The notes under the pieces are model-generated. The model did not search any database. It was given only the letters and a program-made list of their open reading frames with translations, and had not been told where the DNA came from. Below are positions 1-64,000 of a stretch of 64,000 bases of DNA, one piece after another (the stretch's first letter is position 1; each line of letters opens with the position of its first letter). The stretch comes from Tetradesmus obliquus (Eukaryota > Chlorophyta > Chlorophyceae > Sphaeropleales > Scenedesmaceae): positions 868,001-932,000 of the forward strand of contig CP126202.1 of NCBI GenBank assembly GCA_030272155.1. Reading direction: 5' to 3'. Position numbers and translations under genes: made by a program.

Positions 1-104
1 GGCAAACACAGTGCACCCCTCCTTAAGAACCTGCTGCAAAAACATCCACGTGTGTTGTTACAAACATACAATGTACTGTTGTTGCCTTATTTGTCAATTT
101 TGCA

Positions 105-379
105 GGTACAAGACCACGCAGAGTTACATGGCCAAGGTGTACACGCAGCAGGCGGGAGCCTGCACGGTGCGCGTGACGGTGCTGTCCGCCGGCAGCAGCA
201 GCGGTGGCGGCGGCAGCAGCAGCAGCAGCGGCAGCAGCAGCGGCGGCCGCGGCAGCTACTTCAAGGTGTCTGGGGTGATGGTGACTCGCAGGATTGGTGA
301 CTACATTGGCGGGGACCATACGGATGTGGTGCTGCTGAACGCGATGCAGGGCGAAGAGTATAAGCTTGCATATGGGTGA
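105..379 (+). CDS. Last exon of an unidentified gene (5' end outside the window)
   Basis: The reading frame opens right after a good acceptor (a T-rich stretch, then TTTTGCAG, ending at 104) and runs to a TGA at 377-379. The 91 codons hold a Ser/Gly low-complexity loop at 191-250 between two ordinary-looking segments, one beginning YKTTQSYMAKVYTQ and one ending MQGEEYKLAYG. The mix of beta-type residues (VRVTVLSA, YFKVSGVMVT) and a Ser/Gly linker would suit an extracellular or cell-wall protein, but I recognise no family. The opposite strand is also open here because of the triplet repeat; I prefer the plus strand because of the splice acceptor. Confidence 0.45.
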
Positions 380-1281
380 TCCCATGATCAATGCTTGCGC
401 GATGAAGAGGTGCATCTCCATATAGCAAGGATGCCGGAGTTTAAGTATTATAACGTCGATCTGGCGGTACTCCAGGTGATGGTGATCAAAGCATCATCCC
501 AAATGACGTGTTGCAAATGAACTTCAGGTCAAACCTCAGGCTGTTATAGTGTGTTGTCTGGTGTGACTGTCACGGGCAGCCGGGCCAGACGCACAGCGCG
601 GCACAGTTGCACACCGTGTTGTGTACTGTGATGCATGCAAACCAGCTTTGACGCTGTGCTGCAGTTGAGTGTGGCTGCCAGGCACGGCTGTGTAGCTCCT
701 GGTTTGCTTGCATGCTGCCTGCATTTCTGTGTACAGAGTTGCAGCAAGCACTCTAGTCAAGCACTCTAGCACTCTAGGAGGTGAATTTGACTTCTCCAAG
801 TGTGGACACCTGTACACGACGTCGAAATGGCGGGGTTGATGGCTGTCTTCCCATTGGGAAGACAGATGGGCGCGTTACAAGTGTAGCAGCGGGGTTGTGT
901 ATTGTGGCTGGACCCCGCCCTCATGCTGAAGCTTTTACACTCCCGTTCCGTGTTGCTGACGTTTCAGCCCGCGTTAATACCTTGTGTGCCTGCTCGTCTG
1001 TGCACGGGGCAGCGACGAGTGACAAGGCAGCACAGCTCAGACAACTTGCAGCAGCGTGGCGTTTTGCCATTCACGTAACTTACTCACAGGTCGCGGTTGT
1101 CACAAGTTTACATCGTTTTCAACGCCTGCATTGCTGCAGTTGAGCCCATATTCTGTCGCGACTTAATCTCCAACGCCACGGCACAGCCTTTTTCAATGAT
1201 CAGGGCGGTTAATCTCACAACATAACACTGTAAACACGCTTTGGTTGAGTCCGTGGTCGCGGTAGGCGCGCAGTTGCAGCA
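380..1281. other. 3' flank of the first gene and promoter region of the BTB gene
   Basis: No supported gene. Open frames here are short and lack splice-site or homology support. The interval should hold the 3' UTR of the upstream gene and the promoter and 5' UTR of the BTB gene starting at 1282. A TGTAA motif lies near 1228. I see no clear TATA box. Confidence 0.4.
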
Positions 1282-1803
1282 ATGGCCCAGCTCAACCCGG
1301 TTCTGCCTTGCATGGCGGAGCCTATCAATTTCAAGTTCTTGTGGAGACAAGACCACCTGTCTGATTACATCCTGGTCATCTGCAGTCAGCCAGAGGAGCA
1401 GGAGCACGCGCAGCAGGATCTAGTGCCTCAGCAGCATCAGCAGCAGCAAGCATCAGCACCAGCAGCAGTCAGGCAACAGCTCCAACAGCAGCAGCAACAA
1501 CAGCAGAACTTAGCACCAGCATCACCGCCAATCAGCCATGCAGCAGCTGAGCAGCAGCAAGCCATTGCAGCAGCTTCGGCAGCAGCAGCAGCACCTGCAG
1601 GCACCAGCAAGCAAGCTGCAGGGCGCAGAAAACGCAACCACCAGCAGCAGCAGGCAACCGACACTGCAACAGCAGCAGCAGCAGCAGCTGCTGCGGCAGC
1701 ACAGCGCACGACACGCAGCTCCAAACGGCAGCGAGGCTCAGCGGCAGCAGCAGCAGCAGCGGTGCACATAAAGTCTGAAACAGATGTAGAGGAAGATGAC
1801 GCT

Positions 1804-1838
<35 letters not shown>

Positions 1839-2109
1839 CCACTGCACAGACACTAGCATTGGTGACGCAGGGCACAAGCAGCAGGGCTCAAAGCCTGCCA
1901 GGCGCTCTTCTAGCAGAGCAGCAGCAGCAGGGAGTCCCTGCAGCCCAAGTGCAGCAGCAGCAGCAGCAGCAGGCAAGCACCGAGCATGGCGAGGCAACAC
2001 CGCATCTGCAGAGCCAGAGGCCGAAGCAGGCACTGACACTGGCAGGAGTGCAGACCCTGCAGCGGCGGCAGTAGCAGCAGCGTTCGGCACACAACAGGGC
2101 GGCGCTGCT

Positions 2110-2151
<42 letters not shown>

Positions 2152-5100
2152 GTGCAGCATGATGCGCAGCGGCAGGGCAGCAGCGCTAGCCCATGCCAGC
2201 AGCTGCCACCATCCATGCTGCAATCCGGCCGCATCGGCAGCAGCAGCACTGCCGCAGCTGCCGCAGCTGCTGCTGCTGCTGCTGCCGCTGCAGATTCAGC
2301 CGAGCCCGAGCAGCAGGCGCAGCAGCAGCCGCAGCCCAGCTGCGAGCCTGCTGCTGCTGCTGCTGCGGTTGCGCAGGGCCACAGTGCGCCTGCTGCACTG
2401 CGGGTGCATGCAGAGCTGCCAGTGCACGGTGCTGTGCTTGCTGCATTGAGCGAGTATTTCAAGACGCTGATTCAGAGCTGGCAAGGGGATGAAAGGAGGC
2501 TGACGATGCTGGTGGGAGAAGATGAGGCGCATGTGGCTGAGGCGCTGGTGGAGTTCATGTGAGTGCAATTAACACAAAAGTAACGTCATTAACGGTCATT
2601 GTACAATTCATGCAAGATGTTGATCCAGACAGTTGGCAAGGGGATGAGCGGCGCCGTACGCGGCTGAAGCGCCGGTGGAGTTGGTATGAGCAGCTTGTAT
2701 CCTGCCGCTGTTGTCTTTGTTGTGATCATCAGCACAGATTGCTGTGTTGCTATTGCTGAGTTGTACATGTAGTTACGTGTGCCTTGTGTCGACACCTCTT
2801 TGATATCATGTTTGTGCCGCAGGTACGGGGGGGAGCTGCCCCAGCTTGGCCATGACAACATGCTAGTGCAGTGAACAGGGCTTTCAGTCGTGTAGCAAAC
2901 GTAACCACCAACTGCTACGCCGCCGCAGGGACACTGGGGAGCTGCCCCAGCTGGGCCATGACGACACGCCAATGTAGTGAACATAGTATTAAGTCAAGTA
3001 ACAAACGTAACCGCCATCTGCGATGCTGCCGCAGGTACACCGGGGAGCTGCCGGCACTGGGCCATGATGACATGCTGCGCCTGATGCGCCTGAACTACGA
3101 TTGCACCATGATTGAGTCACATCTGTACACCAAAACAGCAACCAGTGTCTGATGTGTGTGTTGCAGGTACACTGGGGAGCTGCCGGCGCTGGGCCTTGAC
3201 GACATGCTGCGCCTGATGCGCCTGCACCACACAAAACAGTAACCACTGCCTGTTTTTGTGCCTGCAGGTATACCGGAGAGCTGCCGGCGCTGGGCCACGA
3301 TGACATGCTGCGCCTGATGCGGCTGCACCACACAAAACAGTAACCACTGCCTGTTTTTGTGCCTGCAGGTACACTGGGGAGCTGCCGGCGCTGGGCCACG
3401 ATGACATGCTGCGCCTGATGCGGCTCAGCGACAGGTTCCAGGTCAAAAACTGCCCAGCAGCATGCGCGCGCAGGTGCGCCAGCAGGGACGGACAGAGATC
3501 AAACTGCCTTGCTTGCTTGCTTGCTTGCTTGCTTTTGGCTGGATGATCGGCCGGGCATATCAGGTGTAATGAATGCAAAGATGGCGCAGATTGTCAGACT
3601 TATGTTTGTGTTCTGGCTCCTTGCACCCCGTTTGAGGAGCTGGCGCTGGGCTCTATTGTGCACCCACACATGCACCTGGGCATCTCTTTTGCCATAGGCA
3701 TATGTGACACTGACTGCTGCATGTGTGCAAGCGACTGCTGCAGGTTTGCTGAAACCCCCACGGATGAGCTCTCCCTCTATCTCTTTCGTTACAAGCACTT
3801 GTGGGTTGACTGCTGAAAGTTGTATGTTTGACTGTTTGACTGCGGCAGGTTTGCTGACACCCCAATGGAGGAGCTCTCCCTGGAGACGGTGTGCGCCATC
3901 TTTGAGTGGCCAGGGTTCCTGCAAGAAGCGCAGCCGTTCGCAGGTATGATGTGCAGAGGCAGCAGCAGCAGCAGCAGCAGCAGCGGCAGCGGCAGCAGCG
4001 GCAGCAGCATAACTGTAATGCAGGTACAGGCTGCCTGGGGTGCTGCAGCAGGCGGTGGCAGTGCCTGCCGTGTAGTGTAGGGGCCGGGTTCCTGCAGGGG
4101 TGCAGCTATTTGCAGGCCAGCACAGCCTGCCTGCTTTTGTACAGCAGCAGCAGCAGCAGCAGCAGCCGACAACAGGCACAGACTTGAGGTAGTGCTGCAG
4201 CAGTTGGCGGCTGCATCTGCCGTAGTCTTTTTACTACACACAGCAAGGCTGTATCAAAGAAGCTGCCTGCTGTGTCACCTGTTTAGCAGGCGTGTCCAGC
4301 AAGGCCTGGGCCAAGCTGCTGGATGTATTTCTTTCACAACGTAATGTTCACAAGTGATCATATGACAACCTGGCTGCCATGTTGTCTAATGTGTCATGCA
4401 GGCGTGTCCAGCAAGGCCTGGGCCAAGCTGCTTGATGTGTTTGGTGACCTGGAGGCAGCATGGCAGGACAGCGCCCGCTGGCAGCAGTTCCTGGGCCTGC
4501 CCATCAAGTGAGTGTTACTTTGAGATTTGAAAAGTGTAATACCATTTGTATGTAACATAACTGAGAACCTGGAGGCAGCCTGGCAAGACAGCGCCCGCTG
4601 GCAGCAGTTCCCTGGGCCTGCCCATCAAGTGAGCATCACATTATGATTTGAAGAGTGTTAGTAACAACTCATGTAACTTATATGGCAACTTGGACGCGGC
4701 CTAGCAGGACAGCAGCCGCTGGCAGGAGTTCTTAGCCCTGTTCATCAAGTGAGCTTGTTGCTTTTGCTTTCAAGTAGAGGACTGTGTGGTTAGCTGGCGT
4801 CTAGGCGCGCTGCTGTTCAACCTCCTGACCAAAACTTCAGTAAACAAACCTTGCTCTCTTGCTGCTGCTGCTTCTTGCAGGGCGGTAAAGAAGCTGCTTG
4901 CAAGCGATCAGCTGGCAGTGGTCAGCGAGAACACAGTGCTGCTGTGTAATCAAACACTCTACACCAATGCCATACTTCACATGCTGCTGCTTGCAGGGCT
5001 GTCAAGAAGCTACTGGCTAGTGATCAGCTGGCAGTGGTCAGCGAGAACACTGTGCTGGTTGCACTAGCAGGCTGGCTGGAAGCACACGCCCGCAGCAGCA

Positions 5101-5193
5101 CCAGCTGCAGCAGCAATGCCGCAGGTGTCCCTGGCAACGTTGGGAGCAGCGCCGCTTTGGGTGGGGGCGGCGAGGCGGCGCAGCAGCACCAGC

Positions 5194-5224
<31 letters not shown>

Positions 5225-8200
5225 GCAGCAGCAGCAGCTGCAGGTGCAGCAGGGCTGGGGTGCCGCAGCCAATGCGGCGCAGCAGCTGCAGCAGCAGCAG
5301 CTGGCGCATAAGGAGCTTGCGGAGCTGGTGAGTTGACATGCACACAACTGCTTGGTATAAGAATGGCACCCTTTACTTGCCCATGTGTTGTGGCGTGTGG
5401 CAGGAAGCAGCAGCAGCAGCTGGCGCATATGATATAAAGCAGCATTGGAAGGCACCCTGTGGTGTATACGTGGAGATTCAGCTGCTGCTGTAATAGCAAT
5501 GCCTGCCTGGACTCTCCCTGTGTACGTTCCTGCAGGCATCACAACGTGACATCAGCAGTCTCATTAATGATGCTGTCAACTGTGAGAACAGTTAAAATTC
5601 GCTGTCTCAGCCGCAACCCCAGCAACGCTGGATCAATGTATTTTGTGCTTAATTTGCCTGTGCGTTGCAGGTGCGGCTGCAGCACCTGTCGCCTGCCTTC
5701 CTTGGGAGTGTACTGAAGCGGCTGCCGGTCATGGCCAATGTGGCAACAACAGAGGCGCTGATGGCTGCAGGTGCGCGTATAGAGAGCTGCTTCTCTGTGA
5801 CTGTGCTGGGCTTTGACACTTTGCGGAGTTCAGAGGTGAAGCGACTGCCAGTCATGGCCAATGTTGCAACAGCAGAGGCGCTGATGGCAGCAGGTGGGCA
5901 GCAGCTGATTGGCTTGAATATCAACTAGACAACGTCTTGTCTTGATATGTAAGCGCTTGCACGCCACGCTGTCAGCAACCGGACTGGCATTCACTGCTAG
6001 CCATGCAGCAGTGGCCAGCCTGTGTTAAGGCAACACATGACAACTTTGGCGCTGCCTGCCTGCTCTGGTCTGCTGCTGCTGCTGCTGCTGCTGCCGCAGC
6101 GCGCTACGCCGCCGCCAACGAGGCCACGCGCAACAAGCTGCACAGCATGCCCAGCCGCTTCCCGCGCATGAAGGTGTGGGCAGTACAAGAGTATTATTAT
6201 TATGCTGCTTTGGAATAAGTTTACATGGCAGCCAACAGTAGCACTGTGGCCTGCACAGCATGCCCAGCCGCTTCCCGCGCATGAAGGTGCGGTTCGTGCT
6301 GGTGTAGTTAAAATTCGGCATCTAGCACTCACATTCTTGCATACACAGCACGCACAGCATGCCCAGCCCTTCTTACGGATGAAGGTGTGGGCTGTGCAGA
6401 GCTGCTATGTCATGCTGCTGTGGGTTCAGAGTAGATGGCAGCCAGCAGTAGCACTGTGGCCTGCATAGCATGCATAGCATGCACAGCATGCACAGCATGC
6501 CCAGCCGATTCCCGCGCATGAAGGTGCGGGCAGTACAAGAGTATTACTATGATGCTGCTTAGGATGTAGAAGATTAAAGGCAGCCAGCAGTAGCACTGTT
6601 GCCTGCACAGCAGGCACAGCATGTCCAGACGCTTGCTATGGATGAAGGTGCGAGCCGTGCAGAAGGTGTCATTGTATGCTGCTGTGTTTAGCCCTGCAGC
6701 TAGCAACATAATCTTGAATATCTGCGGTGCTCCTCCAAGCATGCGACATCATGGATTCGCTTGTCCTGCAAGCTTGCAGATGGGGTGCATCCTGCGCACG
6801 TGCTGACCAGCGCTGTCCTGCAAGCGTGTTGACCTCCTGCTGCTGCCGCGGCTGCTGCTGCCTGCGTTGCAGGTGCTGTATGCTGCGCCGCGTGCGCGCA
6901 GCGCTGTCACCCGGCTGCAGTTTGAGTGGGTGCTGGAGCTGGCTGCAGTGAAGGCCATGATTGCACAGTTCAGGTAGGAATCATACATTTTGATATGTTT
7001 TGGTATGTTTGTATTGGGGGTGGGTTCACATACAGGCAGCAGTTTGAGTGGGATCTGGAGCTGGCTGCAGTGAAGGCCATGATCGCGCAGTTCAGGTAAA
7101 GACAAGTACATCTGGTTTGAGGTTGTTTGGTTGAAGGTAGTTGCTTACAGACAGGCTGCAGTTTGAGTGGGTGCTGAGCTGGCTGCTGTCAAGGCCATGA
7201 TTGCACAGTTCAGGTACGGGCGCACAAATTTTATGTTTCAATGATATGGTGTTGATGGGGGTGGTTGCCGTCGAGTGGGTGCCGGAGCCGGCTGCTGTCA
7301 AGGCCATGATCGCGCAGTCAGGTGGGGCATGTTGTTGATGATGCTTGTGCGGTGCAGGGCTGGCAAAGTGACTATGAACCGCTACTCTCAGCCGCAATAC
7401 CTCACCACAGCTCATTCGCTTGCTATGAATATGCTTGCTGCCGCTGCTTGTGTCTTTGTTGCTTTTGCAGGGCCAGCAAGGTGACAGTGGACCGCTACTC
7501 GGAGCCGCACTACTTCAACGGCTTCCAGTGGCAGCTGGTGCTGCAGGTGCGCTGGTGCTGATGCTGCTGCTGCTGCTGCTGCTGTTGCTGGTGTATTGTC
7601 CTGTACTAGATTTCCAGCGCTTGCGGCATGTGCATGCACGGCTTCGCAGGTGCCCGCTGTGCTGTTCACACCCCTTATTATACTGCCGTCTGAGGTGGAC
7701 TCAGCAGGGGCCTGCAATTCCTTGTTGATATAGCCCTTATCTCTTCAGTGGTTTGTGTTTGTGTTTGTGCTTCACAAGATTTAATTCAATGCACTGCTGC
7801 TGCTGCCGCTGCAGGTGCTGGAGCCTCCGGCAAAGCCGCAGGCCAACAGCGCAGCTGCTGCTGCGTCAGCCTCCAGCATCGATGTCTTTGTGGGCACCAC
7901 GGCACGCATTGCGGTGAGTGCGCAGCAAGGATGACATGCGCTTGATGGTTGTACGACTGCCGGGAGGGCCCAGGCCAGATGATGCCGAAAACAAGTCTCC
8001 TGCAGCTGCAGGCAGCTGCACAATCGCAATCATCTTGCAGGAGTTTAGGAGTGTCGAGGGGCTGGCCACAGCACGCTCACAAGTTGGACACATAACCTTC
8101 AACATTTTGCTGTGCAGCGCGCTGATTTGTCGTCGCACTTCTGCCTGGTCTGTTCTTGGTAGTCTTCCCCCATTTTTCAATCTGCTAACCTGCTGACCAC

Positions 8201-8607
8201 CTTGTCCCATTCTTGGCTTCCTTTTGCTGCAACATCTACTGCAGATCGGCAGCGCCACGCACCTGCCGGACGTGCTCTACCTCCGAGGCCAGCGTGCCGA
8301 TCCTTATCACTGCCTCTGCCTGCTGACATCTACTGTCTTGCGTTGCTTTGCATTGCTCCTGCAGATCGGCAGCGCCACGCACCTGCCCGACGTGCTCTAC
8401 TTCCGAGGCCAGCTGGCAGCGCGCGAGGTGGTGTCCGGGGACTTCTCTTTTGTGAACCGCATGGAGAGCGGCTTTGTGTGCGGCACTGCGGGCTGGGGCT
8501 TCAGGAACTTCCTGAGGATCACAGACTGGGACAGTGAGCAGGCTCTGCGGCGGTTCTTCTATGACGGCAAGATTCACCTGCGCTGCAGCATTGACCAGTG
8601 CGAGTGA
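1282..8607 (+). CDS. BTB-BACK protein, POB1/LRB-like substrate adaptor of a CUL3 ubiquitin ligase
   Basis: Eleven exons join in phase: 1282-2558, 3369-3473, 3849-3943, 4402-4507, 4997-5327, 5671-5770, 6100-6173, 6873-6973, 7471-7546, 7815-7913, 8365-8607; 869 codons including TGA. The BTB fold begins with FKFLWRQDHLSDYILVI (about residues 15-32) and resumes at LRVHAELPVHGAVLAAL (about 373) through YTGELPALGHDDMLRLM and SDRFQVKNC. BACK follows (FADTPMEELSLETVCAIFEW; WQQFLGLPIKAVKKLLASD; LSPAFLGSVLKRLP). The C-terminal sheet domain ends GWGFRNFLRI...KIHLRCSI, matching the end of Arabidopsis POB1 as I remember it. Such proteins recruit substrates to CUL3 in the nucleus or cytosol. Oddities are a ~330-residue Ala/Gln insert inside the BTB fold and partial exon copies in almost every intron. 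The start is the ATG just before the BTB strand. Confidence 0.85.
2815..3368 (+). repeat. Five tandem acceptor-side echoes of BTB exon 2
   Basis: Five diverged copies of the start of exon 2, each preceded by an intron tail ending in CAG, lie at about 2821, 2929, 3035, 3166 and 3268, before the true exon at 3369. The common core is GTACACTGGGGAGCTGCC followed by the codons for ALGHDDMLRLMRL. The last three copies keep the frame for about 20 codons and then turn into intron. The two nearest the exon also share an intron segment (CACACAAAACAGTAACC), so the unit is intron tail plus exon head, about 100-120 bp. Confidence 0.9.
3735..3790 (+). repeat. Echo of BTB exon 3 start
   Basis: The segment CGACTGCTGCAGGTTTGCTG followed by a close copy of the exon 3 start (ACCCCCACGGATGAGCTCTC) lies about 100 bp before the real exon 3 acceptor at 3848. 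The copy carries its own CAG acceptor but loses the frame after about 13 codons. Confidence 0.8.
4280..4765 (+). repeat. Echoes on both sides of BTB exon 4
   Basis: Before exon 4 (4402-4507) an acceptor-side copy at about 4288-4330 repeats GCAGGCGTGTCCAGCAAGGC. After it, two donor-side copies at about 4566-4632 and 4688-4752 repeat the exon end coding for LEAAWQDSARWQQFLGLPIK together with the donor (CATCAAGTGAGC). The nearer copy is closer to the exon. Both flanks of one exon have thus been copied outward. Confidence 0.85.
4862..4952 (+). repeat. Echo of BTB exon 5 start
   Basis: An in-frame copy coding for AVKKLLASDQLAVVSENTVL follows CTTGCAG at about 4874-4880, some 117 bp before the working exon 5 at 4997. 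It ends where the main exon continues into VALAGWLEAH. Frame and acceptor are both kept, so it could in principle be used as an alternative acceptor. Confidence 0.8.
5828..5900 (+). repeat. Donor-side echo of BTB exon 6
   Basis: A copy of the exon 6 end (codons for VKRLPVMANVATAEALMAAG) followed by a GCAG|GTGGGC donor lies about 120 bp after the main donor at 5771. The frame is intact and most base differences are at third positions. Confidence 0.8.
6250..6660 (+). repeat. Four donor-side echoes of BTB exon 7
   Basis: Copies of the exon 7 end (CTGCACAGCATGCCCAGCCG, then CGCATGAAG and a GTGCGG/GTGTGG donor) occur at about 6250-6290, 6343-6390, 6480-6532 and 6605-6650. Each is followed by a similar AT-rich stretch (GTATTATTATTATGCTGCTT and variants). 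The third copy contains a small 10-bp expansion of GCATAGCAT/GCACAGCAT. Confidence 0.85.
7025..7325 (+). repeat. Three donor-side echoes of BTB exon 8
   Basis: Copies of the exon 8 end (codons for LQFEWVLELAAVKAMIAQFR and a CAG|GT donor) lie at about 7035-7098, 7152-7215 and 7268-7322. The first keeps the frame. The second and third carry small deletions that break it. All retain the GTTCAGGT-type or CAGTCAGGTG donor context. Confidence 0.85.
7350..7400 (+). repeat. Echo of BTB exon 9 start
   Basis: GTGCAGGGCTGGCAAAGTGA and the following codons copy the start of exon 9 (ASKVTVDRYSEP) about 115 bp upstream of the real acceptor at 7470. Confidence 0.7.
8224..8305 (+). repeat. Echo of BTB exon 11 start
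   Basis: An acceptor-side copy, CTGCAG followed by the codons for IGSATHLPDVLYLRGQ, lies 120 bp before the main exon 11 (8365). Over 16 codons it differs by one third-position change and one Phe-to-Leu change. The intron tail before each copy is also alike. Confidence 0.85.
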
Positions 8608-8712
8608 GCGTGCTGCATCAAGACCCGCCTGCGCAGCAGCACAGCTGTGCCTGCCCTGCAGCATTGGTCAGCGCGAAGCTGTGGCAATATCCACCTGTGG
8701 TGACTTGGGATC

Positions 8713-8862
8713 GGCATGGAGAGCGGCTTTGTGTGCGGCACTGCGGGCTGGGGCTTCAGGAACTTCCTGAGGATCACAGACTGGGACAGCGAGCAGGCGC
8801 TGCGGCAGTTTTTCTATGACGGCAAGATCCACCTGCGCTGCAGCATCGACCAGTGCGAGTAG
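8713..8862 (+). repeat. Full-frame echo of the BTB C-terminus with its own stop codon
   Basis: About 50 codons, from MESGFVCGTAGWGFRNFLRI to SIDQCE and a TAG stop, repeat the end of exon 11 (8459-8607, TGA stop) in the 3' flank. Six coding differences are visible; five are at third positions and one changes Arg to Gln. The copy keeps frame and a stop, unlike what free decay in a 3' UTR should give. Confidence 0.9.
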
Positions 8863-9619
8863 CAACGGCTGGGGTGGCTGCATCCTGGCACTGTTGTGTG
8901 TGGCTCAAGTGCTGGTCTGGAACAGCATTCAGGGTGCCGGACTGTATACCTGCACTGACTGCTCTGGAGGCATCCTCCGATTGCTGCTGTGGCGCTGGGC
9001 ATAGTGAGTGTACTTTCATATGCAGTCGTGCAGTGCATGTCAGGTGGCAGATGATGTTCAAGATGAAATGTTTGGACAGGAGGCTCATGCATGCAGCTCT
9101 GTTGTTCAGGTGCCGGCGATGACCGCACACCACTTGCTGTACGCCTGCATGCCCTTGTGTCCTTTGCATGTGCAATGTTGGTTCGGCCTGTACAGTGGTG
9201 CCGAGCAGCGTTGTGTAGTTATCAAATGCTTGGTTCATGTGGGTGCCACCTTGCACAGTGTGTGTTAAGGGCACCCGCCAACTGGCTGTTGTACCACCTG
9301 TACAAGCCAGCCTAACATCCTGTGGCTTCTGCTGTATGTCCCTACAGGCTGCGCTGTGCATGCCATGTAATGCCCAAAGGATGTTGATTCTTCCGCGGTC
9401 TCACACAAGACGCGACATAGGCAATGCCTGGCATCTGCTGATCGAGGGCGGGTTTATGTGCCACCTGTCCAAACGGCTCGTCTTCGAGCAGGTGCTCAAC
9501 AGACATTCTGTAAACCAATTTGGCAAGAAGTTTTTATTGAGCAGAAGACCGCGTGAATTAGCTGAAACGGAGACCGCTTGCTAGCTTCTGCAGTCGTCCC
9601 GCCAAAAGCGTCTGCAGCA
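8863..9619. other. BTB gene 3' flank and ARM gene promoter
   Basis: No supported gene. TGTAA poly(A) signals lie at about 9366 and 9508, either of which could end the BTB transcript. The open frames here are short and show no family signal. The region just before 9620 would hold the ARM gene promoter; no clear TATA box is visible. Confidence 0.4.
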
Positions 9620-11941
9620 ATGTTGATGAACGCACACGAGCTCCGATGCAGTTCACAAAACGCGAGGGATAACTTAGAGGCGGAGCTCAATAGGTGCGAA
9701 TGTGCTGCTGCGTCGTTAGGGTGGACCAGCAGAAGAGCTGTAGCTGCTGTCTTCTGCCAGGTGTATCAGCAGTCCAATTGAGGCAGCAGCTGTTCGTGGC
9801 TTGCCATGGATAAGACTGCTGATACATGAAACACTGAAACAGTATCGCATGCCTGCTGCTGAAATACTGCTACTGTAGTACTGCTGCGATGCCACGGCAG
9901 AGCATGCTGACATCAACAAGGCAGCAGCAGTACCACTGGGATACAAACCTTTCTGCTGCTTTTGATTTGCCCACTGTTTGCATGCACCTTGCTCACGGTT
10001 CCTGCAGGGGCGCTGCTGAGGGCTACAGGGATGTTGAGCTGCTGGCCTCACTGCGCAGCATGGTTGACTCCCTCACAGAGGAGCTGCGCCTGGTTGACCC
10101 AGCAGCCAAGCGGCAGCGCACCAACAGCAACCGCGCAGAATCATCCACCAAAGCAGGTGACAGCCGGCAAGCTGTGTTGCAAATGCTTGCAGGAAACGTG
10201 CACATAGCTCTATATGTGCCATGCAATTGGGTTGGTTGGATGCAGCTGCCAGCGCAGTGCGCCGCAGGACGCCACACCAGCTGCCTGCTGCACCAAGTCC
10301 CAGCAACGTGCACCCCGGCAAAAGACATGCAGAAGAAACCAAAGCCCTGTGCGTGCCGTGCTTGCAACAGCCCCGCACCCAAACCCTGTACTTGCGTGCT
10401 TGCAGGACCGCTGCACCCAGATCCCTCTACATGCGGTGCTTGCAGGAAACTCTGCACTCAAATGCATGTCCATACTGTACTTGCAGGCCCCCCGCACCCC
10501 CCTCCACACATGCCAGCGCCCAGAGCAGCAGCCCGCAGCATGCTGGGACGTGCAGGCTGCTACGCCAAGCCCACCCCGCCAGCTTCAAAGCAGCCTAAGA
10601 TCGACAAGCAAATGAAGACGCTGAGCTGCTGGCCCTGCTGGGGCCTGGGGCTGCTGATGGCAGCTATGAGGCGCGCCGGCTGCAGGCGCTGCAGGTGCTG
10701 GCGGTGCGCTCAGGCGTCATGCAGAAGGAGCAGCAGGTGAGGCAAATGCATACAATTGTATGCAAGCACGTGTGGAACGCAACACAACGCTTGCAGCAGC
10801 CAGCCAGCAAGCTGTAGCTTGGAGGTGCTTGTCCTGCTTGAACAGTACTCCTGCAAGCCTTCCAGCCAGGCACTGGCCCCGCTAGAAAAAAGATTTTCAT
10901 ACATACTGCTGCTGTTGCTGATCCTGCAGGCTGGCATTGTAGAGGCCCCCAACGCATTGCCGCACATCACGGTGCTGCTGTACCATGAGGAGGTGGCCAT
11001 GCGCCGCGCAGCAGCCACATGCCTGGGCAACCTCACTGAGCACCAGACAAGGCTTGGGGCCGCACAGGTGCAGCTGCTGTGGTCTTACGATGTACTGCCA
11101 GCAAGGATCAGATGAGTGTGACACCAGGCGTAACTGCCAGCATCTTGTGCATGGTCTCATAGGTGCGTTCGCATGCCTATGCAATGCAGACTACCAGCAT
11201 GTGACCTGCATGTGAGTGCCTGGCAGCGTTGCTGCAGGACTCCTGCAAGCTGGCGCGCATGTCGTGCTTTGACATGCCAATGTAACATGCCTGTGTGTCA
11301 CTGACACATGATGCTGCTGCTGCAGGGCGTGCTGGCAGGCTTGGCCGCGCTGCTGCAGGACTCCTGCAGGCTGAAAATGGTGCTTAGGCAGCATGGCAGG
11401 CCGTGCGTCCAAGCTCTTGCCTCACTAGTGAATCTGCCTGCTTGTCATGCTGCTGCTGCAGGGTGTGCTGGCAGGCCTGGCCACACTGCTGCAGGACTCC
11501 TGCAGGCTGGCGCGCATGGAGGCGGTGCGCGCGCTGCTCAAGCTCACCAAGCAGCACGCAGCAAATTTGGCGCTGCTGCAAGCAATCCCCAACATCCAGC
11601 CAGCAGTGGAGGCAGCGCTGGCCAGTGAGCGGGGCGCCCCGTCTGTGGGGGGTGAGAATGGCAAGAAGGCGGAGTGCAGGAAGGCGGTGCAGCTGGGCAA
11701 CAAGCTGCTGAAGCGGTTGCAGGGGCGGGAGGACGAGGGCAGGGAGCGCACTGCGCTGCTGGCGGAGCGGCGGCGAATGGTTGAGGAGATGCGTCAGGCG
11801 GCGGTTGCTGAGCTTGCGGCCCGCGCGGCGCGGAGGCAGATGATCCAGGCACAACAGGAACAGCAGCAGCAGCAGCAGCAGGCAGCTCAGGCGGGTCCCG
11901 CAGCTCAGGCAGCACCAGCAGCTCAGGCAGCTCACGCTTGA
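9620..11941 (+). CDS. Armadillo-repeat protein
   Basis: Proposed exons: a first exon from ATG 9620 to about 9760 (its join to the next is not in phase as drawn, so it is tentative), about 10008-10156 (GYRDVELLASLRSMVDSLTEE), about 10619-10736 (DAELLALLGPGAAD...SGVMQKEQQ), 10930-11067 (ALPHITVLLYHEEVAMRRAA), and 11462-11941. The last three join in phase. The segments AMRRAAATCLGNLTEHQTRL and VLAGLATLLQDSCRLARMEA with AVRALLKLTKQHAANLALL have the three-helix ARM pattern. A charged helix follows (LAERRRMVEEMRQAAVAELA), then a Gln/Ala-rich tail. ARM arrays are protein-binding scaffolds; partner and compartment cannot be told. A TGTAA signal lies at about 12264. Confidence 0.65.
10165..10520 (+). 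repeat. Degenerate ~55-bp tandem repeat rich in acceptor-like CTTGCAG
   Basis: Within an ARM-gene intron, CTTGCAGGA(A/C)...TGCAC-type units recur at about 10187, 10305, 10360, 10405, 10437 and 10482, each with a pyrimidine-rich run before CTTGCAG. The units look like repeated copies of an intron end. Fully open frames across the region are a by-product of the composition. Confidence 0.6.
11210..11385 (+). repeat. Two acceptor-side echoes of the last ARM exon
   Basis: Copies of the exon start coding for GVLAGLAALLQDSCRL lie at about 11217-11265 (partial, within TGCCTGGCAGCGTTGCTGCA) and 11325-11382, before the working exon at 11462. The second has a perfect CTGCTGCTGCAG acceptor and stays in frame for about 17 codons. 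Confidence 0.8.
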
Positions 11942-12260
11942 GATGCTTGGTGTCATGTGGGGCTCATACGGCGCAGTAGCGGCAGCGGCAGCAGGAGGCG
12001 TGCACAGGCGGAACTGGCAGCGTGGGTGCAGAGGATGTAGGCAGTTCAGGCACCTCCCGCAGCTCAGGCTTGAAGTGCTTAATGCTGTGTGTATTGTGCG
12101 GGGATTGCAACTGTCACAGAGACTATGTACGAGGGAAAGATGAGATGGCGGCGTGGATGCAGAGGCTGTGGGCGCGGCAGCCGTTGGTGGCTCATTTGGC
12201 TCCGGCAGCTTAGGCTTGCAGTGCTCAGTGTTGTGCCGCAACCACAGGTCCTGCTTACAT
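11942..12260 (+). repeat. 3'-flank echoes of the ARM gene end
   Basis: The sequence around the stop (CAGCTCACGCTTGAGATGCT) recurs as CAGCTCAGGCTTGAAGTGCT at about 12059 and CAGCTTAGGCTTGCAGTGCT at about 12206. Each is preceded by a related Ala-codon-rich stretch. These are terminal-exon echoes outside the coding frame. Confidence 0.65.
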
Positions 12261-12530
12261 GTTGTAAAATGCAAACTCACCCTTTACAACCCACAGTGTG
12301 GGGATTTTGCAGGGCTCCTCAATGGCTCCTCTGTCACGTATACGTGGCCTATGTAAGAGCCTGTCCGGACAGGAGGATCCTCCTCAGTTGTCCATTATGG
12401 TTGTTGTGGTTTGTTTACCAATGCAACACAGTGTCAAACTGACTTTAACTCTTTAAATTCTGCACCAGCAGCTGTCGTACAGTTACAACTGCATGATCAT
12501 AACCCCACATTGTTTCAATAGGACACAATA

Positions 12531-12600
12531 CATTACATGCTCCACTCAACCAAGGAGTGGGAACCCCTATCAGGAGCCGACGAGACGCTCAAAGGGAGAA
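12531..12600 (-). mobile_element. LINE 3' tail, 5'-truncated, antisense to the top strand
   Basis: The reverse complement reads GAGCGTCTCGTCGGCTCCTG, then a GGTTCCCACTCC block, then GAGTGGAGCATGTAATG. It matches the end of the longer LINE copy at 23745-24207 (ORF end plus tail). It lies about 600 bp downstream of the stop of the large minus-strand gene (13203) and in that gene's sense orientation. I found no TTACA (minus-strand TGTAA) between 13203 and this tail, so it carries the first poly(A) signal for that gene. Confidence 0.75.
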
Positions 12601-12974
12601 TGAAAGAGACTGTACATCAGCCAGACGGCATCATACGCAGCATTTCAGGAAGTGAGCTTGTTTTCAATACACCTGTTCTGGATGAGACCCACAGGCAACA
12701 CATGTCAAAGGCTGGTGGTTGTTGCGGTGTGCAGCGGCTGGCTGGCCGCCAAGCAAGCTGCGGCATGAGAAAGTGCTGTGCGCAAGGGACGTCATCTAAC
12801 CATCATCATTATGACTAAACCGACGTTCTTTGATCTGGCAGCTGCAGCATACGCATGCGGTGCAAGATGTAAAGATGGACAGTCTAGCATGAAAAATGCA
12901 AATTTGCGCAATGTATGGGCGGCAGACTGCTGCCTTCACTGACAACCTTCTCCACGCTGTAGCTCACCCAGTAG

Positions 12975-13112
12975 AATTGGGAAGTGGCAATGCAAAACTT
13001 CCCAGTACTATTCAGAAGTGGCAATGCAAAACTTCCCAGTAGTATTCAAAAGTGGCAATGCATAACTTCCCAGTAGTATTCAAAAGTGGCAATGCAAAAC
13101 TTCCAACAACTT
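12975..13112. repeat. 33/34-bp minisatellite, four copies
   Basis: Four tandem units of the type AGTGGCAATGCAAAACTTCC plus CAGTAGTATTCAA, with a few substitutions, lie in the 3' flank of the large minus-strand gene. No coding meaning is apparent. Confidence 0.9.
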
Positions 13113-13202
13113 TGATACTTGCACGGCTGTTCTGAACACCTTTGTTGCACGACCTGGTGTGCTGCTTGTGATCTGAAACTATCATTGCAACCCATCGAGG
13201 GG

Positions 13203-14077
13203 TCACACGCAGAGAGGGTCACCAGCATCATTGATAGCAAGGCCCAACGGCGGCATCCTCTTCCGTGAATTGGCCTCAAAATCCGCCTTCGTTTCAGCGC
13301 TGATGAGCTCGTTGACATTGCCCTGCAGCAGCAGGCACTGCAGCTTGAAGTCTGGTCCTGCCAGGAAATCCCAGTTGACCGGTACCGAGCCTGCAAAAAA
13401 TGCCCACAGCAGGAATACAGTGCCTGAGAAGTGAGCCACATAACTTGGAACAAAATGCAACAAAAGCATTGGGGTTGCCATTCAGATGATACACGTTGTA
13501 AGCAGCTGCAGGGTCAACTCTTCTAGCATGATGACTTGTGCATTCGGGATTGTTCTCGTCGCGCATTGCACATGCACATCTGTGAAATAGACGTTTGCAG
13601 CTCTGCTGGAGCCCCATGTCTATGCACGGCGTTCATGGACGCATAGTGCATGGCAGCAGATCCAGCTGCACCAGCAGTAACATCCCATCTTGACTCAGTA
13701 TACTACGCAGCTGCGGTGCAGTGCAGCTGCAATTGAGGCGCTGCAGAAGTCACTGTGTGGCTTGCACTGCATGCTGCATGCACCTGTTAACATGGAGTTT
13801 GCAGAGTTTCAAAGCATGCACAGCAAACGGATCAAGTTCAGTTCACGTATCATCTGTGAGTTGGTTGCTGCTGACATCAAGCACTGCCAGCTGCCTCAAG
13901 CTGACACAGGGGCCAGGCAGCTGGCCTTGAAGCCGGTTGCGGCCGAGCCGCAGGACTGTCAAGCGCGTCAGTGTGGCGTAAAAAGTGGGCAGTGAGCCTG
14001 TCAGCATGTTGTCGGAAACATCGATAACCTGCAGCAGTGACAGCGGCAGCAGCAGCAGCAGCAGCAGCACCAGCGGC

Positions 14078-14123
<46 letters not shown>

Positions 14124-17100
14124 AGCACTGCTGGCTGAGTTTGCTGGTCTGCATGCACACACCAAGACGTGCACATGTGCAAAGCAACACTTGAGTCACT
14201 GTACATTAGTTCCAACTTCAAAATGCCAAGCGCACTCGTGAGTTCTCACAACATGACGCATCGGGTGTTGTATGTCATACAAACTTCAATTGATGAGGTC
14301 GGAACTGGCTGGCTGCACAGCGCCCCTGGAGTTGCTTCAGTTTGGCATAACTGGCAGGCAGCTGGCCCTGCAACGCGTTGCCGCTCAGCAGCAGCCTCTG
14401 CAACTTTGTCAGGCCCAGTGCATCAGCAGGACTGCTGCTCAGTGCTGCCACTGCTCGCTGTGCTGCTGCCTGCCGATGCTGGCGAGTCGGGGTGTGTGCT
14501 GTGCGGATGCTTCCTAGTAGCATGCTGACACTGCTTCTGCGGCTGAGCTTGGAATGCATCTTGCCAGTGTCTGCTGCTGCTGCTGCTGCTGCTGCAACTG
14601 GTTGCACGGCCCCGATCATCACCGCTGAGTCATCGAGTGCCTGTTGTGCCTCTCTCTGAGCGACGGCAGCCTTTGCAGCAGCAGCAATGCTGCGTGCGCG
14701 GACTGCTTTCACGGCCGTCGGGTCGGCATACTCTGGAGGCAGGGTGCCGGTGATGCCGCTGCCTGTGATTTCTAGCACTTCCAGGTTTGTGAGCATCCTG
14801 CAAACAGGCCATGCGCATGCAGCGATGGCAGCAGATGCGTGTGTTTTGGCACAGTACACCCGTGCTTTGACCCACATATGCGCCGCGGTTCTACTTGTTG
14901 CACAATACGTTCAACTCCGCTGCATGTTGCCGGCTGCCCGATTGCGATCTGCATGCAACGGCAACACAGCCACCGTGCACTGCCAACTGCAGCAGAGACA
15001 AGAGTTGCAGGCGCAGTGCCCTGCACCTCCATCACCACACGTTTAAGCAGCACATGCGAATGTGGCAGGTACAAACCTTTAACCTTTGATGGCCTGTAAT
15101 TAGGCCTGCGGCATCATTGCACCCACCTGAACTTGACTGTCAAGGGCCCTGTCAGCCGACACCAATCACCCGCCTACAGCTACATGCTGCAGCCTTACGC
15201 GTACGCCTGCGCTCACACATGTAACCTGCAAAGTCTCTGACAGCTGTCAGCAGCTCACCCGTGCTCCACTGGCAGCGTCCCTGTCAGCCCACACCAATCA
15301 CCCGCCTACAGCTACCACTATACATGCTGCAGCCGTACGCGTACGCCTGCGCTCACAACAACAAGTAACCTGCAAAGTATCTGCCATTGCACTCACCCGA
15401 ATTCGACTGGCTGCGTCCCTGTCAGCCCACACCAATCACCCGCCTACAGCTACATTGACAACAAGCTGCAGCCTTACGCGTGCGCCTGCGCTCACAACAT
15501 GCAACCTGCAAAGTCTCTCTCAGCAGCTCACCCGTACTACTGGCAGCGTCCCTGTCAGCTGACTCCTATCACCTACCAGTGAGTGAGTGAGTGGCCACCC
15601 AGGCCGCTCTGCAGCGCCTGGGTAAGTTAAGGCTGGAGAGAGGGTGTGTGCGGCCAGGGCGGCGCCCCTGGGCTCCACACCCCCTACCTGGACCCACCTA
15701 CAGCTACATGCTGCAGCCTAACGCGTACCATTGCACCCACAACTCACCCGTACTCCACTGGCAGCGTCCCTGTCAGCCCTCTGCAATCAGCCGCCCTTAG
15801 CTCCCGCAGCTGCTGCAGCGAAGCAAAGCTGCCAGGCAACGCCCTCTGCCTAAACCCTAAACCCTAACTCACCCGAACTCGACTGGCAGCGTCCCTGTCA
15901 GCCCTGGGCAAGCCGCCGCCCGCAGCTCCCGCAGCTGCTGCAGTGAAGCAAAGCTGCCAGGCAACGCCCTCTGCTTCAACCCTAAACCCTAACTCACCCG
16001 AACTCCACTGGCAGCATCCCTGTCAGCCCTGGGCAAACCTCCAGCACATGTCTGTGTGGCAGGTGCGAATCTCCAAATCTTTGACAGCCTGCACCAGGCC
16101 TGCTGCATCATTGCACTCACCCGAACTCCACTGGCAGTGATCCTGTCAGCCCTTTGCAATCGGCCGCGTGCAGCTCCCGCAGCTGCTGCAGTGACGCAAA
16201 GCTGCCAGGCAACGTGCCGCCGATGCCGCTGCCCGACACTTGCAGCACCCTCAAATCAATCAGCCCGGCCCAGCGATCTGGCAGCTGCCCCACTATTGCT
16301 GAGCTCTTGCTGATGTCCAAGTGCTGCAGCTTGGGAAACGCATCGAGGCCTGTTCCAGTGGCGTCACTTAGGTTGCCAGTCAGACCGAGGCCGGAGAGCA
16401 CTAGCACTTGCAGGTTGTCTAGAGGTGAGATGAGGCCCGTTATGTCAGCGAAAGTGAGTGATGATAACTGGCCGTCTAGGCCCAAGGCGGTGAGATTGAG
16501 GCCGCTGACGCGGTAGCTTGCATCGCAGGAGATACCGGCCCATACGCGGCAGAAGCGCGGAGGGGTGTTGGGACCTGCATGTGCACAGAAAGTTGCCAGT
16601 CAGACCTAGGCCGGAGAGCACCAGCACTTGCAGGTTATCTAGATGTAGACACCTCTGGAGGTGAGATGAGGCCCAAGATGTCTGCGAAAGGGAGTGATGA
16701 CAGCTGGCCGGCTAGGCCCGACATTCTGCAGAAGCGCGGAGGGGTGTTGGGACATGCACGTGCACACAAAGCAAGGCCATGACGCTACACATGCGCAGGT
16801 GCACAGTTGTACCTGCTTCACATGCTAAGAACTCTGCTTACTCCCTCTTAACAGTGCTGCCAAGCACCGTAAGCTGGCACATGTACACCAACTAGCGGCA
16901 CCAAGTCATGTTTGTTGGTGCCTTTGCATGGTGTGCAAATTGCAGCAACCTGCCCCTCCACATGTAGCTGCTGAAATCAAAATGCATGAATGAGTGCCAA
17001 GCTTGCGGCCTAAATATGCTGCTTTACACACAGTGTGCAGTCATAAGTCTGCAATATTTGCTTCAATGGTTCATTGGAACCACATTGCACAACATACCAT

Positions 17101-17738
17101 CCAAGATGGTGCCAGGACCCACATGTAACTATCCTCTCATTGCACAACATGGTACCACGCACCTGCAAAGCCGGGGCTGCCTCCCCAGGTCTGCAGGGCT
17201 TCCGAGCTCGCCCCTACCAGAGACAGAATCACCCCCAGCGTCGCCAGCGTCAGCGCGTCGGACCCCTCTGCGTGCGAGCAGTACGCCGTGTTGTACGTCA
17301 CGTATGCGACGACGCCGTCGGGAACGCAGCCCGAGATGTTGGTGGATGCGATGTGGAGCTGTCCGGTGGAGAAGTGTGCATAGCTGGCTGGAATCGTGCC
17401 TGACAGGTCCAAATTTAAATCAAAATACAGGTCAGCATCTGCAGGGAGGGAGCCCATGCCCAGCTCTGGTGGAAGCGTGCCGGACAGGGTATTGTTGTCC
17501 AGTGCAAGCAGCGCAAGCGAGCTCAGGCCACTCCAAGGAGGGATGGTGCCTGCAGCAGCAGCAGCAGCAGCAGCAGCGGCGGCGGCAGCGGCAGCGGCGG
17601 CGGCAGCGGCGGCGGCGGCGGCGGAGGCGGCGGCAGCGGCGGCGGCATTAGAATTGGTTGGGAACAACATGAAGGAAGTTGGTGTCGAGCGCTAGCAGCG
17701 CAAGCGAGCTCAGGCCACTCCAAGGAGGGATGGTGCCT

Positions 17739-17771
<33 letters not shown>

Positions 17772-20700
17772 GCAGCGGCAGCGGCGGCGGCGTGCGGCGG
17801 CGGCGGCGGCGGCGGCAGCATTAGCATTGGTTGGCAAAAACATGCCCTGCTGTTCTTCTGCTGTTATTGATGGCGCCACAATGCAGATGGCTTTGGCTGA
17901 ACAGCAGCTGCTGTGCAGTCAGCTCACTGTAACAAAACAAGGTTATACTTGCGACTACTTGCCTGTTAGGTAGTTTTCCGTCAAATTTAGCTCTTGCAGG
18001 CTTGGCCAGTCGCCGTACTCAGCCGGCAGCGTTCCCTGGATCCTGCTGCGTGTCAACACCAGCTTCTGCAGGTTGGGTGCAGCAGCTGGCAGGCCCGGCG
18101 GCAGCTGCAGATCTGTATCATGGTGAGGCGCTGTGCTGCTGCACCCGCAGCTCAAGCAGCAGCTGCCATCGCAGTAACTCAGGAGCGCTTCAAACTCCTG
18201 CAAGTGCGGCAGCGCCTGCGCCAGTGCCGGGAGCTGCCTCATATCCAAGCTGACCAACAGAGCTTTGATGGATGTGACGTATTCCACACCGTCCATCACT
18301 TCCACCTTGACCATGATGTGTGGCGCATACACGTTGCCGCCATCACCAGTAGCGCAGCCGTCTGCTCCAGAGTACAGTAGGTAGCTTGACTGCCCGATTT
18401 CAACCAGCGACCCTAGCAGCGCCAGCTTGCTGAGAGCAAAGTCTACCATGCGGTCGTACGCAGGTGACATAGCTCCGTATCGCAGCAGCAGCCGGCCGGT
18501 TGTGTTGAGCGCGCGCACCTGTGTACACAAGCAAAGTTATTGTTGCCAGCAACGCAGGCAGCAATCTGCGCAGTACGAGTGGAGCCCTAACGAGTGTAAA
18601 GTGCTTTACAAGGACAAATAGTTTCGGCTGTTGAACGCATCATCAGGTGCTCCTGACATGCCGAACATGAGTGCTTTGCCGAACATGATAAAATATGTAG
18701 GTTCAGCTATGTGCATTGCAGTAGTGTGTGCAACAGCAGACAGCATGCATGTGGAAGTTCAATGTGCAGTGTCACACGTGCATGTGGAAGTTCAATGTGC
18801 AGTGTCACACGTGCATGTGGAAGTTCAATGTGCAGTGTCACACGTGCATGTGGAAGTTCAATGTGCAGTGTCACACGTGCATGTGGAAGTTCAATGTGCA
18901 GTGTCACACGTGCATGTGGAAGTTCAATGTGCAGTGTCACACGTGCATGTGGAAGTTCAATGTGCACGGTGCACCAGAGGTCCTCCATCAGCTCGAGTGT
19001 ACGCACCTGCGCCCGCTCTTCAGTGATGCTGTCGACTTTGCAGAGCCCTGTCATGCGCGTACCCTTGTACTGCAGGGTAGTGTCGGCGTACAGCGGCGCG
19101 CAGCCCTCAAGGGCAACGTTGCCGTCTAATTTCAGGCCTCTGATGTCTGTTGCGCCCGGCACAATGCCTTTCCACTGCGGGAAGAGGCCCGAGAGCTTGT
19201 TGGAAGATAGGTCGATGAGCTCGATGGCGGGGCGAGTCACGCCTGCAGCTGCGACCATCGCCTGCCAAGCAATCGGCACCTGCATGCAGCAGATGCAAGC
19301 GATGCACATGCGTGATGTGGGTTATGTGATTGAATGCCCAGCTGCTGCGTGCATGTAGCAGTGACAGCAGCGCGCGCTGTGGGTTATGTGTTCGAATGCC
19401 TAGCTGCCGCGTGCACGTAGCAGTGACAGCAGTGCGCGATGTGGGTTATGTGATCGAATGCCTAGCTGCTGCGTGCATGTAGCAGTGACAGCAGCGCGCG
19501 CTGTGGGTTATGTGTTCGAATGCCTAGCTAGGCTATAGCTGCTGCGTGCATGTCCTAGCCTAGTCGCCTAGCAGTGACAGCAGATGCAGCAGCATCTGGC
19601 GCTGGACTGTGGCAGTGGAGCCCATTATAACGCAACACATACAGTGCAACATCTTGCTGTACACCTACTGGTTTACCCGCGGGCAACCACATGCGTGATC
19701 ATTATCTGTAGCATGTGGATATCTGCCGACTAGCGTGATTCAGGAACTGCACCCTCGCATGCCGTGTGCCGCACTTTGCCTGAGCTGCTGCCAGGGATGC
19801 ATGCTGCCGCCGCAGCAGCAGCGGCTGCTAGGCAGCCGTGCTGCTGCTGTCCACTATACATCTGGCTCTTCGTGTGCCGCACCAGCAGCAGCTGCAGCAG
19901 CTCACCTCGCCCGTAAGCATATTGCCAGACACATTCAGCTGCGTCAGCTGCCCCCAGCTGCCTAGCTGCGGCGGCAGCTTGCCAGTCAGCAGGTTGTTCC
20001 CCAGGTCCAGGGTTTGCATGCTTGAGCCACCAGCCCACCACGCTGCAGGCAGCGGCCCTCGAATGCCGCAGGGGGATCCGGTGGGGCTCACAAACTTCCG
20101 ATTTAGCTGAAAAGGCTGGGGGCAGGAGTGACGCAGCGTCAGGCACGATTTTGAGTGCGTCGCACGTCACACATTGCCAGTGGCAGGCAGGGGGCAACAA
20201 TTTACACTCATAGTGCTGAAGTTCAAACTCAAGGTGCAGCCGGGTAGCGTGCTACAGCTGTATATATTATTATCATGTCAAGATAATATAGATGACATCC
20301 TATCTACAGGGATTCAGCAACAAGGGCTGGCAGTATACATACGTACCCGTACAAACAGCAGCTGCAGCTTCTGCAGGCCAGCAATCAGGTGGGTCGGCAG
20401 GGTCCCTGACATGCAGAAGTGCACGATGAACACCTCCCGCAGCTGCTTCAAAGCAGCAAGCTGCCACGGCAGCTGGCCACCATACACCTGCAAGGCAGTG
20501 CCAAAAACAAGCGAGGTGGTTAGTCACATGCTCATTGTGGTCCTGGCACTGAATAGTATACATCTTATAGGTCCTGCAACAGCTGCACCAGACGCGTCCG
20601 AGCAAGACTGCCCTGCGCTGCTGTAGGTACCTGACACTCTGCTTGCCTTACAGATCCGACGTAGTACTGACACTTTGACTATAGACTAAAAAAAGGTGAC

Positions 20701-22363
20701 AATAAGTCTAAAATGCAAAACCTGCCTGCATATCCAGGGTTTCAAGCGAGGGGAGCCGCAACAGATGATACATCAGGGCATCATCCAGGTCGGGGTGGAA
20801 TCCTGATAGCTCAGGCTCAATACGGCTCAACACCTGCGGTACAGTGCGGTACAGTGCGGTACAGTGAGGTACAGTGCGGTACAGTGCGGTGCAGTGCGGT
20901 GTAGTGTGATACATTGCGGTACAATGCGGTACAGTGCGGTACAGTGCGGTGCAGCACGATGCAATGCGGCTCACTGAGTCACATATGGTATGTGCAGAAC
21001 CTGCCCTCCAGGTACAGTGTGGTACTGCATCGTACCAGAATGGTACAGAACAGCTCAGCTACCTGCACATGCATGTGCACCATGCAGTTTTTGCGCAGGG
21101 CGGTTCAGCCAATGCAGCTGCATGTTCAGTGTGGTGCCGCACGGTGCAGTTAGGGTACAGCGTGGTTCAGTACCTGCAGATAGAGTCCTGTGACACTGCG
21201 CTTGCCGGCAGCTTTGGCACTGCTGCTGCAGTACATGCCCCAGTTCAGCGAGCTTGTCCCGTTGTTGAAAGATATGACGCCGCTGCTCTCTGCTCCTCCG
21301 GGTGTCTTGCTGCACTTCATCAGCCTTGCAAGCTTTGCCGGGGTCCAATCCGGCTTCAGCTTGTGTGTGAATGCCCGAGCGACGGTGTACAGTGCTGCAG
21401 CTTCTTTTTCTGTCACCTCCAACTCAGAAATAGGCACTGGTGGTGCTGCTAGGTACGCCACCTTGTAAAACAGCTCAGGATTGTTTGACCAGTCAGGGTT
21501 GCACACCCGCAGCAGTTGGCCGGGCACTAGGTTTGTCACATTCAGATCCTGGTAGTTCAAGGTGCATGCTGCTGTGCCATTCACTGCACATGCGGCGTTG
21601 TCCTCAGTATTTGTGCCGTCACATCTGATGTTGCTCTGCTGTCCAGCTGAACTGAAGTAATCGCATGTGAAATATGGCCTCACACTTGTCACTGGCTGCA
21701 CAACAGCAGCGATGGTGCGCAGCACTTGCGCCATTTCTGCTGCCTGCATCTTGCAGGCAAACCTGTTAACAGCAAGGCGCCGGGTGTGCAGCAGCGTTAC
21801 ATCACAGGCAGAACACACATGCTTGATCTACTTGCTTTGCATGCTAAAAAACTCTGCAAACTCCATGTTAACATGCTGCAGACTGTTGCCGTGTAGCAGC
21901 TGTACATGCAGTGACTGGCAGGCACAACTGCGCACAGCAGGATGGGCCAAAAACACGGTTTTACAGCAGTCCTGACGTCACTCCTGTTCGAGCGCATGTA
22001 GTCAATTCTCATATCATCTGATTACGGAGCTATCTAAAATTTACGTCAATGTAGCTGTAGCTAGCCTCACACCTGTTGCCCAGAATCATTCTGTTATGAT
22101 AACACACTCACTTGTATGTAAAGTTGACCAGCTGAAATGCACGGCGGTTGGCAGCACCCTGGACAAAGCCACGGACATCCAACCCCAAGCCGTCCACAAC
22201 TGCTGCCACATCATCTCCTTGCTGCACTCTGTAGTTGTAGCAGTCGCCCTAAGCATCCAGATCTGGAAGGAGCTGCAGCGGACGGCGGCGCGCGTCCTTT
22301 ATCCATGGGTGCTGACCGTGCAGGTTTTCGCGCGTTCCCTTTGTGGGCTCACAAGTGACACCT

Positions 22364-22455
<92 letters not shown>

Positions 22456-25400
22456 GGCGGCAGCAGCAGCAGCCGCTGAGCGCGTGTCACTTTGGGATTA
22501 TGTCAGTCAAGCACATGCAGCTGCCGCCGCAGCAGCCATACCGTTGGTAACAGTGCAGATTGTGTAAGCTGGTGGGATCAAAACTGCGCCCTCAGAAGCA
22601 CATCACAGTTGAAGCCATCCAATCTCAGGTCGTCAGGCGCTGCTGTAAGCATTGTTCTGTAGAAAAACTGCCAGCAGTGCTTTGGATCACGAGGCTTTAG
22701 ACAGGACACAAGGCCTGCAATGCCATGTGTCTACAGTTTGTTTCAAGCTGGCTGCATTGCTTCAGGTGAAGCCTTTCACTAGACAAGTCAGCGCACCATA
22801 TGAGTTGTCAGGTGTGCCCACACCTAGCAATCCCATCTTCACCTGGCCCGCAGTGAGGTGAAGCAGCAAACACATGTTTGATTAGGTCCGGGCAGTGCAT
22901 GGCGCAACAACACAAGGGGTCAGCAGCTGCACAGCATGTGGACGCCAGCTGCAACTGCATTCGCATAACGCGGGCTGCATTTAAATGTGAATTCGAAAAA
23001 ATGGTATTCCTAGCCAGCTGTAGTGCTGCGTGGCACAGTAAATACCAGAGTCAGGTGATACCAGGGATGTCTTTGCATACACACACCTGTCACTGCTGTA
23101 ATGCGCCACATGCTCTATAGCCATGCATCATATGCTTCTTAGCCATGCGTCATATGCTTCATAGCCATGCTGTAAAGCATCATGTGCTTCATAGCCATGC
23201 TGTAATGCGTCATATGTGCATGCAACAGTGCTGCACGTATGACATGCCGGGGATGAATGGCATTACCCTGAACAGGCTTTCAGCAGTCGTGCCTCCTGTT
23301 GCCCTCATGTTATCTGGGTCAGTGCCGCTGCCCCACGAGTTGAGGATCGTCCTGCACAACAGCAGACCCAGAAATCAGTTTCCATTGGCAGCTTCTAGCG
23401 TGCACGCAGCGTGTGCAGTCCACTTGCAAACAGCAATCTCACTCATTGTTAACAACACCACATGCTCACACCATAGTGTGAATGAACAAGCTTGCCCTGT
23501 TCCATTGAGAGGGGTATGTGCATCATACAGCTTTAACAGCAGCTGGTGCAGCATGAACACCACACCGCCCAAATCTAACAGTTTGATGCAAAGCAATGGT
23601 ATGGTTTGCACTTAGAGCAAGCTGTTGGTGAGGTGGGGTGCCGTTGCGCACCGCAGTAAGACGTCTCTGGATATAACATGAGAGATTTGGTGCTGAAGGG
23701 TGTGCATTGTGTTATACGGTGCTCACTCTCCTTTTCTGGTCTCAGACCTGTGTTAACACGCCCTGGCTGCCAGGCTGAGGTTGTTGAGGATGAGTTTCAT
23801 ATGGTCTTTGAGTGCCCTTTCTATGCACCAGTCCGCGAGCGATTTGCTATGTTGTTCGAACCCTTCGGGGACTCGTCACAAACATGGGCTACTATTGCTG
23901 GTTGTCACCCAGCAGGCGATGACATGATCACTTTTATGAAGCAGGCACCTGCTTTGGTGGCCGCTTTTGTGCACTGCTGCTATCTGATGCGGTGTCACCC
24001 GGACACTGATCCTGAGGTCCTTCTGTCCTCTCAGGCTATTGCTCAAGCTATTGATGATGCTGATGAGTTTTTTTCTGCGTTTTCGTCTGACGGTTTGGAC
24101 GATGATGAGTTGTTCTTCGATGTTTCCTCCCCCTATGAGCCTCTCGTTGGCTCCTGACTGGGGTTCCCACTCCTCGTTGAGTGGAGCATGTAATGTAATG
24201 TAATGTAATGTTAAATCTGTTGTGGCTCATACCATCCAAGATGGTGCCAGGACCCACATGTAACTATCCTCTCTCAATGCACTGCTGAGCTACCAACAAT
24301 GCACTGCTGATCAGCATAAGCTACCAACACGAGCAGCTACATGTCATAAAGCCATAAGGTTTGTCAGCTCAGCACTGGTGCAGCAGCCATGCGCTGCATG
24401 TCGCACGTGTTGTGACACCACATACTATGTGGTGTTATTAACAGTGTTAGTAACAGTTCATAAAGTGCAGCTCATCACCAGCTTATGATCATGCTGCCAC
24501 ATACTGTCCTACAGGGTCTTAGAACACCTACGCCACCGGGTGCCAACTCCAAACCCCAAACGCCAAACCCCAAGGCTCACCACGTGTAGTTGTCATTGTC
24601 AAAGCCTGTGATGAGAGCTGCGTGGCCAAACGCTGCCTTTGCAGACACGTTGTAGCTGTACGGGCGCCATTGCAGGCCGCTGACGTTTCTGGCTGCTGGT
24701 GGCAGCTGCACCTCGAAGTCATCCATAATCAGCAGCCTGCAAAGGCACAGGCAGAATTAGATGGTGGTATATACCACTCAGCTCAGTTTCATGTTGTGTG
24801 CACATGCATTATCAACAGCCTGCACGGGCCAGCATGTGACATCATCAGCAGTGGTTGCTGTATGCATGCTATATGCACAAGGCACAATATGCCTACCACG
24901 TGCCTCACACGCACTCGTCGCGTGCACAGCAGAGTGAGTGAGTGACTACCCAGGCAGCTCTGCAGCTCCTGGGTAAGTTAAGGCTTAGAGGGTGTGTGTG
25001 GTCAGGGGCGTCGCCCCTGGGCTCCACACCCTCTACCTGTCCGCTTGCGCCCTACGGCATAAGTGGGGCGGTGCACAAGGCGCGCTATGCCTGCCACGCG
25101 CCTCACACGCGCCCGCTGCATGCGCAGCATACCCACCGGGTTATGACTGCGCCGTGCTGCCTTACATGCTGCTGGATCTCATAGAAGCTTGAGAGGCTCC
25201 TGTAGCTGCAGCTGTACTGCGGCTGCGCACGCGTCACTTTGCGGCACTGCGGATCACGCGACTGCCCTTCAAACTTCCGGCACATGGTTGGCCAGTCGCT
25301 GATGTCAGCATCCTCTCTCTGGGAAGCTGCTAGCACTGGCTCCACACAATGCTCTGGCAGCAGCCACTGTGGACCGTCGTCCTGGAGCGGCAGCGACAGC

Positions 25401-26873
25401 AGCAGCAGCGGCAGCAGCAGTGCCAAGCACAGTCACCCTGTCAGCAGAGCCTGCGTTGCTGATCAAGTGTTGCTATTTTCTCGGAGAAACAGGGCAGTAG
25501 CTGCCGCCCTGACCATGCCAGCTGAGCTCAGTTCAATACCTGCTTAACGCCTCATAGATTTTGCTGCCATTGTTTGTCTGGGGTTCTATTCAAGTCAAAC
25601 TCTCAAGCAACACCAGCAGCTGCAGAGCTATAGTTGTTGGACTGGAATCCACATTACTCATTACCAGCAGATGTGTTGGTTGTTTCAAGGGTTGTAGTAG
25701 GATTGCACAACAGGCTTTTACAGGAGTGCTGCTATCTGCTGCTGGCTGCAACATACCACCTGCTGTTATGAGTCGAGTTGAACTCAACTTCCCAACATAC
25801 ACACAGCAGCAGCTGCCACGCACCAGGTTCCGCAGCGCCAATGGAATATCCCAGCCAGTCTGGCAGCTGCGGCCGCCAGCAGCACAGAAGTACAGCGCTG
25901 TCGGGCTGGCTGTCAAGTTGCGCTGTTGCAGCTGCCGCATCGTCAGACCCATGGTGCGGGCAAGTGACATCTCCACTGCTGTTGCGGCAGCTTGTGCGAC
26001 ACACGTGGCACAGACTTTTTGATCCCTGGGGTGCTCTGGCAGGTAGCCGTGTGCAGCGCTCTCGTATGATCTGGCTGAGCCAGCCAAGTAGTACATTGCA
26101 GCCTGCGCGGAAGAGGATGCAGCAGCAGCGGCAGCAGCGGCAGTGACAGCAGCGGCAGCGGCAGCGGCAGCGGCAGCGGCAGCGGCAGCGGCAGCGGCAG
26201 CGGCAGCGGCATGTGCTTGGGCACGCACCCAATGCCGCTGGTTTCACCTACAATGACAGCTGCTGGAAGTTCAGTCCGTGTAACACACCCGCCCAGTGTG
26301 CCCAGAGAGGCGCAGGGCATCCCAAACGGCCCTACAAGTGCACAGCATGCAGCATCCGCAGGGTGCGCACATGGGTGCTGCTCATCAGCACTAGTTTCGC
26401 CTATAGTGACAGCTGTCGGAAGTTCAGTCAGGTTCAATTGCACGGCATGCAGCATCTGCAGGGTGCTGCTCGTCAGCACTGTGCCATGAGCTGCTGCCAG
26501 CTGGTGCTTCAGCACGCTGCTCAAAAGTCAAATAAATAAATAAAATAATTATATAAATGAATAAATAAATTATATTTTGTACCTGCAGCCGCTGTAGGTC
26601 TTTGACACTCCCAAAGCTGCCCAGGCTGGCAGATTGCCCCCGGCCGCCTCGGCCCCTGCCCCCAAGCGTTGCCAGCGTCAAGGCATCCTCAAACTTTTCA
26701 AACTCTGTGGCAGTGGCCTGAGCGCCAGCTCCTAACGCCTCCTGAGAAACGTCCAGGCCCTGGCTTGCTGCTGGTTGCAGCCAGTATGACAGCAGGATGA
26801 GCAGCAGCAGCATCGCTGCTGAGCTGAGCAGCCGCATTGCTGCTGGCTGTGGCGCTGTGGCGGCGCCGCGCAT
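13203..26873 (-). CDS. Giant secreted papain-type peptidase / LysM-like / leucine-rich-repeat protein
   Basis: Exons read downwards: 26873-26583, a small exon near 26460-26408 (uncertain), 26102-25824, 25381-25137, 24736-24581, 23351-23237, possibly one near 22646-22610, 22248-22112, 21762-21174, 20833-20726, 20487-20347, 20106-19906, 19279-19007, 18518-17963, 17549-17163, 16574-16121, 14797-14326, 14028-13854, 13390-13203. From 22248 to the stop every join is in phase; within the peptidase, 26102-23237 also is. The N-terminus has a signal peptide (MRLLSSAAMLLLLILLSYWL...AASQ). About 1,600 aa, with no membrane anchor near the C-terminus, so probably extracellular. Weak points are the second exon, the junction between 23237 and 22248, and four donors that are not GT. 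Introns are 100-1,300 bp and hold echoes and repeats. Confidence 0.7.
15100..16120 (-). repeat. Array of about seven donor-side echoes of an LRR exon, with telomere-like motifs
   Basis: Downstream of the donor at 16120 the exon end (codons ..TGSLPVEFG, then GGTGAGT) is repeated at about 15991-16045, 15867-15965, 15738-15845, 15527-15560, 15398-15425, 15255-15290 and 15130-15160, more complete near the exon. Two units are joined by plant telomere-type repeats: GCCTAAACCCTAAACCCTAA at about 15847-15870 and AACCCTAAACCCTAA at about 15977-15992. Distal units share CAGCCCACACCAATCACCCG. Confidence 0.8.
15579..15692 (+). repeat. Dispersed ~110-bp hairpin element, copy 1
   Basis: Begins with (GTGA/GAGT)n, followed by CCCAGG...CCTGGGTAAGTTAAGG, GGTGTGTG and CAGGG(C)GGCGCCCCTGGGCTC, then CCACACCCCCTACCTG. 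It matches the copy at 24929-25042 and, inverted, 61462-61566. Two palindromic parts (CCCAGG/CCTGGG and AGGGGCG/CGCCCCT in the better copies) would fold as hairpins. It lies antisense in an intron of the giant gene. Confidence 0.8.
17083..17150 (+). mobile_element. Short retroposed tail with 13-bp target-site duplication
   Basis: A 42-bp insert (17096-17137; contains AAGATGGTGCCAGGACCCAC and ends CTATCCTCT) is flanked by exact 13-bp direct repeats CATTGCACAACAT at 17083-17095 and 17138-17150. The same sequence, extended 5', occurs at 24211-24272 (+) and inverted at 30284-30340. The copies share the 3' end and vary at the 5' end, typical of target-primed retroposition. It lies in an intron of the giant gene. 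Confidence 0.85.
17690..17770 (-). repeat. Acceptor-side echo of an LRR exon with its CTG tract
   Basis: On the minus strand (CTG)n-CAG is followed by GCACCATCCCTCCTTGGAGT and the codons for SGLSSLALL, copying the exon start at 17549 with its upstream triplet tract. The echo drifts into non-coding sequence after about 20 codons. Confidence 0.85.
18745..18966. repeat. 33-bp minisatellite, about seven near-identical copies
   Basis: The unit GTGGAAGTTCAATGTGCAGT+GTCACACGTGCAT is repeated about seven times with almost no change, in an intron of the giant gene (between exons 19279-19007 and 18518-17963). As 33 is a multiple of three, several frames on both strands stay open through it; no coding role is claimed. 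Confidence 0.95.
19310..19560. repeat. ~62-bp tandem repeat, about four copies
   Basis: Units of the type GTGGGTTATGTGTTCGAATG, then CCTAGCTGC(C/T)GCGTGCA and GTAGCAGTGACAGCAG recur between about 19316 and 19556, close behind the acceptor at 19280 of an exon of the giant gene (minus-strand view: just upstream). The last unit contains a small internal rearrangement (CCTAGCTAGGCTATAGC). Confidence 0.85.
20834..20962. repeat. 10-bp minisatellite (CGGTACAGTG)n, about 13 copies
   Basis: The unit CGGTACAGTG, with scattered substitutions, abuts the acceptor of the LRR exon starting at 20833; its minus-strand form ends exactly in ...CCGCAG at the splice site. The repeat may be an expanded intron end. 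Confidence 0.9.
21174..22248 (-). other. LysM-like segment and linker domain of the giant gene
   Basis: Exon 22248-22112 reads GDCYNYRVQQGDDVAAVVDG followed by LGLDVRGFVQ and FQLVNFTYK, matching the LysM pattern (Y.V..GD....A...G......N). A second, weaker LysM-like piece is LNYQDLNVTNLVPGQLLRVC in exon 21762-21174. LysM modules bind chitin or peptidoglycan-type glycans. The rest of the latter exon is Cys-containing and ends before the first LRR exon; I do not recognise it. The codon split at 22112/21762 (AA|G) is restored exactly. Confidence 0.6.
22360..22482. repeat. Long CAG/CTG triplet tract
   Basis: About 120 bp of nearly pure (CAG)n with CGG interruptions on the plus strand, (CTG)n on the minus strand, inside the giant gene upstream of the LysM exon. 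It ends on the minus strand in CTGCTGCAG|GTGTCA, an acceptor-like junction, so a small unrecognised exon could follow. Confidence 0.7.
23098..23225. repeat. ~28-33-bp degenerate tandem repeat
   Basis: Units built from ATAGCCATGC(G/A)TCATATGCTTC recur about four times just downstream (minus strand) of the Asn-active-site exon. No further function is visible. Confidence 0.8.
23745..24207 (+). mobile_element. LINE (non-LTR retrotransposon) 3' fragment with ORF2 C-terminus
   Basis: A frame ending at 24157 contains CQAEVVEDEFHMVFECPFYA, the Cys/His element (H-x4-C, FECP) found after the reverse transcriptase of many LINEs, then an acidic tail and PYEPLVGS stop. The 3' end is GAGTGGAGCATGTAATGTAATGTAATG, a TGTAA/ATGTA microsatellite tail shared by copies at 12531, 35218 and 58999. 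The reverse transcriptase itself is absent (5' truncation). It sits antisense in an intron of the giant gene. The exact 5' limit is uncertain and the clade is not assigned. Confidence 0.75.
24211..24272 (+). mobile_element. Second copy of the short retroposed tail, abutting the LINE tail
   Basis: TCTGTTGTGGCTCATACCAT, then CCAAGATGGTGCCAGGACCC and ACATGTAACTATCCTCTC; it extends further 5' than the copy at 17096. It directly follows the LINE tail, so one element probably landed beside or in the other. A 3' flank repeat (CAATGCACTGCTGA, twice, 24273-24315) follows. Confidence 0.75.
24929..25042 (+). repeat. Dispersed hairpin element, copy 2
   Basis: GAGTGAGTGAGTGACTACCC, AGGCAGCTCTGCAGCTCCTG, GGTAAGTTAAGGCTTAGAGG and CAGGGGCGTCGCCCCTGGGC are clear. 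Both hairpins are perfect here: CCCAGGCAGCT/AGCTCCTGGG-type and CAGGGGCG/CGCCCCTG. It lies antisense in the intron between the peptidase exons 25381-25137 and 24736-24581. Confidence 0.85.
26150..26212. repeat. Hexanucleotide (CGGCAG)n tract
   Basis: About ten pure units on the plus strand; on the minus strand (CTGCCG)n lies within the intron tail that ends at the acceptor (CTTCCGCGCAG) of the catalytic-Cys exon starting at 26102. It takes the place of a pyrimidine tract. Confidence 0.85.
26340..26470 (-). repeat. Echo of the second exon of the giant gene
   Basis: On the minus strand GATGCTGCATGC...ACTGAACTTCCGACAGCTGT and AGGCGAAACTAG near 26460-26400 are repeated near 26355-26235 (GATGCTGCATGCTGTGC; CTGAACTTCCAGCAGCTGTC, AGGTGAAACCAG). 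The main copy has GC and the echo GT at the putative donor (TAG|GCGAAA versus TAG|GTGAAA). Confidence 0.6.
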
Positions 26874-29218
26874 CACTGTTTGGTGCTTCGGCAGCTGCCT
26901 GTGATGCAGAAAGACCATGAACATCGACCAAGAACTGTGTTCAATGAGGTTTCGTTTCGTTGGTGCAATGACGTGAAGTGTGGTGGGTAGGATGTGCAGC
27001 ATCCCAAGCAGACTCTGAGAGACAGTTTGCTGTCCAGCTTGCAATGTCTGTGGCAGGCCGCAGACAGCCAGCCCGGCCGGATAGCAACCAAAGGCCGCAA
27101 CAGCAGATGCTTGTACTGGTGGGAAGATGGTTATTACTGTGCCGTGCGTCATGGTGTCTGAAATAGGAGCGTTGGCGTGATGCAGCTGCCTGAGTGCAGC
27201 ATTTGTCAGCACACACACCGCCAGCAGATCCACGTCGATATTTTTGAAATAAACATCCTCAGAAGATTGATACAGCTGCATATTCGCTGCTGTCAATCCC
27301 TTACCGACTCGCACACCCGCTACGACGAACCTCCGCTACACGTGCACCACTCCGTTGGTTTCACGCTTCAAGTCATACAAAATCTTTAATGTCTTAATCG
27401 TCTATATCAGCGGTATGAAACGGTGGTGTGGAGTAAAATCACGATACCATGCAAGTGCGGTCTTTCCATCGCAGGCTGTTGGTGATAGCCCGATCTGTCT
27501 CTTCATATCAACGTCGATAGGTGAGCAAATCTTTGATGGATAGGTATAGCGGTCTGCTCCTGCTGCATGGTTCAGCTGTAACAGTCAGCAGCAGCATTCT
27601 GGCAGCAGCAATCTGGCAGAACAGCAGGTACAGCAGCGACCCCCTGCCACTGGCAGCTGGGCTGCCTTGGTCCACACACCAGACACGAATGGTTGAAATT
27701 TCAACCAATGTTCAGTCAAGGTGTGTCTCACAGCGTCTTCAGATGGTGGCGGGGCTGACATGCAACTGACTCCTCACTGAGAGTTCAGTTCTTCAATTTT
27801 TTTAAATGTAATTTGTTCAAGTTACAGTTTTGAGTGTTCAAAACAGTGCCTGCGGGCCTCCTGCAGGCCGAGGGGCTTGCAGCGTGCGGGGCAGCTGTAC
27901 AGAGTTGCAGGCACCACAGAGCGTAACCTGTCACATGCCTAAAAGTGTCATTTCACAACAGTGTCACTAGACGCGCCTTGCAACGAAGCCACGCATGGTT
28001 GGTTGGTTCCCGTGAATTCTCATTTCAAAAAGCCACTGTGATCCAACGTGCATGCTGTATGGCTGCAGTGCAGCCACACACTACGAAATTTGACAAGCAA
28101 TTGCAACTGGGCCAGGCACAGCCTCACGACTGTGCTTGCAGGGCTGTGCAGCACAGCTTCCCAGGACACCACAGCCACACACAGCTCGGTCAACACACAT
28201 GATGGATACATTTGGGTTGGGTGCAGCATAGCAGACGGCGCCGCTGGACTGCTAATGGGCAATCCTTCCATGATCATACACACCCGAATGCAATCTTTCT
28301 GTCAGCACAGCCTAAACGTCCAGCTCAGCTCGTACGAAGCTCCACATAAGCTACACAGGGTAGGGTTCACAGCTGTGCTATGCAACAGAGCAGAGCTTCA
28401 AACTACAGAAAGTGGTCACAGCTGCACAGATCCCACCGAACCACATGACATGAAAGTCGTAATCAGCAAGTTGTCCATGCGGCTGCGGCACAGCACAGCC
28501 ATGCCCGCATGCTGCGCAACGTACCAGTAACATTAAGCACGCATCCAAGGAAACTGTGCAAGCTTCAATGAACAGGTGGATTTGACGTTGAGATCAAGTA
28601 AAGTATATTTGATATGCATTGTGGATAGTGCAGCATGTCAGGTATGCCAGGAACAGAAACAGATCGAATCCTTCATTCTCAATCCACCATTGTAAGACGT
28701 CCAACATGGATATGATGCAGCCTGTCAGGGCGGACGTTATGTTTCTCAATGCAAGGGTGGTTTGTTTCACACACACTGCAACTCATAAGGCAGTCGGGCT
28801 TGATTTGATTCACTACCTAAAATGGCAGCTACCTACTGCATAGCCAGCCGCAGCAACACCATTGCGCGTGCGCGGGACTGCTGCAATGCACAATGCCAGA
28901 CAGCCAAGCACCATCACGCAGCTGTACTAGCACAAAGCAGCCCGCAAACAGCCAGACAATACAACACTATCACATTACCGACACAACATCGCCACCTTCA
29001 CATCAGCAGCAGCAGCCTGCCCATCAGCCGCCGCTGCTGCTGCTGCTGCAGCAATGCTGCACCGCCTGCTACCACAGCCCTCAAGTGCAATCGCAAAGTG
29101 CTATCGCCGCACTACCGCTGCCTTGACAGCAGCAGCAGCCTGACCATCAGCCGCCACAGCCGCTGCTGCTGCTGCTGCAGCCCCTGCTGCCACAGCCCTC
29201 AAGTGCTATGCCAAAGTG
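26874..29218. other. Intergenic between two minus-strand genes
   Basis: The giant gene begins at 26873 and the transporter ends at 29219, so this stretch holds the giant gene's promoter/5' UTR and the transporter's 3' flank. Open frames (for example 27521-27769, 27945-28202) show no family signal or splice support. From about 28820 to 29218 the sequence is Ser/Pro/Leu-codon and CTG-rich, open on both strands, and looks like a degenerate continuation of the transporter's Ala-rich tail. I see nothing else recognisable. Confidence 0.4.
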
Positions 29219-29426
29219 CTATCGCCGCACTACTGCCCCCTTCACAGCAGCAGCAGCACCATCAGCCGCCACAGCCCCTGCTGCTGCTGCAGCCCCTGCT
29301 GCCCCAGCCCCTACAGTACTCCGCCTCCTCCCTGCAGCACTACTGCTGCCCCGTACCCCTGCAACAGATCCCGGCCCTGCTACAGCTGCTGCTGCTGCTG
29401 CTGCATGTGCCCCTGGCAACGTACTG

Positions 29427-29464
<38 letters not shown>

Positions 29465-31552
29465 GCCGCACGCTTTGATCGCATTATACCAAACCAGCCC
29501 CAGCAAGCTCACCCCATAGCCGGCCATCTGCGCTTGCCCCACATGCTCACCAAGCATCACCACTCCATACATCACAAGCCCGATATCCTTGAAGATCCCA
29601 AGTACTTTGAGCGTCAGCGCAGAAGCCAAACTTATCACCGCCATTGCCGCCGCATTCACGCCAAACCCAGCCGCCGCCGACGCCAAAACATACCCCGGGT
29701 GTGCCGCAAGCTCTGCTAAATGCTGCTCCTGGTGCATCTGCAGAGCCTCGGTTGACAATGCAATCAGCAGCACCCAAAAGCTTGCAGCCGGCGCCAGATA
29801 CATCAGTGCTTCAAGCGGCTGAAAGGCGCGTTTCGAATTTGAAACGAGGCTCTGCATCATGACTAATCTCAAGCCCTCGCACAGCATGGAAGCTACCATG
29901 GCTGTTACGCCGATGAAGCTTATGTTGCCTTCTGCTGCTGTCGCTGCCAGCACGCCAGCTGTTATGAGGCCCACTGAGGCGATCAAGCGTGCTGAGGGAC
30001 GCTCCAGTTTGAAGGCGAAGGCGAAGAGCATCGTGGATACTGGGGTGAAAGCTTTGAGCATCTGCACAAACGCCACTGCAGGCAGGCAGGCAGGCAGGAG
30101 CAGCAGCAGCAACCTGAGGGCGACAGCAAACGGCATCGTATAGCTGCTGGGATAAACCCACAGAGGCGCAAATAGTGCAACGTAAACCCTGGGGATGTTT
30201 GCCTGGGAGGTGCAAGTATGCTGTGTCGCCCAGCTGCTTCGGCAGCGCCTGGACCACAACTGCTCAGAGTTCAATTTAAGAGTGAGGATAGTTAAATGTT
30301 GGTCCTGGCACCATCTTAGATGAGCCACAACAGGTTGAACACAAGCGCTAGACCAGAAAAGTAGAGTGAGCACCGTAGAACACAATTTCACCTCAACCTC
30401 AGCCACCAGCCCTGCAGTGGCTCACCTGACAGGTGCAGGTAGGCTGTGTTGCCCAGCTGCATCGACAGCGCCTGAAAAAGCCCCGTGGGCAGAACCCTTG
30501 TCACATAGAACCGCAGCGACACTGAACCGCTTGCAGGAGCCAGCCGCAGCAGCCGTACCGCTACCCAGCTCACAATGCTTGTGCCTACTAGGCCCAGTGC
30601 ACACACGCTTGCAGGATAGGGGAAGTGCAGGTCCACCATGATGTGCTTGTTGACTAGGATGGCACCGGAAGATGCCAGCACCCTGCAGGAAATGCAAAGA
30701 GTTTGCAGGAAATGCGGGAGCAGCAGCAGCAGCGGGTGAGTGAAGGTCAACCATGATGTGCTTGTTGACCAGGATGGCACCGGAAGATGCCAGCACCCTG
30801 CAGGAAATGCAAGGAGTTGGCAGAAATAGCAGCAGCATCAGCAGCAGGATCTGTGACGTTTGTTTGCTCTGTGCTGCTGCTGCTGCTGCTGCTGTTGCTG
30901 GGTCAACCTGCTGCAGGGTGCTGGCTCGCAGGCAGCTGCTACACAACTGTAGCAGGTGCTGTGGCATGACTGACAGTAAATCAGTTACAGGGGAAAGGGA
31001 ATTACTTGAACACTGCCTGTTGCAGTTAAAGTTGCAACAACAGCTGCTGCTGCAGGTAAGACCTTGTGTGTCAGCAGCACCACTGGCAAGCAGCTGGCAA
31101 GAGGCGGCCATTTGCCCTCACATGCTGTACTGGCATGTCGTTATGCACCATGTGACAATGCCTACTACTGCTTGAACAGCAGGGTGACTTCAAAAGGTGA
31201 ACACGGAGCGGCTTGCTGCGATTTCTGCCGTTCCTGCAAGTGCTGCTGCTGTGCCAATGTGGACGCACCATGAGATGCAGGCCGTGACCACCATCACCAG
31301 CTGCTGCAGCTCGCCCCGCTGCTTGCTTAAAGCAGCAGCTGGCAGTTTGACCGCAGGTATCCATGGCATCTGTGGCTGTTGACTTGCTGCAGCATGTGCT
31401 AGCTGCTCTCCTGCAACTGAGCGCCTGACACGGGGCTGGTGCTGGGACCCTCTCCAGCTGGTTGCTGTTTGCAGCACCACCACTTCCACAGCGTCCTTCT
31501 CGGATGCTGAACCATCGTCAGACTCGTGATCCCGCATGTTTGAGACAGACAC
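29219..31552 (-). CDS. Drug/metabolite-type transporter (triose-phosphate / nucleotide-sugar transporter family)
   Basis: Three exons: 31552 to about 31200, 30682-30426, 30075-29219; the second and third join in phase (TCA G|TG). The first begins MSVSNMRDHESDDGSASEKD, a charged cytosolic tail, then a membrane segment (LVMVVTACISWCVHIGTAAAL); its donor is unresolved. Exon 2 has GAILVNKHIMVDLHFPYP and LGNTAYLHLS, exon 3 VAFVQMLKAFTPVSTMLFAF, GVIAAT-like GLITAGVLAATAAEGNIS and LTLKVLGIFKDIGLV, the hallmarks of the TPT/EamA group (NK motif, LKAxxPV, LTxxVxGxxKD). These carriers exchange sugar phosphates or nucleotide sugars across plastid or Golgi membranes; the substrate cannot be read here. After ...LGLVWYNAIKA an ~85-residue Ala-rich tail follows, unlike the family. 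Confidence 0.8.
30180..30262 (-). repeat. Donor-side echo of transporter exon 2
   Basis: Codons for QALPKQLGDTAYLHLPGK copy the exon 2 end QALSMQLGNTAYLHLSGE. The copy lies between exon 2 and exon 3 on the minus strand, is in frame, and has several amino-acid changes. Confidence 0.8.
30284..30340 (-). mobile_element. Third copy of the short retroposed tail
   Basis: The reverse complement reads CTGTTGTGGCTCATCTAAGA, TGGTGCCAGGACCAACATTT, AACTATCCTCACTC, a diverged version of the tail at 24211-24272. It lies in the transporter intron between exons 2 and 3, in sense orientation. Confidence 0.75.
30705..30812 (-). repeat. Acceptor-side echo of transporter exon 2
   Basis: On the minus strand TTTCCTGCAGGGTGCTGGCA and codons for SSGAILVNKHIMVDLH repeat the exon start at 30682, about 115 bp upstream. 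The in-frame differences (CTA/CTG, GTG/GTT, CTG/CTT) are all third-position until the copy ends. Confidence 0.85.
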
Positions 31553-32390
31553 AGCGTGCCCTGGCTAGGCCGTATGGGCGACACTGTTGTCAACACTTCT
31601 GCTGCTGCTTGCGTCCTGAGGTGCTGTCGCCAGAAGCAAACATAGAGCGCAATTGGCTTGATTTTGGAAAACAGCAGTCACCTTTTCTCGTTTATTTCTA
31701 GGAGTTCAAGTGAGAGGGCGCAGGGTTGAGCATACGCACTGTTAGTCTGGCAAGCTGCCTGCCTTTTGCAGGATCTCGCAGCCGTGTATGCTCATACGCA
31801 AACTTCTTTGTCGATAGCGCCGTGGTTGCCCTGCTGCTGACTGCAATTCCTCCAACCGGGGTCACTCGATCAAGTTCTTCGCTTACTAGATCGTGACAGC
31901 CTAGAGAAATGGGTCTGCTTGACATGGTCGACAAGGTTGGTACTCATTTTCCTTTTTGAGGCCAGACGCAGTCGATTAGTGCAGCGCCACTTTGGCAGCA
32001 GTGTGCAGCGTGCACTGACATCAGCAGACTGCTGTTGCCAAACCCAGTTGCTTTCAATTGCATCAGGATGGTCTTTCAAGTACATATATTAGCATTCACA
32101 ACGCACAGCTGCGCGTGCTGCACATGATTGCTCATCAGCAGCAGGTGTAGTGGCACCCTACCCTCTCATGCGGGCAACAGCGCTTTAGCTGTGCATGTTG
32201 CAGCCTTACCACTTCAATTGTGTGAACCAAACAGAGCCGCTTCAAATCAGCAGTTGCCTGCCTACAAAACAAAGCAGACCAGAGCACGAAAGCCTTCTGC
32301 GTAGTGCCGAGACGCGCTGTATGTGTGCTGTGCTGACTGGGCAAGTCACCACTGGCATCTTGTGCCCTCCATAACTGCTCTGATGTCTCC

Positions 32391-32423
<33 letters not shown>

Positions 32424-32427
32424 ACAG
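31553..32427. other. Intergenic; may contain unrecognised 5' exons of the small plus-strand gene
   Basis: The transporter starts at 31552 (minus). The downstream plus-strand gene must have an N-terminal exon here, but I could not fix it; a start at 31575 (MGDTVVNTSAAACVL) fits poorly in phase. Other open frames show no family signal. Confidence 0.35.
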
Positions 32428-33017
32428 TTCTATCCTCGTGCACAGTGGCCCACGCCCGCAGCGCTGCGAGGCAAGGCAGCATGGGGCGGTGTGCTGGCAG
32501 CAGCAGCAATCTACGTCATCCAGGTGAGACGGTTACCTGCGTTACTACATGTACTAACGGTTGGCTGCACAAGAACGACATATCTGTACGTCAGCAGCTT
32601 GTACTTCAGCAGCAGTGAAGTCTTACATCTAGTTTTCTACATGCGCTCTGCACTGGTCAAGGAGGCAACGTCAGCGCACATCTTGTGCATCACTCGAGCT
32701 GCCTGTCTGCTCACTGCATCCGCTTTCCACATCTCACTGTTCAATGCTGGATATCGTGATGCTGGCTTGCTGCATGCTGGGTAAGTTGCTTTTTGCATCA
32801 ACGTTGTCACCCGTATGTCATGCCTCTGTCATCTGTTGCTGCAGCTGTTTGACTGGGCTGGTGATGATCCTGATGCTGGTTTGTTGCATGTCTGGATCGC
32901 TTTCTGCATCTATGTGTTACTTGTTTGTCATTCAACATGTCATCTGTGCCCCATCTGTGCCTGCAGCCATTTGACTGGGCTGAGGAGGTGCTGGGCATGA
33001 AGAAGCAGGAGCAGTAG
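32428..33017 (+). CDS. 3' exons of a small, probably single-pass membrane protein
   Basis: Two exons are clear: 32428-32523 (FYPRAQWPTPAALRGKAAWG, then a hydrophobic VLAAAAIYVIQ) and 32967-33017 (PFDWAEEVLGMKKQEQ, TAG). They join in phase. The acceptor of the first is a pure (CTG)n tract ending CTACAG. Short length, one membrane helix and a charged C-terminus resemble small accessory subunits of mitochondrial respiratory complexes, but I cannot name one. The 5' exon is not identified. Confidence 0.5.
32832..32895 (+). repeat. Echo of the last exon start of the small gene
   Basis: TTGCTGCAGCTGTTTGACTG followed by GGCTGGTGATGATC copies the last exon start (CTGCAGCCATTTGACTGGGC) about 130 bp upstream; it carries its own acceptor and drifts after about eight codons. 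Confidence 0.7.
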
Positions 33018-35030
33018 AGCAGCAGCAGCGGCAGCGGTGGCAACGGCAGCAATGATTCAGTTGTATTGACAGCAGGACGGCAGCAGCTGGCGCTGCTCCC
33101 AGCAGGCTAGCTGCAAGAGAGACACACACAATCTGCTGCGGGAACACATTAAATGGACGGCCAAGTTACAGCAGTGTCTCTGAAACGCAGCAGTTTCTCC
33201 CGGCAGTTTGCCTCGTGCTGCCTGCAAACAATGCAGCAGGTGTTGCAGGGTGCTGTGGAGTGTTATTCAGCCAGGGCAGCAGGCAGCGTGCATCGCCTGT
33301 CACCAAGTCAAGGAGACAGCAGTGTGAGCAGGAGCTCAGTGATGCTCTGCCCAGTAAGCGCGATGCGATGTACAGTAAATGCCGCAGGATGCCAAGGGGT
33401 CCAGACTGCATCGTTTTGATGTTCACAGTGGTTTGTGCTGACAAGCAGTTGCAGCCGGTGCAGCAAGCTTCCACTGATGCGGTCATGCATGTGTCTTAAG
33501 GGGCCCACTCTGCAGCATGAGGTGTCATGTTCCTGCTTAGTGTGCGTGAGCTGCTCAGGCTTGCCACATCAGCGAGCAGGCGCGGCCTGCAAGTACAAGG
33601 ACGTCATATAGTGATGTGCAAATTGCGCGGCGAATGCAGCAAGTTGCTCCGCCAGGGGGCTGCAGCCTGGCAGCCAGGTGTGCTTTTCAGCAGCCGTATT
33701 GGGACATTTTGGGTGGCGCCCCCAGTGTTTTGATACTTTGGCTCATCCTTGTGTCAGCAGCTGGCAGTGAAGCGGCTGCCAGTGGATTAGTAGCTTGTAG
33801 TGCAAAGAGTTGCCGCTGGCAGATGCTTGTTTGCATGGCCTCCGCAGGCCTGGGTTTAACGCTGTGTGACACAACATGTAACAGTCAAAGTATGCTCACG
33901 GCTCGGCACTATGAGTCTGACTTCAGACTGAGTCTCACAGTGTGCAAGTCAGCTTGATGTGTGAGAAGATCTAGAAAAATGGAATGTGTGTGAGCAGCAG
34001 GGCGCGTTTTTGCGTATTGAGTTAACTCACGGTGCAGACCAAGACTTGCAAGTTGGCGCACCAATAGGCGCAGCATCAGCATCAGCCTATGCTGAGCATC
34101 AAACCAATCAGCAGTCAAGCCCTGATGGCATCACCACATGCCCTGAATCAAGTAGGACATAGCTGTTGCAGCCATGCCTGTGCAGTAGTTCAACACAAGG
34201 CAAGCCCTGCACCCTGTGGCTCGCACAGCTGTGCCTCTGCAGAGGCAGCAACACGTTGACAACAGCCTATTGTCTCTGAGAGACGAATGTGCAGCCATGT
34301 GCCTGCCCTACAAACGGGCATGTTCAAAAGTGCAACTCTCTGTCCACATGTGTAGTGCAGGTGCTCCGAGCAGTGAGTCACTCATTACACAATACATAGA
34401 AATGTTCAGCACAAATTGAATCATCATCATCATGTTCAGCAGAAATTGGATGTGGCTGGAGGACCCCAAAAGGTACCGCTGCAAACAGATGTCATCAGCA
34501 AGGCACTGCGCAATGCGCCGCCAAATCTAAGAAAACCCGACGTATGACCAAGGCTGTTGACAGAGACTGCCAAAATTATATAGCGAACGCCGACGCTTGA
34601 TGACCAACCTGCAAGTGCCAACTGAAAACCCGACACAACATGTCGCCTGGACCAGCATTGCTTGAAGGTGCGCAGTGATGCTTTTACCATGCTTAGAATC
34701 GTCCTATTTACAACACACAGCATGTTCCAGCAGCGTGCACTAGATAGCTCAGGCTGGACTCCCTATGCACAAATGCTTCTTCAACACTTGGAAACCATTG
34801 CTGACAGGCAGGCTGTTCAAAGCCTGCTAGCTCTGGCTGCTGCTGCTGCTGCTGCTGCTGCCATGCGATCCTGCCAAAGTAGACACTCCAAACATGTATT
34901 TCATACTGTGACAGTGTGTCAGCCAAGCCACGCAGTGGTCTTGCTGCATGCTGTTGTGTGTCAGGGGTCTTTTGCACACAGGTGAAGCTGCAAAATGACA
35001 CAACCACGTAAGACACATGTTGTAATACTA
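33018..35030. other. Intergenic, no supported gene
   Basis: This stretch lies between convergent genes. Frames such as 33215-33499 or 34436-34723 have no splice, start-context or family support. Direct short repeats (ATGTTCAGCA(C/G)AAATTG at about 34402 and 34432, separated by CATCATCATCAT) are visible. I see nothing else. Confidence 0.4.
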
Positions 35031-35034
35031 CGTT

Positions 35035-35125
35035 ATGCATCAACAGCAGGTACGGCTTGGCTCTCACATTGACGGGCATCCAAAGTACTTCATTGGATCA
35101 GCCGCTGCCACCTTCTCATTCGGAC
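35035..35125 (-). repeat. Terminal echo of the Cys-rich gene, including its stop
   Basis: On the minus strand codons for KVAAADPMKYFGCPSM and TGA repeat the end of the gene at 35296. Over the last 17 codons the three differences (GCA/GCG, GGG/GGA, TCG/TCA) are all synonymous. A LINE tail separates the two copies. Confidence 0.85.
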
Positions 35126-35217
35126 ACAAATCATAAATCACAAACTATGGCCCACTGCTGATAAAATCACACAGCCACAGAGTACACATTGTGCCACTTG
35201 ATGCTTTTGTACCATAC

Positions 35218-35262
35218 AATTCATTACATGCTCCACTTAACCGAGGAGTGGGGACCCAAAAG
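35218..35262 (-). mobile_element. LINE 3' tail downstream of the Cys-rich gene
   Basis: The reverse complement GGTCCCCACTCCTCGGTTAA, then GTGGAGCATGTAATGAATTG, is the LINE 3' end, 5'-truncated to about 45 bp. It lies 35 bp after the stop of the minus-strand gene at 35296 in sense orientation. Its TGTAA (35224-35228) is about 70 nt downstream of the stop, the expected place of a poly(A) signal. Confidence 0.75.
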
Positions 35263-35295
35263 CATTGCGTACGCCGTCTTTATGCTGCATGGGGC

Positions 35296-36215
35296 TCACA
35301 TCGACGGGCACCCAAAGTACTTCATTGGATCAGCTGCTGCCACCTTCTTTACCGGACAGCTCAGGCACTGCTGGTCCCGCATATCTTTCGTCACCTTCCC
35401 GCCCGGATACGCACAATACCCATACCCCGCATTTCCTGGCTGTCCCATGCTGCTGCCACACAAGCTGCTTGTGCTCACTCCGCTGGTCCAGATGCAGCAG
35501 CTGCTGCCAATCTTGCCACAGTTTGGCTTGTTTGCAACGCACGTGCCTGTCTGCCAGTCCGGATCGAAGGCTTTGTCACCCGGTGACGTGTACTGGCAAA
35601 AGGTATTTGGGGCTGAGCAGATGTTTGTCATAGAGGGAGATGGCAGCGCGGGGTTTACGCCCCTGTGGTATAGGCTGGGGCAGCAGGGCTTGCCTGGGGC
35701 CGAACCACAATCCTTTGAAACTGGCCGGCATGTGCCTGAAAGAAAAGCAGCAGTGAGAGCACGCAAGATGTTAAAGAGCAGACTTGTCTGGGCATGACGC
35801 TAAGCCGCAGTCTTTGGGCACTGGCCAGCATGTGCCTGGAAGAAAAAGAAACCAGTGCGAGCAGGCAACACGTTAGACAGCAGGCTTGTGTGACCATGGT
35901 ACTGAGCCGCAGTCTTTGGGCACTGGCTGGCATGTGCCTGAAAGAAAGCAGCAGCAAAAGCAGGCAATAGCAGATATGAGTGGGCATCAAGTGGCACTGT
36001 AGCCCTTGCCAGGGACCAAGCCGCAGTCCTTGGGTACTGGCCAGCATGTGCCTGAAGAAAAGCAGCAGCAGTGGAAGCAGGCGATAGCAGACGGGAGTTG
36101 GGGCTTCAAGTGGGCTTCAAGTTGCTGCTGCTGTGCTGCTGTTGCATCCTCACCTAGCAAGGCACCAGCTGGCGAGGCGAAGGCAGGCGCACATCATCTG
36201 CTGCCATCTGGTGTT

Positions 36216-36255
<40 letters not shown>

Positions 36256-36369
36256 GCCTTCAATGCAGTTCAATGCAACTTGCATTGGGGGTTTGGGGAA
36301 GTTCTCACCTAGCAGTGCACCGGCTGGTGAGGCAAAGGCGGGTGCGGACCATCCGCTGCCATTTGGTGT

Positions 36370-36417
<48 letters not shown>

Positions 36418-36814
36418 CAATCGCTCACCTAGCAAGGGACCGGCTGGTGAGGCGAAGGCGGGTGCAGACCATCCGCTGGCATCTGGTGTGGGTGTGAAGA
36501 AGCTGTAGCTGCCATCACTGCATGTCGGCTTGGGAGTGTTCTTCAGGTCTGTTATCTGTTTCGCTGCGTTGCCAGGGCAGCAGGGCTTGCCAGCTTTGCC
36601 GCAGTCTACTGGTAGCGGCATGCAGCGCGTGGTCTTATTTGAGTCGCTGTAAGTCCACCTGTGCGGTACATACAATTAGTCAGCAGCATCAGCAAAGAGA
36701 TACAGTGTGGTCGAAGACGTTGATATATGGGGTCGGCTAGCTTGATGCTGAAGGCGGTTTAACGAATAAGTGTGCGGGTTTCTTGCATGTGCTCGCTGCT
36801 GCTGCTGCCGCTGC

Positions 36815-36850
<36 letters not shown>

Positions 36851-37053
36851 CACAGCTAGTGATGCAGTACTCACCCGCAGAAGAAACCAGTGCCGCAGTA
36901 CCCGGGTCCCTTGGGGCATTTAACTCCCGCAGGGATGGATGCACCGCAGAGAGCATTGGGAGCTCCGCATTCAAAAGTAGCCAGTGGCATGCGACCAGCA
37001 TGTGCGACTGCTGCTAGTGCAGCTGTAAGGACGAGCAGAAGACGTATATGCAT
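35296..37053 (-). CDS. Secreted cysteine-rich protein with repeated CG-x-PCCP modules
   Basis: Three exons, 37053-36875, 36658-36429 and 35735-35296, join in phase to 282 aa. The start MHIRLLLVLTAALAAVAHAG is a clean signal peptide. Cys modules follow: CGAPNALCGASIPAGVKCP, YCGTGFFCG, CMPLPVDCGKAGKPCCPG, CRPVSKDCGSAPGKPCCPS, CVANKPNCGKIGSSCCIW and CLSCPVKK. The spacing C-x5-CG-x3-PCCP repeats at least twice. No enzyme motif is seen, so a disulfide-stabilised cell-wall or extracellular protein is likely. I do not recognise the family. The C-terminus ends GCPSM; a splice at AT|GTGAGC just before the stop is possible. Echoes flank exons 2 and 3. Confidence 0.75.
35790..36050 (-). repeat. Three acceptor-side echoes of Cys-rich exon 3
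   Basis: On the minus strand TTTC(A/C)AGGCACATGC(C/T)GGCCAG is followed by TGCCCAAAGACTGCGGCT at about 36048-36010, 35945-35905 and 35840-35795, before the real exon at 35735. The Cys codons of CRPVSKDCG are kept in each copy as C...KDCG. Confidence 0.85.
36150..36350 (-). repeat. Two donor-side echoes of Cys-rich exon 2
   Basis: The exon 2 end (codons for ASGWSAPAFASPAGPLLG and a TAG|GTGAG donor) is repeated at about 36365-36305 and 36215-36150, separated by (CTG)n tracts. Frames are retained (NGSGWSAPAFASPAGALLG; ADDVRLPSPRQL is shifted). Confidence 0.85.
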
Positions 37054-37875
37054 CGCGTGTTTCTTTGCTGGCACTGCTGCGACGTTGATCAACTCTGTGA
37101 ACGAAGCTTACGGAATCACAGCAAGGAAGTCAGCAGGAATGGGCGTTAAGTACTCTATCATAAGCTCAGTGTACAGTTGATCAGCCTCTGAATGCTGTAA
37201 GAATAATTATATGAGAATGAACTCTCGTGCGCGTGCGGAAGCTGCTTGGGTCACACAGCCTCACTCCATGCAAATGGGCAGCGGTCACACTTCGTGTTTA
37301 TCAACTCGCAACCATCACCTGGTGCACACGGTACGCTTGCTTATGGCTTACAAATGTGATCAAACCAGGCAGTTTAGCACCGGTGATGGCTGGTCAACGC
37401 AGCGTGCTCTTGTCGACCCAGAACACCGTGCTGGGCTAGCCATGGCATCTGCAGCTGCCACAGCTCGACAGATGCATCATTCCAGCAGATCAAACGTACA
37501 AAGGAAGCAAGATACAAAATGTTTTGCAAGTTACGCGCTGTTACTGCTAGCACCCAAACAAGGCTCCCTCCAGGGTTGCTGCCATCTGCTGATCACGACC
37601 ATACAGAGCAGCTAATTTCATACCAAAGCGGTTCACTGCGGAAAGCCCAAATGACAGCCCAGTTATTGCACAGCAGCAGGCAGTGGCGGGCTGTCTGATG
37701 CTGCATAGCAAGCCACAGGCAAGTGCCGTGCTTGCAGCAAGTTGCGAGATCCACCAGCACTGCTGCACTACACTACATGTAGCCTACAAGCAAGCCTGCT
37801 GCACGCCTCCTCAAGCCCAGCGCCCTGCGACAGCTGCTGCCGGCTCTGAACCCTGCTGCTGCAAGATTCAAAGCC
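37054..37875. other. Intergenic between two minus-strand genes, with a terminal echo
   Basis: Promoter of the Cys-rich gene and 3' flank of the helical-repeat gene. At 37793-37840 the sequence GCCTGCTGCACGCCTCCTCA echoes 37905-37945 (GCCTGCTGCACACCTCTTCG), the C-terminal codons of the gene ending at 37876. No other gene is supported. Confidence 0.5.
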
Positions 37876-40800
37876 CTACACCCTGCTTCCAGCAGCACGC
37901 CTGCTGCACACCTCTTCGAGCGCAGCATCCTGCAGCAGCATCAGCAGCAGCTGCCGGCAGCCGCCCAGCCCCACAGCCTTGTTTGCACTGCTCACCAGCC
38001 ACTGCCGTGCACCCTGAGCCCGCAGCTGCTGCATGCTGCGCTGTGCTTCCGCAGCATCACACAGCAGCACAGCCCTCAGCAGCTGCAGGAATTGCTGCTG
38101 GCCTGCGGCACTGAGCAGCACCTTGGCACCGCCTGCCTGCTTGCTTGACCCTGTCGCTGCTACTGCAGCAGGCCGCTTCTTGCTGCTGCTTGTTCTCGCA
38201 GGAGTCTGTGTACTTCCAGTGCCCTGGGTTGCAGTTGCGTCGTCATCAACTTCTGCTGCTGCTGCTGCTGTGTCTGCAGCCTGCTGTTCTCCACTAGCAT
38301 CCTTCCCACTGCTGCTGCTGCTGCTGCTGCTGCAGAGCTCCAGCCCTGCCTGTGCCACTGCCGCAAACTGCTCCGCAGTCAAGCTGCCACACAGTACACG
38401 AGCATCCAGCTGCACCAGCAGTTCCAGCGCAGCAGCAGCAACAGCAGCATCCTTGTCCCAGGCCTTTGCTGCCAGCGTTTGTAGCAGCTGCGCGGCTGCT
38501 GGGGAGCCGGCAGGCAGCGCCACTAGCTGCAGCAGCTTGATGGCAGCCCTGCAGCAGCAGCAGCAGCAGCGGCGGTGGCCGCGGGGGAAGGAGTTGGGAG
38601 TGTGCAGCAGGCTGGGTGTAGCTGTACTTGTGCATTGATTCAAAGTTGCACTGCGAATGCAGGTCAAACTCTTCAGCCGGCCCTGCCAGGTAAAGCTACA
38701 CCAGCACGTGGTATATGATACATATCAAGCTGCGACCTCAACATTTGCCAGGTGCTCAGCTTGTATTGCAGCAACACCAGCACATCATCTTGCGGACCGG
38801 CATCAAGCTCACCTGCGTGCCTTGATGGAGGTGTCATGGTTGAGGCAGTACAGCAGGCCCTCTAGGGACTCCCCGCACCACAGCTGTGTGTGCAACAGCC
38901 CATCATCTGCAGGCAGCCACACAAGCAAGCACATGAACTGGTGTGGTAACAGCACAGGCACTGCATGACGGATCTAAGGGCCTGCTTCACGCTGTACTGC
39001 GTTGATGAGAGCATCTGGCCCTGAACGGTGCTGCTGGCGGCTGTGTGTAGAGCACCTGCATCACACCCCATCTGGCACAGCGCAGCAGGGCAACAAATTC
39101 CATGTTGTGCTCTGCAACAACAGCATCATGTAATGAGATTGTAACCACAACTTGCAGCCTCTGCTCACCTGGGCAGCTGTCCATGAAGCGCTCCACAGTG
39201 CTGCTCATCAGGCCCAGCGCAGCACAGCGCACTCCTTACCTTGTGCTACTCATCCACAGTGCTGTTAAGCTACTTATGCTGATATCTCACCTGGGCAGCT
39301 GTCCATAAAGCGCTCCACAGCGCTGCTCATCAAGGCCAGCGCAGCACAGCGCCACTCCACAGCGCAGTTGGCTGCAGGCCGCAGCAGCTCCGCACAGCCC
39401 AGCAGCAGCTGCCGCACACCCGCGGGGTCTGCTGCTGCTGCTGCCGCTGCTGGTGGTGGTTCCTCACTGCTGGTGTTGCTGCGGCTGCTGTCAGCCAGCT
39501 GCTGCATGTGAGGGCCTGTGTACACTCGCTCAAGCAGCAGCATCACCTGCAGCAGCACACACACACACATCTGTATTTTGGTGCAAACTCACAACCTTGT
39601 CCTGCTGCTGCTGCTGTTGCTGAGGGGCCAGAGTGCACTGCAGGTGTGAGCAGATCACTGGTGGGCGGCAGCTGTTAAACATATACATGCACACCAGGTC
39701 TAAGCAGGTGTGGTGTGGGCGTCTGGACCAATCTGCACAGTCACAGCAGTAATCTTTGGGCACAGGTGCAGCATGCTGCCTTCTCACCTTCTTGATTGCT
39801 GCCTTTTCAGCCTCAGCACTGCCTTTAGCTGCTTGATACAGGCCCTGCTGCTGCTGCTGCTGCTGCTCGTGCACCACCAGTGCCACAAGGCCCCTCACCA
39901 GCTGCTGCGGCTTGTCATAGCCAGCCAGCAGCACTGCCAGCGAACCAAAGCTGTCACTGCTACACCAATCCTCCCACTGCCGCTGCCTCTGCTTTTCATT
40001 ATCATTGCAAGCCACACCCTGGGCAAAGGCTGCTGACGGCTCTACTGCTGCTGCTGCTGCTGATGCTGCACTGCCTGCCGCTGAGTCATCTTCTGGTGCG
40101 CAAAGCTGGGTAGTATTCTCAGGTCTGCCAAATGGCCCAAGCAGCATGCTGTGCTTCAGCTCCATCATGCAGCAGTCATGAGGCGTCTCACATGGCCGCA
40201 CTGCTGCTGCTGCTGCACCCTCACCAACGCTATAGCCAGCTGCTGCTGCTGCTGCTGCTGGCCTGCCATCAAGGTGCATCCAGCCGTACGCAGCTTGCAG
40301 GAAGCGTCCACCTGCTGCTGCCAGTTGCTGCCAGTCCAGTTGGCTGCTGCTGCTGTATGTGTTGCCATTGACCTCAGCTGTTCCACCTGATGCTGCTGCC
40401 GCTGCTGCTGGTGCCAGTGGTGTGTCCTGCAGTGCAGCAGCTGCCTGCAGCAGCTTGACTACAGCGGCACAGGCCTCCCCTGGCCGAAGCGCTTCACCTG
40501 TGCAAGCAGCAATGCTATTGCCTGGCTGATGGTAAGGCTGCTGTGCTGCTGGCTGCCACCTAGCTGCCTGCAGCAGCTGCTGTGCTGGGTGCATGTGACT
40601 GCCACCAGCGCCACTGCTGCTGCTGCTGTTGCTGCTGTTGCCGGGTGCGGTGTCAGCGCCTAGCTGTAGGAAGACTAGCAGTAGGTGCAGCTTGGGTGAG
40701 CGCTGCTTGGCTTGCAGCTGGCAGATGCCTGTGAGGGAGTGGAAGTGGTGCAGCAGCGACACCACTGCAGCAATGCAGGGGTACCCTAGCTGGTACAGCC

Positions 40801-41501
40801 AGCGGATGTAGCACAACTGACCATCATCCTGCTGCTGCTGCTGCTGGTGGTGTTGCATGTTAGATGAAGTGGCCGCTGCAGCGTTGACAGTGGGGCTGCT
40901 GCCGGGGTTGTGGGTAGTTTCCTGCAAGCTGATGTCATTGGTGGTACCTGCAGAACGCAAGTGCTGCTGCTGCTGCTGCCAGCTGCCTTGCAGGACTTCA
41001 CACACTGAAGCCCAGAATGCTATGATGGCAAGCACGACTGCCTCATCTTCCCAGGCATACATTTCCTGCAAAGCTGGTGCTGCTGATAGCCAGGCCTCTG
41101 CAAGCGTGGTGGTCCTGGCGTTGACTGCTGGCCCTGCTGCTGCATCTGCAGCAGCTGGGGTTGCGGAGTGTGCATGGCGCCGCAGCACTGGTGCGGCTGC
41201 CGTGGTGAGGCTGTGTTGCTGCAGCTGTTGCTGCTGTGTGGGCGGCTGCAGGGACTGGAGCATTGCTGTGCAGAGGGATGTCTGCAGCTGCTGCCGTGCT
41301 GCTGCATCCTTTGCCAAGTCTGCATGATGCACCAAGAAGAAGTTTGTCAAAAAATAAATGTAACACCTCGCGACGTACATGAACGTAATAGGCACTGCAG
41401 CTACCTTGAGTGGATGCTGTCAGCAGTGCTGCTGTCTGCTGGATGCGGTCAGGCAGCTTCAGCTGCTGAAAGGAGGTCAGCTGGCTGGCAACGTTATCCA
41501 T
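37876..41501 (-). CDS. Large helical-repeat protein of unknown function
   Basis: Exons about 41501-41408 (MDNVASQLTSFQQLKLPDRI), 41319-39788, 39546-39291 (VMLLLERVYTGPHMQQLADS), about 39115-39055 (EHNMEFVALLRCARWGVMQ), about 38903-38812 (LLHTQLWCGESLEGLLYCLN) and about 38548-37876; most joins are in phase, one (39055/38903) is not resolved. Total about 900 aa. Amphipathic helices separated by poly-Ala/Gln/Ser loops (for example ACAAVVKLLQAAAALQD, AAIKLLQLVALPAGSPAAAQ) suggest an alpha-solenoid (HEAT/ARM-like). The residues WEDEAVVLAIIAFWASV recall importin/exportin-type HEAT proteins, but that is weak. No family is claimed. It is divergently arranged with the gene starting at 41930. Confidence 0.55.
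39165..39240 (-). repeat. Donor-side echo of the third exon of the helical-repeat gene
   Basis: Codons for RCAALGLMSSTVERFMDSCP with a CAG|GTGAGC donor copy the exon end RCAALALMSSAVERFMDSCP (39291), about 110 bp downstream on the minus strand. Confidence 0.85.
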
Positions 41502-41929
41502 GATGTCGACAACTTAAGAAGCATATGTATAGATCAGGCAGGCAAATTGAATCAAGGAAGTAGAACTGGGACGCACCGTCACTCACTGCTTTTGGCGGTT
41601 CAGTTTCAAATTTCACTCTAACAACGACCTTAAGCAGTTCGGGATCTAAGAATCGCTTGCAAAGGTCGTAAGTGAATCTTTGAATTCATCAGACTACGCG
41701 CAAACATTCGGCCGAAGCTGAACCACCTGCCCCAACCAGCATCGGTGCTGTGCGTGCTGCAAGTTACGTGCTTTCTGCAGAATCCATCACGTCCATCGCA
41801 TGCATCACACGACAGACGTTCAAAAAGGTTAATGGTGTATTGAGGCTTGACTGATAGCCTCGAGTGCTGACTCACAGCACTTCAGCAGCAAGCAACACAG
41901 CACCAGAGCCTCCAAACCCTGTGCCAAAG
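41502..41929. promoter_or_regulatory. Shared promoter region of two divergent genes
   Basis: Only 428 bp separate the start codons of the minus-strand helical-repeat gene (41501) and the plus-strand coiled-coil gene (41930), so both promoters must lie here. No repeat, echo or clear TATA box is seen. Confidence 0.4.
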
Positions 41930-42225
41930 ATGTCAGACGACGACGATGATATTCCCGACGATCTTTGGGGCATGATCGATGCCCTGGGCAAGAGCAGGGT
42001 GCGCCATGCTGCTGTAGCAAAACACTGTACTGCTGCACAGCAACACAAGCAGCAGTGCTGGCACCCTTCATTCCACACTCACCAGCATGTTCGTCTCCCT
42101 GCCTGCAAATGGATTTTGCTTCTACTGCACAGACTACCACCACCGTGTCCCAGGCCCCAACCACAGGCCTGCAGCAGCCGATTGGAAGCACAGCAAGCCA
42201 CCAAACAGGCCTGCAGCAGCGGCCG

Positions 42226-42260
<35 letters not shown>

Positions 42261-42410
42261 ACCCGCATGGCGCGCTCAGCCAGTGATGCAGCAGCAGCTG
42301 CCATTAGCGCCCCCACCAAAGCCTTCAAGCCTTGCACAGCAGCTAGGCAGGATGCCTCGAGCACCTGCCACTGCTGGCTGGCAGCAGCGGCCCATGCAGG
42401 GCTACGGCAT

Positions 42411-42443
<33 letters not shown>

Positions 42444-44122
42444 CTGGCAGCAGCAACAGCAGCAGCGATGGGGCATGCAGAGCCAGCAGCAGCAGCAGCA
42501 GCAGCATGTGCCAGCTCATTTTGCAGGAACACAAGCACCTGCAGGTGCTGCAGTATCTGCAGGGGTGCTAGCTGGAGGCCAAGGTGTAACAGCAGCAGCA
42601 GATACGGTTGCTGCAGGCAACGGCTGGCAGCAGCAGCAGCAGCAGCACACGCAGCCGCTGGAGCCGCAGCAGCTGCAGCAGGAGCTGCAGAAGGTGCAGC
42701 AGCAGCTGCGGGCTCAGGCCACGCTGGCGGAGCAGCTGCGCAGCCAGGTGCGGCAGAGCTATGGTTAGCAACACACACAGCGACAGGAGCTGTATTTCGT
42801 TGAGATGAGATGTGCTGGCAATGCTTTTGCGAAGGCTGCATGTTCTTGTGCTGGGTTACACATTTCGCATGATTCACCAGCCACTTGATGTGCCATCCTT
42901 CTGTAAGCTAGAAGTTGTTTGAGGGAGCAAGCAGTGGCATGCTTGCAGGAAACAGGCAGCACGCTCCTGCAGGAAAGCAACAGCAGCGCCAGCAGAGGTG
43001 GCTGTGCTGCAACGCTTGTGTCTGTATCTGTGTGCTGCAGATGAACATCAACTGGCAGCAGCCATGCATGCAGCATCACGCATCTGCACCTGAACTGAGC
43101 TGCGGTTGACAGCACACGTTTACAGCCAAACACTGCAGCAAGCTAGCTGCATTTTTAACATCCTCAAGCTTGTCATTTTATTCATTCGCGTATTTCCCGC
43201 CTCTCTCTGCGCCCTGTCTTTACTTGTGCTGCCACCAGCTGGAGTTTGCGGAGCGCGAGAAGCAGCACATGCAGCAGCGGCTGCAGCAGCAGCCGCAAAA
43301 CGGCATCTCCCAGCTTAAGATGCAGGAACTCAACAAGCAGGTGGGAGCGCTGCATATAACGTAACAAATGCAAAGCGCTTTTGAAATCCCGGTGACAGCT
43401 GTACTGCAGTTTATAGTTAGGTACCCAATGCAGCGCACAAGGATGTGCCTGCAGGCGATGCAGCTGTGGGCGTGTGTTGCAGGCATGAACACAAGTACCA
43501 GCAGCGCAAGCACAGCCCACAACCTGTTTCTTTGCTGCTGGTGTATTGCCTTTGATGCTGATGTTGCTGCTGCTGCTGCAGGTGCATGACTTGCAGGAAA
43601 GGGTCAGGCACGAGGAGCAGGAGAGGCTGGACCTCAGGAGGAAGGCAGATGACAAAGAGGAGCGCGCGGCAAAGGTGGGAATCGCAGTGGTTCTGGATGA
43701 TGTATACAAGGCTCAAGTGTGGTCCGACAATCAGCAAGCACACAAACCTCTGGCAGTGTCAGATGTTGCAGACTGTGCTGTGGAGGGCCCCTGACCACGG
43801 CTGATTTAGCGCTGCTGCTGCTGCTGCTGCTGCTGCCTTCTGTATGCATGGCATGCAGGCTGCCACTGACCTGAAAAAGATGCAGAAGGAGCTGGAGTCG
43901 AAAAACCAGCAGCTGCAGCAGCTGCAATTCGAACTAGATCAAGAAAAGCAGCGAGCACAGCGCAGCAAGGCAGCAGGCGGCGCCACTCCCGGCAGCAGCG
44001 GCGGCGGCTTGGCTAGCAGGCAGCTGGGCTCTCCTGTTGCTGCTGCCGCTGCTGGTGATGGTGGGGCAGGTGCTTTCACAACACCTGGCAGTGCAGCAGG
44101 AGGCCGCAAGAGGCGGCACAGC

Positions 44123-44154
<32 letters not shown>

Positions 44155-45220
44155 TGCGGCGGAGGGTGGTGCCGGCAAGCAGCTGACGCCGCAGCAGCAG
44201 CGCCAGCAGCAGATGCAGCAGCTGCTAGGGGGCGGGATCAGGAGCCAGGCACAGCAGCAGCAGCAGCAGGCGGGCGATCATGCTGCTCCTGCAGCACATG
44301 ATGCTGCTCCAGATATGGAGGTGAGGCATGTTACATGTACATGTTATAACACTGTCTTTCTCTCTACTTGGCAACTCAAGATCACGCGATCACAGCTGCC
44401 GCTGACGGCAAGGCAGTGTGGAGGCTGGACCTGTTGGTGGCAGCCCAGCTGCTGCTCATGCATTTAGTACACCTGACAGCTGAACGTCACATTCACATGC
44501 CAGCATTGACATCTCCTTAGGAGGCGTCCTCCCCAGCGTTTCACAGCCTCATCATGCTGGCTTGCCTGCATGTGCACATTGCAGGTGGATCATCCAGCCC
44601 AGCAGCAGCAGCAGGCAGCTGCGGTTGAAGCCGCACCTGACCAGGGCACTGCCAGACAAGAACACCATCAGCAGCAGCAGCAGCAGCTGGTAGCAAGCCA
44701 GCTAATCCCTGCCTTGCGGCAAGTCCAGGTGTGTGTGGGTGTCTGTGCTAGCTTGTTCCGCCTGAGACGCACTACCCACGCAAAGCATTCCAACATGTGT
44801 GCAGTGCAGTGCAGCGTAGGCCAGTTCCTCTGACATCTGATACCGCCTGGAGCACATGCAAGCCTCTCGCATGCTCCTACGCACTACTTTGATGTTCTCT
44901 TGAGTATGGTCAGCGTGGTGGTTATGGATTTCTTGTGTGTAACGCCTGTATGTTGCAGATCACTCAGCCGCAGCTCAGCCAGCTGCTGTGGAAGTTTGCT
45001 GACATTTTGGACATGTTTGTATGTGCAAATGCCCGTGCGTGCTGTCCTGCAGATCACTCAGCCGCAGCTCAACCAGCTGCTGTGGAGCAGCTGCAGATCA
45101 GCCATGCAGCAGCTGCTGCAGCCTTTGCAGCTGCAGCTGCAGGGACTGCCTACCACGCTAGCGAGCAGCAGCAGCAGCAGCAGCATTGGCAAGCAGCAGC
45201 AGCCCAGCAGCATGCAAGTT

Positions 45221-45266
<46 letters not shown>

Positions 45267-46630
45267 TCTTACGCTGTCTACCAGCTGCACTAGAAAGCGT
45301 GCAGCAGCAGCTGCAGCTAGTGGCTGGGGGTGCCAGCAGCAGCGGCGGCAGCGCACTGCTGCTGCAGTTGCTGCAACTGGCAGCAGTAGTAACACCTGCT
45401 AGTGAGCCCCCTAGTGAACCAGCAGCAGCAGGGGCAGCTGCAGCAGGGGCACCCACAGGCCATGAGTTCACATGGGTCCTGCAAGATCAACAGCAGCAGC
45501 AGCAGCCGCACCAAGCAGGCAGTGTTGCTGGCAGCCCGAGCGCAACACAGGCCCCTCAACAGCAGCAGCAGCAGCAATTCCTGGTGTTTCAGGCTGCGGG
45601 CAACCCCCAGGTGCTGCATGTGCTGCCGCTGCAGCTGGCTGTGTCTCTGCTACAGCTGCTGCAGGGCCTGGCTCTGCATGATGCCTCATGTTTGGGCCTG
45701 CTAGCGGCTGGCTTAGGCGCATCACATGTGCCTGGTAGCTACCAACAGCTGTACATGCGGCGCAACAGCTGCTGGCAGAGCAGCAGCAGCAACAGCAGCA
45801 ACAGCAGGTATGGGATGATGCTTGGTGGCAGGGAAATTCAAACTGCCGGCTTAGGGGACCTCCGCGTCCGCATGCCTTCTGCAGCTGGCAGCTCTGCTGC
45901 AGCAGAAGCAGCAGCAGGCAAGCCTCGCTTCGGCCATTTCAGTAGCAGCAGCAGCAGCAGTAGCAGCAGGGCAGCGGCAGCAGGCTGTGCAGCTGTGTGC
46001 TGGGCTCCTGCTGAGTCAGCTGTGCAAGCTGCACTATCTGCAAGCAGCTTGACATGTGTGGAGCCTGCAAGCTGTCACAGCTCAGCAGCAGCAGCGGCAG
46101 CAGCAGCAGCACGCGGCAAGGAGCAGCAACAAGCGAACCATGCTGCTGCTTCTGCAGCAGCAGCAGCAGCGCCCGGCAGCAGCCTGCAGCGGCAAAAGCA
46201 CAGCAGCCTGCTGCATCTGCTGGCTGATGCTGCTGCCTGCCATCCGAGCTTGCTGCTGCAAGTTGGCTGCTTATTGGCAGTTCTAGCTGAACGGCTGCCA
46301 GTGCAGCTGCGGCAGCTGCTGCTGGTGCCTCCCATAAGTGACACTGTGCTGCTGCAGCTGCTGCATGGGGAGGGCTATGCAGTGCGGTGCCAGGGAGCAG
46401 CAGTGCTGCAGGCGCTGCTGGCATGCCCGGCTGTTGCTGCTGCACTCACTGCTGCTGCTGCTGTGCCGGACCCTGCAGAGGAAGCAGCAGCAGCAGCAGC
46501 AGGTGTTGATGCTGTCATGGCAGATGCTGATGCACCAGCAGCAGCAGCAGCACCGCTGCAGCCATGCAACAGAGGTCCGGGCGCCAGCACTCGCAGCACA
46601 AGCAAGGCGTCTGCAGGAGTAAAGGCGGCA

Positions 46631-46668
<38 letters not shown>

Positions 46669-48470
46669 CAAGCTTGTAGATGCCCCAGCAGAGCAACAGC
46701 GTCAAGGCAGTGGCAGTGGCAGCAGCCAAGCAGCAGCAGCAGCAGCTCGTGCTGCTCCGCGCATTGCGAACCAGTCAGTGTATGACATGCTGTTTGGCTT
46801 GCTGGACTGCCTCAGCATCAGCTTGGCTGAGGCTTCAAGTGAGGCTTCAAACACACTCAGCAGCAGCAGCAGCAGCAGGTGGGGCCGGTTCGAGCTGCAG
46901 CGGCGCAGCTGCGGCATTGTGGCGCAGCTGCTGCACAACAGGCAGGTGGCGCTGCTGCAGCTGCTGCTGGATGGCGGCTTCACTGCAGGTGCGTGATTGG
47001 TGTAGCTAGGTAGCAACATGGCTGGTGGCTGCCGCATCACTGCATGCTGCGCAGGCAGTGCAATGCTGGCAGCGAATTAGTACGGAGCGCAATGGCCACT
47101 GGCGTGACAGCCGGCCCACAAGGGTCTAGCCTCTTGAACTTCCTGACGGGGGACCTTTTGTTACTGTTTGCGCTCCTGCAGGCTATGGGGTGGCACAGCG
47201 GCTGCTGGCTATGGCAGACGCAGCCTGTTCATCAACAGGAGGGGACCCCTTCTGCACAGCATTGCCGCTGCCTGCGACGCACTCAGCAGCAGCAGCGACA
47301 GCAGGCAGCAGCCCGGCTGTTATTAACACTGTTAGTGACATATGCGGAACCAGGCACGACTGGCGGGAGTGTCTGGAGCGAGTGAGGCTGGCACATGAGA
47401 GCCTGCTGCTGCTGCGGGCGCTGGTGGCTTCACCTGGACTGATAGGTGAGCAGTTTGGTCTGCTTTTGCAGCTCAGCGTTGATGCCGCTGCTTTACTTTG
47501 AACTGGTGTAAGATAAGCAAAGAGTCGTTGCAGCTGAGGGATTGTGGTTGCCTCAAGATTAGACATGTCTGGGTTACTGCAGTAACGTGTGTGGTGCTTT
47601 GCGCTGGTGGCTTCACCTGGGTTGATAGGTGAGCAGTTTCATTGGTTTGCTTCGGTAGCTCAGTGTCGATGCTGCTGCTGAACAGTGAACCAGCAATGTG
47701 GTTTTGGGTGTGATGTTTTGTGCGAACAAACGGCTTTGCAGCTTTGCGGCTCAAGGTTACCGCCGAACGTGTTGATACAGTCTGTGCGTACAGCACTCGG
47801 ATGTAGTCTGGTGCCTCGCTTGACTTGAAACCAGCCGCCATCAAAAGTAGTCTGGCAGCTACCCAGGCAGCAGGTGTGCGACAGTGTGCAGCAGATGGTG
47901 AACCAGCAATTTGCGCTTTTGCCTCAAAACCTGTGTACAGGAGCTCACTTTGCCGCATTTTTGTGTGCTGCTTTGTGTTGTGTTGTGTTGCGCTGTATGG
48001 CAGGCGAAGCTGCCCTGAGAGACCTCTGCAGCAACCCTGGCATACTGCAGTCCCTGATAACAACGCGCAGCAAGCTAAACGAGTGGTCTGAAGCCCTGCA
48101 AGCAGCAGCAGCAGCTGCTGTAGCCAGACCTGCAGCAGCAGCAACAGCAGTGCCAGGAGTGCTGCTGGTGGCTGGTGCTGAGCAGTTGCAGCCTGGGGTG
48201 ACAGCAGCAGCAGCAGCAGCACTGCCACTGGCACCGTGGGCATGGCCCTTCAGCAGCAGCTGCGGCTGCAGGGCCAGCAGCGCCAATAGGAGCAGCAGCA
48301 GCGGTGACAGTGCAGCAGCAGCTGCAGCAGCGGCGGGCGGTGCTGCTCTGTCGGAGGCGACAGCGCAGCTGCTGCACTCGCAGCGCCCGCCGCTGCAGGC
48401 TTGCTTGCAGGAGCTGTGCAACAACGCTGCCAGTGTATACAGGCGTGTCACGATTTGGATTAGGTCATAG
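41930..48470 (+). CDS. Acidic-N-terminus / coiled-coil / helical protein, possible ATRIP-like checkpoint factor
   Basis: Exon 1, 41930-41998, codes MSDDDDDIPDDLWGMIDALG and joins in phase to 42133-42764. Further coding segments: about 43240-43340 (LEFAEREKQHMQQRLQQ), about 43582-43675 (VHDLQERVRHEEQERLDLRR), about 43858-44319 (ATDLKKMQKELESKNQQLQQ), about 44586-44727, about 45053-46987, about 47182-47443 and about 48002-48470. The order acidic patch, Gln-rich linker, long coiled coil, then a large helical region with many poly-Gln/Ala loops resembles ATRIP, the ATR partner that binds RPA through an acidic N-terminus and dimerises by a coiled coil. The resemblance is architectural, not a sequence match. 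Some joins are unresolved. Alternatives are other coiled-coil scaffolds. Confidence 0.5.
44925..44998 (+). repeat. Acceptor-side echo in the coiled-coil gene
   Basis: TTGCAGATCACTCAGCCGCA followed by codons for QLSQLLWKFAD copies the exon start at 45053 (ITQPQLNQLLWSS), about 100 bp upstream, with its own acceptor. Confidence 0.85.
47596..47690 (+). repeat. Donor-side echo in the coiled-coil gene
   Basis: GCGCTGGTGGCTTCACCTGG, TTGATAGGTGAGCAGTTT and the following GCTCAGTGTCGATGCTGCTG copy 47417-47495, exon end, donor and intron head together. Confidence 0.85.
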
Positions 48471-48534
48471 GCCACATGCAGTGCAGATGGTAGAGAACTG
48501 CTAGACAGGTGCTGCAGGCAGATGCAACTGCAGT

Positions 48535-48612
48535 GGGCATGGGTAGCTCAGCAACAGTGCTGCCAGTGTGTACAGGCGTGTCACGATATGGATCAGGTTG
48601 TAGGATCTAGTT
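48535..48612 (+). repeat. Terminal echo of the coiled-coil gene
   Basis: CAACAGTGCTGCCAGTGTGT, then ACAGGCGTGTCACGATATGG, copies the C-terminal codons at 48418-48470 (NNAASVYRRVTIW) about 125 bp beyond the stop. Confidence 0.8.
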
Positions 48613-49140
48613 GGTAGGCCAGGCGGGGGTGTAGAGATGCAACACAGGTGTTGCTTTGCATGCCATGCAGACGACAGTGTCACATCAGCTGAGATTCAAG
48701 TGCGGCAGATTTGTGACATTCATGGGACACAGACGCTAGAGTGATGTGGGTATGCGCGTGATGCGCACGTGCTCAAATCAGTAGGCACTTCATTGTCTAG
48801 ACAGCACGATGGCAAGTTGACTACAATTGGGAGTGACGTGTAAATCCAGCCGTGATGTCGACAGACGTGTGGGCATGTTGAGATCGGTAGACGTCTTCTG
48901 TCCTACTTCAAGTAGTAGCCACATAAACAGATGCATGTTGCAACCATGCACCTGCACCTCAAAACAGAACAGAAAGGAACAACAAAGAAGCCAACGCCAC
49001 TGAACCCAGGCAATGAAGCATCTAACTCAGTCGTCGCCATCACAATTTGTGTGTTACACCAATGCTCCTTCTCAAGCGCAGACCAGCACCAGCTAGCCGC
49101 AGCCAATCACTGGCCGTCAGCTGCAGCCACTACAGCACCA
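48613..49140. other. Intergenic, no supported gene
   Basis: Lies between the ends of the plus-strand coiled-coil gene and the minus-strand Gln-rich gene. TGTAA occurs at about 48839 (GTGTAAATCC). Apart from a plus-strand open frame entering from 48931, nothing is recognisable. Confidence 0.4.
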
Positions 49141-49143
49141 AAG

Positions 49144-49154
49144 ATGCGCGCCAC

Positions 49155-49185
<31 letters not shown>

Positions 49186-49661
49186 AACCATGCCAATGCC
49201 GCCAGGCATCTCACTGCCAGGCAAAACTGGTGGGCAGTGGAACTGACCCCATGCCCGGTGTGCCATATGGCTGCTGCTGCTGACCTGCATGCAACATGGC
49301 ACGAACAGGCGGACCTAGTCCCATGCCCGGCGTGCCGTATAGCTGCTGCTGCTGGTGGTGGTGCTGCTGCTGCTGAACTGCACGTACCATGGGCCGAACA
49401 TGCGGAACTAGCCCCATGCCCGAAATGCCGTATAGCTGCTGCGGCGGCGACAGCGGTGGCGGCTGCTGCTGACCTACACCAAACATGGCACCAACAGGCA
49501 CAACTGGCCCCATGCCCCACGCGCCGTACGGCTGCTGCGGCGGCGGCGGCGGCGGCACCAGCAGCTGCTGCTGCTGCTGGTGCTGTTGGCATACACCCAC
49601 CGTGGCACCACCAAGCAAAAGCGGCCCCATGTCCTGCACGCCGTACAACTGCTGTTGCTGT

Positions 49662-49712
<51 letters not shown>

Positions 49713-50538
49713 CCTGCACATAACATGGCGCCAACAGGCACAGATGGCCCCATGCCCGCCATGCCGTGTGGCAGCTGCTGCGGCTGCTGCTGCTGTAGCT
49801 CCTGCTGCTGCTGCAGATGCTGCTGCTGGTGACCTACACTCACCATGGCACCACCAGGTGCTCACACGCCGTATGGCTGCTGCGGCAGCGGCGGTGGCGG
49901 CAGTGGCTGCTGGTGCTGCTGGCCATAGCCGATGCCTGTACCGCCTGCAAGCTGCTGCTGGTGCTGCAGCTGCTGCTGCTGCTGCTCGCCATAGCCCATG
50001 CCTGTACCGCCTGCAAGCTGCTGCTGCTGCTGCAGCTGCTGGCAATAGCCCATGCCTGTACCGCCTGCAAGCTGCTGCTGCTGCTGCAGCTTCTGCTGCT
50101 GCTGCTCGCCATAGCCCATGCCTGTACCGCCTGCAAGCTGCTGCTGCTGCTGCAGCTGCTGGCAAAAGCCCATGCCTGTACCGCCTGCAAGCTGCTGCTG
50201 CTGCTCGCCATAGCCCATGCCCGTACCGCCTCCAAGCTGTTGCTGCTGCTGCTGGCGCTGGCACTGGAGCTGCTGCTGCTGCTGCTGCTGGCCTGCACTC
50301 AACGTGGGCCCGCCTGGCACAACTGGGCCTATGCCTGGGATGCTGCATAGCTGCTGCTGCTGCTGCTGCTGCCGCTGCTGCTGCTGCGGCTGGTGCTGGT
50401 GCTGCTGGCGATGGCCATTTCCTATGCCGCTGCCTGTGCCTGCACCGCCTCCCAGCTTGCGCAGCCGAGCAATGCAGAGCTCATCCCTGCCCTGCTCCTC
50501 AGCTGCTGCTATCAGCTGCTGCACCTGCTGCTGACTGA
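49144..50538 (+). other. Long plus-strand open frame opposite the Gln-rich gene
   Basis: An uninterrupted frame of about 465 codons begins MRATLLLLLLLLLLNHANAA, like a signal peptide, and shows periodic PCPxCRxAAAA and CLYRLQAAAAA units. It is the mirror of the minus-strand Gln-rich repeats. (CTG)n is open in all frames, so it may be accidental; but unlike the minus strand it has no internal stop. I keep it as an alternative, not as a called gene. Confidence 0.2.
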
Positions 50539-52223
50539 GCTTCCTATGCAGACTTTGAGGCAGGCACTCCAACAACATGTGTAAGGTGCTCTTACACTCC
50601 TGCTTCACAGCTGCAAGCAGCAGCAGCAGCACTTGCTCACTCGTGAGCTGCAATATTGCTGGGATCGCACGCACAGCTGGTAAGATCTCAAAGCAGTGCT
50701 GGTGGTTATGCACCGCCGCCTGCAGCAGCTGCAGCACGACCTCGCTGTCAATTGCCTCTGCTGCTGCCGGAAGCTTGAACAGCGCTGGCTGCAGCTTGCC
50801 TTGCTTGATGGTGGCCTGCAGCAGTTGCAGCAGAGCCTCGCTGTTGATGCCTGCTGCTGCTGGCAGCTTGCAGAGCTCTTCCGGCAACCTGCCTGCTTTT
50901 AGGGCCGGTTGCATCAGCTCTAGCAGAGCCTCGCTGCTGATGCCTGCTGCTGCCGGCAGCCTGCAGAGATGCCCTGAGCAGCCAGAGCAGCCGTAACCCA
51001 TGAACTTGCAGCTGTTAATGGACAGCTGACCTTCACAGCTGCTGCTAGAAGCTGCTGCACCTGTTGGCTGCTGAGCTGCCTCAGGAGCACTGGTGGTAGG
51101 CCGCACAGCATGTTTGATGTGACTTCACAACTGTTTGCCTTACAGCTGACCTCCCCAGCCGCTCTTAGCAGCAAAAACACTTCCTCACACGTGAGCTGAT
51201 GTACTGCTGGCAGAACGCACAGTAACCGTATGCAGTTTGCGTTGCTGTACAGTCGTTTATTTTTGCCACCACACTTGCCAATTGCTGTGTGCAGCAGCTG
51301 CAGCACTGCCGCGCTGCTGATGCCTGCTGCTGCTGGCAGCTCGCATAACTCATGTGGCACCCGGTCACGTTCCACTCCTGTGTGCAGCAGCTGCAATAAT
51401 GCCGCGCTGCTGATGTTGCGTGCTGCTGGCAGCTCAAACAGCTGCTCCACGTCGCTGCCGTGCTGCAGTGCTGCCTGCAGCAGCTGCGCCACTCCCTCGC
51501 TGCTGATGCCTGCTGCTGCTGGCAGGTTAAAGAGCTGTTCAAACTCCCCACCTTTCTCCATGCCTAGCAGCATGAGCTGCGACACAGCATCGCTGCTGAT
51601 GCCTGCTGCCGCCGGCAGCTGGCAAAACCACTCCATTCCAGCTCCCTCGCATACTGCGGCCTGCAGCAGCTGCAACACTCCCTCGCTGCTAAGCTGCCAT
51701 GCTGCCGGCAGCTGGCACAACCACTGCACATCATAGACCTTGCGTACTGCGGCCTGCAGCAGCTGCAGTGCTGCATCACTGCTGATGCCTGCTGCTGCTG
51801 GCAGCTCACAAAGCTCTGCTGGCGCGCAGCCTAGCTCCACTCCTGCCTGCAGCAGCTGCTGCACTTCCTCGCTGCTGAACTGCGCTGCTGCTGGCAGCCG
51901 GCACAATGCCACCACAGCATCTTCAAAGAATTGGGCTGCTACTACTTGCAGAATCGCTGCTTTCAGCGTTGCTGCATCCAGATGCTGCTGCATGCATGGC
52001 AGTCTGGCCAGCTGCTGCACTGCTGCTGAGTGCTGCCTTGTCGCTGCTGTCAGCAGCAGCTTCCGAGCTACAGCAGGCTCGAGCCGCGCTGCTGCAGCAG
52101 CTGCAGCTGGCAGGCAGCGAACAACTGTGCTCGCTGTGTTGTGGTTGCTGCAGTTGAGAGCCAGCTGCAGCAGGTCTGCCTCTTGGCCATATTGAAAGGC
52201 ATGTTTGACGTTAGCCTGACGAC

Positions 52224-52261
<38 letters not shown>

Positions 52262-52806
52262 GATCCATTAGGGATGCCATAACCATGGAACAATGACTGC
52301 AGTGGATTCCAGGCAGTACTGTCATCAAGGCTGCAAGCGTTTGTTGCACAACCGCGCTTGCTGCGGCTGTGTCAGCACATCGCATCTTGGTCTTCTATGC
52401 CAGTCGCGCAGCATATGTGCGGGTCATCTACATCAAAGTTGACTTTGCAACTTCTGTATTGCAACAACCAACACTTGCCTCTTCATGGTTTTGCTTCTGC
52501 ATGCCTCTACCGCAGCAGCAGACGTCCACAGCTTCTGCGGGGATGTCAGTCGTGATGCCCAGCTGCTGCTGTGCCAGCACCCACACCTCCACTCCTGCCA
52601 CCATGCTGTCAGATGCAGCCAGCAGCTGCGCATATGTGATGCGCAGGCCAGCATCTACCAGCTGAACAGCAAGGCAGTGCTGGACAGCTGAGCAGCCGTG
52701 CTGACACATCTCCTGCACTTGCGGGCACTACGCGTAGAAGCAGTGCTCCCAGCCACCCTACTGCCTGCATGTTTGCACCAACAGATTGCTTCCGCCCCCT
52801 GCGTGC

Positions 52807-52854
<48 letters not shown>

Positions 52855-53112
52855 GTTGCGTGCTGTCTTCAAAGCAGAGTCCAGAATGACAAGACCGTTG
52901 GCGAACACTATAGAGTCAACGGTGCCTCTCAAGGTTCTGTTGCTCGCAGCCAGGCAGGCCAGGCCTACTGGGCCGAGCTCTGCGAGCAGAGGGGGCAAGC
53001 TGGCTACACCCTCCAGCATGGAAGCTAGGCGCTTTATGATCATTGTATTTTCTGAATACACCACTGCGTATCGAAAAGGAGCAAATGCGGCAAAGTGCAG
53101 CTCACAGAACGG
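49211..53112 (-). CDS. Helical-repeat, Gln-rich protein of an algal repeat family, probably degenerate
   Basis: The N-terminal part (from about 53010) reads SLPPLLAELGPVGLACLAAS with NRTLRGTVDS, F-box-like in pattern, then LVDAGLRITYAQLLAASDSM and VAGVEVWVLAQQQLGITTDI (about 52680-52530), which I recall from predicted proteins of Scenedesmaceae. From 52200 to 50560 about 20 helical units of ~36 aa follow, for example LCELPAAAGISSDAALQLLQ-AAV. Next come QLAGGTGMGYGEQQQQ-type and YGTPGMGLGPPVRAMLHAGQ repeats. Damage is visible: the frame shifts between LLSCPALP and AVQLVDAGL (about 52680), and an in-frame TGA at 49862-49864 cuts the Gln-rich tail, whose frame continues open to 49211. Function unknown; protein interaction by the helical units is inferred. 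Confidence 0.55.
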
Positions 53113-53124
53113 TGTGTTTCGCAT

Positions 53125-54298
53125 GATACTGCATTGCAGCCTACACCAAGATGATGGTAAGCTGCTGCTGTGCGACAGACGATGCTCGAGTGTTCCGCTC
53201 CGTTGAAACTTCTGGACTATCCGACAATAATTAGTTGTTCGGAGAATCCCCCAACAAGAGCTCTTGATGGCTGCTGACTTACGTCGCAGTGCGACGGTCG
53301 CACTCCTCCAGAGGAGAGCAGTGCTGAGTGCTCGTTTAGGGTTGTCTTATTCTTTCTTGTATAGTATTATATGGCGCAAGCAACGTTGCTTCCTTTTTAT
53401 AAGCAACCCACTGACTGAACCCAGCAGTAACACTTTCCCTGCTGTGTGCTGACAGCAGTGCAGGCCACCAGCCACCCCATACTGACTGGACTGTGCTGCG
53501 TTGTTGTGGCAAATCATAATGGCACTGTGTATGCCGTCGCCATGGGTGCAGCCGCTGCGGCAGGGTTGCAAGGTCAGCTGGCAGTTTTGCGTCAGCTGTG
53601 GCTCACCAACATCAAAGCTGAGTTGAAGTACGGTAGGAGACGATACAATATGTGTCAGCATAGAGGTGTTCCAACAATCCACGCGCTCGCAGGTGGTCCA
53701 TTCGTACGAGGTGTAAACTCCATGCTACAAGTGGCCACAGACAAGGCAGCGTATTGCAGCGCCTGCACCGCCAACATGATGCAGGAGGCCGCCTGCACGC
53801 ATAGCCATACTAGCACGGCCCAAAATGTATTGGGTTGTCACAATACCAGTAGCAGCTGCCGCATGTCAGGACATCGGACAAAGAACCGCACAACTAGCAC
53901 CGCAGCCGTCGCGCCGCACCTTTCGGCAAGCACCACAACGCGTGTGCTTGGGTATAGACGAAGAGGCATGACCAGGCACGGTGCACGTACAAACACGTGC
54001 AACAGACAAGAGCCAACCATGCGTAAAGAATATCAGATCAGTGCACCCTGCCGCAGCACAAGTCACGAGCCAGCTGCAGCGGCACCACTTGCAAGAGGTT
54101 GCAGTGCAGCAGCTGCCTTGAAAACACAGTGTGCCTTGCACGATACCGCAGCCTTTGGCAGTGCTCACACGCATGCTGCGCGCTGTTGCTGCCCAAGCTG
54201 CTGCGTGGAGGGAATCTGCAATTGATAGTGGGCTTTGGGCTTTGCAGGAATCCATGCTGCTGCATGCTGTACCCCCTGCTGTTGCAGTGCACACTCGC

Positions 54299-54337
<39 letters not shown>

Positions 54338-54720
54338 ATGCATCTGCTTGTTCTCAGGCAGGCACTGCAGCCACGCCTACCGCAGCAGCTGCAGCTGCTG
54401 TGACAGCTGCTTCGAAATCAAAGTCAAGTTCAAAGGTTCTGCCTCTTGCTGCAGCCGGCAATGATGCCAATATGCCAGCTGCAGAACCTGCTGCGGCATG
54501 AAGGCGAAGGCACACACGAGGCCAAGCACCAGCAGCAGGATGTTGCTGTGGCGCTGCTGCTGCGCAGCACAGCATGCCCACTGAGCATCCCTGCAACGGC
54601 CATGCTACCGGCGCAGTCACCATGCTAGCCGGAAGACCTGGCTGCCGGCTGTGTGGGCTGCACCTCCTGCTGAGCATAGCGCTGCTGTCCTGCGTACGCT
54701 GCTGCAACTGCTGCTGCTGC
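53125..54720. other. Intergenic, no supported gene
   Basis: Promoter side of the minus-strand Gln-rich gene and 3' flank of ISCA. A 259-codon plus-strand frame (53446-54225) lacks family signal, splice support and a convincing start. A CTG tract lies at 54300-54337. Confidence 0.4.
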
Positions 54721-54721
54721 T

Positions 54722-54772
54722 CGTGTGGTGAGCGGCTCGCCGCAGCCGCATGAGCCCTTTGCGTTGCTGCGA
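54722..54772 (-). repeat. Terminal echo of the ISCA last exon
   Basis: On the minus strand codons for KGSCGCGEPLTT copy the end of ISCA (KGSCGCGESFTT) about 90 bp beyond its stop. The stop TGA reads CGA here, so this echo is open, unlike most terminal echoes in the window. Confidence 0.85.
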
Positions 54773-54812
54773 CTGCACCCGCTGCCACTGCTGCCACTGC
54801 TGCTGCTGCTGC

Positions 54813-55756
54813 TCATGTGGTGAATGACTCGCCGCAGCCGCAAGAGCCCTTTGAGTTGGGGTTGATGAACACAAACTCCGACCTGCAAGCATGCATGGAA
54901 GCACGAAAGTTCCAGGCGAAGTTTGTCAGTTATAAGTCACAGCAGCTTTGCATATAACGCAAAAACCTGACACCCACAGCAGTAGCATGGCATGCTGTCT
55001 GCTGCTGCTGAGGCACGCCATGCACTGCCTGAAGCTTGTCGCCCGCTGATGGCATGGCAGCAGAAGTTGCATGATGCAGACCCCTGTTGTCCGCTGGTTT
55101 TATCAGCTAGAACGCATGAAGCACGCATGCATGAATGAAGCTTGCAGGGCGCAACATGAAGCAGCACACGGCAACAGCGCTGCTGCTTACTGCAGTGCCG
55201 CTGCCGTCCCTGTCCACACTCACTTCAGGGGTTCGTCAATGTAGTCCATCTTCGTCCCCAGCACGTGCATCAGCGCTGCAGGGTCGATCAGCAATCGTAC
55301 GCCATGCTCCTCTACTAGCTCATCAAACTTGCCCTTGGTATCTGCAGCAGTAGCAGAGGAAACGGCCCCAGTCAGAGCATGCACGCCAGAGCAGGGCAAC
55401 TGGCCTGCGCCAAAGCATTTTAATGGGAACGTTTCGTGGATGTGCAGCGAAGCTGGCTCACCTGAGTAGTTCAACGTGTAGCTGAGGCCAGAACACCCAC
55501 GCTTCTTCACGCCAAGCTTGATGAACTCCTGGCAGTCACGGAGCAGCAAGCACCAGGTCAAACAACTAATCATGCACGAACTATACGCATCGACGCAAGG
55601 CTGCATAAGCTCACGTACCTTGTGCCGTGCCTGAAGCAGTTCCCGAATCCTGTTGGCTGCTGCTTCTGTGAGGTCTACTGCTGCTTTCTTGGCCAATGGA
55701 GTTCGTGCAATCTTTTTAGCAGCTTCCGCTAGGACTGCAAGTGTGGTGGTCGGCAT
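54813..55756 (-). CDS. ISCA: A-type iron-sulfur cluster carrier, ISCA1/IscA-like
   Basis: Four exons, 55756-55619, 55528-55462, 55341-55224 and 54882-54813, join in phase to 130 aa plus TGA. The three cluster-binding cysteines are present: GVKKRGCSGLSYTLNYS (Cys58) and GSCGCGES (two Cys near the C-terminus). LIDPAALMHVLGTKMDYIDE and SEFVFINPNSKG are typical of the mitochondrial ISCA1 group. The protein accepts and passes on Fe-S clusters for maturation of [4Fe-4S] proteins. The N-terminus (TLAVLAEAAKKIARTPLAKK) is basic and amphipathic, fitting a mitochondrial presequence. Length is normal. Start: the only upstream ATG in frame at exon 1. Confidence 0.92.
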
Positions 55757-56639
55757 TTACTGCATGGACAGGTGCGATATGCTCAGCAGCGTCGACAAAA
55801 TGCGATATTGCCAGCGCAATTCCTGACTTTGGACCTTTTGTAATTAACTGCATCCAACATGTTGCATGTCTGCACAGCAGTGCTGCCCTCAAAGCAGTGC
55901 TGCCCTCAAAGCCCCAACCACTACAACACAACGTGACAACCTGAGCCCCCGCATCTCACGTTGCCCACGTCATCAACTGAATTACATTCGAGATCCATTT
56001 GATAGCGACTTGAATTGAACGTGTCAGAGGTCTGCCACCTCCTCACCACGGAGGCCAGGAGCGCACCCCAACATCTCAGCCTATCCTCAGGGCCTGCATG
56101 ACCAGGCTGTGTACCTGCACTCAGTGCCATCAAAACCGACAACTGCGTTTCCCAACCATTGAAAGTTGCAACTGAGTAATACAAGGATTGCACGGAAACA
56201 GCCTTCGCCTCTGTTGCGGCCACAATGGTCACAGCTGCAGCAGCAGTGACGCACTGTGCACCGCCAGCGGGCCTGCCGCAGTGCTGACTCGCGGTGACTA
56301 ATGCATGGCTCAAGCAACATGGCGGCGCCACTTGCACGGCTCCTGCAATACCATGCGTACAGCGACCTCAGGCTGCTACGTAGGCTCTCATGCCTACAAT
56401 CATAACCTCCTTGGCGCAAGTGAGTCAACAATGGAAGCAACCCGCAGGCAGCCTTGCTTGATTGGGAGTTGATCACACACGCCTGTGAGGCGCAACTGCT
56501 GCAGCACACTCACAGGTGTGGTTCAGCTGCTGCAGCACACAAACAGGTGCGCCGCAGCTGCTGCATGGTGTACATTGGCCGGGGACGTATGCCCAGCACT
56601 GTCATAAGGTCACCATAGCAGCACACCAACAGCTCTCAC
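55757..56639. other. Intergenic: ISCA promoter and GST 3' flank
   Basis: ISCA begins at 55756 on the minus strand, so its promoter and 5' UTR lie here. No supported gene. A small direct repeat (GCAGTGCTGCCCTCAAAGC, twice, 55878-55915) is visible, as is a partial duplication of GCTGCTGCAGCACAC (56500-56545). Confidence 0.4.
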
Positions 56640-57792
56640 ACCTGTAACACTGCTGCTGCCGCGCCATCATGGCAATATGAGTCATACAAGACAAGCCTGC
56701 CAGCCCTGCACCAGCCCAGCACCGCCGGCTGTGCCAGGTAAGCCCTGAAGAACCCTGCCAGCCTAGGGTTTGAACCCCACAGCGCCTCATCATGCCCATG
56801 CACCGCCACATCGTCCAACAGCACTGGGACCACTCCGTCAAATATGTCAACAAAATACACATGCCTAAAACCGCAAGCAGGCTATCAGAACAGCAGCTCT
56901 CACGCCTGCGCTGCGGCAGCACCATCACACAGGTCAGGCCTGCCGGCCTTGCACCAGCCGAGCACCGCCGGCTGTGCCAAGTAAGCCTGGAAAAACCTTT
57001 TACGCCCAGGGTTTGCCGCCCACAGCGTCTCATCATGCCCATGCACCGCCACGTCGTTTCACAGCACTGCAAACTCGACAGCATCAACAAAGGATGCACT
57101 GCTGCTGACAGCTAGCTGGTGCTGCTGCTGAAGGCCAGCATCCATTCAACAGCAATCACTCTTTCAGGAGGTCTGGCCGGGCCACTTTGCACCAGCCCAG
57201 CACCGCCGGCTGCTCCAGGTAAGCCCTGAAGAACCCTGCCAGCCCAGGATTGGAACCCCACAGCACCTCATCATGGCCATGCACCGCCACATTGTCCCAC
57301 AGCACTGCAAACACCACAGCATCAGCAAAGCTGGTGTGGCTACCGACAGCGTGGCTGCTGCTGCTGCTGCTGAAGCACAGCATGCGTTCAAAAGCAATCA
57401 CTCTTTCAGCAAGTCTGGCCTGGTGCCCTTGCACCAGCCCAGCACTGCCGGCTGCGCCAAGTAAGCCCTGAAGAACCCCGCAAGCCCAGGATTGGAGCCC
57501 CACAGCGCCTGATCATGCCCATGCACCGCCACATCGTCCCACAGCACCTAGCACAAAAGTGTGTGCCTGATGCTGTACTGTGCGCTGCAGTGCAGTTTAC
57601 ACACATCCTTATAGTGCTGTAGGCCCCTGGGCCTGGCTTCACAGGTTTGATGCTGCTGCCGCACCGTCACACAGGTCAGGTCTGGCACCTTTGAACCCCA
57701 CAGCGCCTCATCATGGCCATGCACCGTCACATCGTCCCACAGCACTGCAAACACGACAGCATCAGCAAAGGATGCACTGCTGCCAACTGCAT

Positions 57793-57837
<45 letters not shown>

Positions 57838-57873
57838 CGCTGCTGCTGAAGCGCAGCATGCTTTCATCAGCAG
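56640..57873 (-). repeat. Five tandem copies of the GST terminal exon beyond the stop
   Basis: On the minus strand copies of the C-terminal codons (HGHDEALWGSNPGLAGFFRA, AQPAVLGWCKGARPDLL) occur at about 57860-57690 (partial), 57545-57412, 57395-57156, 57085-56925 and 56840-56680. The copy at 57395-57156 is complete, from SFADAVVFAVLWDNVAVHGH to DLLKE and a TGA stop. The others are open for long stretches but lose the frame or end. They follow the working terminal exon (58201-57874). Confidence 0.85.
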
Positions 57874-60800
57874 TCACTTTGTCAGCAAGTCTGGCCTGGC
57901 CCCTTTGCACCAGCCCAGCACAGCCGGCTGTGCCGCATAAGCCCTGAAGAAACCCGCGAGCCCAGGATTCGAGCCCCACAGCGCCTCATCATGCCCATGC
58001 ACCGCCACATCGTCCCACAGCACTGCAAACACGACTGCATCAGCAAAGGATGCACTGCTGCCGACAGTGTGGCTGCTGCTGCTGCCGAAGCGCTGCAGCA
58101 GGGCCTCCATGACTTTGTAGAAGTACGGGCGCTTGTCAGGGGAGGATGTGTAGGCGAGTTTTCCGTCGGGGCCGCCAAAGGCTGAGTCGAGCAGAGCAGA
58201 CCTGCACAGCAGCAGCAGCAGAAGCAGCATTGATCCATGCATGCGATGTGGCACACACAGGCTGTAGCATCATGGTGTCTGCAGCTGCAGCAGGGTATGC
58301 ATGATGTTGTTACACATGACTTTGTAGAATTGCGGGCGCTTGTCAGGGGAGGATGTGTAGACAAGATTTGTGTCGGGGCCGCTAAAAGCAGAGTCGAGGA
58401 GGGCAGCCCTGCACAACAGTAGCAGCAGCAACAGAAGCAGCAAGGTTGGTGATGAGAGTTTTGATGTAAGGTTATGATGCTGCTGTGGAGAGGTTTTGTA
58501 GGCGTTCTCTGTGTTTGGTCCGCCAAACACGGATTGAAAGAGGACACGCCTGTGGCAGCAGCAGCAGCATATCAGCGGGGGCAGCGGCAACACAGGTTCG
58601 TGCAGTGCAGAAGTGGGGGAGATTTTTTGGGGAGGATGTGTAGGCGAGTTTTGCGTCAGGGCCGCCAAATGCTGAGTCAAGGAGGGCAGGCCTGCTGCCG
58701 CAGCAGCAGCAGCAGCAGCAGCAGTGGCGGTGGCGGCGGCAACGGGGCAACATCGTAACTGGCTGCACACGTCACAAATGAAACGGCAGCCATCCACCCA
58801 CCCCTCTATATGCAAAAGCTGTTGCACCCTACTTGATTGTGTGCAGCATTCACCTGAACTCCACGGTTGCATCAGCCGCCACATCAGCAGCATAGTCCCG
58901 CTCCTCAATCCCGTACTGCCCAGCACGCTTTGCAAACGGACAGCACCCGTCACAGACACAGCATCATAAAAAGCCTCAGAAAACCACCCCCACCTGAAGT
59001 CCCCCTATGAGCCTCTCGTTGGCTCCTGACTGGGGTTCTCACTCCTCGTTGAGTGGAGCATGTAATGTAATGTAATGTAATGCATCAGCCGCCACATCAG
59101 CAGCGTAGTCCCTCTCATCATCAGCCCCATACTGCCCGGCACGCTTTAAGACCCGCGACAGCACCCGTCACATACACAGCATCACAAGAAGCCTCGCAAA
59201 CTCAACCCCACCTAAACTCCACTGCTGCATCAGCCGCCACATCAGCAGCATAATCCCTCTCCTCGTCTTTGCCGTACTGCCCAGCACGCTTCAAGAACCG
59301 CCGCAGTACCTTCACACACAAGCCTCACAGGAAGCCTTGAAAGATGCCAACCTTGCGCCACCCCCACCTGAATCCTCCGCCCCCATCAGCTGTCACAGCA
59401 CCCTTCACACACACAGCCTCACAAGCAGCCTTTGAAGCTGCCCCCACCTGAATTCCACTGTTGCATCAGCCGCCACATCAGCAGCGTAGTCCCTCTCCTC
59501 GTCAGTCCCATACTGCCCATCTCGCTTCGCCAGCCGTCGCAGAATGGCAAACGTCTCCAGCAGCGGCGGGCTGCTGCTGCTGCTGCCGGGAAGGTAGACC
59601 AGCGGCAAGTGGCCGGTGGGGCTTTCTCCTGCAGCAGATGCAGCGAGGACAGCAAACTGAACTAGGCAAACTACTCGAGTCGTGGAAGCGCATCAAGTGG
59701 CAGCTGCAAGTGGCCGGTAGGGCTCTCTCCTGCAGCAGATTGCAGCTGGCACTTATCACAGCACTGCCAGTGTTGGTGGCACCAGCGCAGCATGTCCTTT
59801 GATTTAACGCATGAGTAGGCCTTTCAAGCTGTGGCTTGCACTTGGTGCAGGACTCGCACCCAGGCATGTGTCACGCACCACCAGCTAGGCACACAACATA
59901 CTTAGGCCTTCCATCTAGGACCCTGCCAGGCGCTGCCGAACCATGCCAGGTGCTCCAAAACCTGTTGGTTGAATGATGCAAGCTTTCGCGACTGTGATCA
60001 CAGCATTCAACAGCTGCACGTACACCAGTCCAGAGATATATGTGATTATTGTTATTACACCCTGAGGCCATACAACGCTATGCGCGCCTGAGGTACAGTG
60101 GGCCCCAGGCCAGCACCCCAACACCTCCTCCCCTGAAGTCATGCCCGGATTCAGGTGCTGCTGCTAATGCTGCTGCTACTGCTGCTGCTACAACAGCACT
60201 TCTAGCACAGCCACCCCCCAGGCAAGCACTCCAAACGCTCCGCCCCTGAGGCCATGCCACACTTAGCTGCTGCTGCTGCTGTTAGTGCTCGTGCTGGTGC
60301 TGGCGCTGGTGGTGGCGCTGGTGCTGCTGCTGCTGCGGCCATACAGCAAAATGCGCACCTGAAGCCATGGCCTTTTGCTTCAGGCCAGCACCCCAGCCAG
60401 CCCAGTCCACCACCTCCTCAGTGAACCTGCGCATAACAGCAAGAAGCCATAGAAAAACAAACAGCCAGCAAATGCAGGTTGTGCGCAATGGTTGTCCACA
60501 CCTCCTTGGTGAACCTGGCACGTAACAGGCAGAAAGCAGTGCAATATCAACGTCCAGCATTTCAGGCTGTTCGCAATGTGCTGCACACCACCTCCTCAGT
60601 GAACCTGGTGCATGACAGCAGGGTCAGCAGTAACAGCAGGAATCCAAAGTTGCCACCGGTGCATGGATCACCCTGCGTCCATGCGGCAGATCCCGGCCGA
60701 AAGTCGCATAGACAGGTGCAGTTCTACTCAAAGATCACATGCACGTCTCCATATAAGTGCTTGCTGTGCTTAAAAGTGCTGGCTGGCGAGGCGACAACCA

Positions 60801-61004
60801 AGCAGCAGTGCTGCTAGCAGCGCTGCTGCTCTCTGCAAACTGACTTGGATGGACTCATGCTGGCACTCACGGTATGCCATTGGCAAGCAGGAAGAACCGT
60901 ACGCTGCCTCCTCTTCCTGATAAGCCTCCGAATCCAGAGAGATCGAAGTACTTGAGCTTCAGCACATCTGATGCTGCGTGTGGAGATGCTGTTGCCGCTT
61001 CCAT
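57874..61004 (-). CDS. Glutathione S-transferase (sigma/alpha-like soluble GST)
   Basis: Four exons, 61004-60871, 60426-60359, 59628-59448 and 58201-57874, join in phase to 236 aa plus TGA. The thioredoxin-fold N-domain begins LKLKYFDLSGFGG (Tyr19 is where the catalytic Tyr of sigma-type GSTs lies), with RFFLLANGIPFTEEV, the cis-Pro segment GHLPLVYLP and the glutathione-binding strand-helix PPLLETFAILRRLAKRDGQY. The helical C-domain has DYAADVAADATVEF, RPYFYKVMEALLQRFG and SFADAVVFAVLWDDV, matching the usual LTxADxxxFxxL element. It conjugates or isomerises with glutathione in the cytosol or an organelle; the substrate is unknown. Echo arrays of exons 2, 3 and 4 fill its introns and 3' flank. 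Confidence 0.88.
58335..58760 (-). repeat. Three acceptor-side echoes of GST exon 4
   Basis: Copies coding for ALLDSAFGGPDAKLAYTSSP (about 58690-58630), LFQSVFGGPNTENAYK (about 58550-58500) and ALLDSAFSGPDTNLVYTSSP (about 58412-58345) precede the working exon 4 (ALLDSAFGGPDGKLAYTSSP, 58201). Each has its own CAG acceptor and keeps the frame for 15-30 codons. Confidence 0.9.
58850..59312 (-). repeat. Three donor-side echoes of GST exon 3
   Basis: The exon end (LRRLAKRDGQYGTDEERDYA with ADVAADATVEFR) is repeated as LRRFLKRAGQYGKDEERDYA (59310-59212), KRAGQYGADDERDYAADVAA (about 59165-59082, cut by a LINE tail) and AKRAGQYGIEERDYAADVAA (58935-58853). All are in frame; the third lacks one codon. 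The copies share substitutions (RAGQYG versus RDGQYG) not in the working exon. Confidence 0.9.
58999..59081 (+). mobile_element. LINE 3' tail inserted in a GST exon echo
   Basis: CCCCCTATGAGCCTCTCGTT, GGCTCCTGACTGGGGTTCTC and GAGTGGAGCATGTAATG(TAATG)n match the LINE end at 24127-24207 almost exactly, so the insertion is young. It interrupts the second exon 3 echo and is antisense to the GST gene. Confidence 0.85.
60100..60610 (-). repeat. Echoes around GST exon 2
   Basis: On the minus strand GCACCAGGTTCACTGAGGAG at about 60610-60587 and CCAGGTTCACCAAGGAGGTG at about 60523-60500 copy the exon 2 start (CAGGTTCACTGAGGAGGTGG, 60426). After the exon, ATGGCCTCAGGGGCG at about 60255 and GGTGCTGGCCTGGGG at about 60115 resemble the exon 2 end. 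Both flanks are copied, as with BTB exon 4. Confidence 0.75.
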
Positions 61005-61890
61005 CGCGATCGTGCGTAGACAGGCAGAGCGCGCACAAAATACCTGGTTCAAGTGCAAAAGGAAGTCGTTTCCAGCGTTCGTCCGTTGTTGTCAGGTGTT
61101 GATAGAGCCACGGGGCATAGTTGTGAACGTCCGAGTCAGCACTGCGAAGTGCGTACGCTGAAGATGCATCTTCTTAGTTGGGTAGTTTCATGTTTATACA
61201 GACATGATTAAATGACTTGATGCTGCAGCCGCCTCGCTCTTTCAGCCTGGCATTGATCATGGGTACAGCTCCTTGTTGCGCGTCTGCCTCTTGTGCAGGC
61301 GCAAACAGAATGCAAACAGCAAGAGCAGGACAAAGTTGGGCGTTGACCTTCCAGCGAGGAGCACATGCGGCAGCAGCACATGCGGCAGCAGCACATGAGG
61401 CAGCAGTCAGCTGGCAGGCTAGGTATGAACTGACGGGCACGGAGACTGTGACAGGTAGCAACCGCACCATGGCGACGCCCCTGGCCACACACACCCGCTA
61501 AGCCTTAACTTAGCCAGGAGCTGCAGAGCTGCCTGGGCAGTCACTCACTCACTCACTCACTCGTCAACCCGCTGCATCTAAGCCACACTGCGCCTGCGGC
61601 CCGACTTGAAGCTGGCAGGTCACTCTGAACATGCTGCGCTGCTGTGGCCATCAACACTCGCCCTGTACAGTTAGCTGTGCGTAGCGCACCAGCTACGTGA
61701 TACCATAACTGCCCCCATGCTGTACTCACCCTTAGTAAGCAGCTGCACATGTGCCTATGCGGCTGCTGCACATGAGGTGTTGTGCTGCATCCCTGCTCGC
61801 CCGGTACAGCTGTGCCATACGCAAGCTATACGGTACTCAGGTAAGGGGTTGCACATGTGGCACACATGCGGTGCTGTGCCCAATGCTTGC
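61005..61890. other. GST promoter and 3' part of the RWP-RK gene region
   Basis: Holds the GST promoter upstream of 61004 and probably the 3' end of the upstream minus-strand gene, whose stop I could not fix. Open frames at 61174-61494 include Ala-rich low complexity and part of the dispersed element. No separate gene is supported. Confidence 0.35.
61462..61566 (-). repeat. Dispersed hairpin element, copy 3
   Basis: The reverse complement reads GAGTGAGTGAGTGAGTGACT, GCCCAGGCAGCTCTGCAGCT, CCTGGCTAAGTTAAGGCTTA, GCGGGTGTGTGTGGCCAGGG, GCGTCGCC. It is like copies 1 and 2 but ends inside the second hairpin. Confidence 0.85.
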
Positions 61891-61990
61891 AAGCTCACCC
61901 TGTAGAGCTGTACGTGGCGGCCCTTCCCTTTGACAGGCAGCCGCATGTTGGGTTTAAGCATCAGCTGCTGCTCCAGCTCCCTGCAGCAGC
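61890..61990 (-). repeat. Echo of an RWP-RK gene exon
   Basis: On the minus strand GGAGCTGGAGCAGCAGCTGA and codons for MLKPNMRLPVKGKGRHVQLY copy the exon at 62243-62147 (MLNPNIPLRVKGQTRRERRYAQLY) about 250 bp further on. The copy is in frame with a small deletion. Confidence 0.75.
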
Positions 61991-64000
61991 AGCGGCAGCA
62001 GTAGCAGCAGCAGCAGCGGCGGCGGCGGCGGCATCATCAGCAGCGTATGTTGCCGTTGAAGAAAGTACTGTGCTGCGGACCAGCACCAGCACAGATATGT
62101 GCATGTCGCGTACGTGAGGTGCTGTTGCTCCAAGCCATGCTCACCCGGTACAGCTGTGCGTAGCGCCGCTCCCGGCGGGTCTGCCCTTTGACGCGCAGCG
62201 GGATGTTGGGGTTGAGCATCATCTGCTGCTCCAGCTCCCTGCAGCGGCAGCAGCAGTAGCATCAGCGGCGGCGGCAGAGTTGCCGTTGAAGAAAATACTG
62301 TGCTGCAGACCAGCAGCAGCACAAAGGGTTGCATGTGCAGCACATGGGGCTTCCCCGTAGTAGCGCAGCACACCGCGCACACAGATGCACGTGCCGACCA
62401 TGCAGCACGCTGATATGCAAGGACGCATGTCAGCATGGCAATCAGGCAGCTGTGCATACTTACCGCAGCCACTCTGCATCTTGCTCAAACCCCACTGCCA
62501 CTCTGCATCTTGCTCAAACCCCACTGCCACTCTGCATCTTGCTCAAACCCCACTGCCACTCTGCATCTTGCTCAAACCCCACTGCCACTCTGCATCTTGC
62601 TCAAACCCCACTGCCACTCTGCATCTTGCTCAAACCCCACTGCCACTCTGCATCTTGCTCAAACCCCACTGCCACTCTGCATCTTGCTCAAACCCCACTG
62701 CCACTCTGCATCTTGCTCAAACCCCACTGCCACTCTGCATCTTGCTCAAACCCCACTGCCACTCTGCATCTTGCTCAAACCCCGCTGCCTCGTGGTAGCG
62801 CAACACGGCGCGCACACAGATGCAAATGTGGACCATGCAGCATGCTAATGCGAACAGAAGGCAACCATCGCGCAGCTGCACTTGACTCAGCGCAGCATGC
62901 TGATACGCATGGGGTGCAGCCATCGCGCAGCTGTGCATCACTCACTGCAGCCATGCCGCGTCCTCTGCAGGCCCTACTGCATCATAGTAGCGCAGCACGC
63001 GGCGCAGCGGAGCAAACTTGCGGCTGGGCCAGCGCTTGATGCCGAAGCTCTTTCGCAGCGCCGTTTTAAGAGCTGTCACACCCATGCCGAAGGTGCAGGC
63101 CGCTGCTTTTTGATCCAGATGGAAAACCTGCAGGCATGTTTGTTGCACGTACAGCAGTTAAAGGCGGTTTCGCGCACGTTGAAGCTCAGCCGCGCTGCTT
63201 CTGCATCCAAACGGAACACGCGCAGGCGTGTGCATGGCGTAGCATGGACAGCATGTTGGTGTATGGCGTAGCATGTATGGTGCATGGCGTAGCATGGACA
63301 GCATGTTGGCGAGTGCATGGCGTAGCATGGACAGCATGTTGGCGTGTGCATGGCGTAGCATGGAAAGCATGTTGGTGTTGGAGTGGATTGAGGGCTGTCT
63401 TGTTGACAAACCAGCTCAGCCGTGCTGCTTCCGCGTCTAGTTGGAAGACCTGCAAGCATACACCACATGCATGCCCCACAGCTGCAACTTCCATGCGCCA
63501 TATGGCGCAGCAAGCGCAGCTTGGCATTGAAGTTGCAGCTATGGGGTAATTGTCACGGACATACCTGCCGCTGCTGCTGCCTGTGTCCTAGCGCCGTCTT
63601 GTGCTGCTGCGGTTACCAAGCTTCAATGCAGCAGCGCGCACCTGGAACGGCTGTACACAGCTATATATTTAAACATGTCGCGGTGCAGGGTGTTTGATAC
63701 ATAGCGGGGTTATGTTGGTGAGGTACAGGGTGACTGCCGGGCCCACCGCCGCAACACGGCATTCGCTGCTGTTAGGGCTACGCAGCTTGTGCCCAAACTT
63801 GAACCAACAACTTCAGGCATGTAGCGTGCAAACCAATCGAAAGTAACAGTTTGACGTTTGAGATCAGACACAACGAAAGTAACAGTTTGACGTTTGGAAT
63901 CAGCCGCACCAAACAGTACAGAGAATATATTAGACTCACCGCCATGAGGTCCTCCGCTGTTATCTCGCGTTTGTTGATAGTCGCAGTTGCACACGCCAGC
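61890..64000 (-). CDS. RWP-RK domain transcription factor (5' end outside the window)
   Basis: Exon 63127-62946 encodes VFHLDQKAAACTFGMGVTAL, then KTALRKSFGIKRWPSRKFAP, with the RWPxRK signature after a helix pair (FHLxxKxAAxxLGVxxTxLKxxxRxxGIxRWPxRK in the family). Another exon near 62243-62147 reads ELEQQMMLNPNIPLRVKGQT. A further candidate at about 63994-63710 contains TVTFDWFARYMPEVVG. RWP-RK factors act in the nucleus in nitrogen response and gametogenesis (NLP, NIT2, MID in algae); which subfamily this is cannot be told. Exon joins around the 29-bp repeat and the 3' end are unresolved. Flanking copies of the domain start are present. Confidence 0.7.
62463..62790 (-). repeat. 29-bp minisatellite made from an exon end, about 11 copies
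   Basis: The minus-strand unit GGGTTTGAGCAAGATGCAGA+GTGGCAGTG is repeated about 11 times almost without change. In one frame it codes GFEQDAEWQ, matching the exon end ...RVLRYYDAVGPAEDAAWLQ and its echo RAVLRYHEAAGFEQDAEWQ. The last unit ends GAGTGGCTGCG|GTAAGT, a strong donor. As 29 is not a multiple of three, the array cannot be read in one frame as a repeat protein. Confidence 0.9.
63135..63460 (-). repeat. Two echoes of the RWP-RK exon start plus a ~33-bp repeat
   Basis: VFRLDAEAARLSFNVRETAF (about 63222-63160) and VFQLDAEAARLSWFVNKTAL (about 63452-63392), each after a CAG acceptor, resemble the exon start VFHLDQKAAACTFGMGVTAL (63127). They are more alike to each other than to the working exon. 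Between them (63228-63378) about four units of GCATGGCGTAGCATGGACAG+CATGTTGGCGTGT occur. Confidence 0.75.
63835..63905 (-). repeat. Short direct repeat in a possible upstream RWP-RK gene exon
   Basis: CGAAAGTAACAGTTTGACGT is present twice, 38 bp apart; on the minus strand both copies read KRQTVTF in frame, giving DSKRQTVTFVVSDLKRQTVT. It is an in-frame micro-duplication, the smallest example of the tandem copying seen elsewhere. Confidence 0.7.

Follow-up and report, generated by a model that had tools for sequence, protein, structure and literature searches.

Genes and exon-end copies in the window

The stretch analysed here (the window) comprises 64,000 nt of a chromosome of Tetradesmus obliquus (assembly GCA_030272155.1, contig CP126202.1, positions 868,001-932,000, forward strand). 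Introns and 3' flanks of several of its genes contain partial copies of the adjacent exon, which repeat the exon head (acceptor-side), the exon tail (donor-side) or the end of the gene (terminal). Most of the verified copies lie in introns of one BTB/BACK-domain gene, listed first with window positions:

1282..8607, + strand, BTB/BACK-domain gene, deposited as OEZ86_004475 of T. obliquus (Pfam BTB and BACK; protein P0121 mapped by tblastn)
2816..3325, + strand, acceptor-side array, the head of exon 3369-3473 partially copied five times at intervals of about 101-132 bp
4290..4330, + strand, head of exon 4402-4507 copied on the acceptor side, 95% identical, intron flank unmatched
4567..4748, + strand, tail of exon 4402-4507 copied twice on the donor side, GT after each copy
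4881..4941, + strand, head of exon 4997-5327 copied on the acceptor side; each of the 7 differences falls at a third codon position
6251..6526, + strand, tail of exon 6100-6173 copied on the donor side at 6251-6286 (36 bp identical), 6352-6384 and 6482-6526
7034..7323, + strand, tail of exon 6873-6973 copied three times on the donor side at intervals of about 120 bp
7353..7404, + strand, acceptor-side copy, from the head of the exon that begins at 7471
8245..8293, + strand, head of exon 8365-8607 copied on the acceptor side, 96% identical, 120 bp away, flanks unmatched
8716..8860, + strand, terminal copy spanning the gene's last 48 codons, ending in TAG (the gene itself ends in TGA)

Each of nine tested segments of this gene occurs once in the deposited protein, and the DNA holds extra copies of all nine, from one to five per segment when tblastn and a frame-wise peptide scan are combined. 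Either method recovered extra copies for eight segments; tblastn missed the copy at 8245 and the peptide scan that at 7341-7400. The protein of a relative (P0122) aligns one-to-one to P0121 over the part covering eight of the nine segments. The first copy of the 7034..7323 array is partly exon in our gene model and is absent from the deposited protein; the gene finder misplaced an exon at 7071-7095, and probably another in the ISCA-like gene listed below.

Copies in other genes of the window are as follows:

30739..30797, - strand, head of exon 30426-30682 of a TPT-family transporter copied on the acceptor side, 95% identical
30208..30251, - strand, donor-side copy of the tail of the same exon
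39169..39235, - strand, tail of exon 39291-39546 copied on the donor side, 93% identical, 68 bp
44959..44992, + strand, acceptor-side copy, from the head of the exon that begins at 45053, 97% identical, flanks unmatched
54664..54858, - strand, end of an ISCA-like gene with a partial terminal copy
58315..58689, - strand, two acceptor-side copies of the head of exon 57874-58201
58854..59143, - strand, tail of exon 59212-59288 copied twice on the donor side; the copy 59083-59143 stops short of the junction
59701..59729, - strand, head of exon 59423-59628 copied on the acceptor side

In the ISCA-like gene, SCGCGESF, which we take to be the ISCA motif, fits 54813-54858 better as exon. Our own model probably swapped exon and terminal copy there, and the assignment made in an earlier sequence-only reading of the window agrees with the motif fit.

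Sample and gene models

We scored 289 introns (79 in the window and 210 outside) from the window and 19 sampled 10-kb stretches, 18 of which contained scored introns. Loci L001 and L002, both pieces of the window's region, were left out of every scan. Gene models were our own, self-trained and predicted from DNA alone. The automated scan covered introns of these models only, and terminal copies in 3' flanks, such as 8716-8860, come in addition. A Cys-rich gene at 35-36.7 kb received no gene-finder call, and its arrays are outside the junction comparison.

A 29-bp minisatellite at 62.47-62.79 kb was excluded from the analyses of flank alignment, flank-less copies, similarity profiles, terminal copies and synonymous changes. 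It was included in the count of copy-bearing introns, intron lengths, per-locus frequency, the other-loci control and AG/GT counts, as well as in the identities of 91 pairs, splice-site scores, the mosaic test and the first third-position set. For the strict set of the indel and codon-position analysis, repeat-protein genes were removed and 49 of 57 pairs remained.

Frequency of copies and controls

A junction-reaching copy of the adjacent exon end was present in 51 of 289 introns (20/79 in the window and 31/210 outside). Exon-end probes matched their own introns at a score of at least 38 for 40/289 heads and 31/289 tails, whereas 0.0 matches were expected for the same probes against introns of other loci. 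Direct-orientation matches numbered 73/578, compared with 0/578 for reverse complements and only 3/550 for distant introns of the same gene (at least two introns away). Simple chance is excluded by these controls, and partial exon copies in Tetradesmus introns are confirmed as real. The sequence-only reading had described arrays of partial copies at both exon ends, more than 40 copies in 64 kb. These claims hold, with 46 copy intervals in window introns in the automated scan (38 outside the minisatellite), terminal copies not counted.

The reading had also proposed an ongoing, genome-wide process. Introns with copies were indeed found beyond the window, in 10 of the 18 stretches having scored introns, and identity between copy and exon (mean 0.915 over 91 pairs) ranges from 100% down to 72%, which suggests that copying probably continues. 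On the other hand, the distribution is strongly uneven, from 0/15 to 7/14 introns per locus (equal unevenness in 0 of 2000 permutations), and no junction-reaching copy was found in the other 8 stretches. Some of the arrays in that reading are probably coding repeats (LRR at about 15-16 kb, Ala/Gln-rich at 49-50 kb and helical repeats at 51 kb).

It is very improbable that the copies as a whole reflect assembly error or coding exons of repeat proteins taken for copies. Some window arrays do fall in Ala/Gln-rich or repeat proteins, but copies are also carried by genes with conserved domains, including condensin Cnd1, DEAH-helicase domains, M16 peptidase and the TPT transporter. Assembly error appears unlikely: the majority of copies have diverged from their exon, the spacers of copies 8245-8293 and 39169-39235 are single-copy in a genome search, and the contigs are chromosome-scale. 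Two candidate sources, dispersed paralogues for the copies and a repeat family for the spacers, were rejected, as the two copies searched (39169-39235 among them) gave local matches only and both spacers searched were single-copy.

Splice sites of the copies

Of 67 acceptor-side copies 61 reach the exon junction, as do 44 of the 57 on the donor side; the junction-reaching copies retain AG in 55/61 and GT in 30/44 cases, respectively. The splice sites of copies score well, with medians of 7.8 (vs 9.6) for acceptors and 6.8 (vs 8.6) for donors. Such good scores would fit copies that are functional, serving some transcripts as alternative exon ends or as splice-site decoys with a regulatory role and kept by selection on protein or splicing, which we consider unlikely. 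At the inner end of the 44 donor-side copies an acceptor-like site (score at least 4) is commoner than background (0.45 vs 0.22), so that a minority may qualify as complete exons. At the inner end of the 61 acceptor-side copies, however, the frequency of donor sites equals background (0.15 vs 0.15); most of these copies therefore cannot be complete exons, and the idea of complete alternative exons was rejected. Compensation for weak splice sites was rejected as well, since splice sites beside copies are no weaker than others, their scores showing no difference; this also speaks against function.

Spacing and flanks

Copies are usually spaced about 90-135 bp from their exon, in direct orientation. 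Among repeats spaced 80-140 bp, 50 of 59 lie on predicted junctions (30.8 by random placement) and 1 in an exon (5.3), while the introns and intergenic regions together hold 8 vs about 20 by random placement. Intronic and intergenic places should tolerate such repeats best, although faster decay may explain part of this deficit. Repeats of other spacing classes occur at junctions about as frequently as random placement gives.

The intron flank aligns well (local score at least 50) in 27 of 86 events, with intron divergence of 6-13% and exon divergence of 5-9%, roughly those expected of a duplication spanning the junction. In the flank-less class, flanks are unmatched at 27 of 37 junctions tested, with exon parts about 89% identical; the other 10 have flanks matching when displaced (z of at least 2.5), and displaced flanks were thus rejected as a full account of the class. 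A seemingly perfect flank-less copy at L021 8210-8388 proved to be a dispersed repeat with 31 matches and was dropped. In the similarity profile, the adjoining 15 exon bases are 85-100% identical in 27 acceptor-side and 71-100% in 14 donor-side copies, and farther out similarity drops to near background, starting at -11 for acceptors and at +7 for donors. Plain tandem duplication, in which homology would span the whole period including the intron part, does not predict such an end near the splice-site core. Five examples combine unmatched flanks with exon parts of 93-97% identity (8245-8293, 44959-44992, 39169-39235, 4290-4330 and L003 8809-8874).

One explanation of these limits is a duplication that reads the junction, e.g. 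via RNA or a spliceosome-bound transcript, and places the exon end, together with the core of the splice site, in the adjacent intron. The loss of similarity at -10/-11 and +6/+7 beside highly identical exon bases, the five examples above and the concentration of 80-140 bp repeats on junctions would all agree with it. Yet copies with matching flanks are similarly spaced, so that a single process may make both kinds, and the displaced matches at 10 of the 37 junctions also speak against it. GT is mostly present in donor-side copies, while free exon or mRNA templates would lack it. We regard such a mechanism as improbable. A limit near the splice-site core would also suit the functional copies considered above.

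Alternatively, the repeats could be ordinary tandem duplications, their junction excess arising from selection and the better visibility of exon-derived sequence; this is unlikely, though it deserves some weight. The functional exon would protect one side and keep exon copies visible longer, and the near-random frequency of other spacing classes at junctions is in line with it. Flanks that are unmatched despite low exon divergence already strain this explanation, as does the synonymous bias described below.

Decay and coding-type signal

Copies contain frameshifts and stops, and 9 of 10 indels break the frame. On the other hand, 28 of 54 copy-private changes are synonymous (0.286 expected), and third positions account for 0.56 of differences (0.50-0.63) vs 0.41-0.455 for non-coding copies. 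The copies thus decay, yet their changes at the amino-acid level are less random than junk should show. The signal is intermediate, and full coding constraint on the copies was rejected. Identical runs within copies are not clustered (p = 0.2), and gene conversion read from such clustering was also rejected.

The synonymous excess would be expected of functional copies. The frame-breaking indels, the many spacings that are no multiple of 3 and the deposited BTB protein with every tested segment once argue against function.

A proposed origin of the copies

Introns with copies are longer than those without (median 451 vs 256 nt, p = 4e-8). We favour, with moderate confidence, recurrent short-range duplication around exon ends, in which splicing removes the copy and the intron grows. 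A short stretch at an exon end would be duplicated nearby in direct orientation, probably through errors of local break repair or replication, and the copy would survive if it came to lie within the intron, beyond the splice site that is used. In living cells it would be spliced out with the intron, leaving the protein unchanged and the intron lengthened; the duplicate would be tolerated because splicing removes it. Further tandem duplication could extend arrays, and copies would decay afterwards, part of their history seemingly under coding constraint. Such constraint would fit if copies and the functional exon end exchanged units through unequal recombination between homologues.

Orientation, locality, junction anchoring, the retained AG and GT, intron length, the single BTB segments in the protein, the frame-breaking indels and the divergence of those flanks that still align support recurrent duplication. 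The unmatched flanks, the synonymous excess, the third-position share, the intron and intergenic repeat deficit and the missing mosaic signal oppose it, and junction-bounded copies together with the synonymous bias are not explained by it. A standing reserve of spare exon ends, made by junction-reading copying, kept in exchange with the functional exon and thereby partly subject to its protein-level selection, is conceivable but doubtful.

Comparison with known systems

Tandem genomic duplication of AGGT-bearing exon sequence as a route of intron gain is described in PMC3443670 and PMC4974935. There, too, a local direct exonic duplication supplies a second splice site and the extra copy is spliced out; Tetradesmus likewise has exonic sequence duplicated locally and directly along with a splice signal, as seen in the matches and retained AG and GT counted above. 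In contrast, the Tetradesmus copies lie in predicted existing introns, with one real junction and an exon end, often in arrays. The sequence-only reading had raised intron gain, which the data do not bear out: the copies sit within existing introns, none of which is demonstrably new.

Small tandem duplications from break repair by CST/Pol alpha-primase fill-in (PMC8355091) are likewise local and direct, with no dispersed source. The passages of that article are silent on splice junctions, and the process they describe leaves the Tetradesmus spacing of about 115 bp and the unmatched flanks unaccounted for. Tandemly duplicated, mutually exclusive exons of the Dscam type (PMC3236188) also repeat exon sequence inside one gene; these are used by alternative splicing, whereas Tetradesmus copies are mostly one-sided pieces, of which a donor-side minority may be complete exons with acceptor and donor. 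Introners of Micromonas, mentioned in a passage of PMC3443670, are algal, intron-building sequences too, but form dispersed families; in Tetradesmus all four queries (two copies and two spacers) matched their own locus only, in a genome search that skips very common words. Among the matches listed in our literature search, including passages of PMC5966456, PMC12571836 and PMC7590803, no description of exon-end copies in introns was found.

If about one in six introns, as sampled here, holds a copy of its own exon end, mostly with an intact splice site, the alga offers a natural experiment on splice-site choice, with a spliceosome that must choose the correct site among look-alike exon ends. 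The same alga would then inform on intron lengthening and on raw material for new exons and introns. As a practical warning, exons with nearby copies can be mis-assigned by gene predictors. A few whole-exon copies are also present (condensin gene, L021 4960-5657).

Gene models and sampling

The T. obliquus (Scenedesmaceae, Sphaeropleales) genome comprises 104.66 Mb in 17 contigs, and the window lies within a single contig of 5,113,433 bases. Outside the window, we sampled 19 stretches of 10 kb, such that every one of the 17 contigs was represented. Genes were modelled by a purpose-written gene finder that was self-trained, without RNA, on 254 kb (the window plus the sampled stretches). It learned CAG/GTGAG-like donors and TGCAG/G-like acceptors (slash, splice junction) and returned 42 well-scored genes with 341 exons and a median intron length of 270 nt. 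Of seven predicted proteins submitted to Pfam, six showed recognisable domains: BTB and BACK, TPT transporter, condensin Cnd1, peptidase M16 and methyltransferase domains, along with HA2 and OB-fold from a DEAH-type helicase. Several flaws were noticed in these models: adjacent genes were seemingly merged, a Cys-rich gene at 35-36.7 kb was not called, and exon and copy were probably swapped in the ISCA-like gene.

Exon-end copies in bordering introns

The sequence-only reading had claimed that introns contain partial copies of the adjacent exon on both the acceptor and the donor side, and had proposed counting such matches against randomised introns. Here, each of 289 introns measuring 60 nt or more was aligned with the adjoining 60 nt of the exon on either side. 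At a score of at least 38, we found 31 exon-tail and 40 exon-head cases, against 0.0 expected from introns of other loci (five permutations). Probes from the opposite ends of these exons matched less often (14 and 9 cases, some from exons too short to separate the two ends), which implies that copying mostly involves the end next to the junction. At a score of 36, matches were present in 73 of 578 comparisons in direct orientation, in none of 578 in reverse complement, and in only 3 of 550 with introns of the same gene at least two away. Thus, the copies are real and above chance. A wider search yielded 124 copies, of which 67 were acceptor-side and 57 donor-side.

The BTB gene illustrates this at the protein level. 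The deposited T. obliquus protein OEZ86_004475 matches the predicted BTB query at 94% over 78% of that query, and each of nine tested segments occurs once in it. Additional DNA copies were detected for eight of the nine segments by tblastn and for eight by a frame-wise peptide scan; combined, every one of the nine had between one and five extra copies. A relative's protein from EukProt (P0122; 54% identity over 61% of the query) aligned one-to-one with the BTB protein across the part holding eight of the nine segments.

Distribution among loci

Junction-reaching copies were present in 20 of the window's 79 introns and in 31 of 210 elsewhere. This difference is marginal (Fisher p 0.056), and the window therefore does not stand apart in kind. 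The earlier suggestion of a genome-wide process holds in so far as copies were found in 10 of the 18 sampled stretches having scored introns, but the loci differ strongly (unevenness matched by 0 of 2000 permutations): copies occurred in as many as 7 of 14 introns in the sampled stretches L015, L016, L017 and L019, and in none in L007, L012 and L020 (0/15, 0/14 and 0/13).

Structure of the copies

Of the 67 acceptor-side copies, 61 extended to the junction, and 55 of these 61 retained AG; of the 57 donor-side copies, 44 did so, and GT was retained in 30 of the 44. Median splice scores were 7.8 in copies vs 9.6 at real sites for acceptors, and 6.8 vs 8.6 for donors. Copies usually lay ~90-135 bp from the real junction, with more at about twice that distance and beyond. 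Among 101 repeat arrays, 59 had 80-140 bp spacing, and 50 of these spanned a predicted junction vs 30.8 for randomly placed arrays (none of 300 randomisations gave as many as 50), a count that may be inflated if the gene finder calls false exons inside arrays. The others were located within introns (four), between genes (four) or in an exon (one). Arrays of other spacings showed no clear placement preference in the same comparison. Introns with copies had a median length of 451 nt vs 256 nt without, and their splice sites were not weaker. Acceptor-side and donor-side copies co-occurred in 13 of the 289 introns, vs ~3.5 under independence.

Flanks and divergence

In 16 events the adjoining intron part was also duplicated (intron substitutions 6.4%). 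In 47 flank-less events the exon differences were 10.5% and the intron part stayed at background local scores; single copies were mostly of this kind (28 of 44). Similarity was near background from -11 outward in flank-less acceptor-side copies (n=27; adjacent 15 exon bases 85-100% identical) and from +7 outward in donor-side ones (n=14; 71-100%). When displacement within 300 nt was allowed, the flank was recovered at 10 of 37 junctions and 27 stayed unmatched. In the flank-matched class, intron divergence tracks exon divergence, so the flank-less class does not seem to be just an older version of it. The duplicated segment stopped close to the splice-site core, or else similarity between exon and copy was maintained afterwards.

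Codon positions were compared using one copy per junction. In 57 pairs, differences at positions 1, 2 and 3 numbered 69, 59 and 163, a third-position share of 0.56 (bootstrap 0.50-0.63), where 0.41-0.455 is predicted for non-coding and 0.57-0.83 for fully constrained sequence. Changes private to the nearest copy were synonymous in 28 cases and not in 26 (0.286 expected; p 0.0004, which is optimistic because arrays partly share units). Two copies in the window are examples:

4881-4941, copy with seven differences from the exon, every one at a third position
3268-3324, copy with three synonymous changes within ten bases, beside 60 flanking intron bases with one change

On the other hand, 9 of 10 indels in copies broke the frame, and substitution had created 7 stop codons in 91 pairs. 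The copies therefore decay, yet their history looks partly coding-like. This would be explained by units being exchanged with the functional exon end, by an origin from another haplotype, or by translation of some copies.

Possible mechanism

The explanation we favour is that short stretches near exon ends are repeatedly duplicated a short way off, with splicing acting as the filter: a duplication inside the exon would be harmful, and one at the junction would leave a copy that is spliced out. Such a process explains why copies are direct and local, why they are anchored at junctions and keep their splice sites, why the introns that hold them are longer, and why they decay. On its own it leaves unexplained the unmatched flanks, the synonymous bias and the scarcity of 80-140 bp repeats in introns and intergenic regions. 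Some of these features could be explained if the copies were functional, and some if the copying process itself read the junction, although each of these alternatives meets contrary evidence of its own.

Intron gain via tandem duplication (PMC3443670) and small duplications from break repair (PMC8355091) have both been described. A literature search, with most subscription papers outside its reach, did not find introns widely holding junction-anchored copies of their own exon ends. A word search of two genome papers dealing with Sphaeropleales or S. obliquus gave no hit for "intron" in the main text and none for "tandem" or "tandem repeat" (PMC12571836; PMC7590803). In another report, the 12 passages covered, out of 46 matching places, give an average T. 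obliquus intron of 462 nt and do not mention exon-end copies (PMC5966456).

Other repeats

Additional repeats were observed in the window and in the sampled stretch L021:

L021 8210-8277 and 8321-8388, dispersed 68-bp repeat starting TGTAACG and ending CGTTACA, with 31 genome matches, several of them in pairs ~206 bp apart; it may belong to a small transposable element
L021 4960-5657, condensin (Cnd1) gene, four predicted 78-bp exons, in frame and mutual copies; possibly true exon duplications or whole-exon echoes
Window 62468-62789, 29-bp minisatellite (11 copies, 99%) extending to a predicted exon boundary; the gene model concerned contains an RWP-RK-like stretch
Window 18746-18966, 33-bp minisatellite (6.7 copies, 100% matches), within the span of an LRR gene model
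Window 19316-19529, 62-bp minisatellite, within the same span

CAG/GCA runs were abundant in the window and the sampled loci. They occurred in coding sequence, as poly-Gln and poly-Ala, and in intron tails, possibly substituting there for a polypyrimidine tract before acceptors.
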